Assembly: GCA_027475525.1 (NCBI GenBank)
Contig: JAMWFC010000032.1
Location: 1,240,001 to 1,304,000 of the forward strand
Direction: 5' to 3'
Length of the DNA stretch: 64,000 bases
Source of the DNA: Macrolepiota albuminosa
Taxonomy: Eukaryota > Basidiomycota > Agaricomycetes > Agaricales > Agaricaceae
Shown here: positions 1-64,000 of the stretch, one piece after another
Layout of the letters: each line of letters starts with the position of its first letter
Numbering within the stretch: position 1 is the first letter of the stretch
Notes under the pieces: model-generated
Told to the model about the DNA's origin: nothing
Database searches by the model: none
What the model saw: the letters and a program-made list of their open reading frames with translations, nothing else
Program-made: the position numbers and the translations under genes

Positions 1-3000
1 CAAAGTCAAAGGCGAAGTCAAGGCGAAGTCAAAGCAAAGGAAGAAAAGCGTAAAGCGCAAAGCAAAGCAACCAAAAAACCCCAAACCCAAAAAAACCCAC
101 CTCCCAATTAACCAAAAACCTCGCCGAATTCAACCCAGCAAGCAACACCCCCCTCGGGTTCCAACAAAAAAACCCACCTCCCAATTAACCAAAAACCTCG
201 CCGAATTCAACCCAGCAAGCAACACCCCCCTCGGGTTCCAACTAAACTTATACTCCCCCGGCGTCCCCCTCCTGCGCTGCCCACTCCCCTCCGGCAAGCC
301 CCCACTCCCCTCCGGCAAGCCCCCACTCCACTCCGGCAATCCCCCACAAAACGAAGTAAACGCCAACACAAGCTCTCCCTTTGCTCTGACGCGCGCGAGG
401 AGCGCGAGCGCAGAGAGGTGGTCAAGGCCGGGGTCGAGCCCCATCTCGTTAAGAACCAACACGTCCGCGGCGAGCGCGCGCGTGTGTAGCGCGCGCAGCG
501 CGGGGGTGGTGTATGATGCGGTTATTAGGTGTTTGTAAAAGGTGAGGCAGTGTGTGGCGAGTGTGGAGTGGTACGAGGCTGGGAGGAGGCTGTGGAGATG
601 CGAGGCGAGGCGAAGGGGAGGGAAGCGAAGGGAGGGAGGGAAGCGAAGGGAGGGAAGGAGGGAAGGTGAGTTGGGAGAAGGGGAGACGAACGACGGAACG
701 GACGGACGAACCTGATTACGACGTCACATTCGTGTATGAGGCCCGCGACAGCGCTCGTAGGCCCGTCTTCGTCAACGTCAACGAGCTTAGTCTGGATATT
801 CGGATACTCTCGCTGGAGCGCGTCGAGCTCTGCTCTCTGGTTCCCCGCTTCAAAACGAAAACCAAAAACCCAAAACCGAAAACCAAAAACGAAAACCCAA
901 AATAAAAGTAAACCCAAAATCAACCGAGAACGCAAAGAAAAAAAGGGAAGACGAGAGACGCACCGACGACAAGCAGGACGTCCTGGCGCTGCGCGATAAC
1001 CTCCACCGCAGGCCGCGCGACCATACCGCTCCCAAACAACACGACGCGCTTCTTCCTCCCCCCTCCCCCTCCTCCTGCGCTCTTCTTGCTCTCCTTGCTC
1101 CCGCTTACCACCTGCTCGACCTCAGCAGCCCCAGCCCCCGAATCAACCTCAGCAGCCCCAGCCCCAGCCCCAGCCCCCGAACCCGAACCCGCACCCGCCT
1201 CTGCGCCGGTGCCAGTGCCGATGCCAGTGCCAGTGCCAAAGCCCGCCCAGAACTTGTCCACACCCTCGCGCAGCGCCACATACCGCCCGACAAGCGCCCC
1301 ACCACGCGCGATCGTCGCGCGCTCCAACGCATCTCGGTACACCGCGCTCGAGCTCTCCTCCGCGTGCCCGTGCCCTTGCCCGTTGGTGTGGGCGTGAATG
1401 TTGGTGTGGCCGTGGGTGTTGGTGTTGGTGTCGGCGTTGGTGTGGGTGTGGCCGTGGCTGTCGGTGTTGGTGTGGCCGTGGGTGTCGGTGTTGGCGTTGG
1501 CGTTGAAGGCAGGGAGGTACCCAGAGAGGACGCTCCACAAGTACGGCGTCACCTGTTCCTCGAAATGCACAGACGCGCGTTGAAGGCAGGGAGGTACCCA
1601 GAGAGGACGCTCCACAAGTACGGCGTCACCTGTTCCTCGAAATGCACAGACGCGTCGAGCGGGAGTGTCGTGGGTAGTATATCCACCGCCATAACCTGCA
1701 CCTCCTCTCCCTCTCCCTCTCCCTCTCCCCCTCCCCCCGTGCGGATCTTGTATTCACCCCCACCCCCAACGCGGATCTTGTAAAAAGGCGCCGAGAGCGT
1801 CGTAGAGCGCTCGAGGAACTCAAGACCGCCATGCACGTCGCAGGAGATATCCCCGACGTTGGTGAAACGCAATCCGGCCGCTGCGCCTGGCACACCCCGT
1901 GCGCGCGCGAGCGCGTGTGTGCTTCTGAGGGAAGCGGTTGTCATTAGTCGGGGGTAGGGATGGGTCCACCCCGTTGCGTTTAGTAGGAGCGTGAGGTATG
2001 GTGCGATCTGTCGGGGTGTGGTTAGTTGTTAGTTGTTAGTTATTAGTTAGAAGGAAGGAATAGGAATGGAGGAAGGAAGGGAGGGAGGGAGAGGGGCGTA
2101 CGGTTGTGGAGAAGGTGGAGTGGTAGGACGAGGGGTTGGCGTAGTAGTGTCCACGGTTGTATGTCCCGCCATCGTCTCGCGCGAGGTAGTCTTGTGGGAG
2201 TGCATGGGCGAGGTATATCTGTGGGGGGGTTGGTTAGTGGTGTTTGTATGGGATGGGACCATCATGAGAGATGCGGACCTTGTTCAGGGGTGTAGTGGGG
2301 TCCGTGACGAGTGCGTGGAGATCGGGGATCGAGACTCGTTTGAGCGGGAGTTCAGAGAGGATGTCGAGGCATCCGCGCGCGACGTTTCCGTTCCTGCGTG
2401 CGTAAGTGGTCAGCCGTGTCGCCCAGAGGATGTGTGTGGCTTTTTACCCGGTGAGGCCGATGACAAGGGGGCCGAGGGCGGCGGGGACACCGTGTTGGGC
2501 GATTTGCTCGCCGATTGCGCGGAGGGCGGCGCGGATGCTTTGGAGCGTGCGGTGCGTGTGCGGACGTGGTGTCGCCTGTGTGTGTGTCAGCTCGTGGATG
2601 GAAGTCAAAGGGGCAGACGAACGAGGAAGGGCGTGGCGATGCCTTTCTCGAGATGCGATTGTGCCATTGATGCCAGCGACTCGAGCACCCCCGCGACTGT
2701 CCCGCAAAAAAAGTCAGAACTACATGGATAGAAAGAGACAGAAGCGTGAGCGTACATCCAGCGAACCAGCCAAACCCGACAGTGCGCTTGCCGTGCTCGT
2801 CAGTCAGGAGCTCGTAGTCGATGAGCCGCGGGCGCAGCGCAGCGCCGGGCGTGCCGTTGGGGACGACGAACTTTGCGAGCAACGGCGTGTTGTACGGCTG
2901 TCCTTTGGCGGTATGCGAGAACATGAGATGCGTGCGCGGGGCCGCGGCGTGGCCTTGCCTATGCCAGTACGAGCCAGGGGGCGGGGGGACGCCGCTCGTG

Positions 3001-3316
3001 AGCACCTGGTCCAGCGGCGGCTCCTTGATGCCAAGGACGACGTGCGCATTCGCGAGCGTGTGCACGAGCGTGGCGCCCGCGGCGGTGTACTCGTCGTCGC
3101 GGAACACGCGTCGGTCGCAGGGCTCGATCTCGACGGCCACCCCGCGCTCGACGAGCTCGGCGACGCCTTTGGGCGTCAAAGGCGCGCGTCGTTCCCAGAT
3201 CCTTCGCGGGTCCTCGCGTCTGCATCCACGCCGTCAGCACAAACACGCACAGGTGTGGTGGGGGCTTACCGGATACCGACAGTCACAGCCGACGACAGCG
3301 AGCGGCGCAGTAGCAT
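1..3316 (-). CDS. Bifunctional lysine-ketoglutarate reductase / saccharopine dehydrogenase (alpha-aminoadipic semialdehyde synthase), 3' end outside window
   Basis: Predicted mitochondrial enzyme of lysine breakdown: the N-terminal half makes saccharopine from lysine and 2-oxoglutarate, the C-terminal half splits it. The chosen ATG is at 3314-3316; exon 1 encodes MLLRRSLSSAVTVGIR, a basic presequence-like start, and splices at GTAAGC into REDPRRIWERRAPLTPKG, the conserved start of the AlaDH/PNT-like LKR domain. Further recognisable blocks are LIDYELL, FGWFAG and AGVLES (about 2700-2800), LVIGLTG (about 2450), NRGHYY (about 2170) and GDISCDVHGG (about 1840). The SDH domain follows: a Rossmann VVLFGSGMVARP near 1030, then GLDPGLDHLSAL and FTSFCGG (about 360-450). 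A histidine-rich linker encoded by GT-rich microsatellite lies between the domains. Two 77-bp tandem duplications fall inside the gene, and the one at 1500 shifts the frame. Collapsing it restores the frame, so the break is probably an assembly error. Fused LKR/SDH is the catabolic architecture known from animals and plants. Confidence 0.85.
88..242. repeat. Perfect 77-bp tandem duplication (1)
   Basis: Bases 88-165 are repeated exactly at 165-242 (period 77, no mismatch). The unit spans the end of an SDH-domain exon and its GT splice donor. It shares its exact period with three other duplications in this window, which suggests an unmerged assembly overlap. Confidence 0.95.
1500..1654. repeat. 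Perfect 77-bp tandem duplication (2), frameshifting
   Basis: Bases 1500-1577 are repeated exactly at 1577-1654 (period 77). On the minus strand the block encodes HFEEQVTPYLWSVLSGY twice in different frames. 77 is not a multiple of three, so the second copy shifts the LKR/SDH frame. With one copy removed, the upstream frame runs directly into the His-rich linker and the SDH domain. Confidence 0.95.
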
Positions 3317-3524
3317 GTCCGTTCTCTCTCTGCCCCATTCTGCCAGTTCCGCCCCAGCTTTAAAGTATTCCGGGAGATCCGCCCGTCCCTCGGAACTCCA
3401 GCCTTATCATTATCATTATTGCCACCCTCGCTCCTTTTCGGGGAAAAGGTGATCCTTTCGGGGAAAAAGAGATGTCATTGGTAAATTGCCCGTCACTTTG
3501 CATTCAACTCGGGGGGATTCAGAA

Positions 3525-5100
3525 CGTACGGTAGTGGAGATAAGATTTAGTCGACATCATTGATCCTGCCAGTGAGTCAATCAATGATGCTGCCACTTCA
3601 CCCTCGCTCATCACGAGATCGCATCCAACCATTAAAAAATTCACGACAAATTGAAGGTCTAGCACCTAGTAGCACCGATTCACGAAAAAGAAAAAGTCTT
3701 CTACGTCCCCCGCGTCACTTTTGCGGTCCATTCCAAGTCACAGCTGCCCAGATCCAGATCCAGATCGAAATTGGGTTGGTTGCAAGGGACGGACCCACCC
3801 ACAGAACCCCAGCGAGATAAAAACCCACGACATAAACTCTATCAAAACCAGTGCTTCCCTTGTCCGTTCTTTAGCAGTAAGGTTCGTTGCTTTTTGACGA
3901 TCGCCGTCTTCGATGTATGTGTAGGGTTGCTAAAGAATATTTATATTTTATTGTAGAGAAAAGATAACTATTCGGGAGATACTGCGAGGAGGATAAGGGG
4001 CTAAACTTGATAAATAACATACTCTTTAGATGAAGGAGACCATCTTAAATCCATTCCTCCATCGAGCAAGCCACAGTCTCCTCAACCCTCAACCCTCAAC
4101 CCTCAATGCCAACTTGCTTTCAACCGAGTGGTTAGACGAATGGTTGAATAAAAATAAATAAACCAACAACGGAAAGGGAAAGGAGTTGTGAGCGAGGATC
4201 AATCATCAATCCCTGATTTTTCCAAAACTCGATCGTGCTGCCATTTTTCACAGACTGCCTTGGGGGTACCCGCTCATACCGCCACAGGGGTTCAATGGCA
4301 TCGAGCATCGAGCAACGAGTAAGGCAAGTATATGCCAGAGATAACGGCATGTGTATGTTGTATTATACAAATCATACATATAGCACACAAGTTCAGTTAG
4401 ATAGAAAGAACATGAAGGGGGTAGCGAGAAACAATGTCCAAGGCAGGATCCAAAGTCGAATAGAACCGTGAGAGTAATGGATCCCAACAACAGACCGGGA
4501 CGACCGTGAAACAAAGAAAGAGAACTACATAATCCAACCTAGGGAAGATAGCGACTGAGCAATGTAAGATAGGATCAATGGGAGACTCTCGATAATGTCA
4601 CTAGCTGCTTGTAGTAACGTACGGCAGTCGAGATAAGATTTTGTCGACATCATTGATCCTGCCAGTGAGTCAATCAATGATGCTGCCACTTTACCCTCGC
4701 TCATCACAAGGTCCTTACTCTCTCAAGGGCTGCATCATGCAAAGTTGGCATCCAACCACGACAATTGAGGACTAGCACAAGGACTGGCACCGATTCACGA
4801 AAAAGAAAAAGTCTTCTACGTCCCCCGCGTCACTTTTGCTGTCCATCCCAAGTCACAAACCCAGATCCACCAGATCGAAATAGGGTTGGTTGCAAGGGAC
4901 GGACCCGCACACAGAACCAACACACGATGCCTGTCTCCCTGCCTGCCTTGACATAACATAAAACCAGTGCTTCCCTTGTCCGTTCTTTAGCAGCAAGTTC
5001 GTTGCTTTTTGACGATCTCCGTCTTCGATGTATATGTAGGGTTGCTAAAGAATATTTATATTTTATTGCAGAGAAAAGATAACTATTCGGGATATACTGC
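3525..5100. repeat. Two copies of a non-coding repeat block (about 3525-3990 and 4615-5100)
   Basis: Both blocks contain a segment beginning GATAAGATTT near a GTCGACATCATTGATCCTG motif, then ACGAAAAAGAAAAAGTCTTC, and end with a GTAGGGTTGCTAAAGAATAT stretch, in the same order and with high identity. The first part recurs a third time at about 17,500-17,640. No convincing ORF is present. The spacer 3990-4615 holds a short CAACCCTC triplet repeat near 4080 and nothing else recognisable. Confidence 0.8.
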
Positions 5101-5540
5101 GAAATAAAAGTATCTAAGAGAAAAATTCAAAGAAAGAGATTAAATTCTTTCAAGCCTAGTTTTATGAGAAATATAATTTCTATATCTTTGGGCAACATAG
5201 CAAGAACAATTATAAACATTTCCAGTGTGTTTACACTGGCAAAAAGATGGTAAAAAAATGTGATTTTATGATAGGAAACAGTCAGAAAATAGGTGAAGTT
5301 TTTCTTAACTTTTACACTGAGAAAATGCTTACATATTTCTCAAGGAAACATGTCATGGAAGTTGCATAACATGTTTCTTTTTTAATTTTTCCAAAGGAAA
5401 CAGCTTCTGCTGCCAGCAGTGACATAACACCCACATGCACCTTTGTTTGCTTAATAGGTCTGCCGAGGCTCGTCTTTACGGACTAATCCTTAGCTATGTA
5501 TATTACTTAGCGTAGGTAGATATCATAATTGTAACATTGT
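5101..5540. other. AT-rich stretch without a recognisable gene
   Basis: The DNA between the repeat block and the F-box duplication is AT-rich and stop-rich in all frames. I see no RNA gene or element terminus in it. Confidence 0.5.
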
Positions 5541-7520
5541 AACACGACATTGTTCTAAGCCTCAGGCTGAAACGTCCCGGCAGAGCCAGGATGGTGCATG
5601 ATACACCTTGTGTGAATGGAAACCACCCCGTTAAACTATAATATGTTACGTTTTCTTATACTGTGTTTGCATCATTTTCATCACGGTCTACCGTGGTATA
5701 TCTCTGGTGATATATCCATATCTAGCTATCTACCTCCTCAAAATATGATGGAAACCACCTTGGAAAACAATCTGAACACGGAGGCCAATCCGAAGCATAA
5801 CCTGGGTTATGGTTCCACGTCGAGCCAAGAAATACCAAGCTCGGAGTGCTAGCAGGTACTGCCATACCCTTCTCCACTAACCGCGGCAGTTTCTCCTCTA
5901 ATACAGATGACCATTTCTCCTTCTGAGCGAGCCTTGGGTGCCAAACAACGCGAGGCAATACTTCTTTCTTACCATGATCACCTCCTTGCGCAAAAATATG
6001 GTCAATGTTGGACCATTCTTCCTTTGTCATGACATCCTCATGCACAGATAGGCCTAACTGTGATATGGACGGCAAAGTAGCGAGAGCTTGTGCAAGCCAT
6101 CCGCCAACAATTCCATCGGCACTAATGCACACGACCTGCAGGTGTTTCAAGGATTTGAAGTCAAGAGAGGGGGCTGAAGCCCTAAAGTCGAGGTGAACCT
6201 TTTCAAGCAGTGGACAGATATCAAGCATGTCCTGTATCCCATCAGTTTCGGTCACATGCGATATGTGGCACACACGGAGGCGGGCAAAAGACAAATGCAA
6301 AAGCAATGTCATTTTCAGGCCCTCTGACAGAGATAAAATCGTCAAGGCCTCCAAGAATCCTTCGTCCTGGAATAACTGAAGACGAGACTCCGTTGGTACT
6401 TTGATATCTCGAGAAAGGTTTGAGAAGGAGCTTGAGCGGGAAATTTGAAGGTGGCAAAGATGAGTTAATCGAGCCAGAAACTGCACTGAAAAGTACACCA
6501 TGCAGCTGAGAGAAAGATACTGGCATGTAGGGAGGCAGATGATGCGTGCGATGGAATCCTTGATTTGGATATCTAAATCCTCCCATGTCCTTTCATCATC
6601 GTCCGAGTCATAGAACGGGTCATGAATCGGCCCCATGGATAATTCCAATGACACTCCACGCACATTGTTTAGTTGGCATAAGATATCGCAGATCTCATCC
6701 ACAGGACATAAACCCAAGGCAAGTTCAAGGTGTAGCACGAAGTCTGGAAGAGCAGGGTTACTCATGAACGCCTGATTGGGGAGATATGGACTGCACAGGT
6801 CAAGAGTGACAGATCGAAAAAGGTGTCGTTGAGAGTGGGTTCGAATGGAGGAGGAGACAAGGCTGCATGCTTTCAGCGCCGCTTCGTCCGTATCCAGGAA
6901 ATCAATAATTTCCAGGATGATTTCCTGAGGGATCATTGCGTGGCAGGAATAAAACATAACCTGCAATCGACCCTTGCAAAAGCTGGGTCACGTGCCTGTT
7001 ACAGGGGTCGATTGCAGGTAATGTTCATGCTGGTCACGCAAATAAGGATGAACAGAGAGAAAGGTGGGAGGAATACGAGTCACGATGGAAAAGAGATAAG
7101 GTTGAGGATTAGGGCAGCCGGCCGCAGCATGGTGCTGCAGCCCGGAAAAATAAATTTGCTCTCGTCCGAAGCGAACGAGAGCTCCTAGGTAGTACAGATT
7201 ATAAATATATGTCGTGTATGATGTAAAATATCAAGGGACAGTCGAAAAGCAACGAGGAAACTATAATACACGAGTAAAATCTAGGAATTTTCTCGGGGTG
7301 AGATGGCTGTGCATAGCTATAGTCTACAGCCCTGCTGACTATATTGTAGAGAGGGAGCAGCACAGAACAGGAAGAGAAACTCTCCACCCTACTATCCCCG
7401 GCAGCTCTCAATTAAATAACTGTTAGTTTCAACAAGGAGAGAAATCTGCACATTATCTGGTTAGAGCACTTGAGATGTTCGAACGACAGAGATCGTTACT
7501 ACTACCGAAAAGAGTGCAAC
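5541..7520. repeat. Segmental duplication copy 1 containing an F-box gene (partner 18,043-19,990)
   Basis: The segment starting AACACGACATTGTTCTAAGC and ending AGAGTGCAAC recurs at 18,043-19,990 with only scattered substitutions and small indels. The duplicated unit covers the F-box gene and about 550 bp of its upstream flank. Its right edge lies exactly against the 3' LTR of the chromovirus at 7521. Confidence 0.9.
5722..6936 (-). CDS. F-box/LRR-like protein, copy 1
   Basis: Single-exon gene of about 404 residues. The chosen ATG (6936) gives MIPQEIILEIIDFL, the usual opening of agaricomycete F-box proteins; in-frame codons upstream add an unlike extension. Residues 1-45 form the F-box-like helix set (ALKACSLVSSSIRTHSQRHL, then LFRSVTL). 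The rest is a leucine-rich, poorly conserved substrate-recognition region with no recognisable catalytic motif. Such proteins usually act as SCF ubiquitin-ligase adaptors; the target cannot be predicted. A paralogue of near-identical sequence lies at 18,224-19,438, so the duplication is recent, and both copies remain open. Confidence 0.8.
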   Translation of the reverse strand: MIPQEIILEIIDFLDTDEAALKACSLVSSSIRTHSQRHLFRSVTLDLCSPYLPNQAFMSNPALPDFVLHLELALGLCPVDEICDILCQLNNVRGVSLELSMGPIHDPFYDSDDDERTWEDLDIQIKDSIARIICLPTCQYLSLSCMVYFSVQFLARLTHLCHLQISRSSSFSNLSRDIKVPTESRLQLFQDEGFLEALTILSLSEGLKMTLLLHLSFARLRVCHISHVTETDGIQDMLDICPLLEKVHLDFRASAPSLDFKSLKHLQVVCISADGIVGGWLAQALATLPSISQLGLSVHEDVMTKEEWSNIDHIFAQGGDHGKKEVLPRVVWHPRLAQKEKWSSVLEEKLPRLVEKGMAVPASTPSLVFLGSTWNHNPGYASDWPPCSDCFPRWFPSYFEEVDS

Positions 7521-7734
7521 TGTAGGACGGAGTCCTCACTTAAGCAGAACAACACGGCCAGACGATAAAACCCCGCTATATTGTCCTAGCGGTGAGCAAC
7601 GTACGTACGTAGTAAGACGAGATAATATGAGTGTTTCGGAAGAAGATGAGTTCCCCTCCGCCCTAACGCGGATGTAAATGTAAATGGCAAGTAAACTGGT
7701 ACAAATACTTAGGTGTCATAATCCTAGGATTACA
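7521..7734 (-). repeat. 3' LTR of the chromovirus
   Basis: On the minus strand it begins TGTAATCC just after a purine-rich tract and ends CCTACA, giving TG...CA ends with a short TGTA/TACA inverted repeat. It is about 214 bp long. No 5' LTR is seen in the window. Confidence 0.75.
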
Positions 7735-7839
7735 CCCCTCCCCATCCAGAAAAAAAAAATGTCGACAAAATGAAACGGAAAAGTAAGCTGTTAGTATTAA
7801 AAAAATAAACTGCTCACGCGGGTGCGTCAAAAACCCATT

Positions 7840-8181
7840 GGGAAAAGCTACCGGCGGCAGGGACATGACGAAAAAGAACTGAAATCAAATTGATCCTTTC
7901 CCTTCCCCTGCCAACCAGACATCGAGAGCTTGATTGTTCGACAGTTCTTGTCCCGGTTTCCATTCGTCGTGTTCGGGGCCATAACCTCGGAACCTCACAA
8001 GATATTGCCAGGGAAAAGCTACCGGCGGCAGGGACATGACGAAAAAGAACTGAAATAAAATTGATCCTTTCCCTTCCCCTGCCAACCAGACATCGAGAGC
8101 TTGATTGTTCGACAGTTCTTGTCCCGGTTTCCATTCGTCGTGTTCAGGGCCATAACCTCGGAACCTCACAAGATATTGCCA
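7840..8181 (-). repeat. 171-bp in-frame tandem duplication of the chromodomain
   Basis: Unit 7840-8010 repeats at 8011-8181 with at least two mismatches. The period of 171 bp equals 57 codons, so the frame is kept and the protein carries two copies of WQYLVRFRGYGPEHDEWKPG. The mismatches argue for a genuine old duplication, unlike the perfect 77-bp repeats. Confidence 0.9.
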
Positions 8182-10027
8182 TCCTTTCCCCCGCCTTCGT
8201 GCATCCACAATCTTTTCGACGTAATGCTCTTCGAGGCCCATGTCAGGTGCAAAAACAGGGCCAGGCTCGTCGAATTCACGAGACGGAAACAATCTAGCGT
8301 CGTTTTCGTTGAAAAACATCAGTTTCGACGTATGATACTGGCCATACGATTCAGGCGCATTCGGGCAAAACACTGTTACATTTGAGGATTCTCGATGGAC
8401 TGCCGTGACTATAAACAGTCCGTTGTATCGAGGCATTAGCTTTGCTACTCGCTTATGCCCTTTTCTTTTGAACATTTGCTGCGTGTCCTTTGTGCAAACA
8501 AGCACCTTGTCTCCTACTTTAAAGTCACAGTCGTCCTTGCGCGTCTTGTTTGCCTGCACCGCCTGCTGTATCTTCGCCTGCAACATATTGTCTTGCACCG
8601 TTGCGGTGTCCAATGTAAGTCTCTCAATGACCTTTCTTGCGACGTCTTCCTCAGGCTCCAAAACTTCTGTCGCAGGCAGCAAAGGGGGCACCACCCTGGG
8701 ACTGCGACCCATCCGCAATTGAAAAGGCAAAAAACCGGTCAATTTATTAATCGTGTTCATGATATCAAAACAGACTTGACGCAAGGCTCTCACCCATCCC
8801 TTCTGACTCCGATTGACATGAAAGCGTAGGGCTTGGATTACTGTCTTGTTTGATCGTTCACTCACACTGTCTGTCTGAGGATGGTACGCAGTGGACATCT
8901 TCACCTTGACTCCAATGAGCTTGGTTAGATGTTTCCAGAAACGGGACACGAACAGGCGGTCACGATCACATACAATATCAGCCAGGAGGCCGTTTTCACA
9001 GTACCAATGTTCGAAAAACAATTTGGCTAACTGTGGGGCAGTGAGGTCCGTGTGAGTTGGGACAATCCGAATATCAGAATGTAGACAATCTGTAATAGTC
9101 AATATGCAATTATAACCTTCGTCTTCTGGCAAGGGGCCCACAAAATCCATTGCCACCAACTCCCCTCGACCATCTGGTATCGGCAATGGGTGCAAAGGTC
9201 CCATCGGTTTGGCGGTCGGTGACTTATACCGTTGACACTCTGGACATGCAGGTATATATCCCAACTCAAGGTCACGGCACATTCGCGGCCAATAATATGC
9301 CCAATGCAAGGCCTCATATGCCTTTTCAAAGCCAAAATGGCCCAACAAATCGTGAGCCCACCGAAATAAACGTTCATGAATGTCCCCCACACACGGTACG
9401 AGCAGGCGTGACCCGCAGAACCACAGTCTGTCACGATTTACCAAGGACGTCATACCCCTCGCTGCGGATATCAACTTTTGACACCAAGGATCTGTCATAT
9501 AGCCTTCCTTCAACTGTTTTATGAAGCTGTCATCCATGGCTATGGACAACTGAGGTGCTGTGGCACAAACTGACACATGGTCCTCAATGACATGCGACAA
9601 TGCAAACGCTGACTCAAACGGTGAATTTGTACCATGTGGGAGTATTGCCCCAATGCATTCTGAGATGAGATTCTCGTCATTCATTATGTCCATTAAGGTA
9701 TGTGCTGTCTTGACAGCATCTGTTGAGTCAGGGAGGTCGTAAGGAAGTCGAGACAGTGCGTCCGCCACCGAATTGTCTTCCCCCTTCATGTAGACCATTC
9801 TACAATCAAATTGCGACAGAAACTCCATTCAACGTGCCTGTCGTCGTGATAAGTCACGTTGTTGCTGGAAATTTAGCAACGTTTTGTGGTCAGTAAAGAC
9901 AACAAAACTGGCACCGAACAGGTCTGCACGCCATTTTTTTAATGCGCGGACAATTGCAAGAAGTTCCTTTTCATGCACTGGATAGTTAAGTTCAGCGCCT
10001 TTAAAGGTTTGACTTTCGAAGGCGACA
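7885..10027 (-). pseudogene. Gypsy pol remnant: RNase H end, integrase, chromodomain
   Basis: The reading frame starts within RNase H (TFKGAELNYPVHEKELLA, FTDHKTLLNFQQQRDLSRRQ). A TGA near 9832 stands where relatives have Trp, before MEFLSQFDC. Downstream come the integrase HHCC zinc finger (H..H in HERLFRWAHDLLGHF, CPECQRYK) and the DDE core with MDFVGPLPEDEG, CDRDRLFVS and the E in SERSNKTVIQ. A GPY-like region and a duplicated C-terminal chromodomain follow; the chromodomain would direct insertion into modified chromatin. The stop codon and missing 5' part make it non-autonomous. Confidence 0.85.
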
Positions 10028-11349
10028 GGTTGTTTTTAGAAGTCTTAGCGGGGCCGACAGTCACCACTGGTTTGGAAGAAGACAGGTCGTCGTTAACTGT
10101 TGTCTCGGAGGCGTTGACCAAAGTTAATGAACCAATACCGGTAACTACGGGTGTCACCTGCTCTCCATCCGGTGCTTCTGTATTGGGAAGAGGTGCCCCA
10201 GTAGCAGGTGCCGTATTAGAATTGGTATGATTGACCTCACGGTCACCTGCAGGGGAATCCTCGACGTTCGAAACGTCGGGCGTCACGTCCATAGGGTCTG
10301 GTTCAGGGGAATTCTCAACGTCACGATTGGAAATAACGGGCGATACGTCCATAGCGTCCTCCGACGCACGGACGTTATTTGGAGAGGAAGGTACATCGGT
10401 TAACTGGTTGAGGTTTTCGGAACCTGTGGTGTCTTCCGATGCACGGACAAGTGCATCTGTACTAGGAGACGGGTCAATACGGGAATCATCAGGTGTGACG
10501 TCCATAAGGTCCCCTAAGTCAATGGTACTGTTCAGAGAAGCGGGCGAGTTGTCAAAAAATTCAGGCCTTGTAGGTGAAGACTGCTCATAACCATCAGGCT
10601 TGTCGCCGACGGTTGGATGAGGAACATCTACGTGACCCAACGGGCTTGCCGAGCGATTAGAGGGTCCTGGTAAGGCATCCGATCCAACAGGGAACAGAGC
10701 GGGTCCAAACAACGGGCTTGCATCATCATCTTGTTCGGCTTCGTCGCTTGTTGAAGTGGTCGATGCAGCAATCAAAGGAACACGCGAAGCATCAAGCGGG
10801 CGCTTCTTAGAAGGTGAAGGGACAGATACGATTTCAATCCAAGCAGGAGCCGCTTCGTTGATTTGATCAGTTAAGGTATTCAAGGCAGACGACAGCTCGG
10901 TTAGGAGGTCACCACCCTGAGCTGCCGAGAACAACACTCTCCACAATGCTCGATCTGCCTCGACGATGATACGCAGACGTTCTAGCCCACCAACATGCCT
11001 CCAAAGCTTTAAAAGCAATCAGAGCTGCTCAAACAAAATAAAATATATATATCAATTTACCTGTAGCAGGGAGTCTTTACCGGTTAGTGTACCATATTCG
11101 CGAGGAAGAAGTAACATTAGGGGGGATACGAGTAATGCCAGATAAAGGGAGTTGTGCATAATAGTCGAGCAACCATATGAACCGGCACCGTCGATGGCAC
11201 CGCCATGCGTAGTATGGAGATATTTCAATTGGTCTTGATTGCTAGATCTGCTTTTGCTATACACAACAAAGACAATGAGCAGCCATTATAATAAGGTTGA
11301 GAAGAGAAATACTCGTCAACAATGATATCTTCGATTGCCGTGATATCGG

Positions 11350-12382
11350 TGATGACGCCCAAAGTTTGGTCAGTAACAAATGTAGCTAAAGTGTTACCGT
11401 ACCAAGAGTGTGCGTTGGGCGCGCTAAAAGTGTGGTGAGGAGTCCCGGGCAGGTCCCAGAGAACGCGTCTGTGAAAAAGGGTAAAAGTCGGTAACGGGGT
11501 CGGCAAGTGTCAAGCGCTAAGGTAAAGCGCCTAAGGAAAATGCGGTAAGTGAACACGGCAAAGGTAAGCGGCAAGAGCACGATAAGCTTAGCGAAGTCTA
11601 AGCGTCGATAATGCCTGCCGTAGTTGCAAGGCGCGAGTATGTCGAGTGTTGGCGAGCGTCTGTAACTGCCGATGAGTTTGACGTTGCCGACCATAGCGTA
11701 AATGAGCTCTTGAGCGTAAGGGAGACTGAGGAAAGGGGAGTAGTAAACTCTGGTCTATTGTTCTCTGATGTCCTCTATGTACAAATCGGTAAGTACTTTT
11801 ATACTACAATGAGTTCGCCGTCGCCAGTGGCTAATGACGCCAGAGTGCGGTAAACTAGAAAATTTCAAAGGGGTAGCTCCAGCGGTTTCAGATCCCTACC
11901 GTCCATTCAAGAGCCTTAGCGACGCCAGGCGACAGATCGCGAAGCTAAACCATCACTCCATCACCCTTCTGTCTGTCAGAGCACCTAAGCGATGTCAGGC
12001 GCCAAATCGAGATGCTAAGCGGTGTCAGACGCCAAGGTCAAACGCCAAGCTGTCCGTCAGTTTTGATAGATCATCAAGCTTCTCGCTAAGCGCTGTCGTC
12101 AGTGACTGATGCCATCTGTCAGTTGTCATTCTGTCTGCCGATCGGCGCTATCACTGATTGGATCTGCTTCTTGCCGTGCGCGGCCGTCAGAAATGGCTTA
12201 AAATAGGTAGAACGCGTGCGCTAAGTTTGGAACGAGTGCGGCAAGGTTTCTGGAGCCAGTGCCGAGCCTGCCGTTGATGCGCCTAACCTGTATAGGGTCC
12301 TATCAGGAACGAGTGCGGCAAGGTTTCTGGAGCCAGTGCCGAGCCTGCCGTTGATGCGCCTAACCTGTATAGGGTCCTATCA
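11350..12382. mobile_element. Probable solo LTR nested in the truncated JmjC gene
   Basis: Against the uninterrupted copy at about 32,805, this block is an extra insertion starting TGATGACG and ending CCTATCA. It is flanked by TCGG on both sides (4 bp; 5 bp if the terminal A is counted as target). TG...CA ends with the target duplication fit an LTR. No coding domain is visible. About 77 bp of its length is the tandem duplication at its right end. Confidence 0.7.
12229..12382. repeat. Perfect 77-bp tandem duplication (3)
   Basis: Bases 12,229-12,305 recur exactly at 12,306-12,382. The duplication sits at the extreme right end of the solo LTR, where short-read contigs commonly break. Confidence 0.95.
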
Positions 12383-13791
12383 TCGGACGGTAGATAAAGG
12401 TTACCCTGAGGCAACTTTAATGGACATTCGAACTGATATCAATTAAAGTTACCTTTAATAGGCAACTTAGATGTAACGCCGCACTAGTAAGATTGATTAT
12501 GGTGTTTTGAACACCCTTATTGCTGACCCGAGAAGTGAGTTCGGAGTACAGCTTCATGCGAGGACCCGTAAACTTGGGAGTGGGACGGTCTCTCGGTCGT
12601 TCTCCTCTAGATTCGGCATTTATCTTTTTCAGATGTTGTACGAGGTTTTTATGGAATTTCCCGATAAGGTTTGGGAGTGAGTTTAAAGGGTTTACCGGCT
12701 AAAACACAAACTCAAACAATGAAATAGATAATAGAAGATGAACCTACTGAACGGCTATTCTCCATCATCGGCCCCGAGGTTTGTGGAGGGCGCATCTCAT
12801 CCTCACATACAAGCGTGTATATGTCGAGTACACGATATGACATAATAACTTTGAAAAAGGCTTCGAGTGCCTTATCTTTTGGTACACAATAAACAGGGAC
12901 ATCATTTATAGTATCTCGAAATATGGAGAATACGTCTGAACGGCTAGCAAGAGAAATATTTTTTTCTGCCTCAGACAACACATGTGCAAGCGCCTTAAAT
13001 AGGTCAGCAGAGCATACATAAAGAATATCTAAGTAACTTGCCGCCACAGGTGTGCTGTCAAAGTGAGAAGACAGGTCATGAGTGTTAGGAATAACGTCTG
13101 AATACCATGAGTGATTATAAAACTTAGAGTTGTCGAGGCGAGGGTGGTGAGATGACATTATACCGTCCATGGTGACAATTGAAGAACAAGAACGGATTTG
13201 AACAATCAAACACGAATCATACAACAACGATAAACATACACATTCATTTGTCATCCGCTGCTGGAGCTACGACCTGGCACTTTCTGATGGAACATGTTTC
13301 TGGAACCAGCGGATTATTCTAGAAGGAAGATTTTAGATAACGTGACATGACAGCTCTGCGGCAATCTCCGTGTAACCGTGAGCAGTATCGTTTGTCAGCC
13401 ATGGAGTCTCAAGCATGCGTTGCTGGCATTCAAAGTGCTAGGTATGTCTCCTCCACCCGCACGATTATATGTTCTAAGAAATCCATATAGTCCCACTGGC
13501 GGGTCATATGCAGCCAATCCCAAATGTGGGTAAAGCCAGCATATAGATGAAGGGCTCTACATGTCCAGTACTACGGTACAGTTTGTTCTTATTGATTCTT
13601 TCCATGTTTGATAGCATTGACGTCGTTGGATTACAGCTGAATGTAAGCTTTGAAGCTGGTGGTTGAATATCCTACGTCTCACCCATCTAAGAAAAATAAA
13701 AACTTACTCACTTCCCCTTCCCCCCACAGACGCATTCGTATTCCGCCTGCACCGCGGCGAAGCAGGCGACACAGCTTATCTACCCACGATA

Positions 13792-13947
13792 CCGTTTTAT
13801 CCGCTGAATTACGAGTAGAAACTCAACAGGGTCTCATCAGACCCGATTCAGACGAAAAATGAAAAGCCCCGTTTTATCCGCTGAATTACGAGTAGAAACT
13901 CAACAGGGTCTCATCAGACCCGATTCAGACGAAAAATGAAAAGCCCC
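13792..13947. repeat. Perfect 77-bp tandem duplication (4)
   Basis: Bases 13,792-13,870 recur exactly at 13,869-13,947 (period 77). The homologous position in the complete element copy (about 31,390) has only one unit, so the doubling is specific to this locus or to its assembly. Confidence 0.95.
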
Positions 13948-14699
13948 AATTCGATGTTGACAGAGGTACGAGGTTGTCCCTTCCATTTCTTCAATAACTA
14001 ACATATGTATATTCTTAATTATCCTACTAGATGTCGAGGGATCGGAGTCACCGTTTCTATTTCTTGCCTTCAATATTCTACTCTCCATCTCTGTTCCAGA
14101 ATGCAGTAGAGAAGAAAACCATTTACACAAGTTGGTTTCTATTTAACATTGGCAAATTATGACGGTAAAAAGCGTAGGTATGGCCAAAACCATCATCTGG
14201 GTGTTAAATCTGTGCTAGAGCTGTAGAACCGCGCATAACCCTTGGGTATGGCCAGGACCATCCTCTTGGTGCTAAATCTGTGCTAGAGCCTGTAGAATTC
14301 ACTGCTTTGCATCATCCCAGCCATACCTTTGGCGTCCAGACTGGCACTGGTGACAACTCATCTTACTACATTATATTCTCTCAGAAGGCTCAATTCTTGT
14401 ACCAACCTCTGTACACGCTCTTGGAAACGACGACCTGGAAACGATGACCTCCTGACCCTTGACCATGACAGGAAATATATCACAATACGCTCTATGTACA
14501 CGAGTTTGAAGCACGACAATTCGAATGCTATTATCACGCACTTCTCGGGATTTACAGGACACTCAAAATATATCTATCATGGACAACAAACCTACCCTCT
14601 CCCATTTGCCACCTGCTGCCTGAACAACGAGAACCTTTCCCACTACTGATGCGTGGGCGGGTATTTATGAGGAAAGGCTGCGTCGGACTTGTTAACGGC

Positions 14700-15165
14700 A
14701 CCCGAACTCACCATTTCGACTACAGTACGTGCATTAAAGCCCCAGCTCGCGTGCGTATGCTCCAAGGACGACGCGGGGGCTAATGACAAGCTAACGGGAG
14801 CGACGCGGATGCCCGGGCGGGGTTTCGTCGTCAACTGTTACGTAGGACTTTTATCCGCACCCTGAACTGATTATTTCTATTCTAGGATATTAATAACATA
14901 TGCAACTCGCGTGCGGACGCTTCAAGGACGACGAGTGGGCCAAACGTAGGCTGTCTAAAAGCCAACGCGAGCGACGCTGATGCGTATTAGTGGCTGTCAC
15001 GCGTGATTCGGACCATCACGGCGTGCCAGACATTGAACTCACAATTTCGATTTTAGGTCATGAAGAACCTCTTCACCTCGCGTGCGGACGCTCCAAGGAC
15101 GACGAGGGGGGCCAACGTTGGCTGTTCAAGAGCCAAGGCGAGCGACGCTGATGCGTATAAGTGTT
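14700..15165 (+). repeat. Subterminal tandem repeat of the truncated element copy
   Basis: Three diverged units of roughly 170-190 bp share the core CGCGTGCGGACGCT, then AAGGACGACGAG, then GCGACGCTGATGCG (near 14,745, 14,910 and 15,080). The reverse complement of the same core makes up the repeat at 30,168-30,561 of the complete copy, so it is a feature of the element's 3' region. Confidence 0.75.
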
Positions 15166-15911
15166 GTTACGCGTGACGCAGACCGTCACACTGTGCCAGA
15201 CATTGCTCAACCTTGCTCAAGCTGAACTCTACACATTAAACGTCATTTTCGCCCTAACACCGTCCATGAATCACTTGTCAACTTCCAATGAATCCTCCCA
15301 CGCTGTTTCCTGGTCTGTCGACGATGACTCGTTGAATAAATTCGAAAAAAGTGAAGGCAAAGGGACTGGTGTGGTTCAGGGTATGAAGTACGTACCTTTG
15401 TGCCTTTTTTTTGGCTCTATATGACTAACATACGGCTAGGTCAGCGCGCATGCTTGTTATTCGAGCATTCACGTGCTGCAAGGAGATGATAGGGAGGGTT
15501 AAGCTATTCAACAGGCAAGATCAGGTTCGTTGCCTGTTTTTAGCGTGTTATGCCATATAGAACCTCTTTACAGGCCAGGAACTCAAAACCGCGTCGCACA
15601 GGGATGTACCTGTTCTTGTACGGCGGTTGTGTCGACGTCAACACGTTCTACGTGTACAGGGACGACAAAGATAAATGAACATTACAATTTTCGAATTTCT
15701 ACGTTTTTTTTTATACATTTACGGACTATTTTTTTCGAATTATGCTTACGGACAGCAATACGTACAATCTATATACCGATATACACACAAATACGGTCTC
15801 GATTTCTCCCTATGTCGTGAGCTAGCCTGCACTGTATTGCCGCGCTGGCACGTCACGCTAGCGCTGTCACACTGGCACTGCCACGTCGCCTCCCATAACA
15901 CCCAGCCGCGT

Positions 15912-15958
15912 AGACCTCGGTCTTGCCGTGCGTCGCAGCGGCCCATCCCCTTTGATAC
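15912..15958 (+). other. 3' terminus of truncated element copy: offset inverted repeat, hairpin, end
   Basis: GTAGACCTCGG (15,912-15,922) is followed by the imperfect palindrome GCCGTGCGTCGCAGCGGC (15,927-15,944) and a 14-base tail ending TTTGAT. The tail end matches the complete copy exactly and the homology stops there. Confidence 0.8.
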
Positions 15959-16633
15959 AGATAATACCGAACTTCATCAAATTCCCTAAAATACCACATC
16001 AGTTTGCAGTTAATGAGCCTCAATTCAGGCTGAGCATAGAAGCAAAAACTTAAATGCTTAGCTACTGTGTAATGGACTGTACACCACCCATTATTCTGTC
16101 ACATCTGTGACATGATGATTAATAGTACTGTAGCTTATATAAGAGTAACATCTGTCAGGGGACTCCTCATTTCTTTTCTCTTTCACTCTTTATTCCTTTA
16201 TTTTCTCTTCATTCATTCTCTTATTTCTTTATTCATTCTTTTACTTAACTGCTTCTATTCTTTCATTTCTATCTATTAGTACTACTTTCAGCCTCTGAGG
16301 TGCTCTGATTCTTTAGCTATTATTCAGACAAGTGTGGCCTGTTCAACACTGCATACAGACTACTTACATAAGCCATAGTTTGCATTTCTGACTTTTAAAG
16401 TCCGGAGTTTTCCTGCCTTGTTTGTACAGTTGTTTATTTAGGCAATTTTCAAGTTTTTAAGGTTTTGTTGTACTGTACAATTGTTTCCCATGCTTCAGAG
16501 GCCCCAAAAGCATCCAACTTGGCATAGGATCTCCCTCTGCCAAGTGACAGTCACACAGCTGGCAGAGAAAGATCCAAAGTGTATTAGAGTATATACTGAC
16601 AATATCATAATAACTATTTACTTGGCAGAGGAA
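15959..16633. other. CpG-poor, LTR-like non-coding DNA
   Basis: The stretch almost lacks CpG. It carries a TATA-like CTTATATAAG near 16,136 followed by pyrimidine-rich DNA, reminiscent of a decayed LTR, but I cannot define both ends. No gene is seen. Confidence 0.35.
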
Positions 16634-17260
16634 GATCAAGCACCCCCATGACTACCCCACAAAAAAAGTCAGAACTACATGGAGAGAAAGGGAAAGAAGT
16701 GTGGGCATACATCCAGCAAACCAGCCAAACCTGACAGTGCACTTGCCATGCTCATCAGTCAGGAGCTCATAGTCAATGAGCTGCAGGCACAGCACAGCAC
16801 CAGGCATGCCATCAGAGACAACAAACTTTGCAAGCAACAGCATGTTGTACAGCTGTTCTTTAGCTGTATGTGAGAACATAAGATGTGTGCATAGGGCCAC
16901 AGCGTGGCCTTGCTTGTGCCAGTACAAGCCAGCAGGCAGGAGAACACTGCTTGTGAGCACCTCATCCAATGGCAGCTCCTTGATGCCAAGGATGACATGC
17001 ACATTTGTGAGTGTGGCACCCGTGGTGGTGTACTCATTGTCATGGAACACATATTGGTCACAGGGCTCAATCTCAATGGCCACCCTGCGCTCAATGAGCT
17101 CAGCAATGCCTTTGGGTGTCAGCAGCGTGTGTCGTTCCCAGATCCTTTGTGGGTCTTTGCATCTGCATACACACTGTCAGCACAAACATGCACAGGTGTG
17201 GTGGGGGCCTTATCAGATACCGACAGTGACAGCCAATGACAGCAAGTGGCACAGTAGCAT
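16634..17260 (-). pseudogene. CpG-decayed copy of the LKR/SDH 5' region
   Basis: Homologous to about 2690-3316. The ATG at 17,258-17,260 survives, but exon 1 now reads MLLCHLLSLAVTVGI then a stop, and the splice donor GGTAAGC has become GATAAGG. Nearly all differences from the CpG-rich parent are CG to TG or CA; for example GACGACGTGCGCATTCGCGA in the parent corresponds to GATGACATGCACATTTGTGA here. LIDYELLTDEHGK and FGWFAGC are still legible. There is no downstream remainder of the gene, so it was never complete here. Confidence 0.9.
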
Positions 17261-17499
17261 GTCCATTCTCTCTCTGCTCTATTCTGCCAGTTCCACCCCA
17301 GCTTTAAGATATTCCATGAGATCTGCCTGTCAATCAGAACTCCAGCCTTATTATTATCATTATTGCCACCCTCGCTCCTTTTCCTCAAAAAGGAGAAGAC
17401 ATTGGTAATTGCCCATCACTTTGCATTCAACTTGGGGGCATTCAGAGAAATTACCTAGGTCTACTGTGACATGTTGTAACAGATGCGATCATAGCAACA

Positions 17500-17640
17500 T
17501 GGCAGTGGAAATAAGATTTAGTCGACATCATTGATCCTGCCAGTGAGTCAATCAATAATGCTGCCACTTCACTCTCATCACAAGATCCTTACTCTCTCAA
17601 GGGCTGGCTGCATCATGCAAAGTTGGTAACCAACCATTGT
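17500..17640. repeat. Third, partial copy of the 3525/4615 repeat block
   Basis: Contains GTCGACATCATTGATCCTG and the ATCAATAATGCTGCCACTTC segment in the same order as the copies at 3545 and 4645, then TCCTTACTCTCTCAAGGGCT shared with 4710. It follows the decayed LKR/SDH piece just as the first copy follows the parent gene, so the two were duplicated together. Confidence 0.8.
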
Positions 17641-18042
17641 GTATATTTTTGTACCTGGAGAGGTGAGGATTCAATCCTGCCATTGGCCAGGAAATCGAGT
17701 CATGTAACAGACACGTGACCCTGAACCATTCTGGTGGCTTGCTTCAGCAAAAGACATACACCCGTAGTTTCATCGAGCCATTGCCGCGTCTGCTTCGAGC
17801 TGAGTCTAGGCCGCTCGAAGACTTTTTCGATGCAGTCTCGAAGAATGATCTCTCATTGACATTACTCTTCGGAAGACTGATTAATGAGGGTTGCGCAGGG
17901 AAACTGGCGTATCTTCAATAGCTATTATCATTATAGCGTCATAGTAAATACATAATGCAGGATCACATACACTCATCTTTCAAACTTGATTGGAACTTTG
18001 GCCTCTTATATTCGATGAATCAAGCTTAATCAAGGACTACAT
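17641..18042. other. No gene recognised
   Basis: The 400 bp between the repeat block and the F-box duplication have only a short unsupported ORF (17,715-17,921). Confidence 0.5.
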
Positions 18043-19990
18043 AACACGACATTGTTCTAAGCCTCAGGCTGAAACGTCCCGGCAGAGCCAGGATGGTGCA
18101 TGATACACCTTGTGTGAATGGAAACCACCCCGTTAAACTATAATATGTTACGTTTTCTTATACTGTGTTTGCATCATTTTCATCACGGTCTACCGTGGTA
18201 TATCTCTGGTGATATATCCATATCTAGCTATCTACCTCCTCGAAATATGATGGAAACCACCTTGGAAAACAATCTGAACACATAGGCCAATCCGAAGCAT
18301 AAGCTGGGTTATGGTTCCACGTCGAGCCGAGAAATACCAAGCTCGGAGTGCTAGCAGGTACTGCCATACCCTTCTCCACTAACCACGGCAGTTTCTCCTC
18401 TAATACAGATGACCATTTCTCCTTCTGAGGGAGCCTCGGGTGCCAAACAATGCGAGGCAATACTTCTTTCTTACCATAATCACCTCCTTGCGCTAAAAGA
18501 TGGTCAATGTTGGACCATTCTTCCTTTGTCATGACATCCTCATGCACAGATAGGCCTAACTGCGATATTGACGGCAAAGTAGCGAGAGCTTGTGCGAGCC
18601 ATCCACCAACAACTTTATCGGCACTAATGCACACGACCTGCAGGTGTTTCAAGGATTTGAAGTCAAGAGAGGGGGCTGACGCCGTAAAGTCGAGGTGAAC
18701 CTTTTCAAGCAGTGGACAGATATCAAGCATGTCCTGTATCCCATCAGTTTCGGTTACATACGATATGTGGCACACGCGGAGGCGGGCAAAAGACAAATGC
18801 AAAAGCAATGTCATTTTCAGGCCCTCTGACGGAGATAAAATCGTCAAGGCCTCCAAGAACCCTTTGTCCTGGGATAACTGAAGATGAGACTCCGTTGGTA
18901 CTTTGATATCTGGAGAAGGGATTGAGAAGGAGCTTGAATTGGAAATTTGAAGGTGGCGAAGATGAGTTAATCGAGCCAGAAACTGCACTGAAAAGTACAT
19001 CCTGCTGCTGAGAGCAAGATACTGGCATGTAGGGAGGCAGATGATGCGTGCGATGGAATCCTTGATTTGGATATCTAAATCCTCCCATGTCCTTTCATCA
19101 TCGTCCGAGTCATAGTACGAGTCATGAATCGGCCCGATGGATAATTCCAATGACACTCCACGCACATTGTTTAGTTGGCATAAGATATCGCAGATCTCAT
19201 CCACAGGACATAAACCCAAGGCAAGTTCAAGGTGTAGCACGAAGTCTGGAAGAGCAGGGTTACTCATGAACGCCTGATTGGGGAGATATAGACTGCACAG
19301 GTCAAGAGTGACGGATCGAAAAAGGTGTCGTTGAGAGTGGGTTCGAATGGAGGAGGAGACAAGGCTACATGCTTTCAGCGCCGCTTCGTCCGTATCCAGG
19401 AAATCAATAATTTCCAGGATGATTTCCTGAGGGATCATTGCGTGGCAGGAATAAAACATAACCTGCAATCGACCCCCTTGCAAAAGCTGAGTCACGTGCC
19501 TGTTACAGGGTCGATTGCAGGTAATGTTTTATTCCTGCCTATGCTGGTCACGCAAAAGGGAGGAATACGAGTCACGATGGAAAAGAGATAAGGTCGAGGA
19601 TTAGCGCAAACGGCCGCAGCACCATTTGCTCTCGTCCGAAGCGAACGAGAGCTCCTATGTAGTACAGATTATAAATATATGTCGTGTATGATGTAAAATA
19701 TCAAGGGAGAGTCGAAAAGCAACGAGGAAACTATAATACACGATCAAAATCTAGAAATTTTCTCGGGGTGAGATGGCTGTGCATAGCTATAGTCTACAGC
19801 CTGCTTACTATATTGTAGAGAGGGAGCAGCACAGAACAGGAAGAGAAACTCTCCACCCTACTATCCCCGGCAGCTCTCAATTAAATAACTGTTAGTTTCA
19901 ACAAGGAGAGAAATCTGCACATTATCTGGTTAGAGCACTTGAGATGTTCGAACTACAGAGATCGTTACTACTACCGAAAAGAGTGCAACC
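18043..19990. repeat. Segmental duplication copy 2 containing an F-box gene
   Basis: Counterpart of 5541-7520 in the same orientation, with an offset of about 12.5 kb. Unlike the neighbouring LKR/SDH fragment it is not CpG-depleted. It ends at GAGTGCAAC, the same base at which copy 1 ends, and a different LTR element starts immediately after it. Confidence 0.9.
18224..19438 (-). CDS. F-box/LRR-like protein, copy 2
   Basis: Intact single-exon paralogue of 5722-6936, about 404 residues from the ATG at 19,438 (MIPQEIILEIIDFL). Substitutions relative to copy 1 are scattered and mostly conservative (SSFSIPSPDIKV against SSFSNLSRDIKV, for instance). No premature stop or frameshift is present, so both copies could be translated. 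The proposed role, an SCF substrate adaptor, rests only on the N-terminal F-box-like region. Confidence 0.8.
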   Translation of the reverse strand: MIPQEIILEIIDFLDTDEAALKACSLVSSSIRTHSQRHLFRSVTLDLCSLYLPNQAFMSNPALPDFVLHLELALGLCPVDEICDILCQLNNVRGVSLELSIGPIHDSYYDSDDDERTWEDLDIQIKDSIARIICLPTCQYLALSSRMYFSVQFLARLTHLRHLQISNSSSFSIPSPDIKVPTESHLQLSQDKGFLEALTILSPSEGLKMTLLLHLSFARLRVCHISYVTETDGIQDMLDICPLLEKVHLDFTASAPSLDFKSLKHLQVVCISADKVVGGWLAQALATLPSISQLGLSVHEDVMTKEEWSNIDHLLAQGGDYGKKEVLPRIVWHPRLPQKEKWSSVLEEKLPWLVEKGMAVPASTPSLVFLGSTWNHNPAYASDWPMCSDCFPRWFPSYFEEVDS

Positions 19991-22118
19991 TGTGTTGGAA
20001 TTAGAAAAGATATTTAGGAATATATGTCCATCAGTACTCACAAAAACAAAAAGACTGTCAGCGATGCTCCGAAAGCCTTCAATTACGTCCACTGTGGTAT
20101 GAGTGAAAAGGCTTAAAGAATGGAACTGGGGAATGTTCGAGGTTCATGAGATGAGTATCAAAAACAAGAGTCGCACTGGAAACATGGTCGCGATCGTGAA
20201 ACGAAGAGAGACAAGAGACAAGAGACAAGAGAAAAGGAAAAGGAAAAGGAAAAACCAACCCGGTCGTATAAAAACCAAACCAAGATAGCGGAGAAAGCTC
20301 TTGCAAAAGTCGGTCAAGGAAAGTCATGTAGATAGATCGGGAAAAGTGCAGAAATAAGGTTCATGACGACAATGGCAAGGCAGAGCGACGATCTGGAAGG
20401 AAAGGTTTATTTATACATAGATGAACTTTATTCTGAGACCGACCAACGGTCGAGAGCTCAATTAGGATAGATTAGCGGGCTCGGAAGTTTGTAGAAAAAT
20501 ATAAAAGGGGCGTGGCAGAGGTAGAATACGATGGCTTTTTGGAACCCCCTAGTCTCTCGGTTTTGAGATTCGTCTAGCTGATCTGTTAGACTCGATTGAT
20601 CATCGTTGACGGAGGTTCGGCATTACTCTTGACTCAGCTTTCTCGGCCGGCATCTTGTCGGTTGTTCGGCCGCACTCTTGGGATCACTCTCGGTGTCAGC
20701 ATTATCCTCGGCATATAGTCTTTGGGTCTGACGGCTGATCAGCATTGTTCTCGGCATCACTCTCAGTTCCAGTTCTCGATATTGTTCCTATTCTTCGCGA
20801 TTTCGCCTCTTTCTGTTTCGTGACTTGACTCTTCTCTCCTCCAACGTGTACCTGAGAGTTTTCTTGTAACCGCGAAATCCTCAGGCCATCCGTGACACAC
20901 ACACGAAGTCCCACTTCGCTTATTGAACGACCGACCGCTTACAACAGACAGAAGGTCCGTCTCCCTGCCATACATTGGTGACCAAGACAGCGTGGTAGTG
21001 CTTCGAGATCGTTCCTTTGATCGACATCTGCTCAGTGGCCAACTCATTTGAACGAAATTACGACATGTGCATAGAAACTGTAGAAACTGAAGGGATGACG
21101 GGCAAAGTAAATTTTGGATCTTCGGGGCGCGGAGGAGTAGACGATGCAAGTGTCATGTCAGCCTTGACGAGCAGATCATCTGCTGCCGTGAACGTCAGCA
21201 TGGTAGTACCGATGCCGATACCACACGACAAGCACGCACCATACTTTGACGGGGACCGGGTTCGAGACTTTCTTGACTCGTTAGAACAACATGCGGACCA
21301 AGCCAGGATAACTTACGCACATTTACCGAGTTACGTGCGGAGATATTGTTCGAAGAAGGTTAGACGTGTAATCGAATATGCATCAGAGCTGTTGGGAAAC
21401 GACTGGGTAGCGGCGAGAACGATGATGATAGACTTGTACGGAATGAACGACTTGCCTCCGAGAACGAGCGCGGAAAAATTGAGGGCGTGGACGAACAAGC
21501 ATGGGTTGAATGGGAGTATTACTTCGATTCAAGAAGTCGGTGAATATTACCGGAAGTTTAGACGACTATCGAACCCGTTAATACGCGAGCCGAGGCAAAT
21601 ATTGGATAACGAACTTAATTTGTGTTTTTACAGAGGGATTCCGGAGGGATTGAGGATGAAAATTGGGAGAAAGATACCTTTGATTAATCAAAAAAAGACG
21701 AATGCTCCAAGGGTAGAGGACCAGCTTCGGTGGCTCCAATCTGAGTTCGACGGAATGGGCATAGACGTGGAGCCGGATTTGGAGGATGAAAGTGAGTCAA
21801 GTGAGTCGGATGGGGATGAAGAACCGCAAGAAAGACGACGGAAGGAGTTGGCAAAAAGGAAAACGAAGAAGAAAACCGCGTCGTTTGTTCCGGAACCATC
21901 GGACAGAGGGATGGAGAGGGCAACAGAGAAGTTAATGAGGGAGTTTGAGCAACTGAGGATTGTGGTGGCAGAAATAATAGGAACAAAAGGGTTTGCTACA
22001 AGGGAAGGTTCGGAGGCGAACGCGGTGGATCAGCACACATACATCCCATATCTGCCCTAAGGAACGACCGACCGCCTTACAAGATCTCACAGAAGGTCCG
22101 TCTCTCTGTCACACTACA
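19991..22118 (+). mobile_element. Gag-only LTR retroelement remnant
   Basis: A probable 5' LTR runs from about 19,991 to TACA at 20,974 and is followed by a primer-binding-like TTGGTGACC (20,975). One gag ORF follows. Directly after its stop, 22,062-22,118 repeats the last 57 bp or so of the LTR (GAACGACCGACCGC ... AGAAGGTCCGTCTC ... TACA). No protease, RT or integrase is present. The flanks show no target duplication, so the 3' LTR is itself truncated. Confidence 0.7.
21065..22060 (+). CDS. Ty3/gypsy-type Gag protein
   Basis: About 331 residues from the ATG at 21,065. APYFDGDRVRDFLDSLEQHA (roughly residues 60-80) and RAWTNKHG ... GEYYRKFRRLSNPLI match the capsid domain of fungal Ty3/gypsy Gag. 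The C-terminal third is acidic, then lysine-rich (ESSESDGDEEPQERRRKE), with no CCHC zinc knuckle. The frame is intact although the element lacks pol, so it could only move by borrowing enzymes from an autonomous relative. Confidence 0.75.
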   Translation: MCIETVETEGMTGKVNFGSSGRGGVDDASVMSALTSRSSAAVNVSMVVPMPIPHDKHAPYFDGDRVRDFLDSLEQHADQARITYAHLPSYVRRYCSKKVRRVIEYASELLGNDWVAARTMMIDLYGMNDLPPRTSAEKLRAWTNKHGLNGSITSIQEVGEYYRKFRRLSNPLIREPRQILDNELNLCFYRGIPEGLRMKIGRKIPLINQKKTNAPRVEDQLRWLQSEFDGMGIDVEPDLEDESESSESDGDEEPQERRRKELAKRKTKKKTASFVPEPSDRGMERATEKLMREFEQLRIVVAEIIGTKGFATREGSEANAVDQHTYIPYLP

Positions 22119-22819
22119 TCATGACTCTCTGTTTCGTAAGATACACACTGCATTGCGCATTCTCTTCTGCTTCTTCTCCGGGTTGTCAGGACTGTACATC
22201 TCTGTGTTAATTGTAATTACGACCGAATTCACAAAAAATCACAACAGTACCCATTGCAAGCTAGGGGTGCCGAAGGTTGTAAGGCGCAATGCATGCGAAA
22301 GATTTGCCATTTTGAGTGGGAAAGAAATGGCGTCCCCTCGAGAAAGATGCCACAGAAGAATGAAAGACGCGTGACCAGAGGCGTGACTTGAACCTAACCC
22401 CCACGTATCATGATCGCGTCAAGCATTGCGCGTTAATTTACAATCGCGCGTTTAACGATAAGTATCACATTGTCTCACAATTCGGTTATTACCGTGGTTT
22501 TGAAAAATGGCTCGCAGAGGTAATGGACGCGAGGACACAATGGGACAAGCTATGTTCTGTTCTAACTACTGTAAAGTACCACGCGAGTCGTGTTCTGTCC
22601 GATCATCCATCCTACTCTGTATCCTATGCGATAAGCTTACAATCACCTGGTAATACATGTACAATTGAATCAGGTGTCAAAAAACTACAATCTCAATGTT
22701 ATCCTGCATAACGAGTTAAAACATAGAAAGCAACTTGAGAACATGACGATTAAGGTCCACCGTCCGCCGATACGACGACGCAAAACCTCACAAACGAAGG
22801 GAGGGAAACCCCAGACTCT
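22119..22819. other. No gene recognised
   Basis: Short open frames on the plus strand (22,388-22,711) have no recognisable domain and no splice structure I can defend. Confidence 0.4.
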
Positions 22820-25800
22820 TTACATCTCCTTCTGCTCTCCCTGCTCCTCCCTCCCCTTCTCTTTCTGTCCATTCATCTCCGGATCTATAGACTCCCCAGC
22901 AACAATCGGTGTACTCTTAAACTTCGTCCCCTTGTGTATGATACTCCTCGTGCTCTGTACCAACATCGCGTCCGTCCCAGTCCCCGCAGCACCCACACCT
23001 GAGCTCGCCGTAGATGACACCCCACTTGCCGTGCCCATCCTCCTCTTCCGATCAAACAACACAGCCTCCAAAGGCAAATTACCCGGCACAGGCATACCAA
23101 CCCCCGTATGCGTAACCGCTTTGCCGACCTCGGGCGCAGGAACGGTGTGAACGGAAGGTGGAAGAACGGGGGAAAGAGCGGGACGTTGCGATTGGTTTCC
23201 TTGCACAGATAGCATAGGTATCTCAGATAAAGCGGGCGACAAGGGAAATTTCTCTTTCCCTTTGTCTTTCTCCTTGTCCTTGTCCTTGTTATCGTCCCCT
23301 TCCTGATCCCTCGGAACAGGCGGCGCGCTTCTAGACCGGAGAAACCCAAGACTGCCAAGACTCTTCAAGGCCGTAGGCATATGCAGAGGCGCCAAGGTGG
23401 CTGGCTTCGCACTGGGGACCGGGTGCACAGGTTCGTGTTCGTAGACGGGAAGCGCAGGTTCGACCTTGGGAGGAACCTGGTATGGATCTCCACGGGCGCC
23501 TTGAGGATCGAATTCATCATAAATCTCTTCTCCAATGAGTTCTATTCACACATACACAATGTCGTCAGCCGCAGAACTTATGGGACAAAAGAAAAAGCAT
23601 ATACGTACCTTCTAAAACATCTTCCAGTGTGATAATTCCAAGCGGCATAACAGCAGGATCAAAATTCTTCAAAAACTAGATTTAAAAAAATCGTCATCAT
23701 CATAATCTGCAAGTCAAATTCAAAAGATACCCACCTCCTCAGCGCCCTCCTTCCCAAGCACAGCATCAGCAGGCATACTCTGCTCCAACCCTGACATAGA
23801 TGCCATACTCGCTGCCGCCCTCGGTAACTGAAACGACGACCTTGGCGTCTTCTTCGGCTCTTCTAACACCACCTTATCTTTCTCCTTCTCCTTCTCAAAC
23901 TTCTCGCTCTCATCATCCCCATCCCCTTCCTTCTCCTCTTCGCACATTTCCTTCTCCCTGTGCACACGACCATTCCTACTCCTCCTCGTCCTCGATACCC
24001 TCACCGTCCGGCCCAGCGTCCCAAAGTCCTTCTTCAAAAATCCATCCTCGCGCAACGTCGCCTCTTCGGCTTCTTTTACACCACTCAATTTACCACTTCC
24101 ACTACTTTCCATATCTTTCTCTCCCTCGTTTTCTTCGTCGCTCGAGTCCGAGTCTCCAATCCCAACATGCATACGCAGACGCTGTGTGAGACTGCGTTTC
24201 GCTGCTTTCTTGACACTCATAGCCTGCCAGCCAGGAAGCGTATCTTCGTCAGCCGGGGTCAGACGTTGAACCTGAGGGAGAGTGCGACTTGCCTTTTCCA
24301 CGCTGAACCTGCTAACGATAGCCATATGACTTCTGCCTTCCTGAAACTTGTCTAGAATCCCAAGAAGCGGCTCATTATTCGGGACAAAAGGAACCTTGTT
24401 CAAAGGTATTTTGCGTAGTGGCGTCGCGTCTACAAAAGGAGATGATCCGTAAATAATTGTGAAGTGAAACTCATCAAAGCGCACCTTTCGGATCAAGCAT
24501 AACGCACTGTTTAACTAACAAAATCCCAAGAATCTTCTTCACCTTCTGTATGCGTTCCGACACAGCCATGGCCCCGCTTGTCGTCGAGACCGGTACCTCG
24601 ATCTCTTCGTAGACTGGCACACGACTGTGACCTGTGTGCACGATCTTCTTTAAAAGGTCATAATCTAATTTAGAGTCGATTGAGAGCATGAACACGTCTT
24701 CAATGGGCGTCATTGCCTTCAGAACCCCACGACTAAGTTCAGTAATCCAGACATCGAAGATCAGAATAGAAGAGACGGACCTGCTTAACGACCTTCTCCT
24801 GCAAATCCAATGTAGCTCCAATGATTGTGACAGTATCAATTTTCAAGTCCCCACCATGCGGCGAACTCGAAGAATGCAGCGCAATGAGCTCTTTGAGCTC
24901 TGCGCGGCGGTAAATAATCCCATGGTGGGGACCTAGAACCCACTCCAGAAGCTTCGCAACGGGCCACGAGATTATACCCTGCACCGGGTGATGCGGCGAG
25001 CGTTAACATTAGTGAGCCGTAAAAAGCAGAGGGCAGAAGACATACAAGGACAATGATAAGGCACTTCGTAAGTGTAGCCATTTTTGCACCCAGATAGAGA
25101 CCATGTCGGGTGAAGATGGATTGTGGGATAATTTCTGCGAAGCTAGAAGACGTTTTAGCCACTTAATCAAGCTTTTTAGTGGGTAGCGAAGGGACTGTGA
25201 GGTATTTATGCGAGATTTGCAAGGGCCAAGGGGCCAAGACGTGCCAAGGACGACGAGCGCTTGTCAATAGTAAGACACGATCGATTTTAAGTATACGCGT
25301 GACGTCACATCGTGTCAGCCAATGGTCAGCTTAGTGCTTAAACATAGTAGGGGATAAAGAAAATCGAAGACAAACGATGATGCGTTAATCAAGGTCCCGG
25401 GAACGAAGAAATCAAAGCAAAAGATCAATAAATAAAAAGAAGATAAGAACCGGCAAAACGCATTCTCAAGGCGATAAGGCAAGAGAGAGACAGAAATAGA
25501 CTCACATGATGATAAGCACAGTACTGACCACCACGCCTTGCAGCCCTCCTCCGAGCACCGGCTCCGAGATGACGGGGAGCGTCTCGTTCACAATCATGTT
25601 TGCGAGAAGGAGGGTGACAAGGAGGAGGTGCCCGTTCTTGCGAATTGGCATGATCTTGTTTGCGTATTCGCGTTGTTTACTGTATGCACGTCAGCCAAGG
25701 ACCTTATCGTAGCAAAGGTATAGAGAAAAGGAGAAAGAAACGCACGGTGTGCCGCTAATACTCAAAACACTAAGCTGGGTCTCATCGAGACTCATATAGC

Positions 25801-26053
25801 CCAAGGTCAGCCCGGCAAAGAGACCTGATAGAAGAACGAGCACGGGTATAAGCGCTGCAAGGGCTTTGTTGTGCCCCCCGTCGTGCGGCTCGTCTGCCCG
25901 TCGGTTGAATACATTGCTAGCGCCGCGATCATGGTCTGCGCCACGGAGGAGATGCGCCCCGAGGGAGAAAACAGCGTAGAGAAGTTTGGTTGCGGTTGGG
26001 CGGGTACCAAGATGAGTGCCGGCATTCCGTGTAGAAAGTGGAGCAGGGACCAT
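22820..26053 (-). CDS. CNNM/Mam3-type transporter (DUF21 + CBS pair)
   Basis: Multi-exon gene with the ATG at 26,053. An N-terminal hydrophobic segment is followed by the DUF21 domain: LFAGLTLGYMSLDETQLSVL (about 25,800), HLLLVTLLLANMIVNETLPV (about 25,600) and FAEIIPQSIFTRHGLYLGAK (about 25,100). The CBS pair follows (AMTPIEDVFMLSIDS, HSRVPVYE, LLGILDKFQEGRSHMAIVSR), split by a long acidic insert (about 23,750-24,250), and closes with MPLGIITLEDVLEELIGEEI (about 23,600). The C-terminal 200 residues are low-complexity and charged. In yeast the homologue Mam3 is a vacuolar membrane protein linked to metal homeostasis; a similar role is inferred. Confidence 0.85.
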
Positions 26054-27146
26054 TCGATGTAGGGTGGGGATAAGGAGCGGAGGGGGGAAGGATATAAGTA
26101 GTAACCACGTCACGCGATTGTCGAGTCACGGGGACAATTTGATAAGCGTTTATCCGACCGATGGCTGTGAATTTGATGACTGGCTGTACAGTCCTGCTGT
26201 GTGCCGGCTGTGCGTTCTGTGCGACGTTCCAGATAGGCCTTGGGCGATAATAGTGAGAACATCGAGTCCCCCATTCCTTATTACATTTGCCCTTGTGCGC
26301 CCTTACACGTCAAATTTAGAAATGAGTCAACCAGCGCGTAATATGTACTCCTGACGAAGGAAGGACCAGTCGCCCCGCAGTCATACTGACTCGATTACGT
26401 GTTCCTGATTATAAATATATACAAGGTCTGGCCGAGGTGTATGTTTTCAGAAGAGACAGGTAGCACAAAGGAGGCCAGCTGTTCGCACGGATATGGGCGG
26501 GATGTATATGTATTGTCTATTTGGAAAGGAGGCAGTAACGAGTCTAACTCAGTGAAGGTTTAAATTGAGAATTGTGACACTTCGTGCGATGAGCTGCTGC
26601 GATTCGGAGAAGATGAGCAGCAGATATTGCCAGAGAAGGAACAGAAAGGAGTACAACGATAGCCCTTCTATGATTTTTGATCTATCCAATAAGCTTTTTA
26701 GCGGAAGTCAACGGTATGCTCTAGTACAAGAACGTTTGATAGATATCAATCTATTGCATCCGTGAACAGCCAACCGATCAAGAACGTTCAACATCAAGCC
26801 CGTACCGTGTATCATCCGTATCAGGTAGGACATTGTTATTCTTAAATCGATTTTTCCTCAATTAAACTGGGTTAATCCGCAGAACAGGACCTTAGCTAAA
26901 AACTGACTATTTTCAACATCTTTTTGCTGACAAAGAAACCAGGAAATAAAATTATATTCTTGTATATTTCGATTTAAGCATTGTAAAGCCGGCGAAGCGA
27001 GGCAAACATAGTATCGACACTCGATTTCATAACACGAGCCTCCACAAGGGCGCTCGGCTGATTGGTGAATTCAACTTTGTGCTGATTAACCCAGTACCAA
27101 TTAAGGACGTACCGGGGCACGTCCAATAAACGTATCCATAAATTTG
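26054..27146. other. Intergenic DNA, no gene recognised
   Basis: Only short frames lacking domain or splice support are present between the transporter and the HsbA-like gene. Confidence 0.45.
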
Positions 27147-27685
27147 TCAGCGTCCATCCCCCATGGTTGCGAGGTCCTGTTTGATATACGTCAAAATGTC
27201 TGGAATGAGCACGAGGGCTGGCTTTTTTGCAGCAATATCCGCCAGCGACTTCAAAAAGCTGGGTTCCAGAAAATGGAGACGGTCATAGATGTCCTGAGCC
27301 TCGGCGTCAGAAAACTTAGAAGCGATACCCTGGAACGAGGTAGGGACATTATTAGAATATGAGCAAAGGTGAACTAGGAATAGAGAAACTGACGTCTATG
27401 TCACTTGTAGTATTTGCAATAACAATATTGAGAGCATTGGCAGAGTCGTGGATAGCCTGTATGGGATTTAGAATATGATACAATCTATGCGGCTTTGGCA
27501 CGTTTACATCCCATAGCCTGACGGCGTGTGCCATTAAACATGGAGAACGCATCCACTGCAACACCAAAGTCCATCACAGCTGGAGCCATGTTATACATCA
27601 TGTCTTTCTGAACTTGAGCAAAGGTGGCTTGAGCAAAGGAGGAAACTGCAAGGGGAGCAAGGACGAAGAGGCTCTTGATTTGCAT
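27147..27685 (-). CDS. HsbA-like secreted cell-surface protein
   Basis: The ATG at 27,685 starts MQIKSLFVLAPLAVSSFAQA, a clear signal peptide. VDAFSMFNG follows, then after an intron AIHDSANALNIVIANTTSDI (about 27,400-27,450). The last exon holds FSDAEAQDIYDRL and AKKPALVLIPDILTYIKQDL, ending at TGA 27,147. This helical, cysteine-poor pattern fits the hydrophobic-surface-binding protein A family. The first exon junction does not resolve cleanly in phase with the donors I can see, so one intron boundary, or the integrity of the gene, is uncertain. Confidence 0.6.
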
Positions 27686-28589
27686 GTCCAGAAGGGATGC
27701 TGTGATGGTCCGCACAAATACCATATGTGCATTTTATAAGCCACAGACGCGGTGAGCGTTGGAACCCTACCGCAGCACCCAATCTACGGCATAAACCTCG
27801 CGTTTCAGAATAACGGTCATCTTTATCGTACAGACAGAATATATGATGTCGTCAACGTACGGCACCTTGATTCAAATATGCTTGACTGAGGGTTACTACT
27901 TTGGGTTCATCAATCACCATCGTATTACAGTAAACTATATCTCATGATACCTGTCAGGTGATAAATCCATAAGTACAGTCATTCCTACTTGATTGAACAC
28001 CACATCTTAAGTTACTTTGTCAGATGACTGTCAAGGGTTATAACAGTGAGAAAGTTCACCAGAAGACAGATATGAGACAGTTTGGAGACATCGAGGCTCA
28101 ACTTTTGTCATCGGATGGGGTAGTATATGTACCAAAAGCTAACTTCATAGTTGCAACTTGCAAGCATGGCATGATCAAGATCTGCTCTCAGTGGTATGAC
28201 GTACACTAATATCAGTTTTCCATTAACAGATGACGGAATATTTGCAAAGTATCTGCCTTGAGCTTATCAGCAAGGAGCCAGTCAGGGTGGTCGAGTGTCG
28301 TAAATAGACGTAAGTAAAATATGTCCGGTAGAGTAAGAATAGGTATATGAGCGAGGTTATATGATCCAAAGATAGAATAAGGAAATAACACCGAGCAATT
28401 TCAGCACGTTTTTTATCCGCCCTAGAAACATGAGGCTCTGCTTTGACTCCATGATGTTACTTAAAGTCAGGAAGGACGACTTCAGTGCAAATGTATTCTG
28501 TTCATGCTGAAACCCCGACAGTAACTTCAATGTGTAACGATTGTCGTGTACTGTATGATATTAAACCGTGTAACAAAGAACTGACTATT
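27686..28589. other. Intergenic DNA, no gene recognised
   Basis: No coding or RNA signal that I can support. Confidence 0.45.
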
Positions 28590-29355
28590 TCAGACAAACA
28601 AGATCTGCCAGGTGTTACTGATGAAGTAATGTTTTTTCACGAACTTTGACGAACACTTAGAACTGGAACATAGAAGATGGGAATTCAAATCTGTCGATTG
28701 GATGTGTAAGGAAATGTGTGAGCGAATGACTAGAGAAAAGACTGACGCCATCCAAACATCAAATTTCTGCTCAGTAGACGGTAGAGGAGGGATAATCGGC
28801 AAAGTCCAGTCCCCAAATTTGCTAGCCAACCAAGAATGCCAAGGGTAATCAACTGTGTCGTTAGGCCGTATAACGGGCTTGGCATGGAAACCTTGTTGAA
28901 CCTTCCAGAGTGGGCCGTGTTCGTGCATGTCGGATACGACGAGCAAGGTGCTGTTCGCTTCGACATATGTTTTGGTCAGCTCAGCTTCCTTGTCAATCAT
29001 TTGGGTATCATCGTCACTGAAGTAGCGCTGTCGCAAGTTGGAAGGACAGAACAAACAAAATTCTAGTCCACGTACCATTCCACCAGTTCCACCGCCGTTT
29101 GAAAGGCAGAAGTGAATTTCGCAGAATGAGTTATCCGAGTGATTATCTGCAAGTGTAAATTCAGAATTCACATAAATATGGACTACAGGCGTCACGTACG
29201 GAACCGTGCCTGGGATTAATCAATGACGAATCATATTACTGAGGTGTCGCACCCACTTACCGTTTCTCCGAGTCCAAGAGTCCACGCTTGAATATGCACG
29301 ACGTTCTGGAAGGAATCGTTGTTAAAGTATACATGGAAGCCAGTGACATTATAGA
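28590..29355 (-). pseudogene. 3' part of a split aldos-2-ulose dehydratase gene (cupin region)
   Basis: The fragment opens mid-exon at 29,355 with FYNVTGFHVYFNNDSFQNVV, then a GTAAGT donor. The following exons give NHSDNSFCEIHFCLSNGGG, a cupin metal-binding segment, and LLVVSDMHEHGPLWK followed by NDTVDYPWHSWLA. All match the C-terminal cupin region of basidiomycete aldos-2-ulose dehydratase (AUDH). The 5' part lies at 51,282-53,804 on the same strand, in the correct order. Sequence after FDVWMA diverges from the family and the usual C-terminal tail is not apparent. Confidence 0.85.
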
Positions 29356-29402
29356 ATCAAAGGGGATGGGCCGCTGCGACGCACGGCGAGACCGAGGTCT
29401 AC
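29356..29402 (-). other. 3' terminus of the giant element: hairpin and offset inverted repeat
   Basis: On the plus strand: ATCAAAGGGGATGG (end), then GCCGCTGCGACGCACGGC (hairpin with GCCG/CGGC and TGC/GCA stems around GAC), then CCGAGGTCTAC at 29,392-29,402, the complement of the other terminus at 51,270-51,280. Confidence 0.75.
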
Positions 29403-30167
29403 GGGTTGTCGGAAAGGTGACGCTGTGTGGACGTGGCAGTGTCAGCGTGACATTGTCAGCGTGACGTGCCAGCACGACATTCGAGGGTACGGTAATTTAT
29501 GAGTAAATGAATAGAATTCGTCCCCGTTTATGTAGACGTCAGTATCGAAACTGCATAGATTGATGTCCGTAACCATAATATATAAAAAAAAAGGCATAAA
29601 TGTATCAAAAAAAAATGTCATAATTTCGAAAAACCATTCTTCAGTTCTCATCGTCGTCCCTGTAGGCGTAGAACGTGTTTGCGTCGACACGGCCGCCGTA
29701 CAGGAATAGATACATCCCTGTGCGACGCGGCCTCGCGTTCGTAGCCTGTAAATGGGTTGATTCGACCAATCATAGCGAAAAAAAATGCAACGAACCTGTC
29801 CGTTGTAACAATTGGGTGCTTTCCTCCCCATAACTCCCTTGCAGCGCTTCAATGAGCCAACAACGTACGCGTACGCACGCCTGACCGTTTATCAGGCATT
29901 CAGAGCAAAAAAGAAGGCACAAGGCCACTTACTTCATGCCTTGAACCACACCAGTCACTCTGCCTCCCCTTTTTCCGATTTTACGCGACGGATCGCCGTC
30001 GACGGTTCGGGAAACCGCATGCGATGATTCATCGAAAGTCGAAGAGCAATTCATGGACGTTGTGAGGTCAAAAATAACGTCGAATAAAGCGTTCACGGCT
30101 GGGCAACGTCTGGGACGCTGTGACGATCCCAATGCATCGAATCGCGCGTGACGGTCACGAATACCCT
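29403..30167. other. Element 3' non-coding region
   Basis: Homologous to about 15,165-15,911 of the truncated copy. Short frames such as the one containing SSHAVS...VTGVVQGMK are similar in both copies, but I cannot show that they are coding. Poly-A and poly-T runs lie near 29,585-29,620. Confidence 0.5.
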
Positions 30168-30561
30168 ACCTGCGCCTCAACGTCGCTCCCGTTGGCCTTT
30201 AAACGGCCAACGTTGTCCCCCTTCGTCATCCTTGATGTCCCTGTACGCGGGTTAGATACATTGTGCCCTGCCTGCACCTCAACGTCGCTTCCGTTGGCCT
30301 TAAAACAGCCAACGTCGGCCCTCTTCGTCGTCTTTGATGCCTCCGCACGCGGTTTGACGGTCACCAATACCTACCTGCGCCTCAACGTCGCTCCCGTTGG
30401 CCTTTAAACGGCCAACGTTGTCCCCCTTCGTCATCCTTGATGTCCCTGTACGCGGGTTAGATACATTGTGCCCTGCCTGCACCTCGACGTCGCTCCCGTT
30501 GGCCTTAAAACAGCCAACGTCGGCCCTCTTCGTCCTCTTTGATGCCTCCGCACGCGGTTTG
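30168..30561. repeat. 205-bp tandem repeat (subterminal)
   Basis: Units at 30,168-30,372 and 30,373-30,561 are nearly identical. Each contains two diverged sub-units of about 103 bp with the core ACGTCGCTCCCGTTGGCC followed by an inverted GGCC...GGCC motif. Related units lie in the truncated copy at 14,700-15,165. Confidence 0.85.
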
Positions 30562-30591
30562 GAATATATTCGGCACGCCCTATAATATAAA

Positions 30592-31060
30592 TCATGAGGT
30601 CGGGACGCGGTTTACAAGTATGACGCGATGATTGATCACATAAAACCCGTAACGAACCTGTTCCAGACCGTCTACATCTTCATTGCCGACAGGGGCGCGA
30701 GAGTGGATATTATCGGAAAAGGATATTGAAGGCGTGGGATGAGGACTAGCGGGATACCGTGATGACATACAGACATCGTCATTAGTACCGAATACATTCA
30801 TCGTGTTCCTAATATTTTCTGCGTCTCCGGTTGGGTTATATCCAGGTACGATGAGATCGGCTGAGGTAAAAATATTAGGAACATTTGTTCCCAGATACCA
30901 TGAAGCTTGAGCGTGAGGATGGACGCCGAAGGTATGGATGGGATAATGCAAAGCAGTCAATTCTACAAGCTCTATCACAGATTTAGCACCAATAGGATGG
31001 TCCTGGCCATACCCAAGTTTTATGCGCGGATGAACAAAGGTACCGCCTGAGAAATCCAGA
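30592..31060 (-). other. Unrecognised coding-like fragment in the element (gene Z)
   Basis: A minus-strand frame reads FSGGTFVHPRIKLGYGQDHP, then GAKSVIELVELTALHYPIHT, and ends VNRVPTS near 30,592. A matching but degraded stretch is in the truncated copy (about 14,230-14,345), so it belongs to the element. I recognise no domain. Conservation of the GYGQDHPIGAKS region in both copies is the only hint of function. Exon structure is not resolved. Confidence 0.35.
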
Positions 31061-32007
31061 GACCTTTAGAGTGATTGGTGAGAATTATATGTTGGCAAAG
31101 AAGGACAGACAGTCTTTTGCATCCCTGGCTGCGTTTAAATGACGTGGCGTCCAGTGACCATGCACAGGAATAACCATTAAGTAGTTAACAAATTTGACTG
31201 GCTTACGTTAACGCCGATGAAGTGTGAGCACAACGGTTAATGATGTTCTGCCCTGCTGAGTCCTGTAACAGAAATAGAAACGGTGACTCCGATTCCTTGA
31301 TATCTAGCAGGATAATGAATAATTCATAGATGTTCGTTATTAAAGAAAAAGTAATGGACAACTTCGTACCTGTGTCAATATCAAATCGGGGCTTTTCATT
31401 TTTTCGCCTGAATTGTGAGAGGAAGGGAAAGTGAGCAAGTTTTTATGCTTTACATTCTTCTCCTGTGTTTGAGACGTAGGATATTCAATCGCCAATTCCA
31501 AAGCTTATAATCAGCTGTGATCCAACGATGTCAATGCTGTCAAACCTAGAAAGAACTAATAAGAACAAACTGCCCCGTAGTCCTGGAGACACGTAGTCTT
31601 TCGTCTATATGCCGACTTTACCCACATTTGCATTTGGCTGCATATGACCCGCCAGTGTGACTATATGACGTTTTCAGAACATATAGCCGTGCGGGTGAGA
31701 GGAGACATACCTAGCACTTTGAATGTCGACAACGCATGCTTGAGCGACTCCCATGAGAGCGGATGCTGACAATGAAACTGCTCGTGGGTGCACGGGGATT
31801 GCCGCAGATCTGTCAGGTCACGTTATATAAAGTCTTCCCATGCTCTATTCTAGAATAAACTGCTGGTTCCAGAACTGGTTACATCAGAAAGTGCCAAACG
31901 TGGCGGTCTCGGCTCCTGCAACAGCTGACAAATAGTTGTGTATGTTTATCGTTATTGTATGATTTGTATTTGATTGGCCCATCTGTTCTTGTTCTGCAAT
32001 TGTCACC

Positions 32008-35000
32008 ATGGACGGTACAATGTCATCTAGCCACCCTCGCATTGACAACTCTAAGTTTTACAATCACTCTTGGTATTCAGACGTTGTTCCTAACACTCCT
32101 GACCTGTCCTCTCACTTTGACAGCACACCTGTGGCGGCAAGTTGATTAGGTTTTTTTCATGCATGCTCTGCTGACCTATTCAAGGCTCTTGCACGTGTGT
32201 TGTCTGATGAAGAAAAAAATATTTCTCTTGCTAGCCGTTCAGACGTATTCTCCATATTTCGAGATACTATAAATGATGTCCCTGTTTATTGTGTACCGAA
32301 AGATAAGGCACTCGAAGCCTTTTTCAAAGTCATTTTATCATATCGTGTACTCGACATATACACCCTTGTGTGTGAGGATAAGATGCGCCCTCCACGAACC
32401 TCAGGGCCAATGACGGAGAATAGTCGATCAGTAGGTTCATCCCTATTACCCATTTCATTGATTGAGTTTGTATTTTAGCCGGTAAACCCTTTAAACTCAC
32501 TCCCAAACCTTATCGGGAAATTCCATAAAAACCTCGTACAACATCTGAATAAAATACATGCCGAATCTAGAGGAGAACGACCGAGAGACCGCCCCACCCC
32601 GAAGTTTACAGGTCCACGCATGAAGCTGTATTCCGAACTCACGTCTCGGGTCAGCAATAAGGGTGTTCAAAACACCATAATCAATCTTACAAGTGCGGCG
32701 CTACATCTGAGTTGTCTATTGAAGGTAATCTTAATTGATATCAATTTGAATGTCCATTAAAGTTGCCTCAGGGTAACCTCTATTTACCGTCCGATATCAA
32801 GGCAATCGAAAATATCATCGTTGACGAGTATTGTCCTTCCCGTCCTTATTAGAATGTCTGCTCATTGTCTTCGATGTGTATAGCGAAAGCAGGTCTAGCG
32901 ACCAAGATCAATTAAAATACCTTCATACCGCGCATGGCAGTGCCATCGATGGTGCCGGTTCATATGGTTGCTCGACTATTATGCACAACGCACTTTATTT
33001 GGCATTGCTCGTATCCCCGCTCATGTTACTTCTTCCTCGTGAGTATGGGGTACTAACCGGTAAAGACTCCCTGCTACAGGTAAATTGATCTACCTTTTAT
33101 TTTGTTTGAGCGACTCTGATTGCTTCCAAAGCTTTGGAGGCATGTTGGAGGGCTCGAACGTCCGCGTATCATCGTCGAGGCGGATCGAGCATTATGGCGA
33201 GTGTTATTCTCGGCAGCTCAGGGTGGTGACCTGCTAACCGAGTTGTCATCTGCTTTGAGTACCCTGACCGATCAAATTAACGAAGCGGCACCTGCTTGGA
33301 TCGAAATTGTATCCGTCCCTTCCCCTTCTAAGAAGCGTCTCTGCGATGCTTCGCTTGCTACTCCTGCATCGACCACTTCAACGAGCGACGAAACCCAACG
33401 AGACGATGACGCAAGCCAGTTGTTTGGACCCGCTCCGTTCCCTGTTGGATCGGATGCCTTACCAGGACCCTCTAATCGCTCGGCAAGCCCGTCGGGTCAC
33501 GTAGATGTTCCTCATCCAACCGTCGGCGACAAGCCTGATGGTTATGAGCAGTCTTCACCTACGAGGCCCGATTTTTTTGACAACTTAGGGGACCTTATGG
33601 ACGTCACACCTGATGATTCCCGTATTGACCCGTCTCCTAGTACAGATGCACTTGTCCGTGCATCGGAAGACACCACAGGTTCCGAAAACCTCAACCAGTT
33701 AACCGATGTACCTTCCTCTCCAAATAACGTCCGTGCGTCGGAGGACGCTATGGACGTATCGCCCGTTATTTCCAATCGTGACGTTGAGAATTCCCCTGAA
33801 CCAGACCCTATGGACGTGACGCCCGACGTTTTGAACGTCGAGGATTCCCCTGCAGGTGACCGTGAGGTCAATCATACCAATTCTAATACGGCACCTGCTA
33901 CTGGGGCACCTCTTCCCAATACAGAAGCACCGGATGGAGAGCAGATGACACCCGTAGTTACCGGTATTGGTTCATTAACTTTGGTCAACGCCTCTGAGAC
34001 AACAGTTAACGACGACCTGCCTTCTCCCGAACCGGTGGTGACCGTCGGCCCCGCTAAGACTTCTAAAAACAACCGGAGAAAATCGGCGCGTATTGCGGCT
34101 AAAAACAAGCGACGTAGTACGGCACCCTTGACGCCTAGGAAGAGGAAAAGAAACTTTACGAGTAAGGCGCACGTTGACTCAGATAGCGCGAGCGAGTCTC
34201 CCATGTTGGACTCGGATGGCGCTAGCGATTCCTCCAATGACTCTGCTGAGGTAACGGCGGTTGCTTCACCCCTTGAAAATGTTGAGACAGATCGGGGTTA
34301 TATTGACCTGACCCTTGAGTCTACGGTGAGTGACTGTCTATGTATTGGTCAACTGGTTGTGATTCTGGGTTTAGGATGATGAGGATAGCCATATGGTCAA
34401 AAACCCGAATCGTCTCGATCTCTCAGAATCATGGATCCTCCGTGAAGGGGACGCCGTACAAATACCTTTGACTGGCAGCAATGGGGTATTTGAATACACG
34501 CCAAAATTTCACGTGCGTATATATTCTATTCCGTTATAGTAGCCTTCCGTTCACTGCTCTGTAGCTTGACAGGGACCTTCTTTGGTTTCGCAGAATGTAT
34601 GCCGCATCTATTGCTCGTCGGGATCGACCCTCGTCCGTGAAGGTGATGACTCAAACCGAGTATCACTCTTCATCTCCGCTTGCTCTCTCGAAAATATTGG
34701 CATCGCAATCATGCATTCTTGTTATTGGGAACCAGCATATTGACCCGGGCTTCAATGCGCGCTCCTTATCAGATGTATGTGTCCTGGACAATGTTATCCA
34801 GGTGCATGGTACGTTCTCCTTTGTTTTATTATTATTGTTGTTGTTGTTGTATTTAATTTAATTTAATTTGTTTTATTTTTTCCTGCAGATTTCACCATAT
34901 CTGGTACCGAACGCTTGAAGCATGCAACCCCTCGAGATCTTCTAAGGACACTGGAATCTTCGTACCCAAGATCATTAAGTGCTTTGGATATCCCTGCTTC

Positions 35001-36638
35001 CCTAGAAACTTTTCCGCGCCTCCCGTTCTCAAGCGACTCGGCTGTCTGGGGAAAAGTTCAAGGTCACGGGTACTGTAAAGTGGAGGATTTTTATCCAATT
35101 TCGGATATGCGATGGAATCTAGCATCTACCAGCGGAACCCACCATTACTGGCACATCGATGCCAATGGTTTTGCTACCTTTGTCTTCGTCGAGACTGGCA
35201 CGAAGTTGTGGTTCGTGGCGTCGCCCAAATCTGGAAATTACGATGACTTCGGAGACTGGGATCTTTATGTTAACGATTTTTACACCAGAAAGCCAAACGA
35301 TGAAAAGTGGGACGTCGAGCTACTTGTTCTGCAGCCGGGTTCCATGCTGTTTGTCCACTGGTTATTTCTTTTCCTTATATTATTTACTGATAATATATTA
35401 TTACAGCATTATGCGCCCGTGTCTACCTCACGCCGTAGTTACTCCCATACCAACAATATGCCGCGGGGGTCATTTCTACAACACATTGACTCTCGCTGCC
35501 TCGATAATCGGCTTATATCACCATTACGTTGCTTCCACGTCAATATCCAACACCGACCACGCCTCCGCCTCATACACGGTGCTAATGCGCCTCCTCACCT
35601 ATTTTGTCCTTGTTCTCGTCGACTCTGTGACCGAACACGGTACGTGTAGTCACCACCACATCTGTTTATACTGTTCACGTATGTGCAGATTACGACCATG
35701 GTCATGTTCCGGACACAAACTCATGGGACGGTGTGCTGATCCTTCTTTGTCTATGCAACTATTTTGAGTTGCATGATGCACTTGTGTCTACGAACTATGC
35801 TTGGAGCGGCGACCTTCGATCCTTTGAGGTGTCCGTCAAAAACCGGGTCCGCGCGCGAAGGCTTATGTACTGGTTCTTCTCCAATCACGAACTTGAAAGC
35901 GAGTCCGATGGCAGTGTCATAACGGGTCTGCCTGCGCTTGAATACATATCGTCTCGATTCCTGGCTACACATGCTTGTGTACTTATGCACTACAAAAAGC
36001 TCGCGTGGCTGAATAATTTACGCGGGTCCGACGCAAACACCCCACCGTCAACAACTTGTATCAACATTCAATCCGTCCTCCGTGATGGACCTGCCTGGAA
36101 GGCATACACCCTCGTCCGTCCGCGTCTTGGTGCTTCCGATGTCGATCCTGCCGAATTGACGTTTGCATGGAGGGGAAGCAGATACATTGTTCGCAGAGTT
36201 CCTACAGTTGACTTTTGTGAGTGTTTTCTGCGTCTAAGTCCTGACATTTCTCATCCTTCCTCAGCTTATCCATACATCGACGGTTATGTTTGGCGCGACT
36301 TCACGATTGCACGCCAACTCGGCGTCACGCTCACAAATGCCAATCCCCGACGCGACGAGGACGCTGACTTGTCTTGCTGGGTCGAATTTTCTGTTGATGA
36401 CTTGAAATCTTACAATGCCTGCCCTGAGGTCGGTTATATCAGCGACACCCCCCCCGAATCTCCTGTACTCGCTCCTACAAACACGCCCCCCCGTAGTACC
36501 AGCCCCCGTCCTCCCAGCCCCCGTAGTCCCAGCCAAAGTGATACTTCGAGTAGCTCAAGCAGTGACGACGAATCATCGGACAGGCCCGGTGAGTTGCTCT
36601 GTACAGATATCAATATTGTACTCATTCGCGTAATCTAG
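32008..36638 (+). CDS. JmjC-domain protein carried by the giant element
   Basis: Multi-exon gene with the ATG at 32,008 (MDGTMSSSHPRIDNSKFYNH). An internal Ser/Pro/Asp-rich region contains repeated MDV-S/T-P motifs and a basic RRKSARIAAKNKRR stretch (33,300-34,300). The JmjC core is HYWHIDANGFATFVFVETGT (His-x-Asp at 35,152-35,160), GTKLWFVASPK, and after an intron MRPCLPHAVVTP (third metal ligand His at 35,429). The C-terminal half is typical of large agaricomycete JmjC proteins and ends in a Pro/Ser-rich tail. The metal triad is complete, so 2-oxoglutarate/Fe(II) oxygenase activity on histones or other proteins is possible. A TGA at 32,143-32,145 interrupts exon 1 where the truncated copy has TAC, so this copy may be inactive unless spliced around it. 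Confidence 0.75.
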
Positions 36639-36884
36639 CTGCTAAGCGAATCCGGCGGTCCTAGCGATTTTTTTAATATATATTGTAGTTTATCTCGTGG
36701 CGCGGTTGTTTATTTTTTTTTTTTTCTTTTGTAAACTTAATATCGTGTAGACCATCAAATAAGATGGTATATCCAGTGTCTCCAGTGCTTCAAAAGATTA
36801 AGATTGTTAAGTTGTTTACCACGCAGTAGCCTATAAAAACACTCGAGCCAGTGTTTGTATTTATCTCAAGCTATAGTACCCTGC

Positions 36885-37025
36885 TGCTGTAAGCTATCGC
36901 TCCAGCTATGGTTTACGTAAGCTGTTGCTACAGCAATATTTTATGTAAGCGGCTGCTCCAGCGACGATTTATGTAATCTGCCACTCCGTTATATTTTATG
37001 CAAGCTCCAGCGATGATTTATGTAA
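36885..37025 (-). repeat. 28-bp repeat cluster 1 (reverse orientation)
   Basis: About five diverged units whose reverse complement carries GCTTACGTAAACC followed by a CTGGAGCGA-type spacer. The cluster lies between the 3' ends of the JmjC and Rep-helicase genes, inverted relative to clusters 2 and 3. Confidence 0.75.
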
Positions 37026-37046
37026 TATGCCAGTCCGTTGACGTGA

Positions 37047-40000
37047 TCACTCCGTCCTGATGTATACAGCCAACGTGGCTGTCCTGGAATTGCACTTTGA
37101 CATATCGATCGAGCTAGTAGATTCACTTTCCCTTATCATTTTATGTCCAGTTGTCAATCCGTCGTGATACCAAGATTCGTTGGATGCAGATACGTAGCGG
37201 CTTGAAAAATGAGAGTTGCCAAAATATATAACTCCTTTTAGTATGTACTTACTCACACTCGCAGAATCAACCGTCGTGATTTCAAGCCTCTTATCCACAT
37301 TAACTGATACGCTTGATATATCGAAATAGACAATCGGAGGAGCCATCAAAAACTGAGAAACCTTGATTAGTCGTCTCGCACACGAATCACACCTTGTGCT
37401 TGTATAGCACCAAAAATCATCAACATGCTCACGAATGGATGGTCTTCCTGGCGTCAGTATGATCATTACTGATTTTGATTTAACTCTCCGACGGGCCGTG
37501 GCATGGTGAGCTGGACAGACCATAAACGAATCAAGCACATCTGACGCGTTGACAGATAGTTCGTTAATCAAAGAGTGTACAGACGTGTATTCACCAAATG
37601 GGAACTCTCTGTGATTCCTCTGAGACAGCTTGGTCCGAAGCCATTCCCTGGTCTCCTCGAGGGCCTCATGATCTCCCGGCGCGATACTATGGAAATCTTT
37701 CACTAGATGTTTGTTTAGACGCGGGCTCGATGTACTAAGCTTTCGAGACCATTCTAGAGGGTCTTCTCGCCATAAGTTGTATATAATAGACAATACGGAA
37801 TCGTATGCGCAACTGTTCAGCTTCCATGAACAGGCAAAGGGGGGACAAGTACCTTGCAAAATAGACAGACTATCTGCGTGACTCAACCGTCGGCGTTTGC
37901 TTGGACCATGCTCAATATCTTCCTGTATCTTCCGTTTTCCTGTGCTACATGGATCCTTATATACCTTGGCCCCTCTGGCAGGAACGAAAGTGTTTTTGGG
38001 CAATGGTCTTTCTTGCAGTGGCCTTTCTCTTGATATTATATGCCAATTTATGTCTATGTACCCTGAATCATCAAATTGATCGTTTTTACTCCATCTCAGG
38101 GACGGATGCAAATGAGGAGGAAAGTAGGTGTCGCTTTTGCATCGTCTAAATGATGCTATCAAATCGGACCGTCTTGGAGCGTCATGGAAACCCTTTGGCA
38201 GCTTCCCTACATACCTCAGCCTTGTTATCTCATCCAGCAACTCCAAATCCCGGAACTCCTGGCGTAGTGCGCCAGTTGCTTTTCCTTGAATGACGGTTCT
38301 GTCAAATCCGCGTATTATAATAGTTCCGGCTGCAGTAGCGCTTCGGGACAGTGCTGTATAGTAAGCCTGATGGGATTGACATTTGAACAAGTCAACAGGA
38401 TTGAAAGGCCTAGTCTTCCCTTGGCTAGCGTAATCGGTTATAGCATAGTTGACGAGTATTTCGACTTGTGATCGCGAAATTGTAATCTTTTGATCGTTAG
38501 GTAGACTGCATTCAGTCGAAACTGTGCTTCTAGTTATTGGTACTACGTCTTCAGAAAGACCTTCTATCTGTACGTGGTGCGGTGGATTCTTCAGTTTTAC
38601 AAACAGCGTGTCTATCATACGTTGACCAACAGAACCCGTACACGACTTCCATCCATATACGTAACCTTCTTGACCATTTGTGATACAGAGCTCTGTGGCA
38701 ATGTTAGTCTTGATGATAATAGGTAAGCCGACGCATAGCGACAGTTTGCCTGCAACTTGACCAGATGTGGATGAAGGAGGCTGCTCCCATAAAATATTCT
38801 GAATAGAGGAGTGTAGAGGAACTCTGTTTCTACCTGATGCTCCTCGACCTTTACCTTTGCATGTGCTCTCGTCACCCTTGTCAAGTACAGTATCTTCGCT
38901 AAAGAAATCTGTCAGCTCGAGCCCACTCTCCAGGGCAAATCTACTACTTCCAACCACATTGACAGCATCTTTATCTATGTTGTGTGCTGTTATGATAGAC
39001 ACATTACGGAAGTCATCATTGAGAAGCGAGGAGTCTGAAAGATTGGAGACTCGCCGAGACTCCAGGAACTGGATATCGTCTTTGGTGCATGCTCGATACC
39101 TCATGTTAGCGAGGGCCGTTCTAAAGGATTTGTCGTCTGGACTTTGCATTGTCTGTCTCATATTCTGTCTCAATATGACTACTGCAGTAACCTGGTGCCA
39201 AACTGCTTTACCCAATGCAGCCTTTTGTTCGTTCAGATCGATAGATCGCATACCCACACTGCGACTGTACAGCGCTGCATTCTCACGGCCAGTTACTGGC
39301 GGCAGCTGGGCAAAATCGCCAGCAAACACCATGTTCATACCGCCAAAAGGGAGGTGCGACAGACCTGTAATCTGAGTAAGGCGCGCTGATATCTTGTACA
39401 TATCCCTGCAAGACAACATGGATACTTCGTCGAAAAATACATATTGCACCCCGATAAGGCGTGACTTTACTTGAGCCAGTTGTGCCGGAGAGTCACGTAC
39501 CATATCATTAATTCCAAACAGATAATGGTAAGTCGATCCACCTAACAGTGATGCTGCAGTGCCGGTAGGAGCAACCACTGCAAACCTATGAGATTCTCCA
39601 CGGGCTGCAAAGTATTGGGACAGCGCTTTAAGCACCTGTGTTTTCCCGGTGCCCCCCATACCCCCCATATACATTCTCAACTGTTCGGGGTTAGAAGTGG
39701 CAGCGTGGTTAGCCACTATTCTAAATGCTCTGGTTTGTTCCTCATTGAGATTGAAACTGGTAGTAATTTCGGATATGGTGGGTTCCCATTTGATATTTAA
39801 ATGTTTTTTCTCTAGGAAACTGCGATCACATACTTCCACAATGCCCGGCTTGTTTTGTTCATCTGATCTTCCAACGCGCTGTTCACGAACAGACAACATG
39901 TCTTTTTGCCTATCTTTTAATATGGACGCACGAGTTTCACTGACCTTATGTCTCCAGTAAGTACCGGGCATGTCTGACACCGAAGGTGAATGCTTCGTTG

Positions 40001-43000
40001 TATCAGGGGAGGTTTGGGCCATTACAGGCTTATCCCAATTCAGGTTCGTCATGGTGGAAGTCATAATAGCCATGTCTCTCCGACGTTTTAATTCGGTTTT
40101 GCCAATCTCATTACTACAGTCAAGGTCTATCCCGTAGTCCTCAGGTTGTCCGTTATCTTCGTCGTCCACATAATCCTTTTGTTCGATATCTCTGATATTG
40201 GAAACTGAATTGTCCATTCCCGGGAATGCCATACCGCCTCGCTTCAGTTGTGCATAGAAGTCGTCACGGGCATCCATACACTCATACTTAATATTCATAT
40301 TAGCCATAAGACACAATTGCCTCTCGGTAAAATGGTGGTTGTCGAATGCTGCGCTCCATAAATCATACTTGTTTTTTAAATCAGCACCTGAACGCCAAGG
40401 CTTGAATAAGGTAAGCATTGTGACGCAGTATTCGTCTCTATCCCCTTTATCACGCCTTGGAAGAGTAGGACCTATGAAATTGGGCACGCGCTTCTGCCCT
40501 GGCGGATACACAAGGGTAGCATGAGAGTCCGACAAGGGATGATCGTCTGTAAAGTTGACGGTCAGTGTGTTGGCCGTTTTAGACTTGGAACTTTTGTTCC
40601 CTCTACGAGTTGATTTTACTCGTTCGCATCTAGAAGCCCATTCGTACAATGTCATGTTGCGCAATTCTATGCCACGGTATATGTAGTCAAACACAGGAGA
40701 TAGTCCCACTACTCGGCCTTTCTTTCTGATGATCGCTATTTTGTCAGACCCGTATGAACTGTCAGTTGGCTGATCTTCGGGCCAAGCACGTTTGACCTCG
40801 CGGACGAAGCTGGGCCAATGAAGATTGGTGAATTTATGGTCGGTGTAATGATCGGGGTTACCAAGAAGGTACATACATATCATCGGGGAACCCATTTCTG
40901 ACTTTGCACTCATTACATTGGCCATTTTTGTCATGAGAGACCTTGCTTTTTCTTGCTGTGGGAGAGGTCCGTTAACAATATCTTGGTATTTTGTGAGCAC
41001 TGTGCCAACGGCCTCAAATGCTGTGTACGTTTTAAGCGATGATTTAGTTATATATTTAGTGACATATAAAAGGACACCCCTGACCGCCGTTCCCGAACGA
41101 AGACTAGTTACATCAGTGTTGCATCTAAACAAATAACTCAAAGATGCGGTGAATGTATTCAGCCATGGTTCCGCTTTACGCATATTGAGCGCACCTGTTA
41201 GAGGGTCGACTTCAGTCTGTTGGAAGAGTTCTTTGGGAAACCGAGCCTTACATCTGCCCCATTTGTTGTCTAGACATCCTTTATTCTCTTTGCCTAATTT
41301 TTTACTTCCGTCCTTCTTATATGATGTATGGCAGGTATGCACATTTGACCTAAATACAATGTCATCTACAGTGTTACGGAATTGAGTCCACCAATTAGAT
41401 GTCTCCTCACATCCGACACACTCCTGGGGCAGTGCCTGAGGGTCAGATTGACCAGCATCGGGTATACTGTCCGTAGAAGCATCACGGGCTGTTGGTACTG
41501 GGAGTCTGTTGATTGAAGTTTCTTGTTTACTCCGACACAAATGATCGGGAGGAGGGGGCTGGGGCATCGTCCGTGTGGGATCAATATATTCTGGCATCTT
41601 CTTGGATTTTTCAATGTTATCTATTACTTGGTCCATCGTCCCTGTAAGGAAGTCGCCGGTGAAGGCAGATTCCAGATATTCTACTAGGGCCCTCTGAAAG
41701 TCAGATGAGGGGTCCATGATTTTCCGACGAGCTTCCTCAGGTGATAGACTTCCACGAAGCCAAAGAAGCATATGCAGATGCAAGGTAAGTCTACCTTGCT
41801 GCTCGACTGTCCCGTAGTATGCAGACGTGTGACCATACAAGCCTTCGTGCTCAGTATCAACACCCAATACGTGCTTTATGAAAGCAGACACCATAAAATG
41901 AAAAAATCTGGCCCCTGCAACAGGATTACGTGCAATAAGTCGATATGCAGTGTCAGAAGGTAATAATACATCAGGTTCAAACTTTATATTATCACCGGCA
42001 TAGTACAAACATATAGGGTGTCTGATATCCACAGGCGACAACGTTATAAACCAAGAAGGTGCGCCTTTGTCAATCACTAATGACCATATCTCGTTCCTCA
42101 TATGCTTTTTTGTTATTGGAGATCCGTCGATCCGGCCCGACACAGCATCAACGTCTTCAATAACTTTGAAACATTTCTGTTCCTCCTGGTTCGTGGGCTT
42201 GATAATCTCGCCTTTGGCCATACGATCAGCCATACTTTTGAGTAATTCCACGTCGAGACTTGCTATGCGTTCAGCAATATGAGCAAAGTCGTTTCTTTCA
42301 ATCGCCAGAAAGCCCCCTGTAGTTGCGGCTCTGATCTGCTCATGACTGAATGCCGCAAAGGGAAAGCCAGTATCTCTCTGGAACCGCTTATCGTGATACA
42401 TGAGCAGATTGCCTTTGTGAACCTTAACAGAGACACAGCCTTTTACACAGCCTGGACCCCCAAAGCCATACGGAAACAACCAGGGAAACATTTGGGGATA
42501 AACAGTTGCGTCCTTCATCCAATTAACCGGACGGGATGAATGTCCAACCAGCAGTGCTTTGCCATTGGAGTGCCAGTGCTTCAAAGCAATGCCTTTAAGC
42601 TCATCTTTTGTTTTTGCTGATAGGCTCTCCCCCGTCAGTCCATGCACGACAAAAGGACAATCACCGGCTGATACCCCATTGTCTCCATCAACCTTGTAAA
42701 CAGCAGGGTCAACTGTTCTGTTTTCCTCCAGAGACTCTTTGTAAACGACCTTTACAGGTGGTGTATCTTCTGGATAGTCGTCAAGATTGCTATCGCATAT
42801 TTCAATGTCCGTATAAGCAGAGTGATTAAGCTTGAGCCATTCCAATGCCTGCTTCACAGCGTTTCGGCGGACAAGCAAAGGCAATCGTTTGAGATCTTCC
42901 CCAGTAGGCTGACAAGGCCCTGTAAATAGAATAGCTAAAACATCATCCATGTCAGCCCTCGGAGGAGGCAGTACATGGTAAACCTTTTCAACGGGAGATT

Positions 43001-44267
43001 CAAAAGCGATCAAATGTGCGTTCATTTTGCTGAGACCCGAGGACGACACATGTGTGAAACAGAGAGACCTGCGTACTTTGGCGACAAGGAGCTGTTCAAC
43101 CCAATTTAAACGGGATAAAACAACTGGAACAGCACCAATCCAAAAACCGTTTGCAAGTGCATACTTAGGAACTTTGCCCTTCAACAATGGGATCCTGCAC
43201 TCTGAACAGACAGAATTGCATCTATGATCCAACACCGGGCCTTTTATTTCTCTCACAGATTCCGTTCCTGAACGCCTCTCCACTCTGGTAACTCCTTTGG
43301 CGGATAACACACCGAGAAACCCTTTCATACTTTTTAGAGTATGCATATCCTTAACTGGGCGCAGCAAACCACAAACAGCGCAACCACTTTCTTCTAATTG
43401 CGCTGGACCTGTTTCGTTGCAAAAGTCGCGTATGATTTGAGTAGTTAGGCTTGGTGTAAGAGGCGCAGGAGGAAATTCGGGCTTGTCAGGGCCCCGAACA
43501 TCTGCCTCAAGAACAACTTCATACTTTTGATTACGCACTACAGAGCGTCTCAGCGTGTTTCTTGCTTGTGAACTGAGTTCAGCCGTCAATACAGTAGACC
43601 AACTAACGCATTTCGAGCAACTGTGAGAATTAAATAAATCACTTGGATGTGACGCTCTAAAACGCTTAGGCAGCACAATCCCATGTATACGCGCTACGGA
43701 TCGTAGCTGCTTCAATGTGAGATGTTGTGAAAGGGTAGACAAAGGCAGCCTAGCATGCACGTATCCTGCAGCAATCGGGTACGACAGCAAACCTACATCA
43801 TCTGCATGATTGATGAATTTGAATACGTGTCGCGGGTTGTGTTTGCCCTGACTCGCGTCGATGTACGTATCTACTTGTGCAAAGGAGAACGCATAGGTTT
43901 TACCACCGCCTATAGGTCGCCTGAGGACACGTTTAGGTTTACGAAGCGATCTTTGACGTCCGAGGGACTTGCGCGCGGACAATCGACCACTCCTACGGGA
44001 AGCTCTAGACGCAGATAGATGCGAATACCCTGATATTCTAAGTCCAGGTACCACAAACGATTTTACTGCAGAAAGGGTTGAGCTAATAACGATGTGTTGG
44101 TCCAAACAAGGCCACGTATCAGGCAAACGGTATCCACGCAGTAAGGTTTCGACAGCAAACGTAACATTACATACATTGTTCCTCATCATGCGGTTACACA
44201 ATATAGGACCTAGGTGGCATCGGCGCAGGCACGCTAGAAAATCGTGACGGGACATGAGGGATCGCAT
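37047..44267 (-). CDS. Helitron Rep-helicase with C-terminal USP-like cysteine-protease domain
   Basis: Intronless protein of about 2406 residues from the ATG at 44,267 (MRSLMSRHDF); the open frame continues upstream to 44,738 but that part looks non-coding. Residue numbers below count from 44,738. The Rep domain has the HUH motif TLHLHMLLW (H987, H989) and paired tyrosines YVTKY (Y1225, Y1229), the relaxase signature of rolling-circle transposases. A Pif1-type helicase follows: Walker A GGMGGTGKTQ (K1699), Walker B VFFDEVSML, FAGDFAQLPPV, and DYASQGKT ... YYTALSRS. The last 300 residues resemble a ubiquitin-specific protease: Cys box LNSCAYDSVL (C2310), a CDSC knuckle, and His box GNSHFSSRYV ... 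WYHDG (H2510). No stop interrupts it, so it is probably functional, and its strand fits the element's 5'-3' direction. Confidence 0.9.
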   Translation of the reverse strand: MRSLMSRHDFLACLRRCHLGPILCNRMMRNNVCNVTFAVETLLRGYRLPDTWPCLDQHIVISSTLSAVKSFVVPGLRISGYSHLSASRASRRSGRLSARKSLGRQRSLRKPKRVLRRPIGGGKTYAFSFAQVDTYIDASQGKHNPRHVFKFINHADDVGLLSYPIAAGYVHARLPLSTLSQHLTLKQLRSVARIHGIVLPKRFRASHPSDLFNSHSCSKCVSWSTVLTAELSSQARNTLRRSVVRNQKYEVVLEADVRGPDKPEFPPAPLTPSLTTQIIRDFCNETGPAQLEESGCAVCGLLRPVKDMHTLKSMKGFLGVLSAKGVTRVERRSGTESVREIKGPVLDHRCNSVCSECRIPLLKGKVPKYALANGFWIGAVPVVLSRLNWVEQLLVAKVRRSLCFTHVSSSGLSKMNAHLIAFESPVEKVYHVLPPPRADMDDVLAILFTGPCQPTGEDLKRLPLLVRRNAVKQALEWLKLNHSAYTDIEICDSNLDDYPEDTPPVKVVYKESLEENRTVDPAVYKVDGDNGVSAGDCPFVVHGLTGESLSAKTKDELKGIALKHWHSNGKALLVGHSSRPVNWMKDATVYPQMFPWLFPYGFGGPGCVKGCVSVKVHKGNLLMYHDKRFQRDTGFPFAAFSHEQIRAATTGGFLAIERNDFAHIAERIASLDVELLKSMADRMAKGEIIKPTNQEEQKCFKVIEDVDAVSGRIDGSPITKKHMRNEIWSLVIDKGAPSWFITLSPVDIRHPICLYYAGDNIKFEPDVLLPSDTAYRLIARNPVAGARFFHFMVSAFIKHVLGVDTEHEGLYGHTSAYYGTVEQQGRLTLHLHMLLWLRGSLSPEEARRKIMDPSSDFQRALVEYLESAFTGDFLTGTMDQVIDNIEKSKKMPEYIDPTRTMPQPPPPDHLCRSKQETSINRLPVPTARDASTDSIPDAGQSDPQALPQECVGCEETSNWWTQFRNTVDDIVFRSNVHTCHTSYKKDGSKKLGKENKGCLDNKWGRCKARFPKELFQQTEVDPLTGALNMRKAEPWLNTFTASLSYLFRCNTDVTSLRSGTAVRGVLLYVTKYITKSSLKTYTAFEAVGTVLTKYQDIVNGPLPQQEKARSLMTKMANVMSAKSEMGSPMICMYLLGNPDHYTDHKFTNLHWPSFVREVKRAWPEDQPTDSSYGSDKIAIIRKKGRVVGLSPVFDYIYRGIELRNMTLYEWASRCERVKSTRRGNKSSKSKTANTLTVNFTDDHPLSDSHATLVYPPGQKRVPNFIGPTLPRRDKGDRDEYCVTMLTLFKPWRSGADLKNKYDLWSAAFDNHHFTERQLCLMANMNIKYECMDARDDFYAQLKRGGMAFPGMDNSVSNIRDIEQKDYVDDEDNGQPEDYGIDLDCSNEIGKTELKRRRDMAIMTSTMTNLNWDKPVMAQTSPDTTKHSPSVSDMPGTYWRHKVSETRASILKDRQKDMLSVREQRVGRSDEQNKPGIVEVCDRSFLEKKHLNIKWEPTISEITTSFNLNEEQTRAFRIVANHAATSNPEQLRMYMGGMGGTGKTQVLKALSQYFAARGESHRFAVVAPTGTAASLLGGSTYHYLFGINDMVRDSPAQLAQVKSRLIGVQYVFFDEVSMLSCRDMYKISARLTQITGLSHLPFGGMNMVFAGDFAQLPPVTGRENAALYSRSVGMRSIDLNEQKAALGKAVWHQVTAVVILRQNMRQTMQSPDDKSFRTALANMRYRACTKDDIQFLESRRVSNLSDSSLLNDDFRNVSIITAHNIDKDAVNVVGSSRFALESGLELTDFFSEDTVLDKGDESTCKGKGRGASGRNRVPLHSSIQNILWEQPPSSTSGQVAGKLSLCVGLPIIIKTNIATELCITNGQEGYVYGWKSCTGSVGQRMIDTLFVKLKNPPHHVQIEGLSEDVVPITRSTVSTECSLPNDQKITISRSQVEILVNYAITDYASQGKTRPFNPVDLFKCQSHQAYYTALSRSATAAGTIIIRGFDRTVIQGKATGALRQEFRDLELLDEITRLRYVGKLPKGFHDAPRRSDLIASFRRCKSDTYFPPHLHPSLRWSKNDQFDDSGYIDINWHIISRERPLQERPLPKNTFVPARGAKVYKDPCSTGKRKIQEDIEHGPSKRRRLSHADSLSILQGTCPPFACSWKLNSCAYDSVLSIIYNLWREDPLEWSRKLSTSSPRLNKHLVKDFHSIAPGDHEALEETREWLRTKLSQRNHREFPFGEYTSVHSLINELSVNASDVLDSFMVCPAHHATARRRVKSKSVMIILTPGRPSIREHVDDFWCYTSTRCDSCARRLIKVSQFLMAPPIVYFDISSVSVNVDKRLEITTVDSASVSKYILKGVIYFGNSHFSSRYVSASNESWYHDGLTTGHKMIRESESTSSIDMSKCNSRTATLAVYIRTE

Positions 44268-44865
44268 CACAAAAAGTCGCGTTATCCTGCATCGTTTGAA
44301 CGTCGCCGGAACAGTCGAAAATCTACAATAATATAACCAGGGCATATAGAACCGAAAAAAAACATAGTATCGATTAGGTATGTTGACCCTAAAAAAGGAA
44401 AATACCCAATGCGTGTGTGTCCTGTTGCCCATGGAGTCTTGAATTGCAAGGTATGTGCACTGATTTGTGCACATATCAAACCGTACAGTAGTATGGCATT
44501 CTGTATAGGTACGATAGCATCGTTCAGTATCACGGATCGAGCATCGCTCAGTATCATAGATCGAGCATTGCTCGGCGTTCGACAGAACACATAGGTATCG
44601 AGAGCGCGCGGGTTGAATTACTGTAGGCTCCCTGTCGACCGTACATGAGATATGTCGCACCAAATTAGATACGTGCATACCTTGTGAACGATGCATATTT
44701 AAAAACAACGAGCAATATATGGACTGATAGCCAGGCACCGTACACAGACAATCTCATCGTTGAAATCAATTCACGAGTACAAAACAGGTTACATATGAAG
44801 CAACCATCACTATAGTCACCTGATCTAATATTACATCACAACTCGAAACCATCGATGGAGCGATA

Positions 44866-45215
44866 GCTTACATAAACCATGTCCAGAGTAGCAGCTTATA
44901 TAAACCATTGTTGGGGCGACAGCTTACATAAACGGCTGCTGGAGCGACGGCTTACATAAACCACCGCGAGAGCCATAGCTTACATAAACCATTGCTGGAG
45001 CGATGGCTTATATAAACCACTGCTAGAGCAACAGCTTACATAAACCACCGCTAGAGCAATAGCTTACATAAACCATTGCTGGAGCGACGGCTTACATAAA
45101 CCACCGCTAGAGCAACAGCTTACATAAACCACCGCTGGAGCAACAGCTTGCATAAGCCACTGCTAGAGCGACAGCTTACATAAACCACTACTAGAGCGAC
45201 AGCTTACATAAACAA
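44866..45215 (+). repeat. 28-bp repeat cluster 2
   Basis: About twelve units of the type AGCTTACATAAACCACTGCT + AGAGCGAC, with GCTTACATAAACC almost invariant. The cluster lies upstream of the Rep-helicase gene and is inverted relative to cluster 1. Confidence 0.9.
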
Positions 45216-45528
45216 GCATTAACACAGTAACCGAAGGTAACGCGACGAAAGATTCAAAGCACGTTGGAAGTACAATTAAATCCAGTGGGGTAACAAACCA
45301 TTTATACATAGATTTGCCGAAGAAAAGATTATTCACTCAGTGAACAAACGGTCAAACAAACAACGGCTCAACAAAAAGTCTGTCTATATCGAGACTATCA
45401 AAACAACGCAACACAAAAACGACTGCTAAAAGTAACAAGTAACGTCCGATGGCTAGATGGCTAAGGTCACAACTGATGTCACAATCCGCCCGTCTGCACT
45501 GTGCCTCCCAGGCGGAAGGTCGCCGAAT

Positions 45529-45532
<4 letters not shown>

Positions 45533-45560
<28 letters not shown>
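45533..45560. repeat. Poly-T tract
   Basis: An uninterrupted run of roughly 28 T just beyond the stop of gene X. A similar A run lies at 48,026-48,042 in the gene's first intron. Length is unreliable in assemblies. Confidence 0.7.
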
Positions 45561-45561
<1 letters not shown>

Positions 45562-45605
45562 GGCACAGTCGACCAACAAGGACAAAGGAGCGGCGAAAGC
45601 AGGAA

Positions 45606-48135
45606 CTACTTACGCCCCTTGGACTTGGCCTTCCCCTTAGTGGCACCGGCGCGGTCCACCACAAGAGCAGGTTCAACAAGACGCATCACGTAAGTAGGGT
45701 CGTGCAACACAATGACAAACAGCAAGTTCAAGGTGAGATACCTGAAAAACGTGAGAACATATTCAAACACAACGAACACCAACGTACTTGTGACCACCGG
45801 ACTCATACCAGTTGGCACTAAAACCAACACTGACGACAGAACTTTCCGGAACCTCAACATTGTTGTTTTCGTATGGACGCCAAGAAGGAAGAGAATCAAA
45901 GTCACTGGGCGTAAAACGGAACGGTTGACCGGTTTCTACCCTGCCGTCATACACAGGTACTGAGAAAATGTTAGAACACCATCTGGAAACGAGCATAACA
46001 AGAACCTTTTTGATCAAACTCAACGACCGGCTTATACAGATCGGCAACCCCAGCCGATTTGAACACAGGAGCATCCATCTCGGTAAACATTGAGTTACTC
46101 TTTATACCGGAGGGCCTCTTGGACTTAGGGGTCGCGTACCCACCGTCTGAAGTCACATCAAATGCAGAACCAACAAAAACAACGAATCACGACTCACCAA
46201 CATTGTATGTAGGGGTTTTACCCTCACCTCTAGTAACAAATGCCACACCATTACCAGAAATAGTACCTCGAACACCGTCCGGGAGGTTGAAAACACAACC
46301 CAAAACAGCAAACTGGCGAAGAGACTCTTGATGGAATTCAACAATCTCGATACGATGCTGACCATACTTGTCAGACGGACTCCCAACAAGAACAGAACTG
46401 TCAAATAAATGCGAGGCAGTTACCACTCCAGAGGTAATACAGACACAGAAGGGACCCGTCAAATCCCGAAGAGCCAATCGCTGCTTCGGGGCATTGAGTT
46501 GGACAGGGTCAGTCCTGGCCAAGTTAACGTAGAAGGCGTGACGATTGAATAAAAGAGAAGACGACAACGAACTGTTGAAAAAGTCATACATAAGAACAGA
46601 AAAAAATACAAAACAAGAAGCAAAACGCACGTCCAATTGTCTTCATTCATATGCTCAGCAACAACACCAATGCGCGCGTAACGGATTTTACCGTCACTGT
46701 TCATTTTGTCATATCCAAAAGGCTGGATTATGAGTTGTTTCCTGACGACAAGTTGAGTAAATGCAAGCAAAATAGTAGACGTTGGTCCGCACTTAAGGAA
46801 CGGCAGTCCTTGATAAGTCGACACCATAAACTTTTCTTGGATAGAAGGCTGCATGACCGCATCCACTGCAAGCTCTTCCACAGGATCGAGACAAGGATCA
46901 ATGCTGCAGCAAGACATCAACAAATGAGGTACAGAGACGAAGGGAAGAAAATAAAATAAAATAAACATACGGTTCAACAGCATCTGAGCGGACAATCGAA
47001 AGCGGAGCAGCCAAAGCAGACGAAACGGGGACGGGAGGCACGGGAGACTCGCCATCTTCCGACAATCCATAATCGGGAGCAGAACTATCATCGACAATAA
47101 AGTCCGATAGCGTGTCACTATTATTGTCCGCAACATCCCAATCGTCGATGTTATCATCGCCCGCCGTGACAACAAGAGGCTTCTTAACAAGCGGTCTAGG
47201 TACGGGCCGCTTAGCAATCCTATACCAAAGCGAAAAGAACAAAATGAGCACAAGCAAATAACAGAAGAAACAATCCACACTGACACAACAGGCAAGTCAT
47301 CATCGTCATCGTCAGACAAGTCAACAAGTTTTTTGGGTGCAAATTCGTCATCCAAATTCGGACTAGCGGCCTTGGCCGCAGCTCCGGCACGCGACCTTTT
47401 AGGGCTTGACTGGCTCGCAAACAAAGCCTTCTCCGTCATGGTACGGGAGCGCCTTGAGAGTGCAAAACATAAGGCAAACCGTGCATGAACGCGAACAAAT
47501 CAGAAATCACGTACACAGCACGACCACTTGACAAGGTCGCATCTTCAGCAGTCAATCCAGCCATAGCCCGACTACATAGCAGCAGTCAAGCAAAGTAACA
47601 AGGAAAACGGAGATACAAACATGACAGGTGTATCAACGGACGGAATAGACACAGCCCTCTTTTTCTTGGGCGACGGCGTGGCAGGAACACTAACAGAACT
47701 GACACCAAGACATTAAGTAAAACGATAGTCACAAATACAACAAGTAACACACGAACCCATCATGCGAAGCAGAAACCTTTCGCTTAGACGGCGACCCGCC
47801 GTCAATAGACCTAAATAACATTAGCATTACAGATTACAACACGAAAAGAGTACTCACCCAGCAGATGGTTCGCCTGTTTCAGATCCAGAAGCTGTCGCCG
47901 CAGAAACGCTATCAAATATGCTACAATAAGCAAATTAGCAAGACCAACCGGAACTGAAAGAGCCGTACACACGCTTGCAACCTATCCGCACTCCTGCACC
48001 GAGGACAACAAGTTTTTTTCTTTAAAAAAAAAAAAAAAAAAATCAAAGACACCAATATAAAACACACATGGTCTTGAGTTGGTCAACAAGTGTCTGAGCC
48101 TTATTCTCTTCAGACTTTATCTTGCGAGGGGGCAT
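45606..48135 (-). CDS. Element companion gene X (unknown function)
   Basis: Multi-exon gene with the ATG at 48,135 (MPPRKIKSEENKAQTLVDQL), introns with GTGAGT/GTATG donors, and its stop at 45,606. The N-terminal third is rich in SPKK/SPKR motifs and acidic runs (LSDDDDDDLP), suggesting a nuclear protein. The ordered part includes GYDKMNSDGKIRYARIGVVA, RTDPVQLNAPKQRLALRDLT and NLPDGVRGTISGNGVAFVTR. The C-terminal section is VPVYDGR ... FDSLPSWRPY ... SVVSVGFSANWY ... YLTLNLLFVIVL, then a Lys-rich tail. In the middle, an in-frame ATG at 47,439 overlaps a possible stop, so it could be two genes. I recall similar proteins beside agaricomycete Helitrons, but no domain name can be given. A DNA-handling role is inference only. 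Confidence 0.55.
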
Positions 48136-48882
48136 GGGTTCGTATAGTGACACAAAACACACAGAGAAAAAAGAGGAGGCGGAGAGGGGATTATCAAGGA
48201 GAGTGGACAAAGGACACTTATATAGAGCAGCAAGCTGCACGTCGCATCAAGGAGGGAAAGACAGTATAACGTAAAGAACGGTGTATCCCTTTCTTCGAAC
48301 AAAATAAAATTAAGTAGAATGAAAATTTCAGTAAGACAAGATTCACAGAAGGCACAGCGGGACCTTTTAGATAGAACACAAGCATTGCAGATCCACAACT
48401 CGTAACGTTGTACCTTAATAGCCGTAACCTCAGAAGGGCAACACACTAGAGATTCACCAATGAGAGGACAAAGAAAGAGAGACAGAGGAACATCATAAGG
48501 TCTGTCCCTGAACAGTTGAGGATGATAAAACGAAGCCAGAAACGAAGCCAGAAATTAATGTACCACTGGAGACAGACTACGGGAAGCGTCACGATGACAG
48601 GCACAGAAGGTACCAAACAACCGAAGTGCATATACCAAAAAAGACGAAGCCGATAGGAAGGAAACGAGTTGGGTATGGGATAGGTAAACCAAGATACGTC
48701 ACGTCATACACAGGAAAACAGTCGAGGCACTCACTGATCACTTCCTGATACTATAAAGAATACACAGATAGCACAACAGACTAGAAGGATATCAAGACAC
48801 AGCAGCAATACAATGTACGTCTAGCCACTGTCCGACAGGTGTATTATACTGACAGAGCCACAGTAGATATATCATAACAAAA
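48136..48882. promoter_or_regulatory. Divergent intergenic region between genes X and Y
   Basis: About 750 bp separate two oppositely oriented starts and hold no ORF with support. It presumably contains both promoters; I see no defined motif. Confidence 0.35.
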
Positions 48883-50049
48883 ATGACCTTAGGAGCAGAT
48901 TACGACACAGAGGCAGCAAGTAAGCAACGTTTACAGACATCTCAACATCAGTAGACTCATCACGCAACCAAGAAACTGCGATTGAGAAAGCCATACGCAA
49001 AGGAGAAGAAGAAAACGACGTTATGTTGACCAGCGTCGCAAACGTAAGTAACCAAACCGCACACCGTATGTCGGACTATCAACATACAAGACATAACAGG
49101 AACCAAGATGGGCAGAAGCCATTAAGACAAAAGAAGTAAATAAGCCTCACTCATGGCGACTAGTGTACGTCCATGAAGACGGCGATATATCAGACGAGGA
49201 GTTGGTTTTCACGGTATACGGAGCCATAAGCGAAAAGGATCTCCTGCCACTGAAAAGAGAAACACGCATGAGGTGCGTTCAATGAGATCCAACAGAACAG
49301 AGTCTAATCACATAAAGCAGCGACTACAGACGACTGAAATACATGAAGCAATACGTGAAGCTGGACGGCCTAGGAACAAAACATTTCGACGATGCAATGA
49401 TAGGAGCAACGGAGATTAACAAGCACTTCGAACTTGAATTCTCAGAAGGCCGTCTCGAATGCTGGTATAACGCGTTCCTCGGACAGCAAGAAAGATCACT
49501 AGACATCGCGAACAGGATATTTACACCGACATGCGATGTAGAGAAGAACGAACAACACATTCCCATGGACAGGGAACTAGACCCGTACAATCTCACAGAG
49601 AAAATAAGGCAGAAAGGGTTCATGATTACCGAAGACAACGTGGTCCAATTTTCGAAGATGAAGGTAAATGAAGGGAACAGGACAACGTAAGTACAACACA
49701 ATAGAGCAACACACAAAACTGAAGGAAACTTAAGATACGAACATTACAAGCCGGAAAGATTCCGAGTGGGAGACCTCGTTTCTGTCCAGCTATCTTTCCA
49801 GGTTGTTAACCTGGCGGGTGGGAAACTCAAAATGCTTCTCGTATTGAGATCCATGACTCTTATCGAGCACCGGTCTAGCTTCATAAAAGTGAGCGACAAA
49901 GCAACACAGTAAACACACTGATAAACACCCCACAGAACGTAGTATCCAACGAAGGGACCAAGAACAAACTGAAGAGAAAGCTGAGAGACATTTCAGACAA
50001 GGGCCAGAACAGAATGGACGTAGACGCATCAGGCAACGGCAACCAATGA
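48883..50049 (+). CDS. Element companion gene Y (unknown function)
   Basis: Six exons can be joined with GT-AG introns in consistent phase, though intron 1 (33 bases) is unusually short. It starts at the ATG 48,883 (MTLGADYDTEAA) and continues WRLVYVHEDGDISDEELVFT, then DYRRLKYMKQYVKLDG ... IRQKGFMITEDNVVQFSKMK. Exon 49,735-49,888 holds KPERFRVGDLVSVQLSFQVV and GGKLKMLLVLRSMTLIEHRS. The last exon (49,936-50,049) is basic and ends at TGA. The protein has about 300 residues, with no signal peptide or membrane segment. It is divergent from gene X and inside the same element. Its function is unknown; the beta-rich RVGDLVSVQLSF ... KMLLVLRSMTL block is the most conserved-looking part. Confidence 0.6.
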
Positions 50050-50365
50050 TTACATCGATCAAAAAGCCTTCAATTGCGACCACGACACTCGGATCTCATT
50101 CGCTTTGTCACATTGTCAATAACGGCCTCGTTGATCCTTGCCAATCGCATATAGTTTCGACTACGATTCACAGACACTTGCTTGGGTCTGACTATATTGT
50201 CGTCCTGCTTCCTTCCCTAACGAGTCCACTGGACCCGTATTTTGTTTCTCCCTCATCCACCGATCCTTCTCGTTTTAGTCGCTTTTATAGTATTCCCGCA
50301 TCATCATATTACCAAATACACTGCATTTGCCCGCAAATGTAATATCACAAACAAACAACCGCGAA

Positions 50366-50460
50366 GGCTTACATAAACCGCAGCTGGAGCGACGGCTTAC
50401 ATAAACCATAGCTGGAGCAACAGCTTACAGAGCAGCAACTTACATAATGTCAACTTACAT
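50366..50460 (+). repeat. 28-bp repeat cluster 3
   Basis: Three to four units with GCTTACATAAACC and GCTGGAGCGACG spacers, the same family as clusters 1 and 2, just beyond the end of gene Y. Confidence 0.8.
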
Positions 50461-50938
50461 AACCAGCGGCCAGGAATTTATTTCTATTTTCTTTTGACGC
50501 GACCCCAACTTGTACATATTTTATTCACTTTCGTACTTCTTCACTTTTGTTGTTCACCAGTTCATTAGTTCAATAATATTTCATTCCTGCTGACAAGTCA
50601 ATAGCTACCTATCTAGTGTAAGTAGATTATGTTATCGTAATATAACGATTCATCTATCGACGATGTAAACGACTGCTGGAGCAAAGAAATAATGAAACAT
50701 TCTCACATCCGTCAGAAAACATAACAAATTACATACACAATAAAAATATACAAACAGGAAACAAATGAAAATAAATCAAGATAAAGGATAGCAAAACAAA
50801 CAAATAAAAATAAAAAACACATTCGTATATATAATCCATCGACTTGGTGAAATAAACACAATAATGCGCTCAACACAAGAAAATTATATATATGTGTATA
50901 TAAAGAAAACGCAAGGATTTTTCAACATGAGGATGAAC
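50461..50938. other. AT-rich non-coding DNA of the element
   Basis: Strongly AT-rich with no gene visible. Confidence 0.5.
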
Positions 50939-51185
50939 ATAATAGCCGGTAGAGATAGCCGAAAGGGAGCAAATATCGAGGACATGGCAGTAATAGCCGG
51001 TAGAGATAGCCGAAAGGGAGCAAATATCGAGGACATGGCAGTAATAGCCGGTAGTAATAGCCGGTAAAGATAGCCGAAAGGGAGCAAATATCGAGGACAT
51101 GGTAGTAATAGCCGGTAGTAATAGCCGGTAAAGATAGCCGAAAGGGAGCAAATATCGAGGACATAGCCGGTAGAGGAAGAGAACG
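50939..51185. repeat. 51-bp minisatellite near the element's 5' end
   Basis: About four units of TAGCCGGTAGAGATAGCCGA + AAGGGAGCAAATATCGAGGA + CATGGCAG, with inserted partial TAGCCGGTAGTAA units. It lies about 100 bp inside the 5' terminus. Confidence 0.9.
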
Positions 51186-51257
51186 GCAACTGCCGAGATC
51201 ACGTGAGGGGCACAAATTTCGAGGACAAAATGCGCGCCAAAGCAGGTAGTAAAACCT

Positions 51258-51281
51258 CAGTCTACTAAAGTAGACCTCGGA
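51258..51281 (-). other. 5' terminus of the giant element: inverted repeat and palindrome
   Basis: Minus strand: TCCGAGGTCTACTTTAGTAG, continuing ACTGAGG. The first 11 bases after the T (CCGAGGTCTAC) match the offset repeat at the other end. GGTCTACTTTAGTAGACT forms a near-perfect hairpin. Confidence 0.7.
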
Positions 51282-53804
51282 ACTCGAAGTCATTCCAGTC
51301 TAGTACTGGATCAGACCTTGCTTGGTTGAGAGGGAAGACGAGATACTCACAACCTTCGCTTGCCCAAGGTAAAGTATCAACCTTGACAAAAGGGAGCGGC
51401 GCTGCTCTTGCATCCGGGGAAACATGCTCATTATCTGGGAGGTCATTCAAGGACGTTATCTCGCTCATTGTCGAATACGGTCCCTGGGGATGGCTTTCTA
51501 AGACTTCAAGGCAGAGGAACACGGCGCCGTCTTTCCCAGATTGTATGATCGGAGGAACCAGGGTCGATTCGGTCGTTTTGGCCGCTGGAGCGATACCACG
51601 CGTTACAGTACCTCCATTGGAGCTGTATGTAATGGTCCCTGCATGGACTCAGGCGCCGTCGTCTACTTACTGAAAGTGACTCACCGAATATGACCTTTAC
51701 TGCATCAGTCTCGTTAAGGTCGAACGTACCGTTCGGAGGCAAAACTACCAATGTAATGCGCTTGCCGGCCAATATCCAGAAGGGAAGAGAGCGATACTGA
51801 TCTGCTGGGATGACAGACGGATGGGGAATAAGAAGGAGAACCTCCTTGTTGAGTCTCAAGGCAGCGATTTCAAGGCTTCGACTGCCCAATGTATTGATGC
51901 GAACGTTTGGGGGGTCTAACCCGGTGAAGTAACCAGGGACATAATATGAAATAGAGGCGATGTCCAAACCCTGTGAACGAATACCTAAATGACTTCAACA
52001 AAACGAGGTATGATCACGAACCTGGCCAGTCAACGGAGAAAAGCTTGCAGCTGCAGTACGACCGGCAGATTGATCAGTAACCTTTGCACGTTTGAATTCT
52101 CCTGTTGATAGATCCACAGGCGTGTAGGTGTAGACACCTTGGTTCTCGGCTGAAAGACGAAAATGAACAAATCGGGGACAAATCCCAGGTCGTCCACGTA
52201 CGAGTACCAATCGCTACAAAACCTAATTAGACGAGAGCTTTGGGTTTAGCAAAGGACCTAGACTCACGGTAACCCATGCAGGCAAGCACAAAAGATTGGG
52301 AGATGCTTTCAGGCCCGACCTGAACAGCCTTGACATGGTGAAGGGTTCCTGTATACTGATCGTTAAGAGCTCCGAAATCGTCAAGGACTACGCGTTCCCA
52401 ATTGTTCCTATCCTTAAGAGCCTCCGCTCCTATAGGAGCACCTGGCTTTCTCACATATACGGAAACTAAGTTGCCGTGAAATGCCTGTAAATCTGATCAA
52501 CATGACATAAAAACTAATATCACGTCAGAATACTTCGCATGCAGCAATATAACCAATCTCATCGTCACCGACGCGACAAACATCCACAGACCCTGAGCCC
52601 CAATATGGGTTGTTGCCTGACTTAGGAAGACCTTCGCCGATGACGTTGTATTTCCACGCTTGTGACATTTGATCGAACCATAGAAGTACGATACCTTCCC
52701 TACCTGCGACGAGGACCATGTCCAAGTCCTCATTCGTATTCGAGAGGACCCTCGCATCATGGATAAGGCGGAACTCGGAATCGAAAGCAACATCCTTGTT
52801 CCAGCTCGTGGGGCCTTGTGCAGGATCTGAGCCATAAACAGGTGTGAATACAAGAACCGGAGCTGGAGAAGTCAGATCCGAAGATCTAGGAATAATTGGA
52901 AGGGCTAGAACTTGGATGTGCTTGCTCGTAGTGAAATGACCGACTAATAAGCATGTGTTTAGAAGCAGCGTGGCCAAGAACATGAAACCAACGATACCTT
53001 GGATCCTAATCAATCAAGATAAGCTTGGTCTATCGAAGATAAAAGAAAAAGCCTACCGATGCATGCCTGTTGAATTACCAATATCATGTGCCTCCCATGC
53101 GGCAGGAGAATCGCGGTTCCCAGGATTGCACAACCAGCGAATACGTCCACCGTTGTTAGCCTGGGCATCCCAAAGCTATGATATAAGGTGAGTGTCAGAT
53201 ACATCGATGCAAGTCAAACACAATATACATCGTTCATGCTAGGGCCATAACGATCAACTATAATCACTGAAAGGAGGGTTAGAGTGATCGTCCGGAAAAA
53301 CTTGGCAACTTACCATCGTTGAACCCATTACCAGTTAGGTCGGCATAAGCCATACCGACCGGAAAATCCAAGCTAGCTATTTCATTCACTTTCCAGCCGC
53401 TAGATCTATATACATATTACTCGAGAATTTATCGTGGAACGATGTTAAAGATGTAAATGAAACGCTAACGCGTTATTGACAGGGTTCGTAAGAAGCTTAA
53501 TGGCCGAAGGCTTCCCTAGAAATCCCAAACCATATGCGATGATGTCTGGAGTGTCGCCAGGTTTGAAAGGGAAGGCTTCGATCCAATAGCCATCAGGCAA
53601 AGGTGTGGCGATGACATTCTCGTCAACGCGATCGGTGCTTGATTTATTTTCAGTCACAGCAAGAGAGAAGCCATTGCAGCACATATTGAATGGAGAGAGA
53701 TGAGGCCACAAGCGAATGAATGCTTTTTAAATGACAAGATTATTTTGGTGACAAAAGATAGATGAGATAACTAATCATACGCACAACCGGCCGACATCGG
53801 CCAT
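51282..53804 (-). pseudogene. 5' part of a split aldos-2-ulose dehydratase gene (beta-propeller region)
   Basis: Multi-exon fragment. In the fungal enzyme this protein dehydrates 1,5-anhydrofructose or glucosone on the way to microthecin and cortalcerone. Recognisable blocks are DGYWIEAFPFKPG (about 53,580), GMAYADLTGNGFND (about 53,350), VIIVDRYGPSMND, NNGGRIRWLCNPGN, AGREGIVLLWFD, PYWGSGSVDVCRVGDDEIGY (about 52,600), VDIASISYYVPGYF (about 51,950) and AGKRITLVVLPP. The last codons before the insertion are DWNDFEF, after which the element supplies RGLL and a stop. The exons look intact, so the break is recent. The start is uncertain: ATG 53,804 or 53,684. No other gene of that pathway is in the window. 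Confidence 0.85.
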
Positions 53805-56514
53805 GCTTCTGTGAATTACAAATCTTATGACTAGAGGTATACAGAACACACCTAAGGCAGGACACTTCTTGCTTCTTCATGGGACATTAGGGGGCTGTTT
53901 GTGCTGAAAAAATAACTTCCATCTGGATCTGAGCTTCGATAAGAGGTGCGGTTAGTGAGGTGAGTGGGTACTTCCAGCGGCTCAAATAACCCTCCTAAGG
54001 GCCCATAAAGGAGCACATACCGTCCTGCCTGCTTTACCAAAATACCTTTCCTGGAACTCTGCGGCGCTTTGAAGTTTCCGACCGCTATAACTTATTTCAG
54101 TCAACTTGGTCGATTCGAAGACATTCTGTTCGTTGAATGACTGTCGATGGACACAGACGCAGTCGAGGTTTCTGTTGTACTACTCGATGCTGAAATGAAG
54201 AGATGACGTGCACTGAATAGTTCCCATGTGACGCGGAATGGCTATTTAGGCCAAGCTCTGTCGTCCACCCTCATGTTTGCTCCCGATATAGCTCGCACTT
54301 CGACGTGTTTCAGTTGGCCCAGGATCAATGCAGTCTGATAATTAATCCTATCTCATATCACGACTTGAAAAATTGGACGAGTGTAATCAATATGGGCCGA
54401 GTGAGAAACTTGTTACTGACCGCGATAGTCACGGTCGTCCATGTTGCGCTCCAATTACACGTAGAAAATGAACCCAGCATCCTTAAAAGTGTACAATCGG
54501 AATCAGCGATTGCGTTGAGATCCCGATGGAGAAGCAAGTAAAAGAGTAACTAGAGGCAAAGCCGTCCAGGTAACTCATAGTATGGTACATTCCATTTTCC
54601 GATTCTGTGGCAAAACATTATTTTCTAATTCCACGTGAGTCGTTTCCAATTGATATAGACTCAATCGCTGACGACTTCTTTCCTGCCCAGAGTTGTTTGG
54701 GAGGTTTAAGGAGAATTTAGAAATGTCAGTTCCGAGATGAAGTACCATATTCCTTGAATAGGTTGTGGCATCTATGGGTGCCTTCGTCTCTTCAGTATTT
54801 ATTCCATATACTGGTTGCCCTCGTATCAGGGGGCATTTCGACCTAATGAACGGCTGTGTAGACGTTGGATGGACCGTCAGATGTTCTTGCTCTTAGGTTT
54901 TTTTTTTTATAAAATTCTCTTATTGGTGATGTGTAATGCGGTAGGTGTGAACCTATGGACGGAATTTCATTTGAACACATGTGCTGGGCTGTAACCCTTC
55001 ACAAAGGAAGCAATCGGGGGAATAGACCGTTATCGATTGAGAAGCGAGTAAAATCAGTCTCCAGCTGCAGAAGGGACGGATTTTTGGGCCGAATATCACG
55101 CGTCACGGGTCACATGCCAGCCTCCGGCGTCAAACGCTATGGCTGCAATTTCCTCGTCCTCTGTTAAGTGCGGCCCGCGCACTCGGTCCCAGCAGTGACC
55201 TAGTTTCGATGACTCGGGGCTCTCCAAGGAGCCTCAGCTTGCCGCTCCACGAAGGCCGTTTCTGCACGACCTTTGGTGGAGCATGTCTTGGAAGAGGACG
55301 ACGTCGACTACGATGGTATGTTGAGACCTCCCAGATGAGGATTTGGACTTGGAGGATACGTCTGCGAACACGCCAGGCTCCTCTTGGAAGACTTCCTCCC
55401 CTTGCGAGATTTATGAGAAATGCTTTCTCCATCGTTGCTCCCTCTTTGACAAATTTTAGTGCCTTCTGAATGTTGCAAGCATTCAACAATTGGTCCTGTA
55501 CTGCAAGGTCTAGCTCATCTTCTGAGAGGTTTACATCTCCCCAGTTGCCAGGATCTGCCCCTTTTGCCTTCCTCAAGTGATTATTCCTGTCAGGTTCCGG
55601 ACTGGGGTGATTGAGAATGTCATTTCTAACCATCTGAGCCTAACTATTGTCTACATGACGCTGTTCCTCAGTTGCCATGTTCTGACGAGCTAATTCCGCG
55701 GTGCCGACCTCACGTCCATCTGCATCTGGGAGCCTCAACAGGCTGTGTATTCTCCTTAGGGGGCCTACACTCCCTGAACACAGGTCAGGGTTCATTCTGG
55801 GTCATGTCTTGATGATGATTTGCTGCAAGCTCGTCGTTATGTCCCAGGACATCCCATCGTGTGGTCTGATCGGAAACCTGGGGCCGCCGTGGGGCTCGAT
55901 TGCGGGTGGAGTACCTATGTTGATTTTTGTTAGCAGACATAGCGAACAGGTTGACTTACGGAATGGGTTCTTCTGGTTGATCAGATCCGATAGGTTCCAC
56001 GCCGCACGAGGCAAGAGTCTTGTATATTTTTTTGGACTGGTTGAAGTTAGAAATATGTAACGTTAGGCTGCCGAGTTTAGCAGCTGTCGCCTGATACCGA
56101 AGCTAGAGTCTCGCACAAGAACTGGTCTGAGTCCTAGATTGTAAAAACTTGTCTGTCTAGTTATTTATGCGAAGATCAAGGACTAAACAAAGAACCACAG
56201 CGATGTAGATAAAATTGGCTGTAATAGTCACAATCTCCTTCCAGTGTGTGACTCGAATGAGGGTGATATGTCAACGAGACAGGGGCTGGAAGAACTGATA
56301 CAGAACATCGGAAATACGGCCGGAATCGGACGTAGGGCGTTTCTGTATCCATATCCTGATACCCCATACTGCGTACATTGATTAGTCATTTGTGTAACAG
56401 GTACATTCAGATTCGACTGAGCAAAATGAGCGTTACCATTTTGTAGTTGGAAGAGGTTGCAGCCATTTGACGATATTGGACGATATATTGCTTCGGTGTG
56501 TTAAAATGTCATTG
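53805..56514. other. Long region with no intact gene; coding-like relic at 55,130-55,633
   Basis: The minus-strand frame at 55,130-55,633 reads GADPGNWGDVNLSEDELDLA and resembles low-complexity retroelement gag-type ORFs, but it is followed upstream by stops. Another short frame (53,852-54,040) has no support. Poly-T occurs near 54,898. Confidence 0.4.
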
Positions 56515-56594
56515 ACACCAATGGTGAAGCGGCTATCATGCTTGCCTTCCACTAAGGGTAGCAAGCGGCAGGGGTTCGACTCCCCTTTGGTGTA
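56515..56594 (+). tRNA. tRNA-Gly (anticodon TCC) with an 8-base intron
   Basis: Acceptor ACACCAA (56,515-56,521) pairs perfectly with TTGGTGT (56,587-56,593), with discriminator A. D arm GTGA/TCAT with GG in the loop. Anticodon stem CTTGC/GCAAG. Loop CT-TCC-A with anticodon TCC at 56,548-56,550. Intron CTAAGGGT at 56,552-56,559, in the canonical 37/38 position. T arm AGGGG-TTCGACT-CCCCT. A T-run follows within 12 bases as a Pol III terminator. Confidence 0.85.
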
Positions 56595-57026
56595 ATTTCA
56601 ATTTTTTCAATATGCTATTGACTTTTTTTTCCGTTCATCCCTTCTTGAATGTTTAAAAATGTCTCCTTTAAGTAATTTTTCATTTCAAATATCAGGCCGT
56701 GTCAGTTGAACTTTTTCTCGATACTGCCAATTGGGACAATGGTGAACAATATGTAGTGAAGAGCAGTCCAATACCAATCACACTGCAATACAACGATTCT
56801 TGTCTAGTGACAATAATAGACAAAGGGTGCTACTCCCTTCTAGCTGAGAGGTTAGAGTTCCTCGGTACTATCAAATCCCTGTCAGGTGGGCCAGTCTGAT
56901 GACAAAGTACGTGGTGACATGCCTCGAAACATCTCGACTTGACTGTGGGGAAACAAGAACATGCTTCCTCACCAAAACCGGCCTCACGTTTAGCGTTGCC
57001 AGTAAGGTGTTGAGATGCACTGCACG
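56595..57026. other. No gene recognised
   Basis: Short frames only. Confidence 0.4.
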
Positions 57027-59561
57027 CTATTCAATCGCCCCCAAATCGACGTGACATATACACCAACGCTTACATTTACTAAGAGAGAAGAAAAGTCCCA
57101 AACCAATCAACCCATGCGGCCAGAAAACTGTAGTTAATAGTATCGCAGCCGAAGTCGCCCTAAATTCGAGAATTATTGATTTACGGTACCATGAATAAAC
57201 AGATGAATAAGATAAATCACGTTGTGAATACACCTAAATCCATTGAAATGAGCGATAGTTACCCCAATGAAAAGAAAAGATTTAACTCACTGCTAGTGAG
57301 CGTGTAGCATGTGAGTTTTCCGAGTAAGGAATCAGAACTGCACAATATTGAACCATATGATACTACTGAAGTTGTAGATACCTACCTTTGATGTCCCGTT
57401 CGGCCGTTGTAAAAGATCATACATATCGCCGAAGTAATAAGAATATCAGCCGCGGTTCCTGTACCGAAGGCGATGTACATGATGTACTATAGCGAGCACA
57501 TGGTTTGAAAATGTTTCAACGAAAAGAGAAGAGGTCTGGCTAACATAGAAATGTAGTAAGTCACTGTAAGTCGTAACAGCGCAACTATGGCACGTTTAGT
57601 AGTTCTTCAACATCATTGTTATAGTTACAAACGCTTTTATTGCGAAGACTAGACATCGAGATTAATCCTTGTCTTCAACGAGTGATCCATGCATTGTAGT
57701 ACTTGGTTGCAAGTAGTACTGATAGTTCTGGGGCTTTCTTGAAGTCTTAGAAAGTGACCTCTAATCCACACTGGTGCTTGATGATAAAAACTTGATGTAT
57801 TGGGTGCTTCACAGAATATCAAATATCCTGATGGGCAGAAGAAGGTTCTCAATAAACTCCAGCCTAAGCAGTTCACTCCCTGGGAACCACCGAGCCTTTG
57901 TCTACCAATAGACTTCCAATGAGAGGTGTTCAATAAACTCTAGCCTAAGTGATTCACTCCCTGGGAACCACCGAGCCTTTGCCTATCAATTGCCTGTTTA
58001 TTCTCTACTCTACTTGGACTATTTATACTAATTTTCCAGTGCACAGACCACCAGATCACATGACTTTTTGCTCTTGACCTCCCAGCATTCCTGACCTAAT
58101 TTGTTGTTCCATTTTCCATTTTGGTGATGCATGTTTCAGTGCCACCATTCCATTCATCTCTTCCTTCCTCCATTCAATGCATGTTTCAGTGCCACCATTC
58201 CATTCATCCCTCCCTTCCTCCATTCAATGCATGTGCCACCATTCTATTCATCTCTTTTGACATCCCTCCATGCTTCTTTCCCTTTCCCCTTTCAGTCATA
58301 TCAAATTGGGCATTGTCAGATCTGATCTTGATCTAGATCATCACAAATTGATCCCATTTCGTCACTTCTGCCAGCTCCCATGCTTCCCCTCCCCATTACA
58401 GTGGTTGGACTATTGTTGAGTAGATAGCTTGAGCTGGTCCCTGCCCTTTGTTCTGTACTGTCTGTGTATTTATTGGGGTGTTTTTGGAGATATAATTTGT
58501 TGAGACTGCTACCAGGAGGCTTACAGTTTTCAGCCTTATGATTAAATGTTTATTTTGACTTCTGGTGCATGTTGTGTCTCTGACTGCTGGTACAGCGTCG
58601 TATCAGCATACTTACTCCAAACTGCGACTGGCTCATATATACTTGTGAGATGAACAATGTAAAGTGGGCTCCTTGACATACCAGATGCTACTAAAGAGCA
58701 CAGTACCTATCAGGTAGATCACAATTCAGAAAGGACAGTTGGTTTTTTTGAGAAACAAAAATCGAAAGATACTCACAATGCAGGTCGCTAGGAGCACATT
58801 TCGGCCGGCGACTGAATGGACATTCAACAAGAACACACTGTTATAATTGAGTCCTCTGCTTACTGAGCCACGTGCGTCTAGCGAAGACGCTAATCGAGCA
58901 ATCTCAGGAACGTCGCAAATTACGGTCATCAACGACTACATACAGTCTAAAAATTACGACGTTGGTGGCCTATGTTGAAAATTGAGTCTGGTCTGACGAG
59001 GGAACCTGGTAAGATACTCGACCACAATGCATAATTGTACCTTGAGAAACTCCATAAGCGAAGATTTTCAACGTTGTATGGATACATACCGGCATGTTCC
59101 TTTGGCATTACGAACACGTCGATGAGCTTTAGGACGAAAAACGTTTGATAAAGATATACATACCATATGATAGCTGATGTGTTCCCAAAGTGTGAAATGC
59201 TATACCAGTATATTGCTTGTATAACGATAGCTGTTTGCAGCGTATCAAGGAGCCTCATTATGTAGAAGTCAGTCAACGCAGAACCTAGAGATGGAAAGTC
59301 TACCAAAGAAAGAAAATCTATCGCAGACCTGAATAATTAATCCCATAGAGAACTTTATTATAGCTCACTAAAATTCTAAACCATGGATTATCGTTCCGAG
59401 ATCGTTTGTAATATATATAGGCTTGTATACAAGCCGCGCCATAGAGTCTGAACTGAAGTAAGCACCTTGTACTCGGCAATGTGAAAGATCCCTTTGCGAA
59501 CTCACATGCTGTTCCACGTACAACCTAAGAAGATAGCACCTAGAGTAGAGCCGAGAGACAT
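57027..59561 (-). CDS. DUF6534-type seven-helix membrane protein
   Basis: The ATG at 59,561 gives MSLGSTLGAIFLGCTWNSM, the usual family opening. Later exons read FRLYGAACIQAYIYY, LLDTLQTAIVIQAIYWYSIS (about 59,230), MYIAFGTGTAADILITSAIC (about 57,450), DSLLGKLTCYTLTS (about 57,320) and AAILLTTVFWPHGLIGLGLF, ending at 57,027. Together these hydrophobic segments match the agaricomycete DUF6534 membrane family, whose function is unknown. The space between the 58,730-58,930 and 57,390-57,560 coding parts is unusually long and filled with CpG-poor repeat DNA, so one intron seems to hold a transposon remnant. Exon borders in the middle are not fully resolved. Confidence 0.6.
57600..58720. repeat. 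CpG-poor transposon-like insertion inside the DUF6534 gene
   Basis: Contains a diverged 81-bp tandem pair (CAATAAACTC ... CACTCCCTGGGAACCACCGA at 57,849 and 57,930) and a 50-bp triplet repeat with GCATG(TTTCAG)TGCCACCATTC at 58,129, 58,179 and 58,229. TGTTGAGACTGCTACCAGGA near 58,498 looks like an LTR start. The element boundaries are not certain. Confidence 0.45.
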
Positions 59562-60154
59562 GATAATGATGAGACTATTATCTCGATAGAAGCAAATCCA
59601 GTGGAGTTTATGTAGCCAAATGCTTGCATCGATGATGAGGAGACAGTCACAGCCATTTTGTTAGGAGATAGATATCGAAGTAACATAGTAACATTGGATG
59701 ATATCAACCAATAAGCTGACAGATCTCCTTGGTCATCATTGAGACATATATTAGGAGGCAATATCAATAATGATTGATAGGCGCCTCGTTAAATTACGGT
59801 TCATCAAGTCAAACGTTCAATCCCCAGGTACGCTTCTCCTTGCTATGTTTCTGGAATCTTCGCCTCGCAAGCGTACCGCGTGTCGGTGAGCGACATGGCA
59901 TGAAAACCTAAGTATCGCAGCTGCAAACAGTTGACTAGTATGCCGCCACGATGGGAAGAGCTGCCGCAGCGTCTCAATCACACTGCAATTACACAGCAGT
60001 GTTTGTTATTGCCAAAGACGGAAAACGAATTGGTGTGAAATTGTCGATTGCCGATTGCGGGGCGGATGTTTTGAAATAATTCGTGAAAGGGAACTGACAC
60101 GGACCATGATTATGCGTCTTCAAGCAGATTAGCCAAAAAGAGCTAGGACTTTTT
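59562..60154. other. Intergenic, no gene recognised
   Basis: No coding or RNA feature I can support. Confidence 0.4.
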
Positions 60155-62265
60155 TTAGCCCTCAAAAGCTGAGGATGAAACATCAACACCAAGATTCGAT
60201 TTAGCTAAGCCTCGCATCGTCCGCTCCATCTCGTCCTCAAAACCTTCACCAGGACGAAGACCCAAATGACGCCGTATCCATAGAGAAATCTTGTTCTTCC
60301 AGAAAGCTAGATCAAGAGTGAACATGACACTCCGGAAGACCAGGTAGTGCCACCACTCCCGCAATCGCTGAGTGAAACTGAGGTTGGGGGCTTGAGTTAG
60401 AGACCTTGAGGCCCAGAAGCCGGTGATCTTGATGCGGTTTACTGGAGACCCAAGGGATTGATTGTTCCCTATGGGGAACTGTCAACAAACAAACATTACG
60501 TGAGCCCTTTTGGGAACAAACCTTGAACCATTCTTTAAAAGAAAGAAGTTAGCGCGAGAATTTTTTGCTGTAGAACGATGCATGCATACCGCATGTTTCG
60601 TGACAAGAATATGAGTGCCTTCGGCATTCTATCCGTGTCAGTCAAGAATTCCTTCAACCTCTTCTTCATCAGCACGCTTAATTCATACTGTGACATGCTT
60701 TTCATCTTTTCCTGGAACGCGGCTTCTCGTTCTCGACGTCTGTTACTCTCCTCCTTAGTCTCCCCTTTCCTGATGACTGGTCTTCTAAGCCTTGTCGGCT
60801 TCATTAACGTGGCGCTGGCGACCAGGTCCGGCAAACCCATACCCCATTGCTTCGTTATCTTCTCGACAGAATCAAAATCTCCGGCGAGCATTCCTTTCCA
60901 TAGCTCCACCCATTGACGTTTGAAGTTATCTTCGACTGATACATAGAGTCCATGATCAATCAACACGAGTTGAGGCCGGGTCCGTTTTGATGGATGAGGA
61001 CGTATGATCACGTTTCCTGGATGCGGATCGCAGTGGACCCATCCCCAGTTGAACATCTGCGCACTGAACAACTCGACCATCACCTGCATGATGGCCTTGA
61101 CTCCGCCTCTCAATGGTTTGGTTGGCATGGAATCCGGAAGGGAAGATGGTGGGTCAAGTGGATTGGGCTCGCCCATGAGAGCGCGAATCGCGGGGCCGTC
61201 ACTGAGTCGTACACCTTCAATCCATTCGGCGGTCATCACCCTCTTTGTAGAATATTCGGGGTACACTCTTGGAATATGGACACTGTCGGCAAGACGCGGT
61301 TCGTTTGCAACAAACTCAGCCGTCTTACGAGCGTTATTGGCTTCATTGACGAAGTCGAGCTCTTGACGCAAGTGATCGGATATAAAATCTGGTCTCAAAT
61401 AAGCCCAGGCTTTCAGTTATGATAAAAGGATAACTGACCCACGATGAAGTACACAGGTAGGTCAAACGCCCAATTCTCAAACATCCACATTACGGCACGG
61501 TAAGCGCCTAGGTCCCATTCCATCTGTTTTGCTACGTCAGGCTTTTGCACCTTGACGGCCACCCACTTCTCTTCTGTATCACCAGGCTGAGACCACAACT
61601 TCGCCCGATGTACTTGTGCTATGCTCGCGCTGGCCACGGCTTGCTCCTCGAATATCTCGAAAACTCCGTCAGGACCACAGGGAGGACGGCCAAGTTCAGA
61701 CCGGAAAACTTGGTCGACAGTGGAAAAGGGAATTTGGGGTGCATCGTCGAATAATCTAGCAAACTTCACTTGCATTGGTTTCGGAAGAAACGCAGCATTT
61801 GCACCGATTGCCTGTCTGATCAGTGCTTTAGCTAATATTCAAAAAGGAAAAGGAATATCACGTACCCAATCTTGATATAAAGTCCTCCATTAGACGTGAA
61901 TAGATTATACATCCTGTTTGCAACACGCTCGTGCAGCTCTGGTATGAGATCGCTTTTCTCAGGAGTAAAGTTGAGTTTATAATCTAAGGTAATAGCAGCA
62001 CACTTGATGCATGTTAGCTATGTCAAACAGGACATTGATGACAACGCACAGTCCATAATGTCCTAATATTGCGGGAGACAGCAGAGGCATTATATGTTCT
62101 ATCCACCACCCATAGGGCGCCGAAACCAGCTACTGTGTATGCCGTCCGCCGAACAAACTTCCTTAACCGCGTTGAGGGAGCCTTTTTCACAGCTTGACTC
62201 GAGAAAAAACGCTGCTGAAGATGCCGATGCAGTCCATAAAGAGGTGACCGCTGTAGCGCGAACAT
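60155..62265 (-). CDS. Mitochondrial ABC1/UbiB-family protein (ADCK1/Mcp2-like)
   Basis: The ATG at 62,265 begins MFALQRSPLYGLHRHLQQRF, an arginine-rich mitochondrial presequence, followed by a hydrophobic segment (YTVAGFGALWVV). The UbiB signatures are present: LYIKIGQAIGANAAFLP near 61,830 (KxGQ motif), an alanine-rich loop ASASIAQVHRA near 61,640, WVAVKVQKPD, WVHCDPHPGN near 61,030 and LIDHGLYV, where DHG replaces the usual DFG as in the ADCK1/ADCK5/Mcp2 subgroup. The C-terminal exon ends SSSAFEG at 60,155. Yeast Mcp2 is an inner-membrane protein connected with lipid homeostasis; the same setting is inferred. The gene is complete. Confidence 0.85.
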
Positions 62266-63002
62266 AAGAGAGCTATGGCAGCGAATTTAGCCAGATGACT
62301 GCTACTGGATACTTGAAGTGAAAAAACCAGCTGAACGCATCGAGCGTGTCACTGTCAGTGGCCGTTGCTTCAAGTTGAAAACGATAAATTAATTCGTGGC
62401 CCATGACGTATTTTCGGCAGTTCAACAGCGTCAGGTCCTAATATGACCAAATACCTGATTTTCTTTCTACATCGCAACCGCATGGCGTGTCTGTCGTAGC
62501 TTGCCAGGCCTTGTCGAGCCCTGTCAGCGCAGTTCAGTACTTTTGGCATCGTCAATGACCTCTCCCAGGCGATCGCAACGTGGTAAACTCAGAAGGTTGG
62601 GAGAAATCTGCTTCAGCAATGAACAAAGCAACGTCTTGATCGAGAAGAAGGGTCGAGTTACCATCACCCCCCAATTAGGCAATGTTGTTTTGGAGAAGGC
62701 GCCCTGCCGCCTAAATACAAAGAACATTCACAGCTACTCGTGATCTCTGGAGACTAGATCTAAGGCGTCTTCGCCGATGTGGTCGTTGTACACCCCCGTG
62801 GACAAGGTTACCGAAGCAATTAGATACTTACTTCTTTTGGAGCCTCCTTTGTTCCTCGTGTGCATGAACTCGTAGTACTTAAGTTCAAGCACTTTGTGCG
62901 CTCCTTTTCCGCAAAGTACTTTTCCGCCGCTCTCTTAGTTCTCTCGACCAGAGAGAGACTGCAAATAAAATCTCGTTCTCCCCACGAGAGTTATCCATCA
63001 AA
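62266..63002. other. Intergenic, no gene assigned
   Basis: A minus-strand frame containing MPKVLNCADRARQG (near 62,550) is too short and unplaced to call. The T-rich promoter of the downstream gene may lie here. Confidence 0.4.
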
Positions 63003-63291
63003 ATGCGCCTCAGTTCACTGCTTTGTTCATCGTTTGTCATCTACAGTAAGTCGATGATCCTTGCATCTGACGATCATCTAATCAACACCATCAGTGTCTA
63101 CTTCTGCTTGGGCGTCACCTATACCTATCTCCCCGCCCCTTGACGTCGAGGCAAGGACAGAGGTATGCAGAGTCCTACTTTACGTCTCATTCACCCGTCT
63201 CAAGAAACCTTTCTCACAGGTTGAATCGGCTCCGGTGAATCCAGTCCAACCTCCTCCAGGCAAACGTATCTGCCGTTTCAATTGCCTATAA
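63003..63291 (+). CDS. Small secreted peptide (60 residues, two introns)
   Basis: Exons 63,003-63,045, 63,095-63,162 and 63,220-63,291 join in phase through GTAAGT-CAG and GTATGC-CAG introns. The protein begins MRLSSLLCSSFVIYMSTSAW, a signal peptide with a likely cleavage after AWA. The mature part is about 37 residues, proline-rich (PIPISPPLD, NPVQPPPG), and ends KRICRFNCL with two cysteines. No family is recognised. The regular splice sites and the clean signal peptide are the evidence for a real gene. Confidence 0.5.
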
Positions 63292-64000
63292 ACGGTCCAT
63301 CCACTCTAGCCTCAATGGCTCTCAAAAACCCAAGTTGCAAATCACCGTCTCAGCTTGATGCATGAGTCGTCGACACAAACACCTACCCTCATCATTGCTC
63401 GGCATCCTCAGCATCATGTATCATCCTTATTTTCCATCTGAACTCAACTCTCATCTCCTTCGGCTACGAACACTTTCCCTATCCTGTTCGCTCTTTTTAT
63501 CAATACGTTCATTGCCCTCGTTATCGTTCCTTTACGCTCTCTTACTCCTATGTAGCATCCAGTATCTCTGTATTGTTTTCCAAGTTCACTATACCATTGG
63601 TCTGTACTCTACGTATCCATTTCTGTAATATTAGTCACTCAATGTATCCTATGCTTGATGCTATCCTACTTAAATCACCCACCCAGCCTATCCTGATAAC
63701 CAATAACCGATTTATTATTCGCCTCGGGATTTTTCATCCACATAGAGTGTGGTGCATTACCAGAGTGAACCGCTATTCACCCAGTAGTTTTGCTTCACAA
63801 ACGCGGGACTTTCTTGCAGGACTCAACGCAAGACGAGAGTGCAAGTCACATTTTAGGTCTCACTCAACATAGAACAGTCTGTCTAGGTTACAGATACATT
63901 GTCAGTAGCTTTCAAATGAGAATTACACTCTTGTTGCTGTGTTGCGTAGCATCGAAACTGTCTGTCAGGGACATGACCAGATTTGGCGCGTATTCTAAGC
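63292..64000. other. No gene recognised at the right edge
   Basis: Pyrimidine-rich DNA with short unsupported frames. Confidence 0.4.

Follow-up and report, generated by a model that had tools for sequence, protein, structure and literature searches.

The window analysed is a 64,000-nt stretch of the Macrolepiota albuminosa assembly GCA_027475525.1 (contig JAMWFC010000032.1, positions 1,240,001-1,304,000, forward strand). In this window, an aldos-2-ulose dehydratase (AUDH) gene is split by an island whose sense is the minus strand, with its 5' end at 51281 and its 3' end at 29356. From the 5' to the 3' side, the features are:

51282..53013 (reaching at least 53013), minus strand: upstream part of the AUDH-like host gene, interrupted by the element
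29356..51281, minus strand: complete mobile element, 21,926 bp, delimited by shared ends, the AUDH frame and paralogous empty sites
51243..51281, minus strand: 5' terminus TCCGAGGTCTACTTTAGTAGAC..., where a 6-bp terminal hairpin can be drawn, host R-T preceding it (flank comparison, shuffles)
51270..51280, minus strand: 5' copy of the 11-bp asymmetric terminal inverted repeat
50940..51164: 51/64-bp tandem repeats, 5' subterminal
50361..50457: 28-bp repeat array past gene C
48883..50049, plus strand: gene C, hand-built six-exon model, 312 aa, without known domain
45612..48135, minus strand: gene B, of which the final seven exons form the model B2 (499 aa); model incomplete in the middle exons
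44846..45213: 28-bp repeat array immediately upstream of RepHel
37047..44753, minus strand: open frame of RepHel, 2568 codons between stops (Pfam domains, motifs)
36888..37039: array of 28-bp repeats separating the 3' ends of RepHel and gene A, in opposite orientation to the other two such arrays
32008..36638, plus strand: gene A, modelled by hand with 12 exons, 1351 aa, putative JmjC (KDM2/7-like) family
30149..30561: 205-bp tandem repeat, 3' subterminal, two copies, 97% match
29392..29402, minus strand: 3' partner of the 11-bp repeat, inverted and subterminal, 36 bp in from the 3' end
29370..29387, minus strand: weak predicted 3' hairpin GCCGTGC-GTC-GCAGCGGC, no better than shuffles
29356..29361, minus strand: 3' terminus TTTGAT, identical in 29/29 paired copies
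28593..29355, minus strand: downstream part of the AUDH-like host gene, interrupted by the element

Joining the AUDH flanks restores an uninterrupted reading frame exactly at the element's ends, and other genomic copies share these ends, confirming that 29356-51281 is a complete mobile element within the AUDH gene and bearing out the original prediction that the host gene gives exact limits and that both ends are intact. A genome search with the 3' end returned 42 rows, comprising the window itself, 39 other primary matches and two secondary pieces; 37 of the 39 begin no more than 3 bases from 29356, and two extend 6 bases further out. All 40 scored rows of the 5'-end search reach 51281 or fall 2 bases short. 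Because the 5' query stops at 51281, the 5' limit was drawn from the flanks, which differ between copies past that point. Ends lying elsewhere, which would imply nested insertions, were also looked for among the genome copies, and the copies have the same ends. A search of the same assembly for a reconstituted AUDH gene yielded no uninserted allele.

The termini are those originally described, with the start TCCGAGGTCTAC at the element's 5' end on the minus strand, its complement about 36 bp inside the 3' end, and a terminal TTTGAT. In the genome, 166 5'-type end-like patterns were found versus 15 for a reversed-pattern control, and 137 3'-type patterns versus 0. Hairpins can be drawn at both termini, but relative to shuffles the 5' one is not strong (z -1.6) and the predicted 3' one is weak (z -0.5), no better than shuffled sequence. 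The absence of a target duplication noted at first was upheld by the continuous AUDH frame and by ungapped paralogous empty sites for three other copies, which show neither duplication nor loss on insertion. The TT site, in turn, is correct for this copy, which lies between T and T, but not as a family rule: the base after the 3' end in the 29 paired copies is A in 14, C in six, T in five and G in four, whereas A/G followed by T precedes the 5' end in all 29. Among distinct flanks before the 5' end, T is present in 36/36 and A/G in 35/36, and the probability of R-T by chance at the 35 fitting flanks is about 7e-31 (from flank composition, with independence assumed). TT as the family target is ruled out by these flanks; the family instead has R-T preceding the 5' end and takes any base after the 3' end.

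The RepHel frame carries DUF6570, Helitron_like_N (Pfam E 6.5e-33) with HLH and YVTKYITK motifs, which we take to be those of the Rep (HUH) nuclease, and a PIF1 helicase (E 1.2e-24) with Walker A. Pfam matches in the 2568-aa frame were confined to DUF6570, Helitron_like_N, PIF1, AAA_30 and AAA_19, with no AP-endonuclease or OTU domain. Domain searches gave no significant match at the C-terminus, and the idea of a cysteine protease there (motif NSCAYD) is unsupported. The Rep-helicase does lie in the correct orientation, along the element's 5'-to-3' sense. Among the 18 of 760 candidate genome rows that were scored, 12 span at least 2,554 of the 2,568 residues without a stop, 10 of these being full length at 100%; with scoring restricted to these 18, RepHel was placed in just 18 of the 43 copies described below.

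A Rep nuclease and a helicase joined in one protein and the lack of a target-site duplication place the element in the Helitron superfamily, and an asymmetric terminal inverted repeat of 11 bp, whose 3' copy lies 36 bp from the end, fits Helitron2. Canonical Helitron1 elements begin with TC, end with CTRR and insert between A and T. The present element has the 5' TC, but ends in TTTGAT and inserts after R-T with any next base. The asymmetric repeat, exact ends, absence of duplication, RepHel orientation and unusual size support a rolling-circle element of the Helitron2/Helentron kind. The original assignment as Helentron-like stands as to kind but not in the strict sense, since neither an AP-endonuclease nor an OTU domain was detected, and the family is not confined to a T after the 3' end (5/29).

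Three conserved genes, rather than the four to five cargo genes first proposed, accompany RepHel. A profile of gene A built from five relatives matches KDM7 (3n9l) at E 3.7e-7 and KDM2A entries at just 0.12-0.47, relating it, by profile, to the KDM7/KDM2 JmjC demethylases. H905-x-D907 and H982 are candidate HxD...H iron ligands, and the HxD and distal H are common to gene A and the aligned KDM7. A Pfam search of gene A gave no JmjC match, and fold prediction for a relative was of low confidence (mean pLDDT 35.6). Domain searches with genes B and C were without significant match, and the fold predicted for a gene B relative was likewise of low confidence (mean pLDDT 27.0). Upstream of B2, the piece B1 is similar to the beginning of Termitomyces P0006, which makes it probable that B1 and B2 form a single gene. 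Contigs of Termitomyces, Arthromyces, Tephrocybe and Lyophyllum carry relatives of genes A, B and C.

When the listed ends were paired, 43 intervals ran from end to end and were 20.7-53.3 kb long; 26 of them measure 20.8-24.2 kb, and a further 19 intervals are shorter. In element sense, the order from the 5' end is C(-), B(+), RepHel(+), A(-), and it recurs at matching positions, with C placed in at least 42, B in at least 41 and A in at least 31 of the 43 copies; the remaining 12 have no placement of gene A. In one pairwise comparison with a divergent copy, which has two stops in RepHel, dN/dS is 0.19 for A, 0.27 for B2, 0.165 for C and 0.165 for RepHel, showing purifying selection on all four genes in this pair. 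The accessory genes, being common to most copies at fixed places and under purifying selection, are not private cargo as had been proposed. The 157-aa open frame at 30592-31065, in the 29.4-31.1 kb region, was considered as a fifth gene and not accepted; the surrounding 1.5 kb is poorly conserved (51-66% identical to the divergent copy, gapped), and Pfam searches of this and eight other open frames gave no match. A 110-bp piece is nevertheless 92% identical in a second copy within the window.

Very probably the island is one member of a rolling-circle transposon family of Helitron2 type that is autonomous, recently active and present in many copies, its unit measuring about 21.6-24 kb. An ordinary-size Helitron2/Helentron that captured host genes in this copy could account for genes A and C being antisense to RepHel, and gene capture is known for Helitrons, those of fungi being reported at 6-7 kb and up to 14 kb with captured genes. 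Such a history is nevertheless very improbable given the matching positions of C, B and A across copies and the selection on them; moreover, the two over-long copies examined both owe their length to nested retrotransposons, not to captured genes. On these grounds, captured cargo was rejected as the cause of the size. It is very improbable that the family is a fossil which recombination or passive hitchhiking has maintained while the element makes no use of A, B and C. In 12 copies gene A is absent or was not located, and stops occur in several copies, but near-identical copies, the intact RepHel frames (12 of the 18 scored among 760 candidates) and dN/dS of 0.17-0.27 in one pair of copies argue against it, and recent activity is the best reading of the sequences.

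The assembly contains near-identical long repeats and many 77-bp exact tandem duplications, which resemble joining artefacts or unmerged overlaps, and some copies may therefore be mis-threaded. That the island itself is a repeat mis-joined inside AUDH is extremely improbable, however, as no 77-bp duplication occurs within 29356-51281, the AUDH parts meet in frame exactly at its ends, and the joined flanks of three other copies match empty sites exactly. Nor do the 43 intervals look like assembly duplicates of one copy, with flank pairs distinct in 27 of 29 paired copies.

For the Helitron2-type transposon thus favoured, an HUH/Y2 Rep would nick the donor at NNRT^TC (5' end) and TGAT^ (3' end), one strand would be displaced and its ends joined into a circle, and the circle would insert after NNRT in the target. 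Since the element's 3' TGAT itself fits NNRT, closing the circle would create TGAT^TCCGAGG, a junction like the genomic 5' one, at which the circle could be re-cut. A genome search for head-to-tail end junctions as traces of circles found two places with three mismatches each; neither is convincing, and both read as ordinary 5' ends. All three accessory genes would serve the element, and gene A may counter its silencing, most likely by opposing histone-methylation silencing. More tentatively, and with the odds somewhat against it, a JmjC histone demethylase could be permanent transposon machinery that strips repressive histone methylation from the copies; such self-protection would explain dozens of near-identical 22-kb copies. 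As one genome holds dozens of such copies with clean empty sites, the circle model can be tested, as can the target rule and what the element uses its accessory genes for.

Starships, giant fungal transposons mentioned in PMC10799480, resemble this element in large size and in having conserved genes of their own. Starships use a tyrosine-recombinase captain, whereas this element has RepHel. The Fusarium oxysporum Helitron2 elements FoHeli1/2, as described in PMC5148889, share with this family an asymmetric terminal inverted repeat whose 3' copy lies tens of bases from the end, a 5' hairpin (here not strong against shuffles) and a transposase without endonuclease, and their insertion between TNAT and T is close to the NNRT rule. 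They differ in ending with ATTTT rather than TTTGAT without a fixed base afterwards, and the PCR work reported there concerned a 6-7 kb fragment of FoHeli1, in contrast to a unit of about 22 kb here that includes three accessory genes. Helentrons (PMC4067079 and PMC9741609) likewise have subterminal inverted repeats, a 3' palindrome (only weakly predicted here), extra genes, an unmodified target site and a T-rich insertion preference, but their defining AP-endonuclease (often with OTU) is undetected here and their TT rule does not hold for this family. The HELPO1 Helitrons of Pleurotus ostreatus, also an Agaricomycete, carry one to four 'captured' genes and, like this family, have gene-like sequences next to RepHel whose origin is unknown; sizes of 7.1 and 13.3 kb are given for them. 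Unlike this family, they are smaller and have canonical 3' CT[A/T]G ends, and a term search of PMC4289320 gave no occurrence of JmjC.

No report of a Helitron with a JmjC gene or of a giant Helitron2 was found in the open-licence literature. At 21,926 bp, in a unit of about 22 kb, the element is unusually large for its class, as predicted, indicating that Helitron2 elements can form large, stable multi-gene units, beyond small elements picking up gene scraps. Fungal DNA transposons carrying TET/JBP genes, including Helitron2 of Agaricus bisporus, resemble this family in having a demethylase-type gene on board, proposed to aid escape from silencing; theirs is a DNA 5mC dioxygenase rather than a histone-demethylase-type JmjC, a term with no occurrence in PMC12730594. 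Beside these cases, the selected JmjC-family gene is a candidate at the histone level.

The original prediction had placed the ends of the Helitron2-type element at 29356 and 51281, and both positions proved exact: read on the minus strand from 51281 to 29356, the element runs TCCGAGGTCTAC...TTTGAT, and the claimed inverted copy of the 5' end was recovered, 11 bp long and set 36 bp in from the 3' end. The gene that the element interrupts is AUDH-like, with the solved aldos-2-ulose dehydratase 4a7k as the sole match in searches with three of its pieces (E 1.2e-9, 2.7e-28 and 2.2e-32); a fourth piece, searched alone, gave no match. Across the joined flanks, the AUDH protein reads DFEF/YNVTGFHV (slash, junction) and aligns with DLDFFNLIGFHV in 4a7k. 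This joined protein and the junction comparisons indicate that insertion added exactly 21,926 bp to AUDH, with nothing lost or doubled. No uninserted AUDH allele was found in the window's own assembly.

Both flanks were compared for 29 paired copies, representing 27 distinct sites, as two copy pairs have common flanks. T directly precedes the 5' end in 29/29, and the position before it is A or G in 29/29 (target rule NNRT), while the base after the 3' end varies (A14, C6, T5, G4). Among 36 distinct 5' flanks (38 loci, overlapping the 29-copy set), all 36 have T and 35 have A/G; the single exception to A/G is an end duplicated at 77 bp. Moreover, the joined flanks of three copies aligned without gaps across the junction with uninserted relatives, and no target duplication was seen.

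Empty-site junctions in ungapped alignment with an uninserted relative (slash, insertion point)
Copy on contig C75: CTTAT/ATAAG
Copy at C78:554954: CTTGT/TTATG
Copy at C62:72578: AAGAT/AGCC

The repeat hosting the C75 and C78:554954 insertions is also present close to the 3' end of several other copies (L033, L035, L027 and window 16278-16510), hinting at repeated insertion of element copies into older relatives.

In a transposition model, an HUH nuclease would cut at NNRT^TC and TGAT^, one strand would be displaced and closed into a circle, and the circle would reinsert after NNRT. The 3'-terminal TGAT itself fits NNRT, and a circle junction, TGAT^TCCGAGG, would therefore resemble a genomic 5' junction. 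No head-to-tail end junctions were found in the assembly, as expected if the circle is transient, and also if it is absent.

Within the 100-Mb assembly that contains the window, the best 40 of 167 candidate relatives of the 5' end share 97-100% identity, and the 3' end returned 42 matches, of which the 40 primary ones share 75-100%. Short-pattern counts gave 166 5'-type ends (reversed control 15) and 137 3'-type ends (reversed control 0). When 100 listed 3' ends were paired with 103 listed 5' ends (100 pattern matches and three from the 5'-end search) at spacings below 60 kb, 62 pairs were obtained among the ends listed, including 26 at 20.8-24.2 kb, 17 at 28.4-53.3 kb and 19 at 1.8-19.1 kb; 38 of the 100 3' ends had no partner. 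Among the 19 short pairs, many have a 3' end of variant sequence (ATCAATAGGG); these may represent non-autonomous relatives. Two of the 17 over-long copies were examined, and their inserts are nested retrotransposons: in C62:929603-964721 the insert spans 13.5 kb, has retroelement frames and includes a pair of identical direct repeats of 1,044 bp, and in C24:132116-160480 it spans 6.7 kb, with direct repeats of 208 bp that are 99.5% identical. Element pairs on contigs C90 and C114 have identical 40-bp flanks, two element ends on C81 are repeated 556,397 bp apart, and two copies on C13 are equal in length; these identical flanks and constant spacings suggest large duplicated or haplotypic assembly blocks.

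Exact 77-bp tandem duplications occurred 50 times in the 327,848 bases examined, some loci overlapping, and are probably unmerged 77-mer overlaps at assembly joins. Other periods were 17 instances at the element's own 51-bp repeat, 8 at its 64-bp repeat and one each at two others, and lengths other than 77 bp are almost absent outside the element's own repeats.

Exact 77-bp tandem duplications in the window (many other loci are also affected)
88-246
1500-1654
12229-12382
13792-13947

None lies inside 29356-51281. Other element copies, including that on contig C95, are affected, and the lengths and frames of single copies therefore need cautious reading.

The element carries a Rep-helicase (RepHel) and three accessory genes, A, B and C, for which models were built by hand.

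Genes of the element, with distance from the 5' end (genome searches, copies without a large insertion) and occurrence in 43 long pairs (lower bounds, from the best-scoring candidates)
Gene C: six exons, 312 aa; about 1.3-1.9 kb; at least 42 pairs (best 127 of 406)
Gene B: partial model, 499 aa; 4.2-6.0 kb; at least 41 pairs (best 86 of 414)
RepHel: open frame, 2568 codons; 6.4-7.3 kb; at least 18 pairs (best 18 of 760)
Gene A: 12 exons, 1351 aa, no internal stop; about 14.6-20.5 kb; at least 31 pairs (best 34 of 825)

RepHel contains DUF6570, Helitron_like_N and PIF1 domains with HLH, YVTKYITK and Walker A motifs, and is stop-free over at least 2,554 residues in 12 of its 18 best-scoring matches. 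Stops or missing parts occur in several copies of genes A, B and C; because some of the stops listed arise from intron read-through, the stops were not taken as decay. Three arrays of a 28-bp repeat (36888-37039, 44846-45213 and 50361-50457) flank RepHel, one of them inverted, and also lie beyond gene C; they are possible regulatory or Rep-binding sites. Protein relatives were found for gene A (5), gene B (2) and gene C (6), confined among the matches to Termitomyces, Arthromyces, Tephrocybe and Lyophyllum, all Lyophyllaceae. The host itself is probably an agaric belonging to this family or close to it. A second gene C-like family, about 40% identical and with open frames roughly 200 aa long, occupies some 30 or more other places in the genome, with no tie to the listed element ends.

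A Pfam search with gene A gave no match. A profile of its five relatives matched KDM7 (3n9l) at E 3.7e-7, with KDM2A entries at 0.12-0.47, and H905, D907 and H982 occupy the places of the JmjC iron ligands. From this homology, we hypothesize that gene A may encode an anti-silencing factor. Fungal Helitrons carrying TET/JBP genes, including a Helitron2 of Agaricus bisporus, are described in PMC12730594; searches of an open-licence literature library found no Helitron with a JmjC gene. PMC6431247 gives the size of fungal Helitrons as 6-7 kb, with a maximum of 14 kb, and that of maize Helitrons carrying captured fragments as at most 39 kb. The F. oxysporum Helitron2 elements of PMC5148889 have termini similar to those of the element and are themselves inserted between TNAT and T. 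According to PMC5148889 and PMC4067079, Helitron2 has asymmetric terminal inverted repeats and hairpins without an endonuclease, the latter being additional in Helentrons.

Selection was evident in one copy pair, the element and the divergent copy C95:195521-218165, with dN/dS of 0.165 for gene C (312 codons), 0.27 for B2, the modelled part of gene B (496 codons), 0.165 for RepHel (2,564 codons used; 2 stops) and 0.19 for gene A (1,336 codons used; 15 gapped). Identity to this copy is mostly 96-99% in the 5' two thirds and falls to 51-93% in the 3' third, so that the 3' parts of the family are exchangeable or differently aged. Between subfamilies, this 3' third, which holds gene A (sense 14000-21926, window 29356-37281), has diverged much further than the rest of the element, suggesting module exchange. 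In addition, a second relative lies in opposite orientation at window 10028-15956. No 5' end was found for it within the window; its 3' end is intact at 15956, and its homology to 29356-34074 is 71-92%.
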